Source: Kineosporia corallincola
GTDB lineage: Bacteria > Actinomycetota > Actinomycetes > Actinomycetales > Kineosporiaceae
NCBI RefSeq assembly: GCF_018499875.1
Contig: NZ_JAHBAY010000002.1
Span: 1-64,000, forward strand
Reading direction: 5' to 3'
Length of the DNA stretch: 64,000 nt
A program made the position numbers and the translations under genes. Shown in pieces: positions 1-64,000 of this stretch (positions are counted from its first letter, which is position 1; every line of letters begins with the position of its first letter). The notes below the pieces were generated by a model. That model was given only the letters and a program-made list of their open reading frames with translations, made no database searches and was not told where the DNA came from.

Positions 1-2
1 TC

Positions 3-2690
3 ACGCACGACGCCGCCTCTCCGCAGGATCAGAGCGTCGAGGCGCTGGTATCGCTGCCGGAGCGGGTCGGCGCGCTCCCGGCCCGGGTGCGGCAGTGGCT
101 GGCCGACCACGACCGGGCTGTGACCCGGAGAGTGGCTGAGCAGTTCCTGGCAGCCAGTCCCGATGTGCGCGGTTACCTGCGGGACGAGGGCCTCCGTCTC
201 GAGGATCTGCCGATCGGCGGGCCCACCGGCAACCTGACGCTCGCCGGGCTGGTCCGTACCGTTCTGGCCCGGCTCGCCGACGACCAGGCGAACAGCGGCA
301 CCGGGCCGACCGGTGCCCGTCTTCTCGGGCAGCCGGCTCGGGCCGTCGTCAGGGTGTCCGGCCAAGTGCCTGTCCAGACCGATCTGGCCGCGCCGGAGAG
401 CCTGCCCTCGCCGGAGCACATGTTCGATGTCCTGCGGGGCAAGGTGGCGCTGCGTCCGTGGCTGCCGGCCCTGGTCCACCTGGCGGAGCAATTCGCGTTC
501 GAGAACGGGGTCCTGCCCCCCGAGGGACTGCGTGAGTTCCCGGGTGCTGAGCTCATCCGCCTCGTGCGTCTGGAACTGAATGCGCGCAGGGCCGGTTTGG
601 GGACGAACACCGAAGGCATGACGGAGGTGCAGCGAGGTCAGTGGTTCTGGACCGTCAACGTCGGGTTGATCCGGTCTGCCCTCGTCTCCGGGGGGAACGC
701 CCGCCGGGCACCGGCCGTCCTGAAGGTCCGGGGGTACCTGACCGGAGACCAGTCGCTGGACGGCACTCAGCGGTACACCCTGGCCCGGCTCTACCAGGTC
801 CTCGCCCGGGTGCGGAGCCGGTCCCAGCTGGTGGAGTCGACGTCCGTTCTCTTCGATCTCGATCAGACGGACCAGGAGGAAAGGCTCCTGGGCGAGGTGG
901 CGCTGGAGCTGGAAGCCAGGCACGCCGAAGAGAGCCTGGTCGCGCACCTGGTGCAGTGGCACATCCGGGACGGCCGGCCAACCCCACGGCCCGAGCAGAA
1001 GGACATCGAACCCCTCCACGTCCTGAACACGTCCCTGGACCCTGACTTTCCTCTCGAGCACGTGGCCAGTGATGATGTCGACCTGAGAAAGGCCGTCCGG
1101 AGGGAACTGCACCTCCTCGGAACGGGTCTGGAGAATCCTGGGGTCCAGGTGCTCGAGCTCTTCGCCGACGCCTTGTCCGAAACGGCCGTGCGGTCGTCGC
1201 TGCGACCGGTCACGGCGCCGTACGGGTTCGCGGCGAACGTGTATGACGTCGCGGAGGGCACGGTTCTGCTGATCAGGCCGCAGGTCGTGCTGGTTCGCGG
1301 TGACAGCGACGTCACCGAGCAGGACGAGCGGGCACTGACCGATCGGGTGGCCCGGCTGATCACGAGTGCCTGGGACTCGACGGCCAGGGTCGTGACCGAG
1401 GGCCGGACGGTTTTTGTCCGGGTCCTTCCGCAGATCGGGATTCGGCAAGGGGTCATTCCGGACGCCGTTCTCGTTGTGCAGCACGATGCGCAGGACGTCC
1501 GGCCGATCGATCCCGACCTGCAAGAAGCACTGAGTGCGCTGCCTGCGGCCGTCCTGCTCGAGCCGCTGTCGGTCGGGGCTGGTGACGAGGAGATCCTCAA
1601 CGCCTTCCGGCCCGTCCTCGGTCTGCCCGACTGGGGGGCCCCGGGCCGGTCCGCTCGTTCGGTGGACGACGACGTTCGTCAGCTCGCTCGTCTGGTGCTG
1701 GACCAGATGAGCGTCGACGACGCCTCCGGGCGCTGGCGGCCGGGGCGGGAGGCCGACTGGTACGGGCTGCAGGACGAGGATCTGGAGGCTCTGCGGTACA
1801 ACATGCTGGGCAGGCTGTGGGACGAGAGCGTCGCTCTCGGCCTGGACGGCCTGCTCCCCGAACCCGTCGAGGACGGCTGGGGCGGCGGGCAGCCGTTGTG
1901 GCAGGCGCTGGCGCCCGACCGGATCCGCGCGATGGTGGCCGAAGCCGCCGAGACCGGTGACGAGCGCGTCGAAGAGGTCGTGCGGCTGCGGGCCGAAGAC
2001 GATCCGGGCGACTTCGTCCTGGTGAACGTGGCTGTCCAGATGATCCAGGGTCTGCGGCCGGGCATCGTCGTCGCCGCCGGGCACCGCAGGGACGAGACAC
2101 GACCCGACCCTCAGGAACTGCCCGAGCGCCTCTTCGAGGTGAACCTGGCCGATCCGCCGCCCCGCCCCTCGACCGTCGAGCGTTACCGTGCCGCTCTGCT
2201 CGACCTGCGCGCGCACGCCGCCCGGATGACCGGGGCGGACGGCCTGCCGGTGACGTTGCCGGAGGACGACAACATCCTCGAAGAGATCATCGACGAAGTG
2301 AGGCTGTCGAGACCACGGGCGACGACCTTCACTCAGTTGATCACCTACATCCAGGACGAGATCGCTGAGAACGGGCCCGGACTCGGGACGCAAGATGCCA
2401 CGGTTCACATCGACGGCGGCGAGTCCGCGAACACTTCGGACGCCGGGGACCAAGAGGAACCTGGTGGCGGCGTTCTGGCCGATGTCGTCGGCTGGACACC
2501 GAATTACGACAACTATGACTTCACCCAGGAGGACGTGGACACGTTCGCCGGGATGCTGCAGGAGGACGCAGGGCAGCTGAGCGAGGACGACGAGGACTCC
2601 AGCGAATCGGTGTCCGGTTCGGACGACTCCTCCGACACCGGCGAGCCGCTGTCACGGCTGAGCCTGAGCGGTGGAGGGCTCCCGGGGGGC
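3..2690 (+). repeat. Long tandem unit, copy 1 (protein-level repeat)
   Basis: This is the first of two ~900-residue paralogous units. It opens with a helical segment (RQWLADHDRAVTRRVAEQFL). It continues with a segment ending LPPEGLREFPGAELIRLVR, a beta-rich segment beginning VTAPYGFAANV, and a helical segment beginning DWYGLQDEDLEALRYNML. The unit ends in an acidic Ser/Asp linker (about 2,560-2,650). Its left end is cut by the window. No enzyme motif is recognised. Confidence 0.8.
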
Positions 2691-5600
2691 GCGACGGCCC
2701 CCGGGATCGTGACGATGCTGCGCGACTCCGGTCTGCCCGGGATCGAGATGGAGTCCGCCAGAACGCTTCTCGAACAGGTTTACGAGGCGTTCACCGTCGC
2801 GGCGCGGGGTGCGGGCTCGTCGCGCGGGCTGATCGCCGAGCCGCTGCTCTCGTTGCCGCGCCGGGCCGGGGCCGTCCCGGCGCGCGCCCGGCAGTGGCTG
2901 ATCGATCACGACCGGGCGCTGACCGCGCGCCTGGCTGAGCAGTTCCTGGCCGATCATCCCGATGTTCGTGAGGCACTGGAGAGCCAGGGCACCGATCTGC
3001 TGCGAGATCTGTGGATCGCGGGCCCGACCGGGGACATCACGTTCGGGACGCTGGTCGGCATCGTGCTGGTGCACCTCGTAGATTCCCCGGAGAACGCCGA
3101 AGCAGACGCCCCGGCCCGGGGTAAGGGTAAGGAGCGGCTCCAGCCGGACCCGGAGACGAGCTACGCCAACCTGACTTTCGAGGTCCCCCCGGGCCAGGAC
3201 GTCCCGGCGGGCACCGTTGTGAACGTCTCCGGCCGGGTTGCGCTCCGGGCGACCGGGACGGGGCGCGCGGCCCAGACCTCCGTGCTGGAGGTGGTAGCCG
3301 TTCTGGACGGCGACCGGCCACTGACCGCCCGGATGCGACCGGTCCTCGTGCACGTGGTGGAGAGTCTGGCGTTCGACGCCGGGCTTCTTCCGCCGTCCGA
3401 TCTGCGCGAGTTCCCCGACCAGTACCTGAGGATCTACACCGATCGCCGGGTGGTCGACGAGATCAACCGACGCGCAGCACCATCCGGTTCGCTCTCCGAA
3501 ACCGAATTCGTCGAACTGCAGCGGGAAGTGCTGAACGACGTCCTTCAGGCACCCGGGTCCGGCTTGCAGGCACCGAAGCCGGCTGAGGTGCTCGGCTACC
3601 TGCTGGCCGGTGAGGATCTGACCCTCCAGCAGCGCGACACGCTGCTGCGGCTGGCTCGAGCCCTGGGCCGGGCACAGACGCTGGTCCAGCTGCGGGAGCG
3701 ACGTGAGGTGAACCGGGCCCTGGCCGTTCTGGCGGCTGTCTCGGACGACATTTTCGAGGCGTGGGTCGTGCCGGAACTGGTCCGGCGGTTCGTGCAGTCC
3801 GACATGCTGCCGGAATTGACCACGGTGCAGGTTCTTTCCCGATTCCTGGACACCGATCTCACGGAGAGCGAATGGTCCGGACTGGACTCCGGGGCGATCC
3901 GTAGTCTGGTCCGTGACGGGTTGCGCCTGGTGGAACTGGAACTGCGGTCGGACACCGGTGCCTCGGATCAGGCAGGGAGCGCACGCCGGCAGTTCGACCT
4001 GCTGGCGAAAATTCTTGCCGACCTGGCCTTCCGCTCGGCCGCGGTTCCGGTGACGGCGCATCACAGCTTCTCGGCGCGGGTGGTGCCGGTGGGGCCGGAC
4101 GCGGACGTGATGGTGGTCCGTCCGCGCGTCTGGCTGATACCCGGAGACCTGGGCGTGACGCCTTCCGGGGCGATGGAGACGGCGGAACGGATGCGGGAGA
4201 TGCTGGTGTCTTCCTGGGCCGCCACCGGTGGGGACGTCCTGGAGGGGCGCCGCCGGTTCGTCCGGGTCGACCCCGTGATCAGCCCCGAGCAGAAGGACCA
4301 CCGGCCTGACCTGGTGATCTCTCTGCTGTCCGGTGCCGAGCGCGTTCACTGGTCGGAGGATGCTGACTTCTCCGGTGCGGCACATCCCGAGTTCTTCCAG
4401 GCGGCCAATGACTACGTGATGGCCATGCGTGATCACGTCTCGATCGAGGATGGTCCTCTGGTCGAAGAGGTCCGGATGTCAGCCGGCGACAGGGAACTAC
4501 GGGAGTTTCTGCGTCTGGCGATGGGCCTGCCCTCCCGGCAGGTCGTGGGGCACATGTCTCCCTCCCCGGACGGCGACGTGCGGCAGGTGGTCCAGCGGGT
4601 ACTGGACCAGGCACGCGAATCCTCTGCCGCCCCGCGCGGGAAGGGAAACGTGGAGTTCGAGTGGTACCGACTGCACGATGAATATCTGGAGGAAGCCCGG
4701 AACGCCGTCCTGAACGAGCTGTTCCAGCGGCTCATGGAGCTGGAACACGATGATCTTCTACCGGAGAGGGGCACGGCCGGGCCGTTCGCCTGGCCGGCCG
4801 ACCATTCGCTGATGCGGGCGCTGGCCCCCGAGCAGATCCGGGCCACGCTGGCGGCGCTGGGCCTTCTCGGAGTGGACCTCCACCCGAAGACCGTGACGCT
4901 GGAACCGGCCGACGGCGACCGGAATCGCGCTGTGCAGGTCAGCCTGATCATCGGCACAAGCCCTCGGATCGATGTCGTCCTGGGAAACACCGGCGATCAG
5001 ACGCTCCCGTGGCAGAACCGGAGCTTCGATCGATGGTTCCAGGTAGACCTGCCTGACCCGAGGCCTCGTCCCTCGGCTCGGCAAGAGCTCCAGGCGGCCC
5101 TTTCCGACCTCCGGGCACAGATCGAGTGGACAGCGGACAGGAGCGGCCGCCCGGGCCTCGTGCCGGCCGAGGACGCAGATCTGACGGCCCTGGCCCGCTC
5201 GGTGCATGATCCGGTCCGCACGCTCGGGGAGATCGCCCGGCATGTGCTGGACGAGTCGTCCGGCGACTTCCCACCGCGCGCTGAGGAGATGAATCTTCGG
5301 GGTGGTGGCGATTCCGACATCGACATGAATTTCTCGGACGAGGATTTCTTCGAGGCGGAGGAGATTTTCGGAGAGCGGGTCGCCGCAAGGCTGTCCGACG
5401 ACGGCGACACCGACATGCTCGATGCAGAGGCCGACGAGACCGAGCCGCAAAGCTTCGGGGAACGTGTCGCTCAACGGCATGGATTTTTCGACCCGCACGA
5501 TCAGGTGGCCCGTTTCCTCGACACTCTCTTCAAGAAGATGGCCGACTGGGCCTGGAAGTTGCCCGACGTCTTCCTTTCCGAAGACGTGGTATTTCCCGAC

Positions 5601-8600
5601 GTGTCCGAGGTGCATGCTCTGGCCTCGTCCGAACTGCCTCCGGCAGCTGCCTCCTTCCTGGAGCTGACGGCCGGTGAGCTCAGCCGAGACCTGCACGCCG
5701 AGCTCCTGAACCAGAACCCGTTCCTGGAGGAAGTTCTGGGAACCAACGACATCGAGCTGCTCACGTATCCGTTCCCCGCCACCGTGACGCAGTCGTGGTC
5801 CGCGGGGCATCTCCTGCGAACGGTGCTGACCGGCCCGATGAGGGGTCTGCGGTCCGGAGCAACGTCGAGTGATACCACGGCAGGCGAGCTGCCGCACAAG
5901 CCCGTGCAGTCGAAGGACGACTACCGTGACGCGGAGGAGGCGGTTCTGCGGGCCGAGGCTGACCAGGTAGCAGCAAAGGCCGGTGTCAGGCGACTTGTCA
6001 GATCTGCGGGCAACATCAACATTGCTAAGGAATTCGTCTCGGTGGGCCCGTCCTGGGCCGGGGAGAATGTGACCGTCACCATCTACCCACCGCCGAGCTG
6101 GGACAGTCGCTATCCCCTGCGCGTCCACCAGGGCCCGACGCATCCCGACCGGTTCAGGTGGGGGCCGTTCCAGGAGGATCAGGTCGCCCGGCTGGCTGCC
6201 GGAATCGGAGCCGCCTTGACACGGGCGGCCTTGGACGCGCTGACAGAGCTGAACGCGACGGCCGAACAGATGATCACCGAGGCTCTTGACCACCAGCAGG
6301 CTCCGCAGCAAACGTTCGGCGCGACGACACGGAAGGATTCCCGGCTCCAGATCTGGAAAAACTTCGTGAGGCTGGGAGGTCCGGAATGGTCGCGGGTGAG
6401 CGTGGAGGCCGACGTGTTTCCCGCCATCCCCGGGACGACCGTGCATCCGGTCCGCGTCACTCGCCGCGACGAGAACGGGACTCCGCACCATGCCTTTGTC
6501 GTTGCCGACGCGAGCGTCGATAATCTGCGGGGGCGTGTGGGGGCGGTCGGGAACAGGCAGGATTTCGCGGAGGCCGAGGCAGCGTTCCTCGCAGCCGACC
6601 GGAGCACTCAGCAACCGCTGGTCGATGGTCCCCGCACGCTCAACAGCACGGGATCCATCACCGTCCAGGCTTCGGTACAGGTGGAACCGGCGTGGGGCAG
6701 CCAGCAGGTACACATCACGCTGTACGCGAATCCCGCCGGGGGGAATCGGCACCCGCTCCGAGCGGTACTTCGCGACGGATCGGGGGATCCGCAGTACCGC
6801 TGGCTCACCCTGACCGACGACCAGGTCGCCGCTCTGAGGAACCCTGGGCGCCGTAGTGTGCATGCACAGGCTGAGGAGGCCGTTCGGGCTGCGCGGGTGA
6901 AGGGTGGCCCCCTCTTAGCCTTTGATGACACGGTCGCCGACCGGGGAGCCGTGAAGATCGCCGGCAAACGCGCGTCCGTGGGGAAGAGGTGGGCCGGAAA
7001 GCAGGTAAGAGTAGAAGTTTTCGACACCGAACCCGAAGCCGAGAAATACCCTTTCGCCGTCATCGACCCGAAAACCGGCTACGAGGATCACCATTTCGTC
7101 ACGTTCGGTCCGAGGCAGATCTGGAATCTGCGCGCCGCGATCATGGAGAGCCAACGATCCGGCGAGTCTGCCGCACCGGTCCCCGGAAGTGCTCGCGGCG
7201 GTAGCCGCATTCCTGGGATCAGCTCCTTGGTAAGCCGTTCAGATCTCCCGGGAACGGACATGGCGCAGGCCTGGCAGGTTCTGGGAGAGGTGTACGACGC
7301 CTTCTCGGCCGCCGCGGCCGGGGTCGGCTCTTCGGAGGGCATCGACGGAGCGCGGCTGAGCGCGCTGCCGGACCACCTGGGACCGGTTCTGCCGACGGTG
7401 GGCGAGTGGCTGGCCGAGCACGCCGGGGAACTGACGCAACGACTCGGGGATGATTTCCTGGCCGGTCGACCGGACCTGCCGGCCCTGCTGGGCGAGGATG
7501 ATCTCCTGGACCTGCCGGCGCGGATCCCCGGTAGCCAGGACACACTCTCCCTGCGTGCCCTCATGACCTCGATGCTCCAGAGGTGGGAGACCGTCCCGGC
7601 GCCGGTGGAGCCGCACGAAAACCTTGATGGGCACATCGAGCAGGTCCTCGGCGGTCCCCACGACGTCACCGGAACGCAGTCACAGCCCGGCCGGATGACG
7701 CCCGACGACCTGTCGTACGTGCATGTGACCGTCAACGCGGAGCTGCTGCGGACCGGCATCCGGGCCAAGCATCGGCTGCCCTCCCGCGATCGGGTCGAGG
7801 AGATCGCGACCGAGTTGCTGACGCGGGGCCCGGGCAGCGCGGGCCGCAACCGGCAGGACCTGGCCTGGCACGTCTTCCAGGTTTACGCCCGTGACGACCT
7901 GCACCTGCAGGCGGCCGAGCTGCCGGGTGGCGCCCCGGCCGCAGGCCCGGAAGACGCCGACAGCCACTTGCGGGAGCTGGCGGCAGAGGCCCGGGAGCTG
8001 GGTATCGACGTGGACGGGATGTTCAAGCGCGCCCGTGACGGCGGGTGGCTGAACGCCCTGCGGGACGAAGTCTCCGCCGAGATCGAGGAAGCGCGAGCGC
8101 TGCGAGCCGGATCGTCTCAGGGAGTCCCGAGCGTCCCGGCCGTGACCGGGACGGGCTCGCTGACCGCCCGGGTGACCCGCCCCGCGCCTCAGGCGGCCCT
8201 GCAGGACTGGCGTGTCCTCCAGATCGCGACCCCGCCCTCGAGAACCGGCCGTGGTTCGGAAGAACCCTCTCTGGAAGAGCTTTCCGACCATCTGCCGGCA
8301 GCCCTGCGGGAGTATTCGGCCTCGGGGAACCAGTTCTGGCTGGCGCATCCGATCGACCTGCGGCTCGCCGCGGATCTGGCCGGCAAGCTCCCGGTGGATC
8401 TGGTGTACGCACTGAGGTTCTCGCTGCCCGCCGGTTCCCCGGGCACTCTCTACCGCACCGTCAGCCGGCAGGTCGGGGACTTCGTCAACGTCGTTCGTGA
8501 CGGTCAGGTTCTCCCCGAGGGCAACGAGCCGTGGTGGGTGGGAGCGCCGCCGGCCCCCGTGGCACTGGATTGGGGCGGGCAGCCGGTGGACGCCCACCGG

Positions 8601-11600
8601 CTGATGATCCTTGACACGATCGAACACGGACTGCGGCAGACCGGTTTCCCGGTGTTGTCCAGCGAGGGCTACCACGCCTTCCGGGCCACCGGTGAGGTGC
8701 CGGACCGCCGGGCGCTGACCGACATGATGAACGGTGGCCGCGTCGAGTTCGACCGCGACGTGCAGCACCAGGCCCTGATGCAGCTCCGGACCTGGGTGCT
8801 GCGTAACCTGACCCCTGAGGTGAGTTTCCAGCTCTCGTCCCGGGTCGGCGCGAACTACACCGATGTCGTGACGATCCGGGTCGTGCCTTTCCAGCGGTTC
8901 GGCCGCGACTATTCACAGGTCGAGATCACCGTCGAGTCCCGTCCGCACCGGACCGGCCGGGACTCCCGGACGGTGACCTGGAAGAGACCGGTTCATGCGG
9001 AGATTGCGCGACTGGTGAGGCTTTCCGGCCTCGATCAGCTCGCCGCGGCCCAGGCGGCCGGCATCAGCGCCGACGTCGTCGCCGCACGCGTCCGGGACAT
9101 GCGGCGCAACGGTGAGCCCCTGGCCGGCGGGGAGGACGCCATCGCCGTCCTCATGCTGGAGCGGACCGGTCCGACGCCTGGCCAGTTGCTCGGCAACGAT
9201 CTGATGGTCCGGGCCTACGACGCCGGCATCGACGTGGTGGCGGAACTTCGGCGGGCCGTGTCAGAGGATCGGGTGGGAACTTTCAGGGAATGGATCGAAG
9301 CGCAGGCAGAGGGCCGGCAGCGGACACCGGCCGTGCCCGTGGTGCAGAGCGTGCCGGACATCGTCGTCACCTCGCCGACTCCGGTCGACGAGGCCGCCCC
9401 GACCGCCGGTCCCGCAGCTGAGCCGGGCGAGATGAGCCTGCAGGAGCTCCAGCGGGCGATGGGCGCCGACCGGGTGTTCTCGGCCGCCGAGCTGCGGGAG
9501 CAGTCAGGGCCGTCCGGGACGGGAACGGACACGCCGTCCCGGTTCGACGTTCCCGCTCTGGAGAACTGGCTGAGGCCGTTCGCGGCGATGGACGACGACG
9601 TCGCGCGCAACCATGCCATTGCCTCGGCGATGAGAGGGCAGGACACCTCCGGCCGCCAGAACGCGCCGACACTGGCGGACATCGTCAGGGTGCTGGGGGC
9701 TGACGGATTCGCCGCGTTGCCGCCCGCGGGCGCGGTCGACGCCCTGTCCCGGCTGATGATGCACCTGGGCGACAGTTCCATGGCCTGGCTCGCCCACCGG
9801 GGACCGGACGGAACCCGGATGACGTTGCTGTTCGGGCACGCCGATCGGCCGCCCCTGTGGTGGGACCGGACCGGTGGGGCGGGCGAGCAGCTGCGTCCTC
9901 TGGCCGACATGCCTCCCGCCCTGTGGGGAACGATGGTTCTGGTGATGACGCCGGACGGATTCGTTCTGTCGTCCGCCGACGTCGGGCGTGGGCTGGAGGG
10001 AAGCCTGGACGCCGTCCCCACGGCTGCGGTGCCCGCCCCGGTGACCACTCCCGGCCGCATCGAAGTCAGCGATGTCGAACTCTCCCGACAGCACTGGATT
10101 TTCGATTCCTACCGGGCGCGAGCTCTGGTCGCCGACGGGGCGACGCACCGGTTCGCCAGTTTCCGGATGCTGGTCGACCACGTCCGGGACACGCACTACA
10201 GCGGTCACCTCCCCGGCCCGCACCATCAGGACATCCACGTCCGGTTCGCCAAGAACCGTACTCACCTGCTCGGCGTGAGTTCCCAGTCCGTTCCCGGTCA
10301 CCAGTTCCTGGAGGCGGTCGCCGCCGGGGGATCGTTCCCGATGTTCCTCGACGGTGACATCCCGAACGACGACCTGAGCCGCAGCCCGGCCCTGAGAAGG
10401 GTTCTGGAGGATCAGCTGGCACCGCGGTTCCGGGACTACCGGATCACCACGGGCCAGGACGGGCAGGACTGGGCCGTTCACGGCGGCGAGTCGATCCTCC
10501 CGCGGCTGGCCCAGGCCATGGACCGTTTGCGGGCGTCCCTGGAATCAGCCTCTGCAACGAACCTCGCGAGCCTCTGGGGTGATTTCGACCGGGAGGTCAT
10601 GGCCTACCTCCGGCTGGCCCGGGCCCATGCCGAGGACGTGTTCGCCCAGGTTGCCGACCGGTCCCCGATCGAGGTCAGCCCGGCCCAGGGATCCCTCGCC
10701 CGGGCCTGGGAAGACCTTGAGGTGGCGCTGGTTCCGTTCTTCGACCGGGTGAACAGTTCTCAGCGCGACGGGCTGAGCGTGGTGCTGTGGGCGTGGCGCG
10801 AGAACCATCCCGACACCTGGAACGATCTGCTGACGCGTTTCCTGAGCAGCCTGATCGGGGAGATCGGGTCCCGCGCGGCCACCGACCCGGCCCTGACGGC
10901 CGGGGAACGGGCCGAGCTGGCCGAAACGCCCAGACTGTCTGACCGTCTCGCCCAGTGGCGCGAGTTCTCCCGGGCGGCGGCGGTCCGCCGGGCCGTGCAG
11001 AACGGCGTGCCCTTCGTCTTCATGGCGGCCGATCACGCCCGGACGGTCCGGACCCTCGTGCCGCAGGCCCGGTTCCGTGACGTGAGTTCCGAGGTCGACC
11101 GCTGGTTCACCGGAACCGACGTCGACGGCCGGTCCCGGATGTTCGAGGACGAGGACGAGGCCCGCGCCTACCACCTGGGGCTCACCGACCACATCGGACT
11201 GCTCGTCGACGGACCGCACGCCGGCACCCGTGTGCGATTCTCCCCGGTGGGTCTCAACCTCCTGGCCGAACAGGCCGGATCGCCCTCGGCCGGATCTGTT
11301 GTCCGGGCCGTGTCGCGCCAGGCCCGGGACAACGGGAGGAACGAGCTCCCGAGCGTCGTCCATCAGCAGATCCCCGCGGAGGACCTGAGCGCGCTACCGA
11401 ACACGCGCCAGGCTGTCGAGGAGATCGATGCCGGGCTCTACGCCCTCCTGGGACTGCCGGCCGGCGTGTCGCACCACTCCTCCGGTCTGGGTTCCCTGAC
11501 GGCCCGGATCGGCCTGGCCGCGGATCAGGTGCTCGACCGGCTGAGCGATGTGAGCACCCTGACGAGTAACACCTACCGCGACCTCGTCCTGGGTCGCTGG

Positions 11601-14600
11601 TACGCGCAGGACACCGGGGTCGCGACCGTAACGCCGCTCCTGAACGACCTTCTCAGCGTCGCCTGGCTGGGGGAGTACCGCAGTGTCGGTGCTGCGCTGG
11701 ACCATCTTCGCCTCGCGCGGGGTGCAGCCTTCGTCGAGAGCAACGTGTTGCCGGCACTCCGGGGTTTCGCCGCAGACCTCGGCCGGGCGATGCGCGACCA
11801 GATCGCCAGTGACGACCGGCTGAGTGCCGAGGACCGGATGCGCCTGGCGAATGTCCCCGACTCGCAGTTCTTCCGGGAATGGGGCGATCGGGTCCTGGAC
11901 GAAGGGCTGCATCGGGCCGCGGATCGTGGTGTGCGGTACGCCGGTGTCGGCGGTGACCAGGTGCCGCACCTGCGCCGGCGGGGAACGGCCGACCGGCCGG
12001 ACATCCGGATCTTCGATTCCCGGCCGGCCTCGTCCGTCCGGGAATTCGAGGCCGATCCGGTGGGCCGCTTCCCGGAGAGCTTCTCCCGGGAGCAGAAGGC
12101 CGCCCTGCTGCAGGCCCTGCAAGAAGCGGCCGAGCGCCTTGACCAGTTGCCGCAGGATCGACGAGAGCTTGTGCAGCAGCAGGCGCGGCACCTCACGACG
12201 CAGTACTCCCGCCGGCCGCGGACAGCACTGGAGTCGTCCGAAGGCGCCGCCCCGGCCGGCGACTACCAGCGTCGCCTGCTCGACATCGCCGATCTGGTGG
12301 CCGCCGAGCTGATCGAAGAAGGCGCTGAGGCAGCCGATGAAGCCGCCCGGGTCTGGGCGCAGAGGTACGGCAATCCACGACCGGATGGTCTCGGGGGCAC
12401 GGGCCCGAAGCGCGGCGCGGTGGCCGGGCCCAGCAACGCTGTGGTTGTCGGAAAATTGTCCGGGGCGGATGATCAGCTTGCAGCCGAGCAGGCGGTCAAT
12501 GCGGCGATCCAGGCCGGGACGCCGCCAGTCAAAGTTGTCCAGCGGGTGCTGCAGGGCACCGGGAAGGTGCATCTCTCCCCGCTGAACCCCACGGTGGACA
12601 AAGATTGGGCACATGCGCAGGTAACCGTCTCCATCTATCCCGTTCCCGCGGGGAACCAGAAGCAACGCTATCCGTTCCGGGCTAGCAGAGACATGCCGGC
12701 AGACCCGGATCGCTTCCGATGGGCGAACCTCACCGCGGAGCAGGTGGCCAGGCTTTCGGAGACTGTCCCCGAGCGTAGAACAGGGGGCATGCCCCTACCG
12801 GATGACGAAACCGCCGCACGATTCATTCGTCAAGCATTTGTGAATGGGCGGCCCTCAGACATTTCCCTCAGCCGTATCGTTGATTTCGAGCAAAGGGTGA
12901 AACTGGGCATCGAGCGCCGTCTGATAATAGGCGACCCTGCATGGGTGTTCGCGCGCGTGCGTATTGAGCTCTATCGCGGTTTTTCAAGCGATGGCATGTA
13001 CCGGATCTTCCTGGCCTGGTCGAAAAATGATGAAGAGGAGGTTCATGACTACCGCTCGATCATCCTCACCGAAGATGATCTCTCCGTCATCAAGGACGAA
13101 GAGAAATCCGGGCGAATCAGGTTCAGTAAAGAGGAACTGGAAAGTGAGAACGAGGCCGCAAGGCTCGCATTCCGCACAGCGCAGGATCAGTCGCGTCTGC
13201 TGTTAGGCCGTGACAAGGGAAAGGTCGGTGTCGGGGGAAAGGTATCGGTTCTGGGTCACCAACCGTCCCTGGGAGTCGATTGGGCGGCAAAAGATGTCGA
13301 GGTAACGGTTTTCCGTGATCCTTGGGGCGGTTTCAGGGATCCACTGCAAGCCGTAGATCTTTCCGGGAAGGACGAACCGCGTTACCGCTGGCGGAAGCGC
13401 TCGCCGCGCGAGATCAGCGACCGCGCCCGGGCTACGGTGCTGAACCTGAGGGAGCAACAGGTACGGCCCCGCGCTTCTTTCGCGCGCCTCGTCGATGCCA
13501 ACGGCAAGATCAGCATCGGGACGCATTCGCCTCAAGTGAACGAGGCGTGGGCCAGTTCGACGGTCAGGTTCGACGTCTACAAGGCCCTACCTAACGGCCG
13601 GGTCCACCCCTTCGCGGCCGTTCACGCGAGCGGCGAGGCATTCGGTTTCATCGAGCTCACCCCGGGTGAGTGGGAAGGCTGGGTAGCTGCGTCCGCGGGC
13701 GCGTCCAACGCAGAGTTCCGGGGGATCCGGGGTCTCGACGGGTGGCCGGACGGTTACGGGTGGCCCGCGGGCTACGTCTTGTCGCCGGCACAGCGGGCAG
13801 CCCTGAGCACGGCGGGTCTGGTACCGAGGCCGGTTCACGGGCCGGGGGCAGGGCTCTATGCGGCAGCGACGCTGGCCATGGCGGACGTGCCGATGCTGCC
13901 GCCCGGAAGCGGAGATCTCGATGTTGTCGAACGAGATCTGATGCAGCGTACGGCTTATCACATCCATTCTCGTGCGATGAATTTCGCAGAACTTGCCGGT
14001 GGGACCGAGGCTGCCACGGCGGCAGCGGAGAGCATCGCCAACGACGGGTCGTATGACATCACGGGACCCGGAGGCGACTGGGCCGTCATCGCGCTGGCCG
14101 GGGCCCTGGGTATCGATCTTGCCTATGTGCTGCCGGACGGTGTCCGGCGGGTGGTCAAGAATTCTCTTTCCGAGTTCGACGACGGGAACCCGCTGTTCAC
14201 ACTGATCAAGGTTGCCCATCTGGAGCCTCTGGTGAACAGGCCGCAGTGGTTCGCGACCGTGAAGGCGCCTTCTGATGTCAAGGATGCGCCGGGAGCCAGC
14301 GTGCCGGCCCCGGCCGGTGCTGAGCTCGGTGACCGGGCAGATGGCTTCGTCGAGGGAGGAGTGCAGGCCGCTACGGGGGTGGTCGTCAACACGGTTTCCG
14401 AGTTCGGGGGCCCGGCGCAGATCCCTTCGACGCTAAGAGTTTTTGAGCCTGATCCGGTGGCGCGTTTCCCGGAGCATTTCGCGCAGTACGACATCTCGGT
14501 TGTGGAGAATGCCCTGGCCGAGGCCAGGAATCTTCTGCTCAATGTGCCGGACGAGGCGCGGGACAACCTGCAGCAACAGGCGTGGATGCTGACGCTCGGC

Positions 14601-17600
14601 CATTCCCGTCGTCCCCGGATGGAGTTGCAAGGAATTGTGCCGTCCGATTCCGAAGCGGTTTCGTCGGAATATCTTCAGCGGCTGAAGGACATGTCTGAGC
14701 TGGTTGCCGCCCAACTGTGGAGCTACGGGGAGGCGGAAGCTGAGCACGCGGCCCGGTGGTGGGCAGACCACTACGGAAACCCGCGGCCCGAAGGACTTGG
14801 GGCAGGTGTCAGGACAGCATTGACGGCCGCCGTTGACTCCGAGCCGGAGGCCGGGTCCAGCAATCAGCCGGTCGTCGCTCGCCGGCAGAAGCCTTCCGTC
14901 AGGCAAGATCCGCTCCGGGCCGATGAGGAGGACGCGGCAGAGAGCATCCGGCAGGCTCTCGCAAAGGAACAGCCCTCGCAGGCAACGCTGACCGCAGTCT
15001 TAAGTAAAGAGGCGAGGGTGAGCCTGGCCGGTCAGGAAACATTTGTGGGGGGCCATGAGCTGGCCGGACAACGAGCTCGGATCGAGGTTTACCCGCCTTA
15101 TCCAGCAACCTCACAGTCTTCCGCGGAAAAGCGCCAGTACCCATTCCTTCTGGCGTTCATGATGAAGAATGGTGAAGAGAGTCTTCATTTCTGGTCGATT
15201 CTCCTCACAAGTGAAGATTTTGCGTCCATGAAGTCGAGGGCGCCCATGCAAGCGGTCAGGGTGACGCCCGAGGAGAGGGCGGCTCAGTCTGTTAAAGCCG
15301 AGGAAGCTTTCCGCCAAGCGGAACAGAAAAATCAGCTCCGCACACTCGACGAATCGCCTCATGTCATCTACAAGGAAGGCTGGACGCAGGTTTGGAAAAT
15401 GTCCATATTCGTGAAGCGAGAATGGGCAAGAGAGAAGGTTTTGATAACGGTCTACGACCACCCTGAGGGTGGTTTCTTGGACCCGTTCCGGGCTGTTCTC
15501 ACACCACAAAAAACTGACAACGGGCAAGCTGCACAGGACCTCGCGGAGCAACCGGTGTTTGGCTGGGTGAAGCGCCCGGCCGTGGAGCTGAAGCAACGTG
15601 CTGCGGCTCTGATCAAGACTGCCAGGGCTGCCAAGGTGCCACCCCTGTCTTTCTTTCTGCGGACTGTCAATGACGAGGGCAAGATCAGTGTCGGCACGCG
15701 GTCTCCGCTGATCAATGCTGCTTTTGCTGGGCAGTTGGTCCAGTTTGATGTCTATCCGGCAACATCGGACAGTAACCATTATCCCTTCGTGGCGACTTCG
15801 CAGGATGGAACCGAGGAATTCGGTGCCGTCGAGCTGACACCGGGTGAGGTCGCCGATTGGATCGATGCGTCTGCCGGTGCCCTGGGAGCGGAATTCCGAG
15901 CGATCCCAGGCGTTTTTAACTATGCGCTGTCGGAAAACCAGAAAGCGACGCTGGTGACAGAACGCCTGCTGGCCGTGCCCATCCCGGAGGGGCCTGGACG
16001 GGGCTTGTACTCGGCGGTCATCCTGACGATGGGCCGTGCCGGAATGATGCTGCCTTTCGGCACGATGGATCGGCTGCAGGCCGAGCGCGATCTGATGAAG
16101 CAAACGTCGAACTACATCGTCTCCCGGGTAACGGATTTCGATCCCATGGAGACGGGTGAGGCTGCCGCCGCGGCCGAGCGGATAGGCCAGGGCGAGGACT
16201 CCGACACCAGTGGCCCGAATGATGACTGGGCCGTCATCGCGGTGGCCCAGATGCTGGACCTCGATCTGGCGTACCTGTCGCCGGATGGTTCGTGGGAGGT
16301 CATCCGGACCGGTCCCTTCGCCGTGGAGAGGCCGGAGCGTCGTCTCTCGCTCGTCAGGGTCGAGCACGAGAGCGATGAGGCTGCCCCCCATCGCTGGTTC
16401 GCGACGGTGACAGCGCCGGCTGGTGTGACCGACGTGAAGGGGAAGGCGGTCGCGACCGCCCTTGAGGGAGCCGAGCCCGGTGGCGGGATCCTCGCCGTTC
16501 CCCGATTCTCGGCCCCGGACTTCAGTAACAGAAGTGCGGAGCGGGCCGTCGAGGCCGCAGAGGCCGCGAGGGTGGCTCCACTTCGCGTTTTCCTCCGAAA
16601 GCTTCGCGCTGAGGGAGACATAAACCTTCAGCCCCATGTCGTAGGGCTGGGCGCGGACTGGTCACTCGGGTGGGTGGCAGCCAGGATCTATCCGGGTCCT
16701 GAAGTGCCGGGGACCGCCAGAGTACCCTTCCCGTTCCGGGCCCACCTGCTTCCTGTGAACGGGCAGCCGGAGGAACAGGATCGATTCAGATGGCTTCACA
16801 TCACCGAAGACCAGTTGATGGCCCTTGCGGCTCACACCGGTCCTCCGGCGGATGCGACGGTTATGAGTCTCTTCGAACTCGAGAATGAGTTCACCCTGCC
16901 GGACGATCGCGACGCGGTGACGGTGATCCGGCAGGCCCTCTGGCAGCGGCAACCCTCGCGGCTCACGCTCAGTCTGCTCATCGGGCCGGAATCGAAGATG
17001 AACATCGGTGACGGACTGTACGTCGGTGGCCGCGATTGGGCAGGAACGCGCGTCAGGGTCGAGATCTTCTCCCCGCAGGGGCCGCAAGAGGATATACATC
17101 CGATCCTGGTGACCCGTGCACTCGAAGACGGGAAGCATGACCATCATTTCTGGACGGTTCGTCTCGCGCCGGATGAGATCGAAGTCCTGCGATCGAAGGC
17201 CGCTGACCTCGCCCTGGTCATGAGCCCCGAAGAGCTGGACACCGAATCTCAGGAGGCCGAGGCCGCGTTTTTGCTGGCGGTGCAGAGTGATACAGCGCTT
17301 CTGCTCGAAGAGGAGCCGCGCCAGGTTCGTCGCGACGGGACGGTGCATGCTCTGAACAGGTCCATCACCGTCGGGGTGCGGATGAGGAAGGCCATCGAAC
17401 TCACCGTTGCTGAGCATCCTTACCGTGGTTTCCGGGATCCGTTCAAGGCCATCCGTCAGGTTGCGGAACACGAGGAGCAGGAGGCTCCTCGCTTCGGATG
17501 GGTGAGAAACTCCGAACTCGAAGTGAAAGAGCGTGCCGCGGAATGGGTGCGTGAAGCTGACGATGCCCGGATTCCGGCTCTGGCCTCCTTCCTGCGACCG

Positions 17601-20600
17601 GTCCGTGGAGGGCGGATCAGTATCGGCATGCGCTCACTGGATGTGAAGGACATCGGCGCGAACATGACCGTCGATGGTCCTCAAAGTTATGTCTGGTTCA
17701 GTGTTGTCGAAGGAGCACCGGGCCAGCGCCTCTACCCGTTCGCAGCGGTTGATGCGCAGAACAATGAAGAGTTCGGTGTCGTCGAGCTGACTCCTGACGA
17801 GCTGGGCAGCTGGATGTCGGCTTCGGCCGGATCGCTGGGGGCGGAATTCTCCGAGATTTCGGGAATCGAGCCGGTCCGGGGTCCTGAGACCTGGCTTGCG
17901 GGGTATCTGGTGTCGGCGGATCAGGAAGCCGTCCTGGGTGGGCTGGGTCTGGTGGCAGATCCGGTGGTGGGGCCGGGATGGGGCCTCTACGCGGCGGTGG
18001 TCCGGACCATGGTCCATGCGGGCATGCATCTGGGTGAGCTGGCCGAGGAAGATTTCGCGCGTGACCTGATGCGGCGTACGGCGGATCACATTCGTTCCCG
18101 CAGCGCGGAATTCGCAGGCTTCGTGGGGAGTGAGGTCGGTGATGCCGCCGATCGGATAGCTGCGGGCCGGGCGTACGACGTCCGCGGGGTGAGGGGCGAC
18201 TGGGCGATTGTCGCGGTCGCGCAGGCGCTGGGCCTCGATCTCGAATACGTGTCGGAAAATGGTTCCCGGGAGGTGGTTCAGGGAAACCCCTCCGGTCTTC
18301 CCGCCCGCCCTCAGCTCGTGTTGGTCAAGGTCGCGCACGGGATGGGGCCGCGGTACGGCCACCGCTGGTTCGCCACCGCGAGGGCCCAGGGAGGACCGGG
18401 GACCTCGGCAGACTCCGGACTGGTCGCCCTGACCGGTGATCTGTCGATGTCCGATGACGTGGAGATGTCCGGTCTGACGGACCCGGAGCAATCCTCGACC
18501 GACTTCCTGAACCGGCAGCTCAGTCCGTACTGGAACGCCGCGGGCACACAGGATGCCGGCGCGGTCTCCGCGCCCGGCAACACCTGGGTGGGACAGGTCA
18601 GGGTTGACGCCGATCACCCGCTGTACGCCCACGCCGAGGTTGCCGAGCTGGTGGACGACGGCCTCGTCCGTCATTTCGAAAGCGAGCGGGAGCTAGAGCG
18701 TTTCGTCGCCGGCGAGACGGTCGACATCGGGAACCTGCCCGGTCCGCACCGGGCCGGCGCCTGGGTGCGGTTCCTGCCGGAGGGCAACAGCAACATCCTC
18801 GGCCTGGACCCCACCACGTCCCATCTGAGCGAACCCCTGGCGGCGGTGTACGGGGACCGCTCCTTCGGCCGATTCCTGTACGACAGGATCCCGAACGACG
18901 ACCTGAGTGAACGCCCCGAGCTGCGCGAGATCCTCACGCGGCAACTGGAAGACGACTTCCAGCGGCTCGGGATCGATCCCGACTCCGACTGGGGCGCCTT
19001 TGGGGCCGAGTCGATCTACCCTCGCCTCGGCTGGGCCGTGCAGCGGATCGGCCAGGGGCTGGACGAGAGGGACGGGTTCGGGGCCCTGTCGCAGCCGTAC
19101 TGGGGCGATCAGGCGGCTCTGGCGCTGGAGGCGTCCTGGGCGTATGCCAGGGACGTGCGGGAGACGGGGGCCGACTACACCGCCGGCACCGGAGTGGGGG
19201 ACAGCGAGACCCACCTGTCCGAGGTGGCCGTGGAGGTCGGGCCGCAACTCCAGCCGTTCTTCGACCGGCTGCTCCCGGGCGTCACCCTGGGATCGGCCTT
19301 GAAGACGTGGCTCGACGCATCGGGCACGGCTCTTCCCGCTCCCTTCCTGATCGGCCTGCGGCGATACCTGCTGGCCTTCAGCGCGGCGATGCAGGCCCGG
19401 CTCCCGCTCGACCCGATGCTGAGCCGGCAGGAGCTGGCCTTCGTGGGAAGTCTGACCGACCCTCTGCACACGTTCACGGCCTGGCGGGAGCTGTCGCTGC
19501 GGTCGGCGATCCGGGCCGCCGTCGCGGACCGGGTGCCGTACATCGGCGTGAGCTCCGGCCGCGCCCGGTCTCTCGTCGCCGAACCTCCGATGGACGGGGC
19601 CGGCGTCTTCCTGATGGACGGGGAGGACACCCACTACCGCGGTCGACTCCCCGGACCGCACCATCGCGGCCTCCTGATCGAGTTCGCCAAGGGCGCCGTG
19701 CACCTCATCGGTGAGGAACACGATTTCATTGAGGCGAGCCAGATCCTGCGGGCTGTCTCCGGTGACAGGCCGTTCCCCAGGTTCATCGACGAGAGCATCC
19801 CGACCGACGACCTGACTGCGAGTCCGGCGTTGCACGCCCTGCTCAAGACGATGCTGAGCTTCCGGCTGCGGCAGTTGCGGATCCCCGAGGACGGGAACTG
19901 GGCAGTTCACGGCGGGGAGTCGATCTTTCCCAAAATCGCATGGACGGCGAGGAAGCTGCGGAAGGAGCTGGACCGCGCGCCGGACTTCCCCGATCTGGTC
20001 CAGTACTGGGACAGGGCGAGTCTTTCGACACTCCTCATGGCCTGGGCACTCTCCGAGGACGTGGCCCATGAGGTGCAAGCCCGAGGGCCGCACGGTGCTG
20101 GTCCGGCGCAGCGCAATCTGGCTGCGGCCCGGCGCCAGGGCCACGACGAGCTTGCTCCCTTCATGGACGAGGCCGCGAAGGTACCCTCGCTCAAGCAAGC
20201 TCTCACGACATGGCGGAGCAAGGGAACCGCTGACTTCGGCACATTCCTGACCAGCCTCAAGCGGCTGCTGGAGGCCGTACCGCCGGAGATCGAGACCCGC
20301 CTGCCGGCTGACCCGGCGCTGAGGGATGACGAAAAGGCCGAGGTGGCCGCGCTCGACACCATCGAGTCGCGCCTGTACCGCTGGAGAGATCTCTCCCTGG
20401 CGGCAGCCGCCCGCGCAACGGTGGCCGGCTTCAAGTCGGAACAGGGCATCGCGTTCGTCTTCATGGGCCAGGCTCACGCCAGCGAGCTGAAACGGCGAAA
20501 CCTGGTTCCGGGCGCCATCTACCATGACTACTCCCGCGTCCTGGGAACGAATCCGCGTCTTCAGCAGCAACTGTCGTCGCCCGGGGTGCAGGCGCCCGAT

Positions 20601-23600
20601 TTCGAGTCGGCCGCGACTTCGGCCCTGGTCCGAGCCCGGCAAGTACGCCTCCACGAGGATTATGAGAAAGCGAAGCAGGAAGTTCTCAAGGCAGAGGGCT
20701 CCCACTCGCTTCTTCACGTCGTCCCCGGAAAGATAAACGGTCAGGGACGCGTTGCGGTGGCCTCGCATTATGTGACGGTGGATAAAGCGTGGAAACAGGT
20801 GTCGGTGAAGGTCTCGGTCTATCCGGCGCCGAAAAAACTTGCGGGCGACCAGCGCCACCCTCTGCGGATTCATCCGGTATTGGTACCCGACGATTCGCAG
20901 GATCTTTTCAGATGGGTCAACCTCGGCAAGCAGGATCTTGAATATCTCAGTTCCAAGAATTCGGATCAGGAGGAAACTCCGGGCGACGACGCAGAAGCCG
21001 TGAGTGTCATCCGCAGGGCGCTCGCGAGCGAGCAGCCTTCCATCCTGACGGTCATCAGTCACGTCCAGGACAATGCGCGACTGTTGCTGGGGGAGAGGTC
21101 TTTCCCTCTGATGCACCGCGACTGGGTCGGTGCACGGGTGCGGGTCGAGATCTATCCCCCGAACGGAGAGGATTACCCGTTCCTTCTGATCTATTCATCG
21201 GAGGGACGGCAGAGCGAATATCATTTCTGGACGATTCGTCTGTCCGCGCAGGACCGGGCGGCCTTGCTGCAGGTGTCCCCCAAGCCGTTGTTCGGAGTGC
21301 GCTGGGCGGAGGAGAAGTCGGAGTCCGAGGCAGCCGCCGCCGCATTCGTCCGAGCCGAGGCGAGTGATGCACAAGTCATCCTCGAGCGCAATGACCAGCC
21401 GGTCGGTGAAACAGGAACTCTGACGGTCCTGGAGAGCGAGGTGTTCGCCGGGTGGGACTGGGCCGGGGACTCGGTGCTGGTGACGGTTCGCCGGAATCCG
21501 GACGGCGGCTTCTGGGATCCCCTCAAGGTTGTCTCCGGTTCGAGGAAGCCCCGTTTCAGGTGGGTGAAGAACTCCCCGCAGGAGGTGAGGACGCGGGCAC
21601 TGGCCCTGGCGCAGAACGCTGATCTTCCGGTGCTGGCTTCCTTCCTGCGGTCTGTCGATGACCAGGGCAGGATCAGCGTCGGCACGCACTCGCCGGTGAT
21701 CGATGCCGGGTGGGCCGGTCTGATGATCCAGTTCCGTGTTCTCGACGGGACGCCGGGCGTACCGCTCCATCCGTTCGTCGCCGTTCATCCGTCGGGTCAA
21801 GGCTGGGTCGTCGGCGTCATCGAGCTGTCACCCCACGAACGGGACAGCTGGGTGCTGGCGGCCGCGGGGCTCCCCGGGGCGGAGTTCGCAGGGGTCGAAG
21901 GGCTTGACGGGTGGCCGGCGGGATATGGCCTGTCGGAGAAGCAGAATGATCTGCTGACGGCGCGGAACCTGCTGGCGGTCCCGGTCGAGGGCCTGGATCG
22001 AGGGCTTTACGCCGCGGTGACGCTGGCGGCTGTTCGGGCCGGCGTCCTGAACGCTCCGGCGGCGCAGCTGGAGAGCGCCGAGCGTGAGCTGAAGCAGCGC
22101 ACGGAGGAATACATCTCGACCGCCGCGACCGCCTTGACCGGCGTGACGCCCGCTGCGGTCGGCGCCGGGGAACTGGACAGTGAGCTGATGGTCACGGCGG
22201 TCGCCCGGACGCTGAGTATGGACCTGGAGTATCTGGCCGCGGACGGTTCATGGCGCACTGTCGCGGGCCGGCCGGGCGGCGGAGTCGTCGCCCCTCGCTT
22301 CGCGCTGGTCGAGGTGGCGCACGCGAACGGTCGGCCTGAGTCTTCCCGTCGCTGGTTCGCGACCATGAGGATTCCGGCCGGTCTGGAAGGGCAGGACGTC
22401 GCCAGCGCTCCGCTGCTGCCGGAACCCACGGCCCCCGTGGCAGGTAGCTACAGCGCGGCGGTCGGGGAGCAGGCATCTCGGGTGATCAAGCAGGCGCTTC
22501 TGAACCGGGAACCCTCCCGGGTCACCGCCGTTGTGCAGGCCGACGAGAACGCAGCAGTCACCTTGGGCCCTGGTGTGATCGTCGGTACCGATCCGGCGGC
22601 TCGCGATGATTGGGCCGGAGCCTGGGTCCGGGTGGAGTTCTACCGGCGGCAGGGCGGTCTGCATCCGCTCCTGATGATTCGTGAGACGGTCGACGGGGAC
22701 CAGGACTACCAGTTCGTGGCAGCTGATCTCCTGGATCAGGAGCTGTCGTCCTTCGAGCGGGAGGACGCCCCCCGCGGGGACACAGCGGATCTGGACTACG
22801 GGTCCGCCTCCGCAGCTTTCGGCAGAGCTGAGAGCGCCGGTCAGACACCGCGTTTCAGTTCGCCGCTCGCTGTCGACCCGACGGGAACGACGGGTGTCGA
22901 TGGTGTGGAGATCCATGTGGGACAGGACTGGGCGACGCCCGCCGGCGGGCAGCTGTGGGTGACGGTCTTCGAGCATCCTGAGGGTGATGTCCGGGATCCG
23001 TTCAGGGCTCTGGACGAGGTGGGGAACGCGCGTTTCGGCTGGGTGAGGAATTCCCGGGACGTGGTGAGGGCGCGGGCTGAGCGTCTGGTGCAACTGTCCA
23101 GGACGGGTGAGACTGCGGCGGTGGCTTCCTTCTCGCTGTTCGTGGGTGACGGGGGCCGCGTGGGGGTGGGGACGCGTTCGCTGACGCTGCCGGAAGACTG
23201 GACCGGTACGTGGGTTCGTCTGGATGTTTTCGAGGGGGTGGCTGGTAGCCGCTTCTTTCCCTTCGTGGCCGTGAGCCCGCAGCTGGAGAAGGACTTCGGC
23301 GTTGTCGAGCTGACTGCCCGTGAGCGCAATGGCTGGGCGCTGGCGTCGCAGGGTGCCGCGGGGGCCGAGTTCGCTGGAGTGGGGGCAATGGGCCCGGATG
23401 CGGGATTGACGTGGTTGCTGTCGGAGTATGGGTTGTCGGGCCCGCAGGCGCGGGAACTGGCGGGATATCAGGTTGTGCCGGTGATGGGTCCGGCGTCGGG
23501 ACTTTTCGCGGCGGCGGCTCTGGCGATGGCTCACGCGGGGGTGGCCACCCTTGGAGTCAAGCTGGAGGATTTCGCGCGTGATCTGATGCAGAGCACAGCC

Positions 23601-26600
23601 AATCGTTTAGAAATTTCACTGCTGGAACTGGCGTCTCGTACCGCTGAGCAGGATGAGGCGGTCGTTGCGCTGGCCGGGGCGCTGGGGATGGAGTTCGCCT
23701 ATGTGCTGCCGGACGGAACCTCGCAGTTGGTTCATGGTCTTTCCCTCGACATGACTGTGGGCATACCTGCTTTCGTCCTGGTTCAGGTCGCGCACCAGGA
23801 CGGCCCGGACTATCCCCGTCGGTGGTTCGCGACCGTGGCGGACGGTTCGTCCGAAGGACGCTGGTCGGCCAGTGGGGTGGAGCCGGTCGGCTCGATGCTT
23901 CCGGGCCAAGAACCAGGAACGAGGCCCCATGCCCGTTCCCGGCGCGGCAGGATTGGCAAGGGCTCCGAGGTCGACAACAGCACGGCGGCATCTGCGATCA
24001 GAGAGGCATTCGCCTTGGGGATGCCGTCACTGATGACAATGAATCGTGCCGCCGATCCGCAAGATAGGGTGAGCATCGGGAAAAGCCGGATCCCGGGCGC
24101 CGCTGGGTGGGCGAGAAGGCGCGTCCGAATTGAGTTCTACCACGTAGACAACCGGTACTTCGTATTCATGTGGCCTTGGGTGGAAAACGGAACAGGCGTC
24201 CCTCGTTTTGATGAGGTTCTTCTCGGCGAACAGAATCTCAATGCACTGAAACCGAATTCGTTCAGCCCGGCGGAAAACGAAGCCGAATCGAAGGCAGCAA
24301 ACCTAGCGTTCTCCAGGGCCCTCGCAAAACCAAATTATCGGATCGCCGACGAACCGCGCAGCGTGCAGAGCAATGGCCAGATTAGCGTATTGGGGGCCAG
24401 CTTCTTCGTGGGGGAAAGGAAGGGGGAGCAGGTAAGCGTCACGGTTCTGGAGCATCCGGAGAATGGCTTCTGGGATCCATTAAAGGCCACGCCGCTGGAT
24501 GGATCGGGTGAACCTATTTACGGATGGGTGAAGAACGACCTGCCTGTGGTTCGGGCGCGGGCCCAGAAAAGGGTCAATGCCGCACGTGACCGTAAAAAGC
24601 CTGCTCTGGCTTCCTTCCTGCGGACGGTCGGGTCTGGGTTCCGGATCAGTGTCGGCACGCATTCGCCTCAGTTGGGAGCGACATGGACGGTCGGTACGCA
24701 GCTGTGGTTCAGCGTTTTCGAGGGAGTGCCGGGTGACCGGTTCTATCCGTTCCTCGCCACCGATGCGCTGGGCGCGGAGGATTTCGGTGTCATTGAGCTG
24801 TCTCCAGTCGAGCTGAGGGCCTGGATGGATGCTTCGGCCGGTCTGCTGGGCTCCGAGTTCGTGGGAGTTTCGGTCGATCAGGGCGAAGCTGGGCGGGTGG
24901 CCTGGCTCGCGGGCTATGCGCTGTCCGAGGCTCAGGTGCGGGCGTTGTCGGAGCAGGAGCTGGTGGCGGAGCCGGCAGTGGGCCCGGGACGAGGCCTGTA
25001 CGCAGCGGCGGCCCGGGCACTGCGTCTGGCGGGGAGGGCCCCGGAGATGTCGCGGGAGGATCTCGAGCGTCAGCTCATGCGCCAGACCGGCGAGTACATC
25101 AGTTCGTGGTCGGCGGACTTCGAGGACTACGCGGTGGAGGGCGCCGGTCAGGCCGCTGAACTGATCAGTGATGGCCAGGCGTACGACATCGGGGGTGAGC
25201 ACGGCGACTGGGCGGTGGTGGCACTGGCCGCGGCGCTCGCCCAGAGATGGGGCGTGAATGTCGCCTACCTCGACGCGGGGGGTGCCTGGCAGCAGAGCCC
25301 GACCGCGAGTGCCGCCCAGCCTGCGGTGAGGTTGGTCAAGATCGCGCACACCGGCGGGCACTGGTATGCCCACCGCTGGTTCGCGGCCGTGCCGGCGTCA
25401 GCCGTCCTGGGGACGCTGGACGACCTTGCTGTGTCCGGTGATCCGGAGCAGCCGGGGGACGTGGTGATGTCTGGCACCACGCCTGACTGGTCGGTCTCTG
25501 CGGCGGCGCACGGCCTTCTGCATCAGCAGCTCAGTTCGTCCTGGAACACCACGAGGCCGCCGGGCGCAGACGAGGGACCGTCGCGCGAAACCCAGGTGAG
25601 CGCGGTGTACGCCGATGGCGAGGTGACCCAGCCCCCGGGGGAACGGGTTCCGGTGCCGGCATCCGACCAGACCGGCATCTGGGTCGGCGGGGAACGTCTT
25701 CCGGACGACCATGCCGTCTTCCTGAATGCCCGGGCCCGCGAGCTGGCTGCCTCCGGGACGGCCCGTCGGTTCGGGAACCTGAGGGTGCTGGCCGATCACC
25801 TGGCGGGCACGCACTACAGCGGTCTTCTGCCCGGCCCGCACGCTCAGGGAGAGCTGGTGCGCTTCCGCAAGGGCTTGACCCATGTGGTCGCCGAGACGCA
25901 CCTGTTCATCGACGGGATCCCGATCCTTCAGGGGCTGGCCGGCGACCAGGAATTCCCGGGGTTCATCGACGAGGGCATTCCCTTCGACGATCTGACGGCG
26001 AGCCCGAAACTGCGCTCCCGCGTCGAGCAGGTGAAGGCCGGCCGGCTGGCGGGATTCCGGCTTCGGCCGGGCTCGGACTGGGCCGTGCACGGCGGCGAGT
26101 CGATCTATCCCCAGATGGCCTGGGTGATGAAGGGCGTGGAGATCTGGCTCGACCAGGATCCGGAGTCCTCGGCCCCGAGCTGGTACTGGGGTCGCGTGAT
26201 GGCGGACTACCTCCTGCTCGCCTGGGCCTACGCCGAAGACGTGTCCGACCGCGCAGCCCTCGCGGTGGCGGGCGATGTCAGCCCGTCGCAGCGGAAACTG
26301 GCGGCCGCGTGGGCACAAGCACGACCGGTGATGGAGCCCTTCCTGGCCGAGCTGGCACTGTCGTCCTCCCCGGCCGAAGTCCTCACAGCCTGGCGGCAGG
26401 AGCCGGGCCCCGGTGCCCGGCCCGGTCCGGGAAGGGACCTCGTCCCGTCGCTGAAACTGCTGCTGGCCGCGTTCGTTCCGGAGATGGAGGCGCGGCTCGC
26501 GCTCGACCCGGCGCTGAGCGACTCCGACAAGGCTCAGGTGGCGGCGATCGCCGACGACGCCTACAACTCCCGGTACCTGCGCTGGCGTGACCTGTCCCTG

Positions 26601-29600
26601 GCCGCCGCGGTCCGCCGGGCACAGGCGGCCGGTGTGCCGATGATCTTCATGGGAGCCGATCACGCGCAGGAACTACAGCGCCTGGGGCTACTGCCGGGAG
26701 GTGTGCTGGTCCACGACTTCCGTGACGGCGTGCCCGCTTCCATGGCACCAGGGGCTCTTGATCAGGATCCGGTGGGCCGCTTCCCACAGCACTTCACGGG
26801 CGCAGACATCGCCGTCGTCGAGCGAGCCCTGTCCGAGGCTGCCGTGATGGTGGAGAACGCGCCGGAGGGGGAGTGGCGGCGCCTTCTGGAGAACGCGTGG
26901 GACCTGACCACGAATCACTCGCGCCGTCCTCGTCAGGATGTGGAAGATACTGAGAGTCGGCAGGATTCGGACTCCGCAGACGACTATCACCAGCGGCTGC
27001 TGGACATCACCGTTCTGGTGGCCGCCCGGTTGATCACCGGGACCGAGGCTGAGGCCGGGCAGGAAGCGCGCTGGTGGGCCGCGTGGTACCGCAATCCGCG
27101 GCCTGACCGGCTCGACGACCCGGCGCCGGCAACACGACGGCCGGAGCAACCGCACGATCCGCTGCGGCAGCAGCTGAGCCCGTCGCTGGCCCCTGCGACC
27201 CCCGAGCAGGCAGAGTCCACCCCGGACACCGGCGGCATCCTGATCCATGGCGCCCCGCTGCCGCCCGGGCACCCCGCCCTGCAACACCCACGGGTCAGGC
27301 AACTGATGCGAGACGGCCGGACACACAACTTCGGCAGCTACCGGGTGCTGGTCGACTACATTCAGGACACGCACTACAGCGGGCATCTGCCCGGACCGCA
27401 CCGTCAGGGGCTTCTGGTCCGGTTCGCCAAGCGCGACGAGTCGGGTGCCATGATCCGGCACATCGTCGGTGAGAACCACCTGTTCATCACCGGCGAGGAC
27501 ATCCTCCAGGCGGTGTCCCGCGACGGTGAGGCCCCCCACTTCATCCATGAGGGGATTCCGTACGACGACCTGAGCGGCAGCCCGATGCTCAGCGCGGCGC
27601 TGGGCCTGAGCAAGAGACCGGGCTTCCCGGGCGTCCAGATGCGGGAAGGGTATGACTGGAGCGTTCACGGCGGTGAGTCGATCTACCCCAAGCTGGCGTG
27701 GCTGATGACCAAGGTGCTGGGTGAACTGCGGCAGGGCCCCGGCTTCGCCAATCTGGTGGCCTATTACGACCAGGTGGCTTCCCATCAGATCCACTGGTCC
27801 TGGGCCTACGCCGGTGACGTGGCCGGGCGGGTGCACTCCTCCCCGGCCGACGCGAGCGAGGAACAACGCGCGCTCGCTCTAGCATGGGACGAGACCTTCA
27901 ACTCGCTGATTCCTTTCCTGTCCGAGGTCTGGAGTTCCGGGTCGCTGGGTTCGACCTTGAGGGACTGGCAGAGCAAGCCGACCGATCTTTCCGGCGGTGA
28001 GTTGGTCGCGCAGCTGACACGGCTGCTCACCCGTTTCGTGGAGGAGGTGGATACCCGGCTCGCCGACGACCCGGTGATGACCGACGAGGAAAAGGCGGAG
28101 GTGGCACGGATCCCGGACGGCGAAACCCGCCGGTACCGGTGGCGGGACCTGTCACTGGCCGCCCGTATCCGCACGTCGCAGGCGCCCTTGAACTTTGTGG
28201 GAGACGCCCATGCCAGGGTGCTGCAGCGAGAGAACCTGGTGCCCGGCGCGCAGTACCACGACATGACCTTCGATATACCGCAAGATCTTTCGCAGCCACA
28301 GGGGGCGTCGACCGCGATCTGGTCGCCGCCCGCTCAGACGGCCGTGGACGACGATGCCTTCCTGGCTGACCTGGCTGACCCGCAAGCCGTTCCGATGGAA
28401 CGGATCCCGCGCTCGGTACTGCACGAGATGACGCTGGATGCCGTACTGCGGGAGATGGACTGGGAGCCGCAGGTCACGGACGGCGCCGTCGAGGCATTGC
28501 TCACCGGCCGTCCCGGGGACAGCGGCCAGGAATCAGCGCGCGGTGAAGTGGCCTCGCCGAGCAGCACGATGCTGGTCGCACCCGGCATCCGCGAGCGCGT
28601 CGTGCACCGGATCTGGGCCGCCCTCGAGGAGACCGGAGCCCGGGCCGCGTCCTACGGCCGCTCGTGGCGGGAAGATCTGAGCGCGGCGATCGAGGCGCAG
28701 GTCACCCAGGAGTCGCTCAGCGCCCTGGTCGCTGTCGCTCCTGCGCCGAACATCACCGTCCTGGTCCGTTCCCGCCCCACCTCGCCGTCCCGGCGCTGGG
28801 TGAGCATCACGGTGACCGGGCGGCGCGATGACGACGTGAACGGTGCGGCGGTGCCGCTGGTGCGGTTCGGTGTGCTGGTGCAGTTCCGGACCGGCCCGCG
28901 GGCCTGGGTCCGTAACGTCTCCTGGAGGGCGCTGCGCCGGCGGCTGGGCGGTGAGGAGTTCGTCGAGGGGCGGACCGGGCAGGCCGAGCGCGAGATCGTC
29001 CCGGCCAGGCTCGGTTTCAGCGCCGACGGATCGCTGCGCCTGTCCCCGTACCGGCCGCAGGCCGGCACGGACGAGCAGCCCCCCGGCCCCCGGCGTCCGC
29101 TCGTCCCACCGAGGACGATCCCCGAGGCGGACCCGCTCCAGCAGCGTCAGGCTCAGCTCACCCGTAGCGCTCCCTGGCAGGACCCGGCCGAGGGCCTGCT
29201 GCGCCGGGCCAGTCTCTCCGGGCACGAGCGCGCGGTGCCGGTGCGGTCCCGGCCGGTGGCCCGCCGGACGTCACCGGACCCGCAGGAGATCCAGGACACC
29301 GGGCACAACGGGGAAGGATACGAGGCGCTGAAGAAAGGGCTCGGCGAGGACAGGGCCGAGGAGAAGCTGACGCGCGCCTACCGCAAGGAGGCCGGTCAGT
29401 ACGAGCCGCTGCGGCTGAACGGTGTTCCCCCGATGGTGCGGGTGCTGGCATCCCGGCACCTGGGGCTGGTGGACGCCGTCAGTCAGCGGCTGATCCCGGG
29501 GCAGCTCGACGGCCTGGACCTGGAGACGGTCAACGACGCCGCACGGCACGCCGGCATCGAGCGCGAGCTCGTGCGCGCCGACCATCTGCTCAGCCAGGCA

Positions 29601-32600
29601 CAGGTGCAGGGGATGCGCCGGGACCGCCTGGCGCAGCTGGTGAACCAGGTGTGGGAGAGCGCCGCCCGGATCGCCGAGCTGGGACCGGAGGGAGCCTACC
29701 GGCCTCTTCCGCAGGCGACGGCCCATCCGAAAGCGGTCCTCGACCGGTTGCGCCTGAGGGCGGCTCAGAAGAACCTCCTGACCGAGGTGCCGGGCGCGGC
29801 AGCGGTGGCGACCGAGGCGCAGCCGTCGGCGGAGCGTCCCGGCCTGACCCGCAGCGTGAGCGCCACCTCGTTGCGCCGGGCCCTGGTGACGTCCCGGCTG
29901 AACAGCCTGCGACGTTCGCCGGCATCCCGGAGCGTGGACCACCTGCCCCTCACCGGTGGCGTGACGACGCCCGCGCCCGGTTCCGGGACGGAGGCCGTTC
30001 TCAGCGCACCTCTGGTTGCGGAAGGGAGTTCGTCACCTCGGGGGACGACGGTCCCCGCGGTCCCGTCGCTGTCGGTCGCCCCCTATTTCCCCCGAGCCAC
30101 GGGACAGCTGAACGCTGTCGATGTACGAAGCATCGCCGAGCTCGCCGCGATGATCGACGAGCTGGCCGCGCAGTTCGGCCTGACCGTCGATCCGTCCCAG
30201 ATCCGCTTCGTCACCGAGCCACTCGTGCACGAGTTCGACAGTTTCTTCGGGGACGGCCGGAGCTTCCCCGTCCGGGCGCGCGCGAGCCGGCGGAACATCC
30301 TCGGCCACCGTTCTGGTCGTCAGCTCGACATCGGCGTCCAGCTACGGCAGATCCGTCAGGATCCGGCGCTGGATCAGGCGAGCACCCAGTTCCGGCAGGA
30401 GGTCTACCCCCGTCGCTCGGTGACCAACTCGAAGTCCCGGATGAAGGGGGGCGGGGGCGGCTTGCCGCTCGGTATCACCCTGCTCTCCCCGGTGGGAGTC
30501 GGTGGCTCGCTGGAGTTCTCGGCCGGATGGCTGAGCCAGGTCGTGCACCGGCGGGACGTCGTGACCGCGGACCAGCGGTCCTTGCGCAGCGCCGACGGGG
30601 CGCAGTTCCCGATCCGTTTCCAGTACGTGCTCACGGTGGCCCCCGCGGCGCGGCGGGGGGTCTCGACCCCGTTGCGCGATGCGCCGCGCAGCAGTCTCGT
30701 GCCGGGCAAGGCGGTCCTTCAGGCACCGCAGGACCTGCTGGACATCGTCTGGACGCCGCCGGAACAGCGGGTCACGGTCGCGGTGACGCAGGAACAGAAC
30801 GCCGCCGTCGTCGTCGCGCCGTCGTTGGCCGTCGATGCCGTGGTCGATCTCGGCGACCTCCGCGAGGTGCGTGGCGCCCTGCTGCCGGAGGCGATCACCG
30901 CGCCGAAGGCCCCCGGCCGGGAGATCCTTGAGCGCATCTCCCACTCCACGGCTGTGCAGCGCGACCTGATCGCCATGCTGGAGGGCCGTTTCGACTCGCC
31001 CACCCTGCGCGGGCGCACGAGGAAGGACTGGACCGCCCTCAACAGCAGCGCCAGGATCACCCACGCGATGCCGCTGGGGATTGCCGGGCCGGCGAACCTG
31101 CGTTCGGCCCGGGTGACCGGGCAGAACCTGATGATCAGCAACGGCCGGGTGATCGACCTGAGCCTCGCCGTCGGGCCGGCCGTCGGGGTGGGGTTCGATC
31201 CGGTGTCCTGGCTGGCCTGGCGGTTCCTGCTCAACGGGGGTCTGAGCTGGGGGACGACGGACGAGGTTGTGCACTCCACCCAGGGCAAGGAGGGTTTCCA
31301 GGTCTCCAGCCATCCCCGGGTGCTGTACCTGGTCAGCATCCTGGTGACGGACCACGGGTACGAGCCCCGCACGTCCACCTGGCGGCCACTGATGCCGCAG
31401 GGGCACGAAATCCAGGTGGTGCTCAGCCTGTCCACGTTCGAGGCCGCCGGGATCGGGCTGCCCGGTGTCGAGGGCATCGCCCCGATGCTGACCCGGTTCG
31501 ACCCGGCCTCCGGCGCCGAGCCGCGCCTTCTGCCGGCCTGGCTCTCGGACGGGACGCAGACCACCGGGACCCTGGGCACCGTGATCCTGCCCAAGGACGT
31601 GCCGGCCGACCTGGAGGACGCCGTCCGGGGACTGGTGAACGAGTCCGGCGCGGGTGACCTGATCGGGCAGGGAACGGGAGAGCCGAAGACGGCGTCCGGG
31701 GCCGTGGCGCTGGCCCGCTACCTCAACGACCGGGAGATCCGGCAGAACCTCACCCTCGGCTCACTGACCTCGCTGAAGCCGCACACGATCGAGTTCACGA
31801 GGAACGGTGTGCTGTGGCGCGACGTCGTGACCGTCACCATCACGCCGCACCGGGGTGGGGCGGCGTACCAGGGGTTCTGGCAGGTCGTGCAGCGCTCGAC
31901 CAACGTGCACGAGATCAGCACCTCGACCGAGAAGAGCGGCAGCCGGCGGATCGGCTGGCTGAGTGATCTGCGGGCCAGGTTCGTCACCGCGAATGTCGGG
32001 CCGGCCGCCGCGTTCCGCCAGATGTGGGAGCGGGGTTGGACCCGGTCGGCCGGCACTCTGCAGAACAACTTCTCCCTGTGGGTCGGCGACGGGACCACCG
32101 ACGTCTTCCAGGTCCCCGTCGACTTCGTGATCAGCGCCCAGGTGTCCCGGTACACCCGGCCGCGCGCCGCTTACCGGCTGGCCGGCCCGGCCGCGGTCCC
32201 CGGCGCCGACCGGAAGCAGCTGGTCGCCGGCCCGGCTCCCGCGCGGCCCGCCGAGCAGGAGATCGGGGCGCTCTCGCCCCGCCGTCAGGTCCTGTCGATC
32301 AGCTCGACGGTGGTCAGCACCGTGGGCACGATGACGGTGCCCCGGGCGCTGACCAGGAACGCAGGCTCCCGGCCGTGGCCGCAGATCGGCCCGGCGCAAT
32401 ACCGGCGGGACGATCGCCCGCAGGACGGGACCTTGCCGCTGCGCCCGGCGATCCTGGACCGGCCCGGGCCGCGCTCGCCCGGGCACCCGGCCGACCGCGG
32501 GACCGTGCTCCAGATCAGTTTCGGCGACCGGATCCTCGACGTGGTGAAGGATCTGGCCGCACGGGTGACGGACGCGGACTTCGTCGACGGCTACCGGGAC

Positions 32601-35600
32601 GAGCTCGAGGGCTCGTTCGGGGCGGAGGCCGTGGAGAACATGTTCACGACGCTCGGCTGGCACCGCCGGTACGAGGACCTCGAGATCGCCGCGCAGCCCA
32701 GCCTGCTCCGCCCGCGGGTCATGCAGGTTCTCGAGCTCGGGCTGTTCGGCGAGGTCTCGATGCTGGGAGGACAGCACAGCGGCACGGGCCGGTCCCGAAG
32801 CCGGTTCTGGGACCTCGCCCTCGGTCCCAGCGGCCGCAGCGGACCGTACGCCAACTTCCTGGCCGCCACCCTCACCGGCCGGGGCGGACGGGGCGAGAAC
32901 CGCAACGAGCAGCTGGGATTCAGCGGTGACCTGGACCTCACCCTGGTCCAGGGACCGAGCCAGATCCTGTTCCTGGTCAGCAGCGACCTGGTGTGGCAGG
33001 TGGCGGCGGCGTGGGAGAAACCCCCGTCACCGAACACCGGCCGCATCCGCACCCGGCGCGAGAGCGCGCAGATCCGGGTGCCCAACGGCGGCGTGGAACT
33101 GCTCACCGAACGGCAGGCCCGGCGCCTGCCGGCCGATCCCGACACCGGCCGCAGACTCCTGGACCGGCTCGACGAGGTGATCGCGCAGGCCGGGCAGTGG
33201 GGCCGTTCCGATCCGGGCCGCACCTGGATGCTCGAGAACGGTCACGACCCGGACGCCTTCGCGCCGCTGCCGCAGTTGCCGGCCGGCGCGAGCACCCTGG
33301 AGCCGCCGCCGTCCCTGCTCGGCGGCCCCCGGGCCTCGTTGGGTCCCGGGCTGCCGACGGAGGTGCCTGACCTCTCCTACCTGCTCGACCTTCTGATCAC
33401 CGAGATGGGCAGGTACGCCCCGATGGTCTTCCCGGACGGCGGACTGGACAGCAAGGACAACCGGGGCCTGGCGGCACTGCTGTTGCGGCCGGACGGCGTG
33501 GCCGCGTTCCTGCACTCGATGATCGACGGCGGGGCGGTGATCCCCCTGCGCACCTACGGCACCCAGCACGTGCGGCGCAACGTCCTGCGCAAGCGGGACG
33601 CGGCCGGGCACACCCGGGCGCACCGCCTCGCGCACGAGCAGGCACAGGGCGACTCCCTCACCGCGCCCCGGCGCGACCCGGCCCGCGAACGCGCTCACGC
33701 CAAGGCAGCCCACCGCGCCCGGCGCAACCGCACAGCGCTGCTGCGGGTCGAGATCGAGACCGGCCGGGCCGTGTTCGACGAGGTCCTCGCCGACGGCGGC
33801 GACCTGGAGCTGTACACCGAGGCTCTGGTCACCCGGAGCCAGCGGCTGTCCAGGATCAGCCGTCTGCTGGTCGCCCTCACCGCCGGGTACGGGTACGTCG
33901 GTGATGACGGCCAGACGGTCCGCCCGACCGCCTCGGCTGCCCCCGGCGTGGGGTACCAGACCTCGGCCGAGACCAGCGCCGGGGGCGCCGAGCGGGCCAG
34001 GACGATGAGGATGAACTGGGTCATCGGGCACCGGGTGGCCCTGAGCGTCCCGATCGTGAAGGTCCGTCTGTCCGTGGAGCTGCCCGGGGGGCAGTCCTTC
34101 GCCGTCGAGGACCGGCCCGTCACCGCTCCTGGCCCGGACGGGGCGCCTGAGGTGTCCGCTACTTCGCGCCTGCAGCCGATGCGGGTTGAGATGGCGGCCA
34201 GTGTCCTGCGGGCGTCAGGCTCCGGTGCAGCCGGCGCATCCAGTGCCGACGGTGCGGACGGCGTCCAGGTGATCCCGGGTCCGGCCGGGCAGATCCGCAC
34301 GAGCAGCCGGGTCGGCCGGGCCGAGCCGCACGTCGCCGCCTTCCTGGCGGGCGGGCAGCATCCGATCCCGGACGAGGCCTACGTGGAGTGGTTCATCGGC
34401 TCGCGCGAGCTGCGGGAGGTGCTGCTGGCGGCCCGCGGGCCGGGCCGGCACTTCGGCGCCAACGACCGGGCGAAACTGGAGATCAGTGCCAGCAACGAGA
34501 TGGTCCGCAGCTGGCTGCCACTGTCCGGGACGCCCGATGGATATGCCGCCCCGAGGCATGGCCTGAAGGTCTACACCCGCCTGACGAATGCGACGGTCGT
34601 GGCCAGCGGCAGCGATCTGCGGGTAGGGGTCGAGGATCCCCTGGGCGCCTTCGCCCCGTCGCAGCCGCAGGCTCTGAGCGCGCCGGGGCGTTACCGGGTG
34701 AACGAGTGGTCCGGCAACGTCGGCGTGACGCCGGGGGTGGCGCAGGCGGACGGCCGGGGCGAAGGCGGCAGTGGTCCCCGCCTGGTGCAGGGAACGGCCG
34801 ACCGGAACACGATCACTGCCACCTCGGTGCTCAACCGGATGGTCCGGCGCGGCGGCCCGTCGATCGTCGTCCGTTACGACCTCGAGGTCCGGGCCGTCTT
34901 CACCAGCGGCCGGTCGGTGACGGTGACCGACCGGCTCCTGCCTGGTGCCGTCGGCCTGCGGATGAACGCCGACGTGGCGCGGGCCCGGATCGGGTACACC
35001 CTCCAGGACCGGTTCCGGCAGCCGGACGCCGAGATCCGGGAGCTGGACAGCACCGGTACCCGGCGGCAGGAGGCACGGCGGGACCTGCTGGCCAAGGGGC
35101 TGGCCCTGCAGCAGCTCCTCGACGACGCCCGGGTGCAGGAACTGGGTCAGGACAGGGAACCGGTCGCCGACGTCGCCCACGGCGAGGCGCTCGACCGGGC
35201 CCGGGCCCAGGTGTGGCACGCCCGCGGCGTGTACGACCAGGCCGATCATGCCTTCCAGGCGGCGATCCGCACCTGGCTCGAGGCCAAGCGAGGTCCCGAC
35301 CAGGCTCTCGACGACAGTCAAGGAACGCAGCAGTTCGCCGTCCGGGCCGCCTACCGGGCGAAGCCCGTTCCCGGGGCGGTGACCAGCCGCTCCGGCACCA
35401 CCTCCACGCGCTCCTCGACGGGGGCCGGGACGCTGCGGACCAACTCTCTCGCACCCATCCGTGAGGGGCAGCCGTCCGTGTTCCTCTCTCCGCACACGAG
35501 CGCCCCGGCGCTGCTGCCGGGCACCAGCGTTCTGCACGAGGAACCGGAAATCTATGGGGACGAGGGGGATCCGACCGTTCCGCTTGCGGGTCAGCCGGGT

Positions 35601-38600
35601 TCGCGGTCCGCCACCCCTCATGGCCGGACACCGATCTCACCGAACAGCTCCCCGCGTTCCACCACCGACGACGTGACGGTCGTGCGGGCCCCGCGCACCG
35701 GTCCGGTCCCGGCCGAGGCACCCACCCTGCTGGATGTGCTCAAGCCGTCGTGGACGGTGAGCACCACGGCCGCCGGGATGCGGCTGCACCGCGCGGGCAC
35801 ACCGGGCGAGCGGCCGGCGGCCGTGCCCGAGCCGGGCTGGACGACCATCGACGTGGGCGACCCGCAGCTCTCCGGGACCGACCCCGCCGTGCAGGAAGAG
35901 CTACGGCGTCTGCTGAGCGACGAGGGCGCGCACCTGAGCCGGGTGCTGCTGCGCCTGCCCGGGGTGCCGGCCGGGTTCGCCCATGCCCTGGCCGCCGGCC
36001 TCGGCATCGAGGTGGCGTTCACCCCCGCTCACGAGAGCGGCGAATTGGTGCTCATACGACCGGATTCCGGCAATGGCACGGTGCTGGCCGAGTCGCTCGG
36101 CACCGGGCACCTGCCGGCCGGATGGGGCACCCCGGCGCAGGATGCGCTGCGGGGCGCGGTGCGGCAGATGCTCATCGACATGAAGGAGCCGGTGGGCGGC
36201 CGGTCAGAACGGGCGCAGGCCGTAGACCACCTGATCGAGCGGCACACCCGTCCCGAAATCCTGGACAGGCTGCCGCATCTGGCATTCGTGCTGCTCTCCC
36301 TGGCCCATCCCGGGCAGGAGATCCAGGTCTCGATCACCCCGGCAGCGGAAGCCGGAGCGTTCACCGTGACGGCCGGGCGCTACCGCCACGGCCTGCCGCT
36401 GGAGTCACGCTACGGCGCCCCGGGCGGCCACGCCGCGTTGCTGGAGATCACCCGGAGCATCCCGGCCGTTGAGGCGAGTGGCGGGACCCCGTCCACAGCC
36501 GAAGCGTCCCCGGTACACCCGCCCCGGCAGATCGCGCCGGGCGATCCCGGATTCGAGCGGGTGCCGCTGAACCTGCCCGGATCGCAGAACGGGTCGGACC
36601 CCGGCCAGGCGTGGATCTATCTCCAGCGCGGGCCCGGCCTGCTGATCGCTTCCGACAGCCCCGAAAACCTTTCCGGCAGCGGGCAGATTCCGAGCACGCC
36701 GGACGGCGCCGTGACGTTCTCGGTCAGCCGGATCGCCGACCCCGCCGTGGCCCGGGCCGCTCTGGGGCGCTGGGCCGAGTTCACCGGCGAGCGCTCGGCG
36801 CGGTTGCACGACGACCGTGAGGCGGCCGCGAGCCTGCCGGTGCCGGAAGCCAGCGGCCTGCTGCGCGCCCCGATGGAGCTGGACACCCGGTGGCAGCCGG
36901 AGTGGGACACCCGCATCGAGCAGATGCGGCACGAGGAGGGCACCCGATCGGCGGGTGGACCGGTGCGCACCTACGAGGTGGACTTCGCGGAGTACGCGGA
37001 ACCTCTCTACGCCCCGCCGTCCGGACCCGGGATCGAAACGCAGCGAGCCCGGAGCATCCTCGACGGCGACCCCATCGTGAGCGCTGCCGAGGGGAGCGCC
37101 ATGCTGGACCTGATCGCCGTCGTCCGGCCGCTGGGGCAGCGGTACGCCCCCGACGTGCCCCCCTACGTCACCGGTGATCCGCGCGGCTACCTGCGTGCGG
37201 TTCTGGATGCCTCGGCCCGCGAGGGCGGGCCGGGCCGCGACCAGATCGGTCACCTGCTGGCGGCGGCGCGCAACCAGGAGCAGGTGGAACCTGATCACGC
37301 CCCGGCCCGGACCCGTTTCCGCGCCCAGGAGTTCGACGTGACCGATGACGTCACGGTGCTGGAACTGCACAGCGTGGTCCGGCTCGAGCCGGACCGGGAC
37401 GCCGGCGGCCAGGCCCTGGTGACGCAGCAGGAACTCGACGCATCGGCCCAGGACACCGAGGCCTGGATCGGCCGGATCTTCAACCGCACCGCCCGGTTCC
37501 GGCTCGACGGCCGCTGGCGGTACGTGCGCAACCGGACCCGGGTGGTCACCGACCCGGACGTCCCCGCCGACCGGGTGATCGTCCTGCTGCCCGGCGACCC
37601 GCCGCTGCCGGGTGAGGCGACACGGCAGAACCGGGAGAACGAGACCCGTTTCTACGTCGGCACTCCCGGCCCGGTGAAGGCCCACGAGGCCGGGGCGCAT
37701 CCGTACTTCCTGGCCGACCGGGAGGCCGTCCGCGCCGACGAGACGTTCGAGCGTCCGCTGCGCCGCGCAAGGCTGCGCACCGTCGTACCCGGTGCGGGCC
37801 CGCGCGACGGGCGGATCCAGGACCTGCCCCCGACCGGCCTGGACCAGTACACCTCCCCGGCCGTGACCACGGTGATGGGACCCCTGGGCGCCGACCCCCG
37901 CCCCACCCTGCGTGATCTCGTGCGCATCTACCGGATCGTCGTGGACGCACCGCGGGCCGATTCCGAGGTGAGCGCCGTCCCCCAGATCGACCGCGCTGCC
38001 CTGGCACTCGCGGATCTGCCGGCCGCCGCCAGGATGCTGCAGGCCCACCTGACCGGCGAACTCGAGGCCGCCGGTCACGCCCTGCCGGAGGCGCCGCACG
38101 AGTTGCGCACGCTGATCAGCCCCCGTGGGCTGGGTCTTCTGCCGCCGGGCGGACGGCCGATGCGGGTGCGGCTGTCGGGCCAGGACCGCTCGGACCTGCT
38201 GATCGACCTCGCCCTGATCGCCTCGGCGGCCGGACGTCCCTCGGCCGTCGGGGTCACCGTGCACCGCGTCGTCTCCGGGCCGGACCAGCCGCTCGTCGCC
38301 GACGAGGTCGCGGGTTTCGCCGTCCAGATCCCGATCGCCCGGACACTGCCCGGTAGCGTGGGACTGGACGGCTCGGGCCGCCCGGCCGCAGTGGCCCCGG
38401 CGCCCGTGCCGGAGGCCGGTGAACAGAGCGCCGAGGGGCCGCAGCAGCACGGGGAGGGCGGCTGGGACGTCGTCCACACTTCGGCGGAGCTGCTGAGAAG
38501 CCTGCGCACCGGGGCCCGGGTCGCGGGGTACGTGGCCACCCCGACGCAGCGGTCCACGGCCGGGACGGTGTTCGACCTGGCCCGGCACCCCCACGTGGCC

Positions 38601-41600
38601 GAGCTGTTCGCCGAGGCCACGATCGGTCTGCTGATCTCCGGTCCGGTGCCTCGGAAATCGCTGTCGCTCTGGTACTCCCGGACGTCCGGGGTCCTGGAGG
38701 CGGGCCCGGAGTCGGAACCGCTGCCCGACCGTAACCCGGTCGTCGACGAGTTGCTGTTCACCCTGACCTGGATTCCCGAAGCCACCAGCATGCGGGCCTC
38801 GCTGCACCGCCTGCAGCGGGTACAGGTCAGTTCCGACGGGCTCGTCGAAGGCTCGGCCTGGGCCCGTCCGGCGCAGGACCAGCCGTCGCCGGAGACGCAG
38901 CTGTGGACCGACCTGATCGGCGTGCGGGCCACGCAGATCCAGCCCGTCGTGACGGAGCCCGCGACGACTCTCGGGACGGCGACCGGTCTCCCCGCCTCGA
39001 CGATCACCCCGCCGCAGGAGGGGCACGCCGCGACCGCCGGGGCACAGGTGAGCGACGCGGCCCCGGCGAGCCGAGAGCCGGCGCTGGCGCTCGGGCCGTG
39101 GGGCGATCGGGCCCGGAAAATGCGCTCGGACAACGGCGAATCGCAGAGACTGGCCCGGCAGCTGGCCGACTCGGGCATCGGGCTGCCGCCCGGGGCTGTC
39201 CTGGGGGCGCTGAACGCCGGGCGTCGCCGCTCGGTGCTGGTCTCCGGAGTCCCTCAGGAGACGGCGGAGCTCATCGGGCGGGCCCTGGGCCTGGACGAGG
39301 TGGCGTTCACCAGCGACCCGTCGGTCTGGTCCGGCCCCGCCGACCGCAGGTACTACCAGGTGCGCCCCTCGGACGGCATGTCGTACGCGACCTGGGACGT
39401 CGTCCAGCGGGGTACGGACGGGAGCTGGTCCGCGCACTCCACGGGCCTGGCCACCCTGCCGGCGCCCGCCTGGGAACTCACGCTGGTGCGCAACCCGCTA
39501 CCGGGCCGCATCTACGTCGTCTACCCGGACGGCGCGGGCCAGCTGGTGTCGAACACGCTCAGCGTCCGGCGCTCGGGAAGCGGCCTGATCGTGTGGCCGG
39601 TCGGTGAACCAGCGCCACCGCTGCGGGAGATCGTCGCGGACCAGGAGGAAATGACGATCCAGACCGCGTGGCTGCCATCCCCCGAGGAGGTGCAGGAGGC
39701 GGTGCGAGAGGTCATGGATCATCTGGAGGCGGACCACCGCAGCAGCTTCCGGGTCCTGGACCCGCGGGCCGAGGGGATGAAGCGCTCCGGGGATTCCAAG
39801 AACGCGGGCCTGACCTATCCGGTGGGGCTGCGGGTGCTGGACGACGGGACCGTGACGGCCCAGTCCTGGCGTTCCGGCAACTCCCGCACCTCAATCTTGC
39901 GGCGCGGGGGCTTCTATCAGAACGGCTACGCCTGGCGCAGGGCCTTCTCCGCCGCCCCGGCGCCTGTGACACCGGGATGGCACACGGCGCTCACCGAGTA
40001 CGGCGCGGTGCTGACCTCAGGAGCCGCCCGTTCCGTCCCGGTGCCCGTCAACGGGCTGGCATCCCCCGAACGGCCGACGATCGTCGTCGCCGCCGACGAC
40101 ATGGCGACGGCCCTCCTGCCGTTGTTGCGTCTGCTGGACAGCAGACCGGCCGCCGCGCTCCCGGAACTTCGCATCGTGCAGGTGAAACCGGATGGCTCCC
40201 GGAGGACGACGGACAGCCCCGGCCTGGCTGAGCTGTTCGGCAGGCTGGCGCACTCCTACGGCATGACCGTCACCGCCCACCAGGGCGTCCTGCGCCGGGG
40301 AAAGGTGTCGGTCAGTGACGCCCTGAAGCTGGAACCGGTGTCGTATCCCATCCAGTTGCCGGTGTCCCTGGCAGCGCTTCTGGAGCCAGCATGGTCCGTG
40401 GCACCGGCGTCTGCGGAGCCTGACCCTGCTGAGCAGCGGGCGAACCTGGCGCTCGGCGCCGGTGAGCCGGGCCTCGAGGAACGGCTCACCGACGCTCTGC
40501 TCGCCGGTGGGGAGCCGGCGTTCCTGGGTGAGCTGGCCAGGGTGTCGGTTGCTTCGGGCGTCGACGTCACCATGATCCGGCCGGACCTCGACCGCCTCCG
40601 GCGCGACAAGGTGATCGGCCCGGGCACCGCGCTCCTGGCCGCCGCACTGCTGGAGGCGTCGCAGGGGTCGGTGGCCGAGCTGCACCAGGCGATCCAGGAC
40701 CGTGATCCGGTGGCCCTGGTGCGGCTGCTGGCCGGGTACCGGCGCTCAGCCAGCCTGCTGCACCTGCTGCACCGGCAGTACCGCGCAGAGCACAGGGCGT
40801 CGATCACCGACCGGGTGCTGTCGGTGGTCCAGGGGCATCCGGCGGCGGCGGTGGCCCAGTTCCTGCTCGGCAAGCCGCTTCTGCTGACTCCCGTGGTGGG
40901 GGTGGACGAGGCACGCCGGCTGTACCAGGAGATGGCCGATCTGGCCCGGGACCCGGACCTCGGCAGCAAGAACAACGACCTGCGCGAGCTGCGCCAGCAG
41001 ATTGTCCTGAACCAGCGGGGCGTGGCAGGGAAGGCGATCCGGATCTTCGCTCCCCTGGAGATCGTCAACCCGCGGGCCGAAGATGCCTGGCTGTTGGACG
41101 CCGGGGGGCAGACGGCCCGGCAACACGGGGCGGCCCTGGTCCGGGTCCGCTTCCCCGACGGCATCGAGCAGGACGTCGTGCTCGACCCGGTCCTGGGTGC
41201 CGGCCCGCTGCTGGTCGACGACTGGGCGCGTCGTCTGGGACTGGCCGGCACACCGCAGCGCTGGGACGCCCGGGCGGACGTCCCCGCCGACCAGGTGCGC
41301 AGAGGTCTCCTGGCCCCGTTCTGGGACCCGGCCGAGTCGGCGATCCTCGTCCTGCCGGGGTTTGCGGCCGACCCCTCCGCCCGAGTGATGGGCTGGCCCG
41401 AGTGGGACGGCCTGATCAGCCGGCTCGGCACCGGCCGGGACGCAGTCGTCGAGGGAGACCGGCGACGCAAGCGGTGGGACATCTGGCAGCTGGTCATGAC
41501 GCACCAGCGGACGGCCGGGCTCAACGGCCGGCTGCTGGGTGCTCTGGTGAACTGGATCTTCAGGCATCCCGCGCGGTCTCACCTGCTCCGGCTGCCCGAC

Positions 41601-42830: not shown

Positions 42831-44065
42831 ACAGCTGGGCAGTGGGCGACGTGAGCGACGTGAGCGAGGGATCCGGCCTCAGGGAGCCGGGCACGGCTGA
42901 GGTACCGGATCCTCCTGAGACGCCGGATCTGGACGACTGGCACCACCTGCTGCTGCGGATGGCCGGGGCGCTTCCGGACGAGGCAATCAGCGACGCGCGG
43001 GCCTGGCTCGCCGAAGGCGCTGTGCAGGACGTGGCCTCGGTGGTGGCGTTCGCCGCGGTGGCCCGGCAGACGCCGGTCTGGGACCTGGACACCCTGGTGC
43101 TGCTGGACGAACTCGAGCGGGCCGGTGACCAGGTGGAAGCGCTGAGCGACCTGGTCGTCACGCAGGACGTCGCCGATGCCTCCGGCGCCTGGGCGTTCGC
43201 ACCGGTCCGGGTGAGGACCGAGGTCGAGGCCGAGACGGAAACCCCCGTCCTGGATCTCACCGCCGTCCGCCCGGACCCTGACGACGAGGACGACGGGGAC
43301 GACGGCGCGGACAGGATCGATCGCGCCGCCGTCCAGGCCGTGCAGGACGAGAGCGAGGTGGTGGCGCTCTGGCGGGCCTGGCGGGTGCCGGCCGCCGCCC
43401 ACGCCCGTTTCGGCCCCGTCTCGCCGGACAGCCGCAGGGTGTATCTCGTCGCAGCCCGGGTGTCGGCCGACGGCGCGCTCGCCGGCCTCGCCGCCCGCCT
43501 GCAACTGAGGCTGCTGGCGGCGGGGGAGGACGATCCGCAGGTCGAGGTGTGGCCGGAGGGCGGCGGCCTGCCCCCATATCAGAGTGCTGCCTGGTTGCGC
43601 TCGGCCCTGCTCTGGGCACGGGAGCCGGGGCCGGTCCTGCGGCTCGCCCGTTCCTTCGACGCCGTCCGGTCCCAGGAGGGACCGCAGTTCGATCCGGGCC
43701 ACCCGCGGATCGAGGAGACCGCCGAGATCGCCCGTCTGCTGGAGTATCTCGGCGGCGCGGCGCTGGTGCTGGCCAGCGACGTCACGATGCCCGACGTGCT
43801 GGAGCCCGGCAGCGGGGCGGTGGTGCCGCTGTCGCTGCGCACCGACGGTACCTGGATCTGGTCGGACTCGGTGGCGTACTACCTGGAGCGGTACGGCCTC
43901 AGTCCCGAGCCGGAGCTGTGGGAGCACCTGAGGGCGCAGGCCGGCGGCTGCCCGCCGGTGTCCGCCGTCGCCCTGCACCGGGCCTGGTGCCTTCTGGTGC
44001 AGGGCCGCGACACCACCGACGCCGAGGTCGTCTGGCAGGTGCCGGTGCCGTCAGGTGTGCCCTGA
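42827..44065 (+). CDS. Acidic partner protein translationally coupled to the giant gene
   Basis: The ATG overlaps the giant gene's TGA as ATGA, which decides the start (412 residues) and implies coupled translation. The N-terminal ~130 residues are helical (DDWHHLLLRMAGALPDEAI, ARAWLAEGAVQDVASVVAF). They are followed by an acidic stretch (PDPDDEDDGDDGADRID) and a mixed alpha/beta C-terminal half ending in WQVPVPSGVP. No signal peptide or membrane segment. Unlike its neighbour it contains cysteines (GGCPP, AWCLL). Family not recognised. Position and coupling suggest a chaperone, secretion adaptor or immunity partner of the giant protein; this is inference from context. Confidence 0.85.
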   Translation: MNSWAVGDVSDVSEGSGLREPGTAEVPDPPETPDLDDWHHLLLRMAGALPDEAISDARAWLAEGAVQDVASVVAFAAVARQTPVWDLDTLVLLDELERAGDQVEALSDLVVTQDVADASGAWAFAPVRVRTEVEAETETPVLDLTAVRPDPDDEDDGDDGADRIDRAAVQAVQDESEVVALWRAWRVPAAAHARFGPVSPDSRRVYLVAARVSADGALAGLAARLQLRLLAAGEDDPQVEVWPEGGGLPPYQSAAWLRSALLWAREPGPVLRLARSFDAVRSQEGPQFDPGHPRIEETAEIARLLEYLGGAALVLASDVTMPDVLEPGSGAVVPLSLRTDGTWIWSDSVAYYLERYGLSPEPELWEHLRAQAGGCPPVSAVALHRAWCLLVQGRDTTDAEVVWQVPVPSGVP

Positions 44066-44092
44066 ACCGCCGGCCGGGCTACCGAAAAGCGT

Positions 44093-44746
44093 TCAGGAGG
44101 CGCGATCCACGACGTCGGGGGCGAGGAGCTCGGTCTCCTCGACCTCGCCCTCGATCATCTCCACGACCTCCACGGACACCCGCATCCCCGGACTCTGGGC
44201 GTCATTCACGTTCCGTGCCAGGACGAACGGTCCGGCGACGTCCCACCGGAACCGGGTCTCGTAGGTGAACCCGTCCTCCTCGCCGGTCATCTCGGATTCC
44301 ATCACCTGGGTTTCCCTGCCCAGGACGCTGCCGGTTCCGGCCGGTCGCCAGGAGCCGGTCTCCAGAGGGACGAAGAGCTGCTCCACCGCCGGGAGCAGGT
44401 CGGTGGCGGGCAGGACCCACGGTGCCATCCCGGGCTCGTGCACCTCGGCGACGTCGGTGTGCAGGTCCCCGTAGATCTCGGTCGGGACCTCGTGCGGCCG
44501 GGCCGCGGCAGCCGCGGCGTCCATGAATTCCTCGATCGTGCGCGGCATGAGGCCGAATCCCTGAACAGCGGTGACATCGCCCACCAGCTCAGCCGGGCGG
44601 CGCCCGTCACCGTCCTGGATGCGGAAGCGGTGCCCGTCCGTCCAGATGACGATGGTCGTGGTGATCTCCGGGGTCCCGGGCAGCCGGCGGGTGCGGCGAA
44701 GTTCGGCGCGGAGGTTCGGGAACTGTCGGGGGGTGCTGGTGCTCAT
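44093..44746 (-). CDS. Hypothetical protein (217 residues), convergent to the giant operon
   Basis: ATG start at 44746 with a weak GGAAGG about 14 nt upstream. N-terminal arginine-rich segment (LRAELRRTRRLPG), then beta strands (TTTIVIWTDGHRFRI), a helix rich in Ala and an acidic C-terminus. No signal peptide, no transmembrane segment, no cysteine. It faces the partner gene with only 27 bp between the stops. Not recognised. It could belong to the giant locus (for example as a small accessory or immunity protein), but nothing in the sequence proves it. Confidence 0.7.
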   Translation of the reverse strand: MSTSTPRQFPNLRAELRRTRRLPGTPEITTTIVIWTDGHRFRIQDGDGRRPAELVGDVTAVQGFGLMPRTIEEFMDAAAAAARPHEVPTEIYGDLHTDVAEVHEPGMAPWVLPATDLLPAVEQLFVPLETGSWRPAGTGSVLGRETQVMESEMTGEEDGFTYETRFRWDVAGPFVLARNVNDAQSPGMRVSVEVVEMIEGEVEETELLAPDVVDRAS

Positions 44747-44853
44747 TCGATATCGCCTTCCGGCCTCAGATGATCGAGGGTGGTGCCGCCGGTCGCCACC
44801 GGGCCTGTGAGGCCGCGTTCGGGGGACCAGTATGAGTACGGCTTCCCTGATGG

Positions 44854-44871
44854 GAATACCTAGCAGTATTC
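44854..44871. promoter_or_regulatory. Candidate dyad operator upstream of the 217-residue gene
   Basis: Perfect inverted repeat GAATAC-N6-GTATTC about 110 bp upstream of the ATG at 44746, in a local AT-rich patch. On the minus strand it sits where a -35 region would be for a TACTCA-like -10 some 15 nt downstream. On the plus strand it is followed by TTTTT, so a weak terminator reading is also possible. Confidence 0.35.
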
Positions 44872-45224
44872 AGTTTTTGACGACGGCATGCCACCTACCA
44901 GCGATGATTGAGCAGGAGTTCACGCAGAATTGACCCACCGATACCACGGGTCAAAGATGACGCCTTCCTCCGGACCGATTGACCGATGGTCTTTTTCGAT
45001 CGACACGGATCCGCTGCCCGATTCCTGGGACGGCAGTGGGCAGCCGGTCTGGCCACCCCGTCGCCGGGCGCCTTCATCGAGCCCGCGCGGAGCGGGAGCT
45101 CTTGCGGCGTGCCCCCTTCCGGTCCCGATCCGCCGTGCGAATCCTTCGTGAACGGGCGCTCATCAGTCCCGGCAGGATCGCGTCGCCGGTCGTAACCTCC
45201 TGCACCCGAACGCTCTTCGAAGAT
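44872..45224. other. Non-coding gap
   Basis: Between the 217-residue gene's upstream dyad and the end of the Hsp70-like gene. Short open frames on both strands have no convincing ribosome binding site or protein-like composition. No RNA gene or repeat is seen. Confidence 0.5.
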
Positions 45225-46442
45225 TCACAATTGCGCGATCAGCCAGGAGACGAGCAGCCCGACCAGCACCGTCACCGACACGACGGCCGCGAAGAGCCCC
45301 AGTGCCGCGCCCGTGGTCAGGGCGCGAGTGCGCGGGCCGGGAACGGCGGGGGACGTCGTCGCGATCTCGCCCAGCCGTTCCGCCGCGATCACCGCCGCGC
45401 CGAGCGCGACCGAGTGCTGAGGATGCGAGCCGGTGAGGACCGGGCAGCCCAGCTCCCGCTCCAGCAGCTCGCGAACCAGGGGAATCCGTGAGGACCCGCC
45501 GACCAGCAGGATGCCCGACAGGTCGGCTGCGGTGTGCCCGGCGGAGGCGAGCGCCCGGTGCACGGCGGCAATGGTCGATTCGATGGCGGGCCGGATCATC
45601 GACTCGAACTCCTCACGGCTCAGGCTCACCTCCTGGTGCCGGCCGGGAACGATGACCGGGATCGTGACCTTGTCGGTGCGGGACACCGCCTCCTTGGCCC
45701 AGATGCATTCGTCCCGGAGCTGGCGCAGCGCGCGCCCCTGAAGGGCGTCCTCGGGGGACAGCGCGGACACGGCGCCGTCGGTCGCGCGGTCCACGTGCTC
45801 CAGAAGGGCCTTGTCGAAGTCGATACCCCCCACCCACTCGACGCCCTCAGGCACCCCGACCAGCTCCATCCGGTGCTCGTCGGCCCGGATGACCGCTGTG
45901 TCGAAGGTGCCACCGCCCAGGTCATAGACCGCCAGCAGCGTCTCGTGCGTCATCGGCCGCACGAGCGCGTAGTGGCGGGCCGCGGCGACCGGCTCGGTGA
46001 AGATGCTGACCAGCTCGGGGGACAACCCGGCCTGCTGGGGGACGTCGTCGAACTGCTCACGACGGTAGGCGCCCCAGACCGCCGGGCAGGTCAGGACGAT
46101 CCGCCCGGGCGGCTCGCCCTCGAGCAACGTCACCTGCTGCACCACGTTGCTCAGCGTGGAGGCCATCAGGGCGACCGCCGAGTGCGGCTGGCCGCCGAGG
46201 ATCAGCGGGGTCGGGTCGCCCATCCGGCGTTTGAAGTCGCGGCTGATCCGGTCCGGAGCGTCTTCGTCCGACTGCCGCAGCAGGTCGCCGACCGTCAGCG
46301 TCCCGTCCTCCCGGACCCGGACGACGGAGGGCATCAGCACCTGGTGCTCGCTGATCGTCACCATGCTCGGGCGCTCGCCCGGACGGCACACCGCCGCCCG
46401 CGTGAACGTCGTGCCCAGGTCCACGCCCAATGCGTAGCTCAA
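45225..46442 (-). CDS. Hsp70-like ATPase with a C-terminal membrane anchor
   Basis: The TTG start at 46442 is chosen because GGAGGA lies a few bases upstream and the protein then begins SYALGVDLGTTF (405 residues). An Hsp70 nucleotide-binding domain is complete: phosphate-1 DLGTTF, phosphate-2 VYDLGGGTFD, adenosine motif ILLVGGSSRIPLV. The usual substrate-binding domain is missing. Instead a ~30-residue hydrophobic segment (ALGLFAAVVSVTVLVGLLV) ends the protein, so it is probably membrane-anchored. Actinomycetes carry many such DnaK-like proteins of unknown client. It is divergent from an ECF sigma gene, which suggests a shared stress or envelope role. Confidence 0.88.
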   Translation of the reverse strand: MSYALGVDLGTTFTRAAVCRPGERPSMVTISEHQVLMPSVVRVREDGTLTVGDLLRQSDEDAPDRISRDFKRRMGDPTPLILGGQPHSAVALMASTLSNVVQQVTLLEGEPPGRIVLTCPAVWGAYRREQFDDVPQQAGLSPELVSIFTEPVAAARHYALVRPMTHETLLAVYDLGGGTFDTAVIRADEHRMELVGVPEGVEWVGGIDFDKALLEHVDRATDGAVSALSPEDALQGRALRQLRDECIWAKEAVSRTDKVTIPVIVPGRHQEVSLSREEFESMIRPAIESTIAAVHRALASAGHTAADLSGILLVGGSSRIPLVRELLERELGCPVLTGSHPQHSVALGAAVIAAERLGEIATTSPAVPGPRTRALTTGAALGLFAAVVSVTVLVGLLVSWLIAQL

Positions 46443-46649
46443 CGATCCTCCGGTCTCAGTACCTACCCCACCACATCGGACGACGAGGAAGACGGCGGCC
46501 CCGTTCATCCGGCCGCCAAATTTCTTCCTCCTCCGGCTGAACCGGACTGTCCCGGTATCCGTGATGCGCAAGGAGGCCTCACCCGCCCCCGCCGGAACGT
46601 CACCCGAAGCAGTCGCGGTGACACCTGTCAGTGATCAGAGGAGGCGACG
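46443..46649. promoter_or_regulatory. Divergent promoter region between Hsp70-like and sigma genes
   Basis: This 207-bp spacer must hold promoters for both genes. A TGAACC ... CCGTGA pair around 46,540-46,565 loosely resembles an ECF-type -35/-10, but the spacing (about 15) is not convincing. No palindrome stands out. Confidence 0.3.
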
Positions 46650-47258
46650 ATGAAGCACGTGCAGCCCGGCGGCCCCGGGACGTGGTACCGCGAGCCGGAG
46701 GCGTGTGTGCCCGGCGCCCTCCGCCCCCGTCATCCCGTGACCGGAGAAGAGCGGCAGGAGCGGATGCGGGCCGTCGTCGAGGAGACGGGCCCGGCTCTGC
46801 GGCGATATCTGCTCCGGCTGAGCCACGGCCGACCGGACGCCGCCGAGGACCTCTACCAGGAGGTGCTGCTGCGGGTCTGGCGAAAGATCGACATGCTCCC
46901 GGACGGATCCGAGTCCCGGCGGCGGTGGCTGTTCACCGTGGCGCGCAACCTGGTGATCGACGACAACCGGGCCCGGGCGTGTCGCCCCGAGGAGGTTTTC
47001 GGCGAGGACATCAGCCACCTGCCGTCAACGGCCGACGAAGTCTTCGAGCACCTGGACGACCGCCAGGTGGCCAGGCAGTTGCTGGACGTGCTCACCCCGG
47101 CCCAGCGCGCCGTCCTGGTCTGGCAGCACTACTACGACGCGAGCGTGGCCGAGACGGCCGCGCACCTGGGCATTCCCGAGGGGACGGTGCGCTCACGCAC
47201 CTACTATGCGCTCCGGGCGGCCCGGGCCGTGGCCGCGACACCCGCCGGCCTACGGTGA
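46650..47258 (+). CDS. ECF-family RNA polymerase sigma factor
   Basis: ATG with GAGGAG 7-8 nt upstream; 202 residues. Region 2 is at about 40-110 (AAEDLYQEVLLRVWRKID, then RRWLFTVARNLVIDDNRAR). Region 4 is at about 140-195 (LTPAQRAVLVWQHYYDASVAETAAHLGIPEGTVRSR), a typical helix-turn-helix. The ~45-residue N-terminal extension before region 2 is longer than usual. No anti-sigma gene adjoins, unlike many ECF loci; the divergent membrane-anchored Hsp70-like protein is the only adjacent partner candidate (inference). Confidence 0.92.
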   Translation: MKHVQPGGPGTWYREPEACVPGALRPRHPVTGEERQERMRAVVEETGPALRRYLLRLSHGRPDAAEDLYQEVLLRVWRKIDMLPDGSESRRRWLFTVARNLVIDDNRARACRPEEVFGEDISHLPSTADEVFEHLDDRQVARQLLDVLTPAQRAVLVWQHYYDASVAETAAHLGIPEGTVRSRTYYALRAARAVAATPAGLR

Positions 47259-47583
47259 AAACTTCTGTCGTACAGCATGTTCAGCTGGAATCTGCGCTCC
47301 GGGCGCGGGAAAGGTCTCGCGGGAGCGGCGAAAACGCCGGTCCTGCGATGATCTCGTGCGCCGGCGTCGAGCGGGACTCGCGATGTGGGACGACGGCTAT
47401 GATCTGGATTCGTTCAAGAATTTGGATTCGCGATGGATGGGCAATGAACCCAGGTCAGCAGAGCCTGACGGGCCAACGACCGGGGCCGTGGTAGCTGGCG
47501 GCCGGAGAAGTATGGCAGCACAGCACTTTTTGTCTGCGACACTATCGTCGATCGCGGGGCGGAACATCCGCCCAGGAGGCGCG
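47259..47583. other. Non-coding gap upstream of the lectin gene
   Basis: The lectin frame is open through most of this stretch, but the strong AGGAGG-ATG at 47584 argues the coding region starts there. TGGATTCG occurs twice 19 bp apart (47,403 and 47,422). No clear promoter or RNA is seen. Confidence 0.4.
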
Positions 47584-48462
47584 ATGGACAACGATCGAGG
47601 CCTGAGGCCTCCAGTGAGGTGTAGTTCGGTGCGCTTTTCCCTGCCCGCGCCCCCGACGGGCCGTCCTCGGCTGCTCGTCGCGGTCGGATCCCTGTTCGTC
47701 GCCACCGGTCTGGCACTGGGACTGTTCGCCCTCAGCGCGGCGACCCGGCCCGGCGACACCGACGTGACGACGCTGGCGGTGCCGTCCATCTCCGGAACCG
47801 GTGCCGGCCCGGTGATCTCGGCCCCGACCGGGACCCCGGCGAAGACGTCCACCCCCCGCAGCACCCAGGCGCATCACAGCGCCACCCCCAACTCGGGGGG
47901 ACGTACACGCACGACCACCACGACCGTCACGCACGCCCCGGCCGCCGGCAAGACGACCGGAAAGTTGAGTGCGGGAAGCAAGGCCACGACCACCACCCAG
48001 GCCGGCACGACAGCGGTGAGCTTCCCCGCCACCTTCCTGATCAAGAACTCCGGCACCGGCTACTGCGTGGACCTGCCCGGATACGGTGCGGTCAACTCCG
48101 GCGACGCCGCTACCCAGTACCCCTGCAGCGGCGGTGACAGTGACAACCAGGTCTACGAGAAAGTGGGCTCGGGCCAGAGTTTCCTGCTGCGCCAGACCCT
48201 GAGCAACCTGTGCATGGACGTCACCGGGGCAGGCGTGGTGCCGGCCGGATCGAACCTCCTGGTGTTCCCCTGCGTCTCCGGTGACGGCGACAACCTCATG
48301 TTCCGGGCCCAGAAGAGCGGCTCAGGATTCAAGCTGATCAACGTGAAGAGCGGCCTTTGCCTGGATGTCTCGGACGCAGACGGAAAATCCGTCGAGCCGG
48401 ATCAGCCCCTGATCGTGGATGACTGCTCGTCGTCGTCGACACAGGTGTGGACGTTCGCCTGA
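47584..48462 (+). CDS. Membrane-anchored ricin-type beta-trefoil lectin
   Basis: ATG preceded by AGGAGG 5-6 nt upstream; 292 residues. A single N-terminal transmembrane segment (about residues 30-53, LLVAVGSLFVATGLALGLFA) is followed by a ~90-residue Ser/Thr/Pro-rich wall-spanning linker and a C-terminal ricin-type lectin (about 145-292). The lectin has three subdomains with Cys-Asp repeats (GYCVDLPG, LCMDVTG, LCLDVSD) and paired cysteines (YPCSGG, FPCVSG, DDCSSS), ending TQVWTFA as a QxW repeat. Likely binds cell-wall or extracellular carbohydrate. No catalytic domain is attached. Confidence 0.85.
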   Translation: MDNDRGLRPPVRCSSVRFSLPAPPTGRPRLLVAVGSLFVATGLALGLFALSAATRPGDTDVTTLAVPSISGTGAGPVISAPTGTPAKTSTPRSTQAHHSATPNSGGRTRTTTTTVTHAPAAGKTTGKLSAGSKATTTTQAGTTAVSFPATFLIKNSGTGYCVDLPGYGAVNSGDAATQYPCSGGDSDNQVYEKVGSGQSFLLRQTLSNLCMDVTGAGVVPAGSNLLVFPCVSGDGDNLMFRAQKSGSGFKLINVKSGLCLDVSDADGKSVEPDQPLIVDDCSSSSTQVWTFA

Positions 48463-48494
48463 GCCGGGCTCATCACGAACCCGGGCTTCCGGCT

Positions 48495-48511
48495 GATCTT
48501 TCGGGAAGATC
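48495..48511. terminator. Possible bidirectional terminator between lectin and P450 genes
   Basis: GATCTT-TCGGG-AAGATC is a perfect 6-bp stem in the 69-bp gap between two converging genes. There is no T-tract, as is common in actinomycetes. Weak but well placed. Confidence 0.35.
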
Positions 48512-48531
48512 GTGACCAGTGCCCGCGCCGC

Positions 48532-49578
48532 TCACTGCGGCCGGGCACGCACCACCATCACCCGGGACACACCCATCAGGCCGTCCAGCGGAACCCTCGC
48601 CCGCCGTTGCCCGGCATCCACGGTGTACCCACCCTCCCGCAACCGGGACAGCACCATCAAGGCCAGCGGCATGACCAGGTGACGCCCCCAGCAGCGTTCC
48701 CCGACATGCCCGAAAGGAAGGTAGCCGGGATGGGACTCGGGATCGAGGCTGTTCCAGCGCTCCGGCCGGAACACCTCGGGCTCGTCCCACAACGCCGGAT
48801 CGCGCTGACTCAGGAAATTCAGGAACAGCAGATCGTCACCCGGCCCGATCCTCCCGTCGATGGCCGGGTACTCAGGAGAGGCCCTGCGCAACAGGTTCCA
48901 CGACGGCGGCAGCAGGCGTAACGTCTCGTGCAGGATGTGCTCGTCGGGCACATCATCGTCGAACGGCGCCCCCAGCCACAGGGCACTCGTGATCATGGTG
49001 GAGATGAGAAGGCAGACGGGCGCTGCCAGCCGCCGGTACAGAACCATGGCATGCCGCCGCTCGCGGTATCCGGCCTTGCCGGTGGCCATGACCGCCAAAT
49101 GCGAGATCTCCCGCTGCACGGCAGGTTCGGGCAGTGCGGCAACGGCCGCCCCGAACGACGTCCAGGTCATGTGGGGGAGCAGATGCATGCCCCGGCCCGT
49201 CAGCATGCGCAGCAGAAACGGGTCCTCTCCGAACACGAGGTCACGCAGGTACCGGTGCCCGGTCTGCGGCCAGCGACCGCTGAGATCGGCCGCCGGTGCA
49301 TCACGGAGAGCGGCGCGTACGTCCTGGCCCAGTGCCCGCATGCCGGCCGCAGACTCGTGTTTGGTGATCCGGCGACCGAAAATGGGTTTGAAGGTGGGGC
49401 GCTCGTCCGCGCGGGCCGGCCGGCTGGCCAGCAGGGCGTCCGCCAGGTCCGGTCCGCCGACTCCAATCGTGTCGGCCTCCAGGCGAAACAAGTCCTGACC
49501 CAGATGATTTTGCAGGAGCTGCTCGAGCCGGGGAGCGAGAACGGTGACCCGCTGCGGGTGGGGGTGTGTGAGCGTCAC
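48532..49578 (-). CDS. Cytochrome P450, probable RiPP cross-linking enzyme
   Basis: GTG start at 49578 with AGGAG 5 nt upstream (an ATG two bases earlier runs straight into TGA). 348 residues, short for a P450. K-helix ExxR is in HETLRL, FRPERW forms the PERF region, and the haem loop is FGHVGERCWG with the cysteine ligand. The I-helix (LLISTMITSALWLG) lacks the usual acid/Thr pair for oxygen activation. The gene lies 70 nt after a 26-codon peptide gene ending VWYAWI on the same strand, so it most likely builds bonds between the aromatic side chains and backbone of that peptide, as the atropopeptide P450s do. Substrate assignment is inference from context. Confidence 0.9.
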   Translation of the reverse strand: MTLTHPHPQRVTVLAPRLEQLLQNHLGQDLFRLEADTIGVGGPDLADALLASRPARADERPTFKPIFGRRITKHESAAGMRALGQDVRAALRDAPAADLSGRWPQTGHRYLRDLVFGEDPFLLRMLTGRGMHLLPHMTWTSFGAAVAALPEPAVQREISHLAVMATGKAGYRERRHAMVLYRRLAAPVCLLISTMITSALWLGAPFDDDVPDEHILHETLRLLPPSWNLLRRASPEYPAIDGRIGPGDDLLFLNFLSQRDPALWDEPEVFRPERWNSLDPESHPGYLPFGHVGERCWGRHLVMPLALMVLSRLREGGYTVDAGQRRARVPLDGLMGVSRVMVVRARPQ

Positions 49579-49607
49579 ATCGCTCCTGTTCGTGGTCGGA
49601 CTGGGGT

Positions 49608-49639
49608 GTGGCCCCGGCGGAGGATCCCGCCGGGGCCAC
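49608..49639 (-). terminator. Perfect 13-bp hairpin between peptide and P450 genes
   Basis: GTGGCCCCGGCGG, a 6-nt loop, then the exact reverse complement. It lies entirely within the 70-nt gap and has no T-tract. It probably acts as a partial terminator or RNA-stability element that gives more precursor message than enzyme message, a common arrangement in RiPP operons (inference). Confidence 0.6.
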
Positions 49640-49648
49640 GGTGACGCA

Positions 49649-49729
49649 TCAGATCCAGGCGTACCAGACCTTGTTCTTCAGGCTCGTACGGCGGGCGATC
49701 CGGCGCTTCACGGAGTTGATGATGGCCAT
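49649..49729 (-). CDS. Atropopeptide-like RiPP precursor peptide (26 residues)
   Basis: Small gene with an ideal ribosome site (GAGGAG, 7 nt before ATG). The leader (residues 1-20) is basic: MAIINSVKRRIARR followed by TSLKNK. The last six residues are VWYAWI. Tryptorubin A, the founding atropopeptide, is the hexapeptide AWYIWY folded by one P450; this core has the same x-W-Y-x-W-x pattern at the very C-terminus. No protease or transporter gene adjoins, which also fits that family, where the leader is removed by unlinked proteases. Too short for routine gene calling and easily missed. Confidence 0.8.
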   Translation of the reverse strand: MAIINSVKRRIARRTSLKNKVWYAWI

Positions 49730-49762
49730 CGCTGTCTCCTCGGGTGATCGAAAGATTCCGAC

Positions 49763-49810
49763 AAAAAGGATGATAAGTAGCGAAGATGACGAATGTGTTG
49801 CCTGAGGCAA
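49763..49810 (-). promoter_or_regulatory. Candidate promoter and operator of the RiPP operon
   Basis: On the minus strand TATCAT (49770-49775) matches five of six -10 bases and would start transcription about 33 nt before the peptide ATG. A perfect dyad TTGCC-TGA-GGCAA (49798-49810) lies just upstream, at the -35 position, where the -35 itself is weak. That suggests control by an unlinked regulator. No regulator gene is adjacent. Confidence 0.4.
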
Positions 49811-49975
49811 GGATCCCCTCCGGCGCGCCGCGATTCATGACTGCCCCGAAGTACCTGGTTCATGCATTGCCGAACAGGCTTTCGGTGCTCGCATTGTCTG
49901 AGACCGCTGCACCGATAGAATTCACCGGATCCACAGCCCGCAAGGAATCGGCTTCGGCGAAGGATCAGTTCCAGC

Positions 49976-50764
49976 ATGGATCAAGATCGGCCACAACACC
50001 CTCCGCTGTCCGTCAGTGTTGTCATTGCCTGCCGAAACTCGGCTTCTACGCTGGGACTACAGCTCGAGGCGCTGGCAGGGCAGACCTATGAAGGATGCTG
50101 GGAGGTGATCGTCAGCGACAACGGCTCCACGGATGCTCTGCTGAAGGTGGTGGACGAGTTTCGCGACCGGTTGCCCGGTCTGCGGGTGATCGACTCGTCC
50201 GGGCGCCTCGGAGCAGGCTGTGCCCGCAACGCGGCTGCGGAAACAGCGAAATACGAGTATCTGGCTTTCTGTGACGCCGATGACGAGGTGACTCCGACCT
50301 GGCTCGCCGCGCTGGCTGAGGCTCTTCAGGAAAATGATTTCGTGGCAGGTCGCTTCGAGCCCAGCAAACTCAATGCGCGCCGGTCCCGCACCCTCCAGCA
50401 GGATTCGCAGCTACAGACGTCCCCCTTCGGCCCGGGGCTCCCGCACGCCGGCGCCGGGAACATGGGCATCCGCCGTAGCGTCTTCCTGGCGGTGGGCGGG
50501 TTCGATCAGTCGTTGAGAACCCTTGAAGACACGGATTTGTGCTGGAGGGTTCAGCTGGCCGGGCACCGCCTGGTCTTTGCTCCCCGCGCCATCGTGCACG
50601 TGCGCCTGCGCTCGGGCGTGATCGCGATGTGGCGGCAGGGCGCTCCTACGGCCGGGCCGCCGCTGGACTGGAGCGGCGGTACGGGGCAGGTGAGCCACGG
50701 GATGCGGCCTCGTTCGGGGGCGACCAGTCAAGTCGGGCGGCATCGATTTCTGCTGCGGCGGTGA
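49976..50764 (+). pseudogene. Family-2 glycosyltransferase, apparently frameshifted near its 3' end
   Basis: Begins MDQDRPQHPPLSVSVVIACR with a GT-A fold: SVVIACRNS nucleotide-binding strand, ISDNGS-like VSDNGSTD, catalytic FCDADDEV, then MGIRRSVFLAVGGFDQ and LEDTDLCWR acceptor motifs. After IAMWRQG (about 50,640) the frame gives APTAGPPLDWSGG, unlike the family, and stops at 50764. The +1 frame at the same point gives RSYGRAAAGLERRYGAG, the helix such enzymes normally have, and continues to 50877. One base appears missing from GGG at 50638-50640. Either a real inactivating frameshift or a sequencing error. Confidence 0.75.
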
Positions 50765-50877
50765 AGGTGACACGTCTGCTGAAGGAGAATCCATCTCCCG
50801 GGGCCTGGGTCTGGGCCCTTGCCTGGCATTCCGGTCACCGCGCTGCGATTCTTGAGGGACCGCTTCCGGCAGAGTAG
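50641..50877 (+). pseudogene. Displaced C-terminal part of the frameshifted glycosyltransferase
   Basis: Read in the alternate frame this encodes GRSYGRAAAGLERRYG and continues to VTRLLKENPSPGAWVWALAW and HSGHRAAILEGPLPAE before a stop. The restored product would be about 300 residues, the usual size for this type of enzyme. Confidence 0.6.
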
Positions 50878-51063
50878 GCACCCAGTGCGCGGCGCGACCG
50901 AGAAGCGGCCGTCCCAGCCGCATCCCGACCGTGCCCAGCGCTCACGCATTCCATCGTCTCCGCTGTGCTCCCGCCCGAGCTGCGAGGACCGGATCAGGCC
51001 AGGACGCTCCTCAGGAGGAGTGGACGCCGACCGACCGCAGCAACACAAGAAGGTGATTCTCCG

Positions 51064-52191
51064 ATGACCGGCCCGGTCCCGACCGCTGCGCGCGGTTCCT
51101 CTTTCCCCCGGATCGGGCTGGCGGTGGCACTCCTGCTGATCACCGGCCTGGTTGCGGGCCTGGTCGCACACCGGGGAAACAGTTCTCGTGCCGAGGCCCG
51201 CCCGGCCGCGAGCCCCGATGAAGTTTCCTCCTTCACGGCGCTGGACGGTCGTCTGGGCGTCTTCAGCGCCAACACTCTGAAGGGCGCCCTACGGTACGAG
51301 AAGTGGCTGGGCCGGGAAGTCTCCTTCGTGACCGTCTTCGCCGACCGCTCGAACTGGAAGGACATCGAGCGACCTCAGTCGCATGTCCCGGATCTGGGCA
51401 GGTTCAAGGCTCACGGCAAACGGGCGGTCTTCTCGCTGCCCATGTTGCCGGACAGCCTGAGCGCGCGGAAGGACACAGCCATGAAGGCGGGCGGGACCGG
51501 CAGGTTCAACGACCATTTCGTCAGGCTCGGCAAGAATCTCGTGGCGCTCGACCAGGCTGACGCCGTCATCCGGATGGGGTGGGAGTTCCAGCTGGACTCC
51601 TGGGCGTGGGGAGGCGGGGACGCCGAGTCCTACCGTCAGTACTTCCGTCAGATCGTCACGGCGATGCGCCAGGTGCCGGGCCAGGAATTCGAGTTCGACT
51701 GGAACCCGAACAACGGCTACAACGAACGGGACGGCGTGGAGTACTGGCCCGGTGACCAGTACGTCGACTATGTCGGGGTCGACGCCTACGACGTCAGCTT
51801 CACCTTCTACCCCTACCCCCAGGTCTGTGATCAATCCTGCCGGCTGGAGCGGCAGAAACGAACCTGGGACGAAAACGTCTACGGCGGTCCCAGAGGCTTG
51901 CAGTTCTGGGCCCAGTTCGCCAGGTCTCACCAGAAGAAGATGTCGCTGCCGGAGTGGGCCACCTGGGACCGTTTCGGCGACGACGACGGTGGCGGCAAGG
52001 ATGATCCGTACTACATCCAGAAGATGTATGAATTCATCACCTACGCCCCGAACAACGTCGGCTATGCCAACTTCTTCGACACGGACAGCGATCAGGGTCT
52101 CCACAACCTGGACCGGCATTTTCCGGATGCCGCGCAGGAGTTCACGAGACTGTTCGGTGACGCCGCCGTGCCGTCGGCGAACCCGGGGTGA
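51064..52191 (+). CDS. Membrane-anchored GH26-like glycoside hydrolase
   Basis: ATG with AAGGTG 9-10 nt upstream; 375 residues. An N-terminal transmembrane anchor (about 15-35, RIGLAVALLLITGLVAGLVA) is followed by a single catalytic-type domain. VIRMGWEFQLDSWAWG matches the acid/base glutamate strand of family GH26-like enzymes, and MSLPEWATWDRFG the nucleophile glutamate strand; EFDWNPNNG and YVGVDAYDVS are also typical. It probably trims an extracellular polysaccharide. It follows a glycosyltransferase, a pairing seen in exopolysaccharide loci, though no other such genes are here. Substrate unknown. Confidence 0.78.
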   Translation: MTGPVPTAARGSSFPRIGLAVALLLITGLVAGLVAHRGNSSRAEARPAASPDEVSSFTALDGRLGVFSANTLKGALRYEKWLGREVSFVTVFADRSNWKDIERPQSHVPDLGRFKAHGKRAVFSLPMLPDSLSARKDTAMKAGGTGRFNDHFVRLGKNLVALDQADAVIRMGWEFQLDSWAWGGGDAESYRQYFRQIVTAMRQVPGQEFEFDWNPNNGYNERDGVEYWPGDQYVDYVGVDAYDVSFTFYPYPQVCDQSCRLERQKRTWDENVYGGPRGLQFWAQFARSHQKKMSLPEWATWDRFGDDDGGGKDDPYYIQKMYEFITYAPNNVGYANFFDTDSDQGLHNLDRHFPDAAQEFTRLFGDAAVPSANPG

Positions 52192-52349
52192 GGCAACGAC
52201 AGCAGGGACTCTGAGCCGGAGGAGGCAGCACACGCCTTCACATCAGGGGAGCGCCGTACCGAAAAGCGTTCTCACAGGAAAGTTCCCGGATCGCCGGGTG
52301 TTCACCCAAGCCTTGACGCCCGTTCACGAGCTGTCCAGTGCCGCTGATT

Positions 52350-52361
52350 TAGTTTCCTCAG
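52350..52361 (+). promoter_or_regulatory. Leaderless -10 element of the PAP2 gene
   Basis: TAGTTT (52350-52355) fits TANNNT and ends six bases before the GTG, while no Shine-Dalgarno is present. Transcription would begin at the start codon. A TTGACG at 52,313 is too far upstream to pair with it. Confidence 0.4.
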
Positions 52362-53822
52362 GTGACTATCAAGACCCCAGGCCTTCGCAGCCTGCCCCGT
52401 GCACGCCGCGTGGGCGTCTCCGTCCTCGCCGCGGCGTCGCTGGCGCTGGCGGTCCCCAGCGCGGCCAGTGCCGCGACCACGACCTACCCCAGCGACAGCG
52501 CCGCGCCCGACCTGGTGTCGCTGCTGTACGGGTACAACAGCTACTGGGTCTCCAGCGGCGTCAACGACCTGCACGGCACCGTGAAGAACGCGGCAGTGCT
52601 GGGGCGCGACGACGCCCTGACCGTCTGGATCAACCAGAACGCCACCACCGCACAGCGGTTCAAGGCGCTGCAGGACTCCGAGTACCAGACCACCGACGGC
52701 ACGGCCTACGACCAGTCGATCACGGTCTCCACCGCCCTCGGCTCCGTGCTCGGCCCGCTCTACGTCAAGGGCCGTACCTCCGGCGCCCTGCCGCTGACCA
52801 GCGCTGTCATCAACAGCTCGAACGGCACCGCCGGCGCCTACGTCAGCACGAGCACCGCCAAGGCCGCCTTCAGCCACCCGCGCCCCTACCTGCCCAGCGA
52901 CGCCACGGCGTCCGCGGTCAGTGGTGACGCCGCCGAGTGCGCGCCCTCGACGGTGAACGGCTCGTCGCAGCAGGCCATCCGGGTGGGCCAGTCGTACGCC
53001 GACGCGAAGGGCAACCTGAAGATCACCCGGGTCGCGCCGGTCACCGACACCACCCACCAGTTCTCCTCCAGCGACGTGACGCTCGACGCCGGCTACGGCA
53101 CCTCCGGTATCTGCACCGGCGGCTCGTTCCCCAGCGGTCACACCACCACGGCCTACGAGGCCGGCATCACCCTGGCCACGCTGCTGCCCGAGCTCGCGCC
53201 GGAGATCCTGGCCCGGGCCTCCGAGGCCGGCAACAACCGCATCGTGCTGGGTGTGCACTACCCCCTCGACATCATGGGTGGACGCATGGACGGCGAGGCC
53301 GCCCTGGCCGCCCGCTGGTCCGACGAGGCCTACCGCACCGAGGTTCTCGAGCCCGCCCGTAAGGAGCTGCTGAGCTACTTCAAGAAGGCCACCGGCAGGT
53401 CGCTCATCCAGGTCATCGGCAGCCAGAAGGCCTACACCTCGAACCCGTACGGCGGCAAGAAGATGCCCGGCGGCAGCGCGCAGGTCGTCACCGACCGCAA
53501 GAGCGCGGTGAGCGTGTACCGGGAGCGGATGACCTACGGCTTCGCCCGGACCGGCACGAAGCACCAGGCGGCCTCCGTGCCCGCCGGCGCCGAGAACCTG
53601 CTGCTGACCGCGTTTCCCACGCTGACCAAGGCTCAGCGCGTCAGCGTGCTGGCCCAGACCGAGATCGCCTCGGGCTACCCGCTGGACACCGCCGGCACGT
53701 CCGGCTCGTGGGAGCGGCTGAACCTGGCCGCGGCCACCAGCGCCACGGTGAAGCTGGGCAGAGACGGCAAGGTGCGGGTGGTTTCGACCGGCGGGACGGC
53801 GAAGGTGATCGGCCGCCGCTGA
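52362..53822 (+). CDS. Secreted PAP2-family acid phosphatase
   Basis: GTG start without a ribosome site, probably leaderless; 486 residues. A Sec signal peptide is clear: RARR, hydrophobic VGVSVLAAASLALAV, and PSAASA before ATTTYP. The three PAP2/haloperoxidase active-site motifs are present: KAAFSHPRP (K-x6-RP), GSFPSGHTT (PSGH) and NRIVLGVHYPLD (the Arg-x5-His-x3-Asp motif). The ~150-residue C-terminal extension after the last motif contains no recognised domain. Likely hydrolyses phosphate monoesters outside the cell; a haloperoxidase function is possible for this fold but less likely for a secreted class-A-type enzyme. Confidence 0.88.
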   Translation: MTIKTPGLRSLPRARRVGVSVLAAASLALAVPSAASAATTTYPSDSAAPDLVSLLYGYNSYWVSSGVNDLHGTVKNAAVLGRDDALTVWINQNATTAQRFKALQDSEYQTTDGTAYDQSITVSTALGSVLGPLYVKGRTSGALPLTSAVINSSNGTAGAYVSTSTAKAAFSHPRPYLPSDATASAVSGDAAECAPSTVNGSSQQAIRVGQSYADAKGNLKITRVAPVTDTTHQFSSSDVTLDAGYGTSGICTGGSFPSGHTTTAYEAGITLATLLPELAPEILARASEAGNNRIVLGVHYPLDIMGGRMDGEAALAARWSDEAYRTEVLEPARKELLSYFKKATGRSLIQVIGSQKAYTSNPYGGKKMPGGSAQVVTDRKSAVSVYRERMTYGFARTGTKHQAASVPAGAENLLLTAFPTLTKAQRVSVLAQTEIASGYPLDTAGTSGSWERLNLAAATSATVKLGRDGKVRVVSTGGTAKVIGRR

Positions 53823-53845
53823 TCGCGACACCGAAACACCGCGAC

Positions 53846-53879
53846 GGTCCGGTCACCCGCTACGGGGTGACCGGACCGC
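53846..53879 (+). terminator. Strong hairpin terminator after the PAP2 gene
   Basis: CGGTCCGGTCACCC, 6-nt loop GCTACG, then the exact complement: a perfect 14-bp stem 24 bases after the stop. No T-tract, as often seen in high-GC actinomycetes. Confidence 0.75.
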
Positions 53880-53884
53880 ATCTC

Positions 53885-54118
53885 TCAGCCGGCCCGTTTC
53901 AGGGTGAAGCCGAAGTCACCGCTCAGCCGGCTGACCGGCCGCACCGGCGTCACCAGGTCGCCGGCGACGGCACCGCGCTCACCATCACGCACGTCGGGCA
54001 CTTCGTCGCGCAGGAGGTCGCCTGCCGCCTTCGCCATCGCGGTCGGTGACTTCGGGGACCGCGTGGACCGGAGTCGCTGAACGGCCGGCCCTCCGCATCC
54101 GGCGCCCGGGCGTCCCAC
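53885..54118 (-). other. Possible coding remnant (77 codons)
   Basis: The minus strand encodes a short frame whose second half (EVPDVRDGERGAVAGDLV, then PVSRLSGDFGFTLKRAG) looks protein-like and has a clean stop beside the terminator. The first half is low-quality, the frame lacks a ribosome site, and no family is recognised. It may be the 3' fragment of a lost gene. The rest of the 53,823-54,180 gap holds only the terminator and the next promoter. Confidence 0.25.
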
Positions 54119-54168
54119 CGGTTCTCCGTCGTCCCGGAAAGCTCTGGCCGTGAACGTACTCGGGTGCC

Positions 54169-54180
54169 TACGTTGTCCGG
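54169..54180 (+). promoter_or_regulatory. Leaderless -10 element of the methyltransferase gene
   Basis: TACGTT (54169-54174) ends exactly six bases before the ATG and there is no Shine-Dalgarno, the standard layout of a leaderless actinobacterial gene. The same geometry is seen before the PAP2 gene. Confidence 0.5.
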
Positions 54181-55083
54181 ATGGACGAGCCGATCTTCCA
54201 GCACCCCCTGGCCTACCTCCTGGGCCTGGAAGGGCTGGCCCTGCTGCGCGGCTGGGCCGGTGACTACGGGGAGAACTTCACCCGCGAGCGGCTGGCCGAG
54301 GTGCGGCAGCTGCTCGACGACCCCGGGCTGACCTCTCATCCCGGGGTTCCGGTGGCCCGGGCCACCCTGGGCGCCGGATACCGGCGGTGGGCCGGGGACT
54401 ACGACGGGCCCAACCGCCTGTTCACCCTCGACGAGCCCTTCGTGCACGGCGTCGTCGACCGGCTGCCCGCCGGGGTGGCTCTCGACGCCGCCTGCGGCAC
54501 CGGCCGTTTCGCTGAAACGCTGACGCGGCGTGGGCACCGGGTGATCGGTGTCGACGGCAGCGCCGACATGCTGCGGGTGGCCCGTTCCCGGGTGCCGTCG
54601 GCGCGGTTCGCGCTCGGCGACCTACGGCGCCTGCCGGTCGCCGACATGTCCGTCGACCTGGTGGTCTGCGCGCTGGCCCTGTCGCACGTGGCGTCGCTGG
54701 AACCGGTGATGGCCGAGTTCGCCCGGGTGCTGACGCCCGGCGGTCACCTCGTGATCTCGGACGTGCACCACGAACTGGTGTTCCGGGGCTCGGTGATCGC
54801 CGCCCCCGGCCCGGCGGGGGAGCCGGGGCTGGTGCCCACCTACCGGCATCCGCCGGGCGACTTCCTGCGGGCCGCGCTGGCCCAGGGCCTGGAGGTGCGT
54901 GCCTGTGAGGAACCCGGGCTGCCCACCGGAACGGCGCCAGGGCCCGACGGTGTCGGGCCCTGGCGGGACTGGCCGTGGTCGCTGATGGATCTGCTACCCG
55001 AGGCCCGGGACGCCGCGTGGGACGTCCCGCTGGTGATCAACTGGCACTTTCAGGGTGCTCCTCGGTCGAGTGCGAGTCGGTGA
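54181..55083 (+). CDS. Class I SAM-dependent methyltransferase
   Basis: 300 residues. An ~80-residue N-terminal helical segment containing YRRWAGDYDGPNRLF precedes a Rossmann methyltransferase: motif I ALDAACGTGRFAETL, post-I acidic VIGVDGSADML, motif II DLRRLPVADMSVDLVVCAL, motif III VLTPGGHLVISDVH. Resembles UbiE/COQ5-type small-molecule methyltransferases; substrate unknown. Its 3' end overlaps the converging exporter gene by 47 bp, so the two mRNAs are complementary there. Confidence 0.87.
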   Translation: MDEPIFQHPLAYLLGLEGLALLRGWAGDYGENFTRERLAEVRQLLDDPGLTSHPGVPVARATLGAGYRRWAGDYDGPNRLFTLDEPFVHGVVDRLPAGVALDAACGTGRFAETLTRRGHRVIGVDGSADMLRVARSRVPSARFALGDLRRLPVADMSVDLVVCALALSHVASLEPVMAEFARVLTPGGHLVISDVHHELVFRGSVIAAPGPAGEPGLVPTYRHPPGDFLRAALAQGLEVRACEEPGLPTGTAPGPDGVGPWRDWPWSLMDLLPEARDAAWDVPLVINWHFQGAPRSSASR

Positions 55084-56518
55084 GGGCGAGCGCCCCGCCG
55101 GCCGCGATCACCCCGACCACGACCGCCATCACGGCGTAGGTGATGCGCTCACCGTGGAAGAACGACGCCACCAGGTCCGAGCTCCACACGCCGGCCGGCA
55201 GCTGGGTGGTGACCAGCGCGGCGATCAGGGTGCCGACCATGGCGGTGCCGATGCTGGAGCCGACCTCCTGCGCGGTGTCGTTGAGGGCGGCGCCGATCGA
55301 GGTGCGGTTGCTGGGCATGGCCTCGACCAGGGCGATGGCACAGATCGTCATGACGGTGCGCAGGCCGATGGTCATCGCGACCATCGACACCGCGATCGGC
55401 AGGTAGCCGTGGTCGACGCCCCAGGCCAGGCCGGCCAGTGAGCCGGCCAGGAAGCCCGCGCCGATCAGGCAGGCGATGCGGTGGCCGAAGCGCTGGGCGA
55501 GGGCCTCGGACAGCGGGGTGGCGGCCAGCATCGTCACGATGATCGGCAGGTTGGCCAGGCCGGCCCGCACCGGGCTCCAGCCGTAGGCGTACTGGAAGTG
55601 CAGGATCAGGCCGAACATCACGCTGGCCATCGCGATCGAGGTGCCGGTCTGGGCGATGGTGGCGCCGCGCACGGTGCCGTTGGAGAACAGCTTCAGGTCG
55701 AGCATCGGCGCGGCGCTGCGGTTCTCGTGCCGGACGAACGCGACGCCGGCGGCCACCGCGCCGAGCACCGAGGCGACGGTGACGGCGGACAGCCAGCCGT
55801 ACTCGACGCCGGCGGTGAGGGAGTAGCAGGCCAGGCCGATGGTGGCGACGCTGAGCACGGCGCCGAGCAGGTCGAGCTTGTCGTCGGTCAGCCCGTCGCG
55901 CCGGTCGGCGGGAACCCCGAGGCGCACCCCGATGACGGCGATGAGGGCGATCGGCGCGTTGACGATCAGCAGCCACTGCCACTCGAAGTGGGCCAGGGCG
56001 GTGCCGCCGAGCAGCGGGCCGAGCACGAACCCGGACATCCCGACGATGATCATGATGGTCATGGCGCGCATGCGCAGCTTCTGGTCGTCGAACAGCCGGA
56101 ACACCAGCGAGTTGGTGATCGGGGCCATGGCCGCGGCGGCCACGCCGAGGCAGGCCCGCAGGGCGATCAGCTGGCTGGTCTCGGTGACGGCCACGACGGC
56201 GAGGCTGAGCAGGCCGAACACGGTGAGCCCGACCAGGAGCACGCGGCGGCGGCCGAGCCGGTCGGCCATCGACCCGGCGGTGAGCAGCAGACCACCGAAG
56301 GTCAGGGAGTAGGCGCCGGTGACCCATTGCAGGGCGGTGGTGCCGCTGCCCAGGTCCCGGCCGATGGTCGGCAGGGCGATGGACAGCAGGGTGTTGTCGA
56401 CCATCTCGACGAAGAACGCCAGGCACAGGGCCGCCATCGGGATCCAGGCGGCGACCAGCGAGGTGTAGGTGTGGGACGACTGGTCCTGACGGGTGACGTC
56501 GGGCGGAGCGGAAGTCAT
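55037..56518 (-). CDS. DHA2-type MFS multidrug exporter
   Basis: ATG at 56518 chosen for the AAGGGGG about 6 nt upstream and because earlier in-frame codons give non-protein-like sequence; 493 residues. Hydrophobic throughout with about 14 membrane segments. Motif A GSMADRLGRRRVLL follows helix 2. SIALPTIGRDLG and LQWVTGAYSLTFGGLLL are hallmarks of EmrB/QacA drug:H+ antiporters, and GPLLGG is the antiporter motif C region. Probably exports toxic or antibiotic compounds. Divergent from the patatin gene across an operator-rich spacer; no linked repressor. Confidence 0.92.
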   Translation of the reverse strand: MTSAPPDVTRQDQSSHTYTSLVAAWIPMAALCLAFFVEMVDNTLLSIALPTIGRDLGSGTTALQWVTGAYSLTFGGLLLTAGSMADRLGRRRVLLVGLTVFGLLSLAVVAVTETSQLIALRACLGVAAAAMAPITNSLVFRLFDDQKLRMRAMTIMIIVGMSGFVLGPLLGGTALAHFEWQWLLIVNAPIALIAVIGVRLGVPADRRDGLTDDKLDLLGAVLSVATIGLACYSLTAGVEYGWLSAVTVASVLGAVAAGVAFVRHENRSAAPMLDLKLFSNGTVRGATIAQTGTSIAMASVMFGLILHFQYAYGWSPVRAGLANLPIIVTMLAATPLSEALAQRFGHRIACLIGAGFLAGSLAGLAWGVDHGYLPIAVSMVAMTIGLRTVMTICAIALVEAMPSNRTSIGAALNDTAQEVGSSIGTAMVGTLIAALVTTQLPAGVWSSDLVASFFHGERITYAVMAVVVGVIAAGGALALTDSHSTEEHPESAS

Positions 56519-56666
56519 GACGACCCCCTTCTTCTCGGTTGCCGCTCCCGTTGACGCGGTTCCCCTGCGAGCCGTGCTCGGCGGAAGAGAGGTGCGTTCG
56601 GGGGATCGGCAGTTGCTGATGAGTCTTGAGGCGTGGTGCGCTCGGTACCGAGCTTGGGCGCCGGGG

Positions 56667-56746
56667 CTGTCAGGCCGCGCACGCGCCGCTGTCAGCGGCT
56701 GGCAGCCCGTCCGGATGCCCTGACAGCGTTGACAGCGCTGACAGCC
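56667..56746. promoter_or_regulatory. TGACAG operator cluster between exporter and patatin genes
   Basis: TGACAGCG is repeated in tandem with a 9-bp period (56721-56728, 56730-56737 and, as TGACAGCC, 56739-56746). Reverse-complement copies of TGACAG occur at 56667-56672 and 56689-56694. Five copies in 80 bp between divergent genes suggest binding sites for a regulator controlling one or both. No regulator gene is adjacent. Confidence 0.5.
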
Positions 56747-56804
56747 GGGTGTGCGCGTGCTACCTTCGCGACGATCGTGATCAGCCCGATGGGAGGTGAG
56801 ACCC

Positions 56805-56876
56805 GTGAACGCATTGTGCAACCCCGTATCCGTACCGGGTGCTCCCTCGCCGTCCACGATCGCGCGACTGGGTTAG
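56805..56876 (+). CDS. Possible 23-residue leader peptide (uORF) before the patatin gene
   Basis: A GTG frame preceded by GGGAGGTGA 5-6 nt upstream encodes MNALCNPVSVPGAPSPST and then IARLG before TAG. It lies wholly in the 5' leader of the phospholipase gene. The stop codon falls in a hairpin arm that can pair with either of two partners (see attenuator), which gives the short frame a plausible regulatory purpose. Composition alone would not identify it as a gene. Confidence 0.4.
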   Translation: MNALCNPVSVPGAPSPSTIARLG

Positions 56877-56921
56877 TCGCCGCCGGGAGCGCCCCGTCCG
56901 GACATCCCCGGAAAGGCGACT
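56864..56921 (+). promoter_or_regulatory. Candidate translational attenuator
   Basis: Three short arms: GCGACT (56864-56869), AGTCGCC (56875-56881, overlapping the uORF stop) and GGCGACT (56915-56921, overlapping the patatin ribosome site). Arm 2 pairs perfectly with arm 1 or with arm 3. Ribosomes on the uORF could switch which forms. Confidence 0.35.
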
Positions 56922-56924
56922 CCC

Positions 56925-58160
56925 ATGTACACGCATTCTTCTTCCGCCGTCCCTCAGCAGCCGGCCGGCCCCACGGGCCGGGCCCTGGTGCTCGGCGGCG
57001 GTGGTTCCACCGGCAACGCCTGGCTCATCGGTGTGATCGCCGGGCTGCACGAGGCCGGCCTGGACGTGACCACCGCCGACCTGATCATCGGTACATCGGC
57101 CGGGGCGACGGCGGCGGCCCAGATCTCCGCCGGGGTCCCGCCGCTGCGGTTGCTGGCCCAGATCATGGACGCCGCACCGTCGGCCCGGCCGGGCCGCCCG
57201 GGTTCGGGCGATTCGGGTTCAGGTCACATCGACGCGGCGCGGCCGGGTTCCGAGGGGCCGGGTTCCGAGGGGCTGGGTTCCGAGGGGCTGGGTTCCGAGG
57301 GGCCGGGTTCGGGTGGACGACGGGACCCGTCGGCTCCGGTCACCGACCACCTGGCGCGGACGGCCGCGATCATCGCCGCCGCCGACAGCCCCGGCGACAT
57401 GCGCCGGCGCCTGGGTGCTGCGGCACTGGAGGCGGAGGCGTCGCTCGGCGCCGGGCACGTGGCGCCGGTCCCGGCACCCGGCACGGATCCGGTGCGCGGC
57501 GCTGCTGAGGCACCCGGCCCGGCACCGTCACCCGGTCTGGCGCCGTCACCCGGTCTGGCGCCGTCAACCGGCTCGGCACCTTCACCCGGCTCGGCACCTT
57601 CAACCGGCTCGGCACCGGAGCCCGACCCGGACGCGGCGTCGCGCCCCTCCTTCTCGGCCCGCTGGCGTGACATCGTCGCCTCCCGGCTGCCCGGCCAGGA
57701 CTGGCCGGCGCAGCGGGTGCTCGTCACGGCGATCGACGCGCGCACCGGGGAGCCGGTCGTGTTCGATCGTCACGGCGGGGTGGACCTGGTGGACGCGGTG
57801 GCGGCCAGCACGTCCAGCGGGATCGGGGTTCCGGCGTATGCGGTGGGCGAGCGCCGCTACCTCGACGGCGGCTACCGGCGCAACGAGAACGCCGATCTGG
57901 CGGCCGGATCCGCGCGGGTGCTGGTGCTGTCGCCGTTCGGGGGCCGCACCCGCTACCCGCTGGAGTGGGGGATGCAGCTGGCCGCGCAGGTCGAGGAGCT
58001 GAGGGCCGGGGGCAGCCGCGTCGAGACCGTCTTTCCCGGCGACGAGCACGAGCACCTGTTCGGCGTCCGGGCGATGAATCCGGCGCTGCGCCCGCCCGCC
58101 GCGCGGGCCGGGTACGAGCAGGGCCGGGCGCTGGCCACGCGGCTCGGTGGGTTCTGGTGA
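56925..58160 (+). CDS. Patatin-like phospholipase with repeat insertions
   Basis: 411 residues, ATG with GGAAAGG 8 nt upstream. Patatin motifs: oxyanion loop VLGGGGSTGNAWLIG, nucleophile elbow IIGTSAGATAA (GxSxG), and catalytic Asp in YLDGGYRRNENADL. Between the Ser and Asp parts sit two low-complexity insertions absent from ordinary patatins: GSEGP/GSEGL repeats (about residues 108-130) and an APSPGL/APSTGS run (about 200-232). Likely a cytoplasmic lipid acyl hydrolase; no signal peptide. Divergent from the exporter gene. Confidence 0.88.
   Translation: MYTHSSSAVPQQPAGPTGRALVLGGGGSTGNAWLIGVIAGLHEAGLDVTTADLIIGTSAGATAAAQISAGVPPLRLLAQIMDAAPSARPGRPGSGDSGSGHIDAARPGSEGPGSEGLGSEGLGSEGPGSGGRRDPSAPVTDHLARTAAIIAAADSPGDMRRRLGAAALEAEASLGAGHVAPVPAPGTDPVRGAAEAPGPAPSPGLAPSPGLAPSTGSAPSPGSAPSTGSAPEPDPDAASRPSFSARWRDIVASRLPGQDWPAQRVLVTAIDARTGEPVVFDRHGGVDLVDAVAASTSSGIGVPAYAVGERRYLDGGYRRNENADLAAGSARVLVLSPFGGRTRYPLEWGMQLAAQVEELRAGGSRVETVFPGDEHEHLFGVRAMNPALRPPAARAGYEQGRALATRLGGFW
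57243..57317 (+). repeat. 15-bp minisatellite in the patatin gene
   Basis: About four in-frame copies of GGTTCCGAGGGGCYG encoding GSEGP or GSEGL. The near-identical copies suggest recent slippage and length variation between strains. Confidence 0.7.
57525..57620 (+). repeat. 18-bp minisatellite in the patatin gene
   Basis: About five or six in-frame copies encoding APSPGL, APSTGS or APSPGS. Flexible Pro/Ser linker between the two halves of the catalytic domain. Confidence 0.65.
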
Positions 58161-58182
58161 GGGCGGGCGCGACGACCCGGAG

Positions 58183-58202
58183 TAGGGTAGACAGAACGTT
58201 CT
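58183..58202. promoter_or_regulatory. Candidate promoter/operator of the DoxX-like gene
   Basis: TAGGGT (58183-58188, TANNNT) and the perfect palindrome AGAACGTTCT (58193-58202) overlap the expected start of transcription, a usual place for a TetR-type repressor. No such regulator is adjacent. Confidence 0.35.
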
Positions 58203-58230
58203 ACTCGCATGAACGTGATCTGGAGGAATC

Positions 58231-58647
58231 ATGGTCAGAGGCAAGACCCTCGCTCAGCTCGCCCTGGGAGGTGCCCTGGTCTATGCCGGCGTCTCCCACC
58301 TCACCGTGGCCCGGGAGGAGTTCCAGGCCCAGGTGCCACCGTGGTTCCCGGCCGACCCGGACGCCGTGGTCCTGGCTTCCGGCGCGGTCGAGATCGGCCT
58401 CGGCGCCGCCCTGCTGACGGCCTGGCGGCAGCCGCTGCGCAGCAGGGTGGGGCTGGTGGCCGCGGCCTTCTTCGTGGCCGTGTTCCCCGGCAACATCGCC
58501 CAGTTCACCGAGCACCGCGACGCCTTCGGTCTGGACAGCGACACCAAACGCGGGGTGCGGCTGCTGTTCCAGCCGCTGCTGGTGGCCTGGGCCTGGAAGG
58601 CCACGCAGAAGCGGGCCGGCCAGGGTCAGGAGCGAGCCGGCTCCTGA
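58231..58647 (+). CDS. DoxX-like membrane protein
   Basis: ATG with GGAGGA 5 nt upstream; 138 residues with four hydrophobic segments (starting LALGGALVYAGVSHLTV, then VVLASGAVEIGLGAALL, VGLVAAAFFVAVFPGNI and LLFQPLLVAWAW). GNIAQFTEHRDAFGLDSD and the overall layout match DoxX-type small membrane proteins, often linked to redox or thiol metabolism. Its 3' end overlaps the converging esterase gene by 22 bp. Confidence 0.8.
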   Translation: MVRGKTLAQLALGGALVYAGVSHLTVAREEFQAQVPPWFPADPDAVVLASGAVEIGLGAALLTAWRQPLRSRVGLVAAAFFVAVFPGNIAQFTEHRDAFGLDSDTKRGVRLLFQPLLVAWAWKATQKRAGQGQERAGS

Positions 58648-59402
58648 CCCATCGCCTGATCCATCTCGGTCCAGCCGAATGTGGCCAGCCAGCGCTCGCA
58701 CAGCCGGGTCCAGTGGGCCACGTACGGCGCCTCGCCGGACAGGCCCAGACCGTGCCGGCCGCTGGGGAACACGTGCAGTTCCGCGGGAACCCCGGCGGCC
58801 GCCAGCGCGGCCACGTAGCGCAGGGAATGCCCCACCGGCACCGCCGGGTCGTCGGCCGTGTGCCAGACGAACGCCGGTGGGGTGGTGGCCGAAACGTGTA
58901 GCTCCGCCGAGTGTTCCAGGCGCTGCCGCGTCGTCACCGGTTCGCCCAGCAGATGGTGCACCGAGCCCTCGTGCGGCTCGTCGGTGAACGAGATCACCGG
59001 GTAGGCCAGCACGCTCAGGTCGGGCGGGGCGGCGGTGTTGGCGAGCGAGGCGGCCAGGTGCCCGCCGGCGCTGAACCCCAGCACCCCGACCCGCCCGGCG
59101 TCGACGCCGAGATCGCCCGCCCGGGAACGGATCCGGGCCAGGGCCCGGACGGCGTCGTCGAGCGGCGCGGGATGCCGGTGCGGGCTCACCCGGTAGCGCA
59201 GCACGAACGCGTGCAGACCCAGCCCGGCCAGCCATCGGGCCACCGGCTCGCCCTCGTGCGGGCCGTGGTGCCCGTACGCTCCTCCGGGCAGAACCAGCAC
59301 GGCCGGGCGGGGCCCGGGACGCGGGGTGGGCACGTGGGTCAGGTCGAGGTCCGGTTCCGGTTCTCGTTCTGGTTCGGGGACGCCCGGCGTCGCCGGCGTC
59401 AC
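58626..59402 (-). CDS. Alpha/beta-hydrolase (acetyl-xylan-esterase/BD-FAE type)
   Basis: GTG start overlapping the upstream dehydrogenase's stop as GTGA, so the two are translationally coupled; 258 residues. LPGGAYGHHGPHEGEPVA is the oxyanion strand, GFSAGGHLAAS the nucleophile elbow, TADDPAVPVGHSL the Asp, and SGRHGLGL the His. No signal peptide, so it works in the cytoplasm, probably deacylating an imported sugar or glycoside in the pathway of the neighbouring Gfo/Idh enzyme. Confidence 0.87.
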   Translation of the reverse strand: MTPATPGVPEPEREPEPDLDLTHVPTPRPGPRPAVLVLPGGAYGHHGPHEGEPVARWLAGLGLHAFVLRYRVSPHRHPAPLDDAVRALARIRSRAGDLGVDAGRVGVLGFSAGGHLAASLANTAAPPDLSVLAYPVISFTDEPHEGSVHHLLGEPVTTRQRLEHSAELHVSATTPPAFVWHTADDPAVPVGHSLRYVAALAAAGVPAELHVFPSGRHGLGLSGEAPYVAHWTRLCERWLATFGWTEMDQAMGQEPARS

Positions 59403-60880
59403 GGGGCGGCCGGGACGTGGTGGGTGGTGGGGTTCTCGTCGTCCTCAAGCGAGACGCCGAGATCCAGATCGCCCACCGCCACCGGCATCCGGGTGATCAG
59501 GGACCGGTTGGCCGCGATGCCGACCGCCACCGCACGCACGCCGTCGAGATGGCCCGCGGCCCGGCCGAGCGGGTCACCGCCGATCCGCAGGTCGCGGCGG
59601 AAGACGTCTTTCAGCAGGATCGCGTCACCGCCGCCGTGCCCGCCGATACCGTCGGGAATGGGGTACTCCTCGGCGCGTTCCCAGTGCCGCTGCACGATCA
59701 GCCGGTCGCGCTGGGGCCGCAGGTCGTCGGTGCCGGCGCCGTCCGGCGTGGCCGAGGGATCGAGCACCACCTCGCCGTTCTCACCCAGGTCGATGTGCCC
59801 GCGCTCGACCACGTCGAGCTCGGCGCGGCCCCGGGTGCCGTTGACCGTGACCCGGTAGCCCTCCCAGGGGGCGTGGGCGTTCAGCGAGTAGGTCAGCGTG
59901 GCCCCACCGGCGTACTCCACCAGCAGCGACATGTTGTCCTCGATCGTCACCCCGGGCGCGAACGGGTCCTGGTCGCGCCGGTAGCCGTCGTGGTGCTCGG
60001 CGTCGAGATACAGCGCCCGCAGGCGCGGATCGGCGTTCAGGTCGAGCGAGAACGGGTCGCCGGTGACCCCGGTGCCGCGCTCGGGACGCTCGCCCAGACC
60101 CCGTGCGGCAGCGGCCCGGTCGCCGTAGAACCTCAGCGCGCCGGTCGCGTACACCCGGGCCGGCACGTCACCCAGCCACCAGTTGACCAGGTCGAAGTGG
60201 TGGCTGGACTTGTGCACCAGCAGGCCGCCGGAGTTGGCCTTGTCGCGGTGCCAGCGACGGAAGTAGTCGGCGCCGTGCACGGTGTCGAGCGCCCACTCGA
60301 AGTGCACACCGGTCACCTCGCCGATCGCACCGGAGGCGATCACCTCGCGCAGGCTCGAATTCCTCGGTGCGTAACGGTAGTTGAACGTCATCACCACGTT
60401 GCGGCCGGTCTCGGCGACCGCCGCGGCGATCCGCCGGCAGCCCTCGGCGTCGGTGGTCAGCGGCTTCTCCACCACCGCGTCGGCGCCCGCGCGCAGTGCC
60501 CGGTCGACCATCTCGGCGTGGTGCAGGTCGGGAGTGGTGACGATGACGACGTCGACGCCGCGCTCGCGCACCATCTCCTCCAGCCGGCCGGGGGAGTAAC
60601 CCGGCAGGCCGCCCCCGGCCTGCGCGTCGTAGTAGTCGATGCGCCCGGGATTGGTGTCGCACCAGGCCACGATCTCGCCGACGTCGGCGTGCTCGCCGAG
60701 CAGGGCGCCCACGTACATGCCGGCCCGGTGCCCGGTGCCCACCACGGCGTAGCGACGGCGCGGGCGCCCGGCCGGGACCGGCGCGAAGTCGGGGATCACG
60801 CCCGCCGATGCGGTGGTGCGGCTGCTGGAGGGCGGCAGCGGGGCGGTGGGGTTCTGGTCGACCGGACTGGCGGAGGTCAC
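59399..60880 (-). CDS. Gfo/Idh/MocA-family sugar dehydrogenase
   Basis: GTG at 60880 chosen because TGGAGA lies 6-7 nt upstream; 493 residues. N-terminal Rossmann fold (YAVVGTGHRAGMYVGALL) with EKPLTTDAEGC as the conserved EKP strand. The C-terminal Gfo/Idh domain includes GGLLVHKSSHHFDLVNWWLG, the usual GG-x-H/K substrate-binding helix. It is longer than a typical ~350-residue member because of an insertion around PRLRALYLDAEHHDGYRRDQ. Such enzymes oxidise or epimerise sugars or glycosides with NAD(P). It shares an operator-bearing spacer with a divergent LacI regulator. Confidence 0.9.
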   Translation of the reverse strand: MTSASPVDQNPTAPLPPSSSRTTASAGVIPDFAPVPAGRPRRRYAVVGTGHRAGMYVGALLGEHADVGEIVAWCDTNPGRIDYYDAQAGGGLPGYSPGRLEEMVRERGVDVVIVTTPDLHHAEMVDRALRAGADAVVEKPLTTDAEGCRRIAAAVAETGRNVVMTFNYRYAPRNSSLREVIASGAIGEVTGVHFEWALDTVHGADYFRRWHRDKANSGGLLVHKSSHHFDLVNWWLGDVPARVYATGALRFYGDRAAAARGLGERPERGTGVTGDPFSLDLNADPRLRALYLDAEHHDGYRRDQDPFAPGVTIEDNMSLLVEYAGGATLTYSLNAHAPWEGYRVTVNGTRGRAELDVVERGHIDLGENGEVVLDPSATPDGAGTDDLRPQRDRLIVQRHWERAEEYPIPDGIGGHGGGDAILLKDVFRRDLRIGGDPLGRAAGHLDGVRAVAVGIAANRSLITRMPVAVGDLDLGVSLEDDENPTTHHVPAAP

Positions 60881-60925
60881 GATGTTCTCCAGACATGAGC
60901 GTCGATGCACTGCCGCCGTCAATCT

Positions 60926-60939
60926 AGTGACCGTTCACT
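60926..60939. promoter_or_regulatory. LacI-type operator 1
   Basis: AGTGACCGTTCACT, a near-perfect dyad of the TGAxCGxTCA type used by LacI-family repressors, 46 bp upstream of the dehydrogenase start. Well placed to block its promoter. Confidence 0.6.
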
Positions 60940-61003
60940 TCGGGGTCAACGGGTCGATTCTCCCTCGCGGGCAGGCAGAGTGACGCCGCACAGTCTGGAT
61001 GCG

Positions 61004-61015
61004 ATGACCGGTCAT
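61004..61015. promoter_or_regulatory. LacI-type operator 2
   Basis: ATGACCGGTCAT, a perfect 12-bp palindrome sharing the TGACCG half-site with operator 1, 15 bp before the LacI start; suggests autoregulation. Centres are 77 bp apart, about seven helical turns, so the two could be bridged by a tetramer. Confidence 0.6.
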
Positions 61016-61029
61016 GCCAGACTGGCGCG

Positions 61030-62055
61030 GTGACCGAACCGGTGATCGACCCCGTCCCGGCGCGCCGCCCGACCATCCGCGAGGTGGCCCGGCTGGCCGG
61101 TGTCTCCCACCAGACCGTGTCCCGCCACCTGCGCGGTGACGAGACGGTCAACGCCGGGGCCGGCCGCCGCATCGCCGAGGCCATCGCCCAGCTCGACTAC
61201 CGGCCCAGCCTGGCGGCCCGGGCCATGCGCGGCCGCAAGACCGGCCGCCTGGCGCTGCTGCTGCCCTCCGGCACCGCGATCAGTTCCCTGGAGATCCTGG
61301 CCGGTGCCACCACCGCCGCGGCCGAGGCCGGGTACGTGGTGGAGGTCGTCACCCTGGGCGGGGTGGTGGAGCGGCGGGCCGAGCGGGTGCTCGAGCTGGC
61401 CGACTCCGGGCTGTTCGAGGGCGTGGTCTCGCTGACGCCGCTGCCCGGCCTGACCGCCCGGGCCGTGCGCACGCCGCTGGCCGTGGTGCCCACCTACGAC
61501 GAGCAGATGCACAGCATCGGCACCCTGGCCGACGCCTCCGCCACCGTCACCCTGATCGAAACCCTTGCCGCGCAAGGACACCGCGACTTCCTGCACCTGG
61601 CCGGCGACTACGCCCACACCTCCGCGGTCAGCCGGCGCGAGGTGTTCGGGCAGACCCTGGAGCGCCTGGGCCTGAACAACCACGGCGTGATCGAGTGCGC
61701 CTGGCAGGGCCCGCCCGCCCGGCGGGCCGTGCTCGACCTGCCCGGCTCGACCCCGGTCACCGCGGTGATCGCGGCGAACGACGTGATGGCCGCGAGCGCC
61801 GTGCGGGGTGCGGTGGAACGCGGCTGGCGGGTGCCCGATGACCTCAGCGTCACCGGCTGGGACGACACACCGGTGGGCGGGGCCATGTTGCCCAGCCTCA
61901 CCAGCGTCGCCGTCGATCACGAGTACGTCGGCCGCCGCGCCGTGTCCCACCTGCTCGCGGTGCTGACCGGCACCACCGCGGCCGAGCCCGACCGGCCGCT
62001 CACCACCGTGATCTGGCGTGAGTCCACCGGCCCCCGGCGGGCTCAGACCGGGTGA
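61030..62055 (+). CDS. LacI-family transcriptional regulator
   Basis: GTG start without a clear ribosome site; 341 residues. A helix-turn-helix at about 15-40 (TIREVARLAGVSHQTVSRHL, then the hinge YRPSLAARAMRGRKTG) is followed by a periplasmic-binding-like ligand domain (LALLLPSGTAISSLEIL to VAVDHEYVGRRAVSHLL). ANDVMAASAVRGAVERGWRVPDDLSVTGWDD is the classic C-terminal signature. Probably represses the divergent dehydrogenase-esterase operon through the two operators in the spacer and responds to a sugar-like ligand. Its 3' end overlaps the DUF4395 gene by 13 bp. Confidence 0.93.
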   Translation: MTEPVIDPVPARRPTIREVARLAGVSHQTVSRHLRGDETVNAGAGRRIAEAIAQLDYRPSLAARAMRGRKTGRLALLLPSGTAISSLEILAGATTAAAEAGYVVEVVTLGGVVERRAERVLELADSGLFEGVVSLTPLPGLTARAVRTPLAVVPTYDEQMHSIGTLADASATVTLIETLAAQGHRDFLHLAGDYAHTSAVSRREVFGQTLERLGLNNHGVIECAWQGPPARRAVLDLPGSTPVTAVIAANDVMAASAVRGAVERGWRVPDDLSVTGWDDTPVGGAMLPSLTSVAVDHEYVGRRAVSHLLAVLTGTTAAEPDRPLTTVIWRESTGPRRAQTG

Positions 62056-62564
62056 CGCAGCGCGATGTTGTTGCAGGCCTCGCAGGTCTCCGCCGGGATC
62101 AGGCCCACGCGCATCAGCCCGGCGAAGACGCGGCAGCCGACGCAGAACGCGAAAACCGACTCCAGGCCGGCGAACAGCACCATGATCGCCAGCAGTGCCT
62201 GCGCCGGAGCGGCCTGGCCGATCAGGGTGAGTACGACGACGGCCGTGGTCACCACGGCCCCGATCGCCTGGGCGAAGCGTTTGGGCGGCCCGGGCACCAG
62301 GCGCGGCTGGCCCAGGCGTGGTGCGATCACCCGGGTGGCGAGCTGCCCCAGCGGGCTGAGCACCGGGCCGGTGGCCACCCGGGCCCAGAATCCGTAGGCC
62401 AGCGGCACGGACAGCCACAGCCAGCCCTCCCCGGCGCTGAGGCTCAGCACCAGCGTGGCCGCCGACAGCAGCATCACGCCGCCGGCCACGGTGCGGGCGG
62501 CGACCTCGTTGACCGGGTTGGGGAAGCCGATCAGGTCGCGGGGGAACGGCGTCGGTACCGGCAC
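62043..62564 (-). CDS. DUF4395 membrane protein
   Basis: A GAGGAG sits 8 nt before the GTG at 62564; the GTG at 62573 overlaps that site and is less likely. 173 residues with four hydrophobic segments. The C-terminal FAFCVGCRVFAGLMRVGLIP and ETCEACNNI carry the CxxC and CxxC cysteine pairs of the DUF4395 family, whose members often sit beside thioredoxin or DoxX-like genes. Redox or thiol-linked membrane role is known only by association. Confidence 0.82.
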   Translation of the reverse strand: MPVPTPFPRDLIGFPNPVNEVAARTVAGGVMLLSAATLVLSLSAGEGWLWLSVPLAYGFWARVATGPVLSPLGQLATRVIAPRLGQPRLVPGPPKRFAQAIGAVVTTAVVVLTLIGQAAPAQALLAIMVLFAGLESVFAFCVGCRVFAGLMRVGLIPAETCEACNNIALRHPV

Positions 62565-62617
62565 GGTGCCCACTCCTCGGCTGCGTCGCGCTTTGTCTAC
62601 TGATGCAGAAGAGAATC

Positions 62618-63580
62618 CTAGTCAGCGTCGGGCCGTGACGGAAGGGACGGGGGTACGACCAGCCGGGCGAACACGGTCTCCCGGCGCTGTACGAACCCCA
62701 GGCGCTCGTACAGCCGGATGGCCGTGGCGTTCGTGGCACCGGTGTGCAGCAGCGCCCGGTCACCCCGGGCCTGGATGCCGTGCACCACCGCGCCCACCAG
62801 CCGCGCCGCCAGCCCCTGGCCGCGGAAGGGCTCGTCGGTGCAGACCGCGCTCAGCTCGGTCCAGCCCGGCAGGCGCACTCGCTCGCCGGCCAGGGCCACC
62901 AGCCGGCCCTGTCGCCGGATGCCGAGATACCGCCCCAGCTCGATCGTCCGGGGCCGCCACGGGCCGGGCCGCGCCCGCCCGATCAGGGCGGTGATCTCGT
63001 CCACGTCGTCCGGCCCGAGCCGGACGGCCTCGGGATCGTCGGCGCCTGTCCGGGTTTCGGCGACCATCTGCACGGCCTGGGCGATCCGGTTCACCGGCCA
63101 GCCGGGCGGCGTCCCGAACGCGACCCCGGTCAGGACCACCTCACTGCCGGGGCCGGCCAGGGCGGCCAGGTCGCGCCAGGCCTGTGGGTCGTTCTTGTCG
63201 GGCAGGGCGCTGTACACCGCGAAGTCAGCGCGGTAACGCCTTGCCCGGCCGTGGATCTCGGCCAGATGCCGGTGCGGGCCGGTGAGGGCGTGCCAGGCGG
63301 CGTTGTCCAGGGGGTGCGCGGTGGGTGCTGCGGGCGGTGCGGTGGGGCGAGATGTGGGGGTGGCCGGTGGGGGCCCGGGAAGGGACGACGGGCGTGTGGC
63401 CGAGGGCCCGGCGGGTGGGTCGACCGGGGGAGTGGCCGGGATGCCGTGGCTGGTCGGTGGGATCGCCGTGGTGGCCGTCGTGGGTCGCGTGACGAGCTCC
63501 GTTCTGTGCGTCCGTGTGGGTGTGGGTCGTGGCGGGCCGCGTCGTCCGGCAGGGCGCCGGAAAGACGGCCGCGACCTCAA
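62618..63580 (-). CDS. GNAT-family N-acetyltransferase
   Basis: Residues from about 90 on form the real domain: HPLDNAAWHALTGPHRHLAE, then a GNAT core (DDVDEITALIGRARPG, ELSAVCTDEPFRGQGLAARL with the RGQGLA acetyl-CoA loop, TNATAIRLYERLGF). The first ~90 residues are a Pro/Thr/Arg-rich low-complexity run beginning at a TTG with no ribosome site, so the true start is uncertain. Substrate unknown; the N-terminal part resembles FR47-like acetyltransferases. Confidence 0.8.
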   Translation of the reverse strand: MRSRPSFRRPAGRRGPPRPTPTRTHRTELVTRPTTATTAIPPTSHGIPATPPVDPPAGPSATRPSSLPGPPPATPTSRPTAPPAAPTAHPLDNAAWHALTGPHRHLAEIHGRARRYRADFAVYSALPDKNDPQAWRDLAALAGPGSEVVLTGVAFGTPPGWPVNRIAQAVQMVAETRTGADDPEAVRLGPDDVDEITALIGRARPGPWRPRTIELGRYLGIRRQGRLVALAGERVRLPGWTELSAVCTDEPFRGQGLAARLVGAVVHGIQARGDRALLHTGATNATAIRLYERLGFVQRRETVFARLVVPPSLPSRPDAD

Positions 63581-63613
63581 ACTCTACTTTCTCTGTCGAC
63601 TTGGTCAAAAGTC

Positions 63614-63642
63614 TTGAATCGGGTACGGGCGCGGGTTATGTT
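63614..63642 (+). promoter_or_regulatory. Promoter of the cysteine-synthase-type gene
   Basis: TTGAAT (63614-63619), a 17-bp spacer and TATGTT (63637-63642) make a good housekeeping promoter, giving a leader of about 140 nt before the ATG at 63788. Confidence 0.5.
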
Positions 63643-63787
63643 CCTTGTCGTACGAGGCGAATTCCCCTGATTCGCTCACGCTTTCACAGATGGGTGGCGG
63701 TCCGGGGCGCCGGTTGACGGACCACGCCGCGCAGCCGCCCGGCCCGATCCCGGCCCGGCCGTCCGCGTACCGTCGAGGAGTTCATCC

Positions 63788-64000
63788 ATGGCCAGGTTCG
63801 AGTCCGTGCTGGACAGCGTCGGCGGCACCCCGCTCATCCGCCTCACCCGGGCGGTCGCCGGGCTGCGACCCCGCATCTATGTCAAGGCCGAGTGGCAGAA
63901 CCCCGGCGGCGGCGTGAAAGACCGCGCCGCGCTGTGGATGCTGCGCCAGGCCGAGGCGGACGGGTCGCTGCGCCCGGGCGGCACCGTGGTCGAGGCCACC
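63788..64000 (+). CDS. Cysteine-synthase-type PLP enzyme, 3'-truncated by the window
   Basis: ATG with GAGGAG about 9 nt upstream; 71 codons are visible. VGGTPLIRLTR, YVKAEWQNPGGGVKDRAAL and GGTVVEAT match the N-terminal domain of fold-type II beta-family enzymes. The Lys in GGGVKDRA is the PLP-binding lysine. Cysteine synthase and cystathionine beta-synthase share this start; the window is too short to tell them apart. Confidence 0.88.
   Translation, partial: MARFESVLDSVGGTPLIRLTRAVAGLRPRIYVKAEWQNPGGGVKDRAALWMLRQAEADGSLRPGGTVVEAT

What the first reader, a model, noticed from the sequence alone, without database searches (positions are those of the whole stretch)
3..42830. A >14,000-residue protein with no cysteine
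Reading the whole visible translation (14,247 codons from the first GTG, plus the 28 before it) I found no cysteine. Even at 0.5% Cys about 70 would be expected. The coupled downstream gene does contain Cys, so this is specific to the giant protein and suggests strong selection against thiols, for example during export, oxidising assembly or self-association.
Basis: seen in the sequence. Interest (0 to 1): 0.9.

Follow-up and report, generated by a model that had tools for sequence, protein, structure and literature searches.

The report
Cysteine-free giant type VII proteins
A soil-bacterium gene encodes a protein of more than 14,000 amino acids without a single cysteine, and giant proteins of a similar kind in other actinomycetes, many of them encoded beside type VII secretion genes, are nearly as poor in cysteine.

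Summary
In detail: 14,275 codons, no TGC or TGT; about 108 Cys are expected from the host's own proteins (bootstrap minimum 58). The ORF is cut by the contig start, so the real protein is longer. It is not alone: Kineosporia babensis has a 23,988-aa ORF without Cys, and 28 giant ORFs (3,000 aa or more; 25 picked by an N-terminal WXG100_2 match) from several actinomycete families hold 36 Cys where 1,840 are expected. The type VII (ESX) gene eccB lies within 15 kb of 18 of 23 giants tested. Giant peptide synthetases and signal-peptide-like proteins of these hosts keep ordinary Cys. By eye, 20 of the 36 leftover Cys sit in nucleophile- or zinc-type motifs. Six domains of the window protein resemble OTU cysteine proteases but carry Gly at the nucleophile position. 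Best reading: giant ESX-linked, polymorphic-toxin-type proteins under selection against stray thiols. Export is inferred, not shown. Giant actinobacterial toxins are known; ten literature searches listed no report of their lack of thiols.

The parts
3..42830 (+). Giant Cys-free ORF, 14,275 codons plus stop, 5' end cut by the contig start
9..2636 (+). N-terminal repeat unit of about 880 aa (aa 3-878), 56% identical to contig C34
   Evidence: DNA repeat family D3
2802..5345 (+). Second copy of the repeat unit (aa 934-1781), 32% identical to C34
9594..9983 (+). Possible degenerate papain-fold-amidase-like domain (aa 3198-3327); Asp at the Cys column of the iterated alignment. Weak match
10116..11048 (+). 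Module with HYSG-LPGPH motif, copy 1 (aa 3372-3682)
11124..11972 (+). Same module, copy 2 (aa 3708-3990)
13788..14432 (+). OTU-like domain copy 1, Gly at nucleophile position
15933..16613 (+). OTU-like domain copy 2, Gly at nucleophile position
17919..18578 (+). OTU-like domain copy 3, Gly at nucleophile position
18633..19574 (+). HYSG-LPGPH module copy 3 (aa 6211-6524)
19626..20489 (+). HYSG-LPGPH module copy 4 (aa 6542-6829)
21936..22592 (+). OTU-like domain copy 4, Gly at nucleophile position
23442..24101 (+). OTU-like domain copy 5, Gly at nucleophile position
24927..25565 (+). [not shown]
25731..26678 (+). HYSG-LPGPH module copy 5 (aa 8577-8892), predicted with good confidence but fold not assigned
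27288..28223 (+). HYSG-LPGPH module copy 6 (aa 9096-9407)
28449..32375 (+). Core block (aa 9483-10791); its later part (aa 10000-10790) is 59% and 56% identical to K. babensis and to the C5 paralogue and Cys-free in all three
40800..41402 (+). C-terminal module; a stretch of it matches positions 52-105 of 106 of Gln_deamidase_2 (PF18626, E 0.011, below cut-off)
42827..44065 (+). Partner gene overlapping the giant's stop codon (412 aa, 2 Cys); relatives in 6 of 6 genomes of the genus searched

Best explanation
The ORF is the C-terminal 14,275 residues of a giant, modular, polymorphic-toxin-type protein of an ESX (type VII) secretion locus. It is probably secreted by that machine, with the partner encoded just downstream acting as a dedicated chaperone or immunity protein. 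Selection removes cysteines that are not needed as catalytic or metal-binding residues, because in a chain of 1.5-2.5 MDa each free thiol adds a chance of mispairing or aggregation while the chain is made, held and exported. In the window protein even the nucleophile of its OTU-type domains is gone, so those domains now probably serve as binding or structural modules. Shown: the absence of Cys, its spread and its dependence on length, ESX linkage of relatives, an OTU-like predicted fold with Gly at the nucleophile position. Inferred: export, the reason for the selection, the role of the dead domains and of the partner.
For: 0 Cys in 14,275 codons against 108 expected. 28 giant ORFs: 36 Cys against 1,840 expected, 15 of 28 with none; the 12 of the genus: 7 against 899; the 16 of other genera: 29 against 941. 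Shorter WXG100_2 ORFs are less depleted: 42 against 176 (10 ORFs of 2,000-3,000 aa), 34 against 86 (7 ORFs of 1,000-2,000 aa); Spearman rho -0.56 of length with Cys% over 43 ORFs, before two gap-broken tails were cut. WXG100_2 above cut-off in the K. babensis and C5 giants. eccB within 15 kb of 18 of 23 giants tested, two of the 18 by short eccB fragments (coordinates). Nine NRPS ORFs of 2,101-8,332 aa, one from each of nine of these genomes: 0.32-0.71% Cys, longest Cys-free run 1,233 aa. 46 signal-peptide-like proteins: 0.71% Cys past residue 40. Met 1.34% and Trp 1.30% in the giants against 1.57% and 1.48% in the own-genome background. 20 of 36 leftover Cys in nucleophile- or zinc-type motifs, by eye. 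Prediction test: upstream of the partner gene, G003 (one contig) has a 13,402-codon and G005:C9 a 17,664-codon frame, both without Cys.
Against: The window ORF's own N-terminus is missing, so its WXG100-like domain is inferred from relatives. No export data. 25 of the 28 giants were picked by a WXG100_2 match, so that feature is no independent finding. The prediction from the partner gene failed at two of four places looked at (G001:C13; G000:C5 near 476 kb, where the partner match is partial). Five of 23 giants tested lack eccB within 15 kb: the window and the G005:C9 contig-start ORF (upstream off-contig), G002_C1c, G174_C17, G272_C1a. 16 of 36 leftover Cys have no catalytic assignment, six of them repeated in one 6,310-aa ORF of G111 that has 10 Cys; 13 of the 20 assignments have no Pfam support. 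11 of 46 signal-peptide-like proteins also lack Cys past residue 40, the longest 685 aa. Other long proteins of these hosts, apart from the nine NRPS, were not surveyed, so something other than ESX linkage could be the cause.
Confidence: 0.6

Rival explanations
1. Cys absence is inherited: a giant repetitive chain built by duplication from a Cys-free ancestor, with no special cost of thiols.
For: The protein contains repeats: about 880-aa units, six OTU-like and six HYSG modules.
Against: Module copies are only 29-46% identical to the reference copy, which leaves ample room for Cys to appear. Profiles of three of its modules found no significant copy outside the genus, yet giants of other genera have 3% of the expected Cys. 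The 56-59% identical core part has no Cys in any of three sequences.
Confidence: 0.1
2. Sulphur or amino-acid economy: the cell saves costly residues in a very large protein.
For: Cys is costly (general knowledge), and depletion grows with length.
Against: Met is 1.34% against 1.57% and Trp 1.30% against 1.48%; in the window protein Trp is 1.24 times and Met 0.89 times the background.
Confidence: 0.05
3. Mutation or codon bias at the DNA level removes TGC and TGT.
For: None found.
Against: 700 and 285 TGY triplets in the other two frames and 262 TGG codons in frame; neighbouring genes have Cys.
Confidence: 0.01
4. The giants are intracellular or surface scaffolds that only neighbour ESX genes; thiols are avoided because of self-association into a fibre or coat.
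For: The OTU-like domains of the window protein lack the nucleophile, which does not fit a working enzymatic toxin; no secretion data.
Against: WXG100-like N-termini and eccB linkage of relatives; other giants keep Cys in nucleophile-type motifs.
Confidence: 0.2

Closest known systems
Gigantic actinobacterial polymorphic toxins, WXG-headed toxins (Zhang et al. 2012, PMC3482391; read: section 14 and search passages; only the first 300,000 of 357,715 characters are held)
   Same: More than 10,000 aa with OTU, caspase-like and other protease-type domains; OTU domains in WXG-headed actinobacterial toxins; longest toxin listed 13,652 aa (SACTE_5178).
   Different: In the held text 'cysteine' occurs 4 times, none about Cys absence. 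Here up to 23,988 aa, 2% of expected Cys, and OTU-like copies with Gly at the nucleophile.
WXG100_2 (PF25547), CpnT-like N-terminal domain
   Same: Matches in the C5 paralogue (61.7 bits) and the K. babensis giant (40.5 bits; cut-off 27).
   Different: CpnT itself is far shorter (recalled, about 850 aa); the window ORF lacks its N-terminus, so its own membership is by homology.
OTU deubiquitinases
   Different: Cys position is Gly in 6 of 6 copies and the His position looks like Trp (motif recalled, placed by eye). No Pfam match.
Cysteine exclusion in Firmicutes (Daniels et al. 2010, as cited in PMC9974433; passages of the citing paper read, the cited paper not)
   Same: Exported proteins largely without Cys.
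   Different: The citing paper says that Actinobacteria export many proteins with even numbers of Cys; these giants would be an exception within Actinobacteria.
Type I secreted RTX lipases and RTX S-layer proteins (PMC3034196, passages read)
   Same: Stated there to have no cysteine residues.
   Different: Gram-negative, other secretion system; I compared no sequences.

Membership tests
WXG100_2 / ESX-linked giant polymorphic toxins | WXG100-like domain at the N-terminus | not testable with these tools
   Window ORF is cut by the contig start. Relatives: above cut-off in the C5 paralogue and the K. babensis giant.
WXG100_2 / ESX-linked giant polymorphic toxins | Lies beside ESX core genes | tested here: inconclusive
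   Upstream of the window is off-contig. Among giants tested eccB lies within 15 kb of 18 of 23; EccD domain and FtsK/SpoIIIE ATPase beside it in K. babensis.
WXG100_2 / ESX-linked giant polymorphic toxins | Several toxin- or protease-type domains in one chain | tested here: met
   Six OTU-like copies, one folded; papain-fold and glutaminase-like matches are weak. The copies look inactive.
WXG100_2 / ESX-linked giant polymorphic toxins | Secreted in an ESX-dependent way | not testable with these tools
   Needs experiment.
OTU cysteine proteases | OTU fold | tested here: met
   [not shown]
OTU cysteine proteases | Catalytic Cys at the start of a core helix | tested here: not met
   Gly in 6 of 6 copies, directly before the helix at model residues 72-82. 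Motif recalled.
OTU cysteine proteases | Catalytic His at the last core strand | tested here: inconclusive
   Trp in 6 of 6 copies at the place that I align by eye with His; motif recalled.
Gln_deamidase_2 (PF18626) | Profile match above the curated cut-off | tested here: not met
   E 0.011, 16.4 bits against a cut-off of 25, profile positions 52-105 only.

The most novel reading that the evidence does not exclude
Giant type VII-linked proteins obey a thiol rule: a cysteine is kept only where it is a catalytic nucleophile or metal ligand, and in some of the longest members even those are given up, leaving arrays of dead enzyme folds (six pseudo-OTU domains here) that work by binding rather than cutting, for example by holding ubiquitin-like folds of eukaryotic neighbours.
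Probability: 0.25. Interest if true: 0.85.

Novelty: new variant of a known kind. Interest (0 to 1): 0.7.

Why it matters
It adds a sharp, countable rule to some of the largest bacterial proteins: near-total cysteine exclusion inside a phylum whose exported proteins often carry disulphides (PMC9974433, passages). That makes a hidden constraint on making or exporting megadalton chains testable. The rule may also flag active sites: a lone Cys in such a giant is a good candidate nucleophile. And it marks this ORF's OTU-like folds as probably dead.

Tried and rejected
C-terminal fold (window aa 13450-13999, 2 sequences): mean pLDDT 42.7, no conclusion. Profile searches of the OTU-like, C-terminal and HYSG modules against PDB sequences (E up to 10) gave no relative that I trust: OTU-like, one hit at E 1.6; C-terminal, a molybdenum-binding protein at E 0.16 and eight clostridial neurotoxin entries at E 1.8-2.1, which I take for chance; HYSG, one ATP synthase subunit at E 0.0019 over about 100 positions, not followed up. 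The structural second look was filled by the OTU part (its rows span model residues 22-209), so the HYSG module's fold stays unassigned. Pfam found nothing in aa 1-9600 at E up to 1. Direct BLASTP of an OTU-like copy with an OTU-motif segment of G111 gave nothing of value (E 0.027 outside the motif). The first genome-contig scan found no relative; the second found K. babensis only.

A first idea, that the giants' Cys sit in C-terminal toxin domains (12 in the last 288 aa of the G256 ORF, 4 at the end of the G241 ORF; note), was dropped: both tails follow runs of N and read to my eye like out-of-frame sequence. They were cut from the final counts, 16 Cys in all (52, 36). The G241 frame also crosses two inner runs of N. 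Contig C26, tried as the missing upstream end, showed no giant frame in its first 20 of 47.5 kb. Contig C34 (1,369 codons, open at both ends, 0 Cys) may be another piece and was left out of the totals. The papain-fold-like match at aa 3198-3327 is weak: E 4.9e-4 with a two-sequence profile, 0.24 with an eight-sequence profile; the strong score is inflated because the row was in the model.

Full report
Observation. The frame 3-42830 has 14,275 codons and no TGC or TGT. The window is contig C2, bases 1-64000, of an 8.2-Mb, 53-contig assembly, so the gene is cut at its 5' end. From 20 stretches of 20 kb of the same genome I called 307 genes by a simple GC-frame rule (79% of the bases covered): Cys 0.756%. 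The expectation is 108; a bootstrap of host proteins to the same length never fell below 58 in 10,000 draws. Codon-position base composition predicts 171 TGY codons; TGG is used more than predicted; the other two frames hold 700 and 285 TGY. This points to selection on the protein.

Relatives. The own genome holds a paralogue on C5 (11,288-codon frame, 1 Cys) and a 4.1-kb contig C34 open from end to end (1,369 codons, 0 Cys, 56-57% identical to the start of the window ORF). The K. babensis frame is 23,998 codons; its only Cys is codon 9, before the likely GTG start, leaving 23,988 aa with none. This giant and the C5 paralogue begin with a WXG100_2 domain above cut-off; a 2,955-aa Cys-free gene upstream in K. 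babensis scores 26.3 bits (cut-off 27) and 30.3.

Class-wide test. PF25547 occurs in 98 of 296 genomes sampled from the class, above cut-off in 78. I chose ORFs mainly by frame length, before knowing their Cys, and left out family f22; the choice is not exhaustive, and one search lists only part of its matches. 31 ORFs, 8 more from the genus, and the window, C5, C34 and two K. babensis ORFs make 44; two found later make 46. Without C34, and with two tails behind runs of N removed, the 28 ORFs of 3,000 aa or more hold 36 Cys in 265,347 residues, where 1,840 are expected at the host rate (or the median rate where no host rate was measured); 15 of 28 have none. 25 of these 28 were picked by a WXG100_2 match; the other three are the window, G003 and the G005:C9 contig-start ORF. 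The genus has 12 of the 28: 7 Cys in 153,834 residues (899 expected), 8 with none. The 16 of other genera have 29 (941 expected), 7 with none. Shorter WXG100_2 ORFs are less depleted: 42 against 176 expected (10 ORFs, 2,000-3,000 aa) and 34 against 86 (7 ORFs, 1,000-2,000 aa). Background rates outside the own genome rest on small samples of 3,352-11,207 aa.

Controls. Nine NRPS ORFs, one from each of nine of these genomes, up to 8,332 aa, have 0.32-0.71% Cys and no Cys-free run over 1,233 aa; four are cut by the fetched stretch. 46 proteins with a crude signal-peptide pattern, pooled from 11 genomes, have 0.71% Cys past residue 40 (11 of 46 have none there, the longest 685 aa); 315 without the pattern and without later membrane stretches have 0.74%. 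Met and Trp are kept near the own-genome background. So neither great length alone, nor Sec-type export, nor sulphur saving readily explains the loss. Long proteins other than NRPS were not surveyed.

ESX linkage. eccB (PF05108) was searched in 21 genomes. Of the 23 giants in genomes so tested, 18 have eccB within 15 kb of either end, two of them (G000_C14, one of G005:C9) by fragments of 65-68 profile positions. Misses are the window and the G005:C9 contig-start ORF (both cut), G002_C1c (about 17 kb), G174_C17 and G272_C1a. Beside the K. babensis giant lie an EccD-domain protein, an FtsK/SpoIIIE ATPase and two sub-cut-off WXG100 proteins. The counting is mine, from coordinates; five giants of untested genomes are not in it.

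Partner gene. The 412-aa gene overlapping the giant's stop is 55% identical to the gene just after the K. babensis giant, with relatives in 6 of 6 genomes of the genus and 0 of 7 others of the family. I looked upstream of it at four places not known to hold a giant: G003, a one-contig genome, has a 13,402-codon frame with 0 Cys; G005:C9 has 17,664 codons with 0 Cys, cut by the contig start; G001:C13 and G000:C5 (partial partner match near 476 kb) have none. A partial match at G005:C3 was not looked at. The G003 N-terminus is 52% and 43% identical to the two K. babensis ones, though Pfam does not report it.

Leftover cysteines. Of the 36, I assigned 20 by eye to nucleophile- or zinc-type motifs: 7 caspase-like, 4 OTU-like, 7 papain-fold-amidase-like, 2 in a deaminase-type CxxC. 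Pfam gives PF15644 above cut-off around two of them: at G147:636 the match covers the Cys; at G002_C1b:16748 it covers only the later half of the domain. Five more have matches below cut-off, and 13 have none; local profiles align the Cys in 8 papain-fold-type, 4 caspase-like and 3 OTU-like rows (the first set includes a shorter ORF). The single Cys of the C5 protein lies in a caspase-like motif. Two OTU-like motifs in a 16,920-aa Cys-free ORF carry Ser. 16 of 36 remain unassigned.

Literature. Zhang et al. 2012 (PMC3482391; section 14 and passages) describe gigantic actinobacterial proteins with OTU and caspase-like domains, the longest toxin 13,652 aa. PMC9974433 (passages) cites Daniels 2010 for Cys exclusion in Firmicutes and disulphide use in Actinobacteria; PMC3485203 (passages) agrees for Actinobacteria. 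PMC3034196 (passages) notes Cys-free type I substrates. The listings of searches showed no report of Cys exclusion in type VII giants; most subscription papers and bioRxiv are not held.

Verdict. Thiol avoidance in ESX-exported megadalton chains is the best fit, but export is not shown.

Noticed in passing
window 45225-46571 (-): Hsp70/MreB-like ATPase gene with a hydrophobic stretch near its C-terminus, close to the giant.
   Followed up: no
window 46650-47258 (+) and 47206-48462 (+): Sigma-70-type factor followed by a protein with a ricin-B-lectin domain.
   Followed up: no
window 56925-58160 (+): Patatin-like protein (by eye) with runs of short GSEG- and APSPG-type repeats.
   Followed up: no
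G000:C34 (L012, 1-4109): Whole contig is one open, Cys-free frame of 1,369 codons; a piece of this or another giant.
   Followed up: partly
L023:15157-18930 and L009:11314-13929: ORFs of 1,258 and 872 aa without Cys upstream of the K. babensis and C5 giants, perhaps further type VII substrates.
   Followed up: no
G002:C1 421001-476000, 617001-634500 and 660001-713500 (L135-L141): One contig with three giants of 17,449, 5,032 and 16,920 aa.
   Followed up: partly
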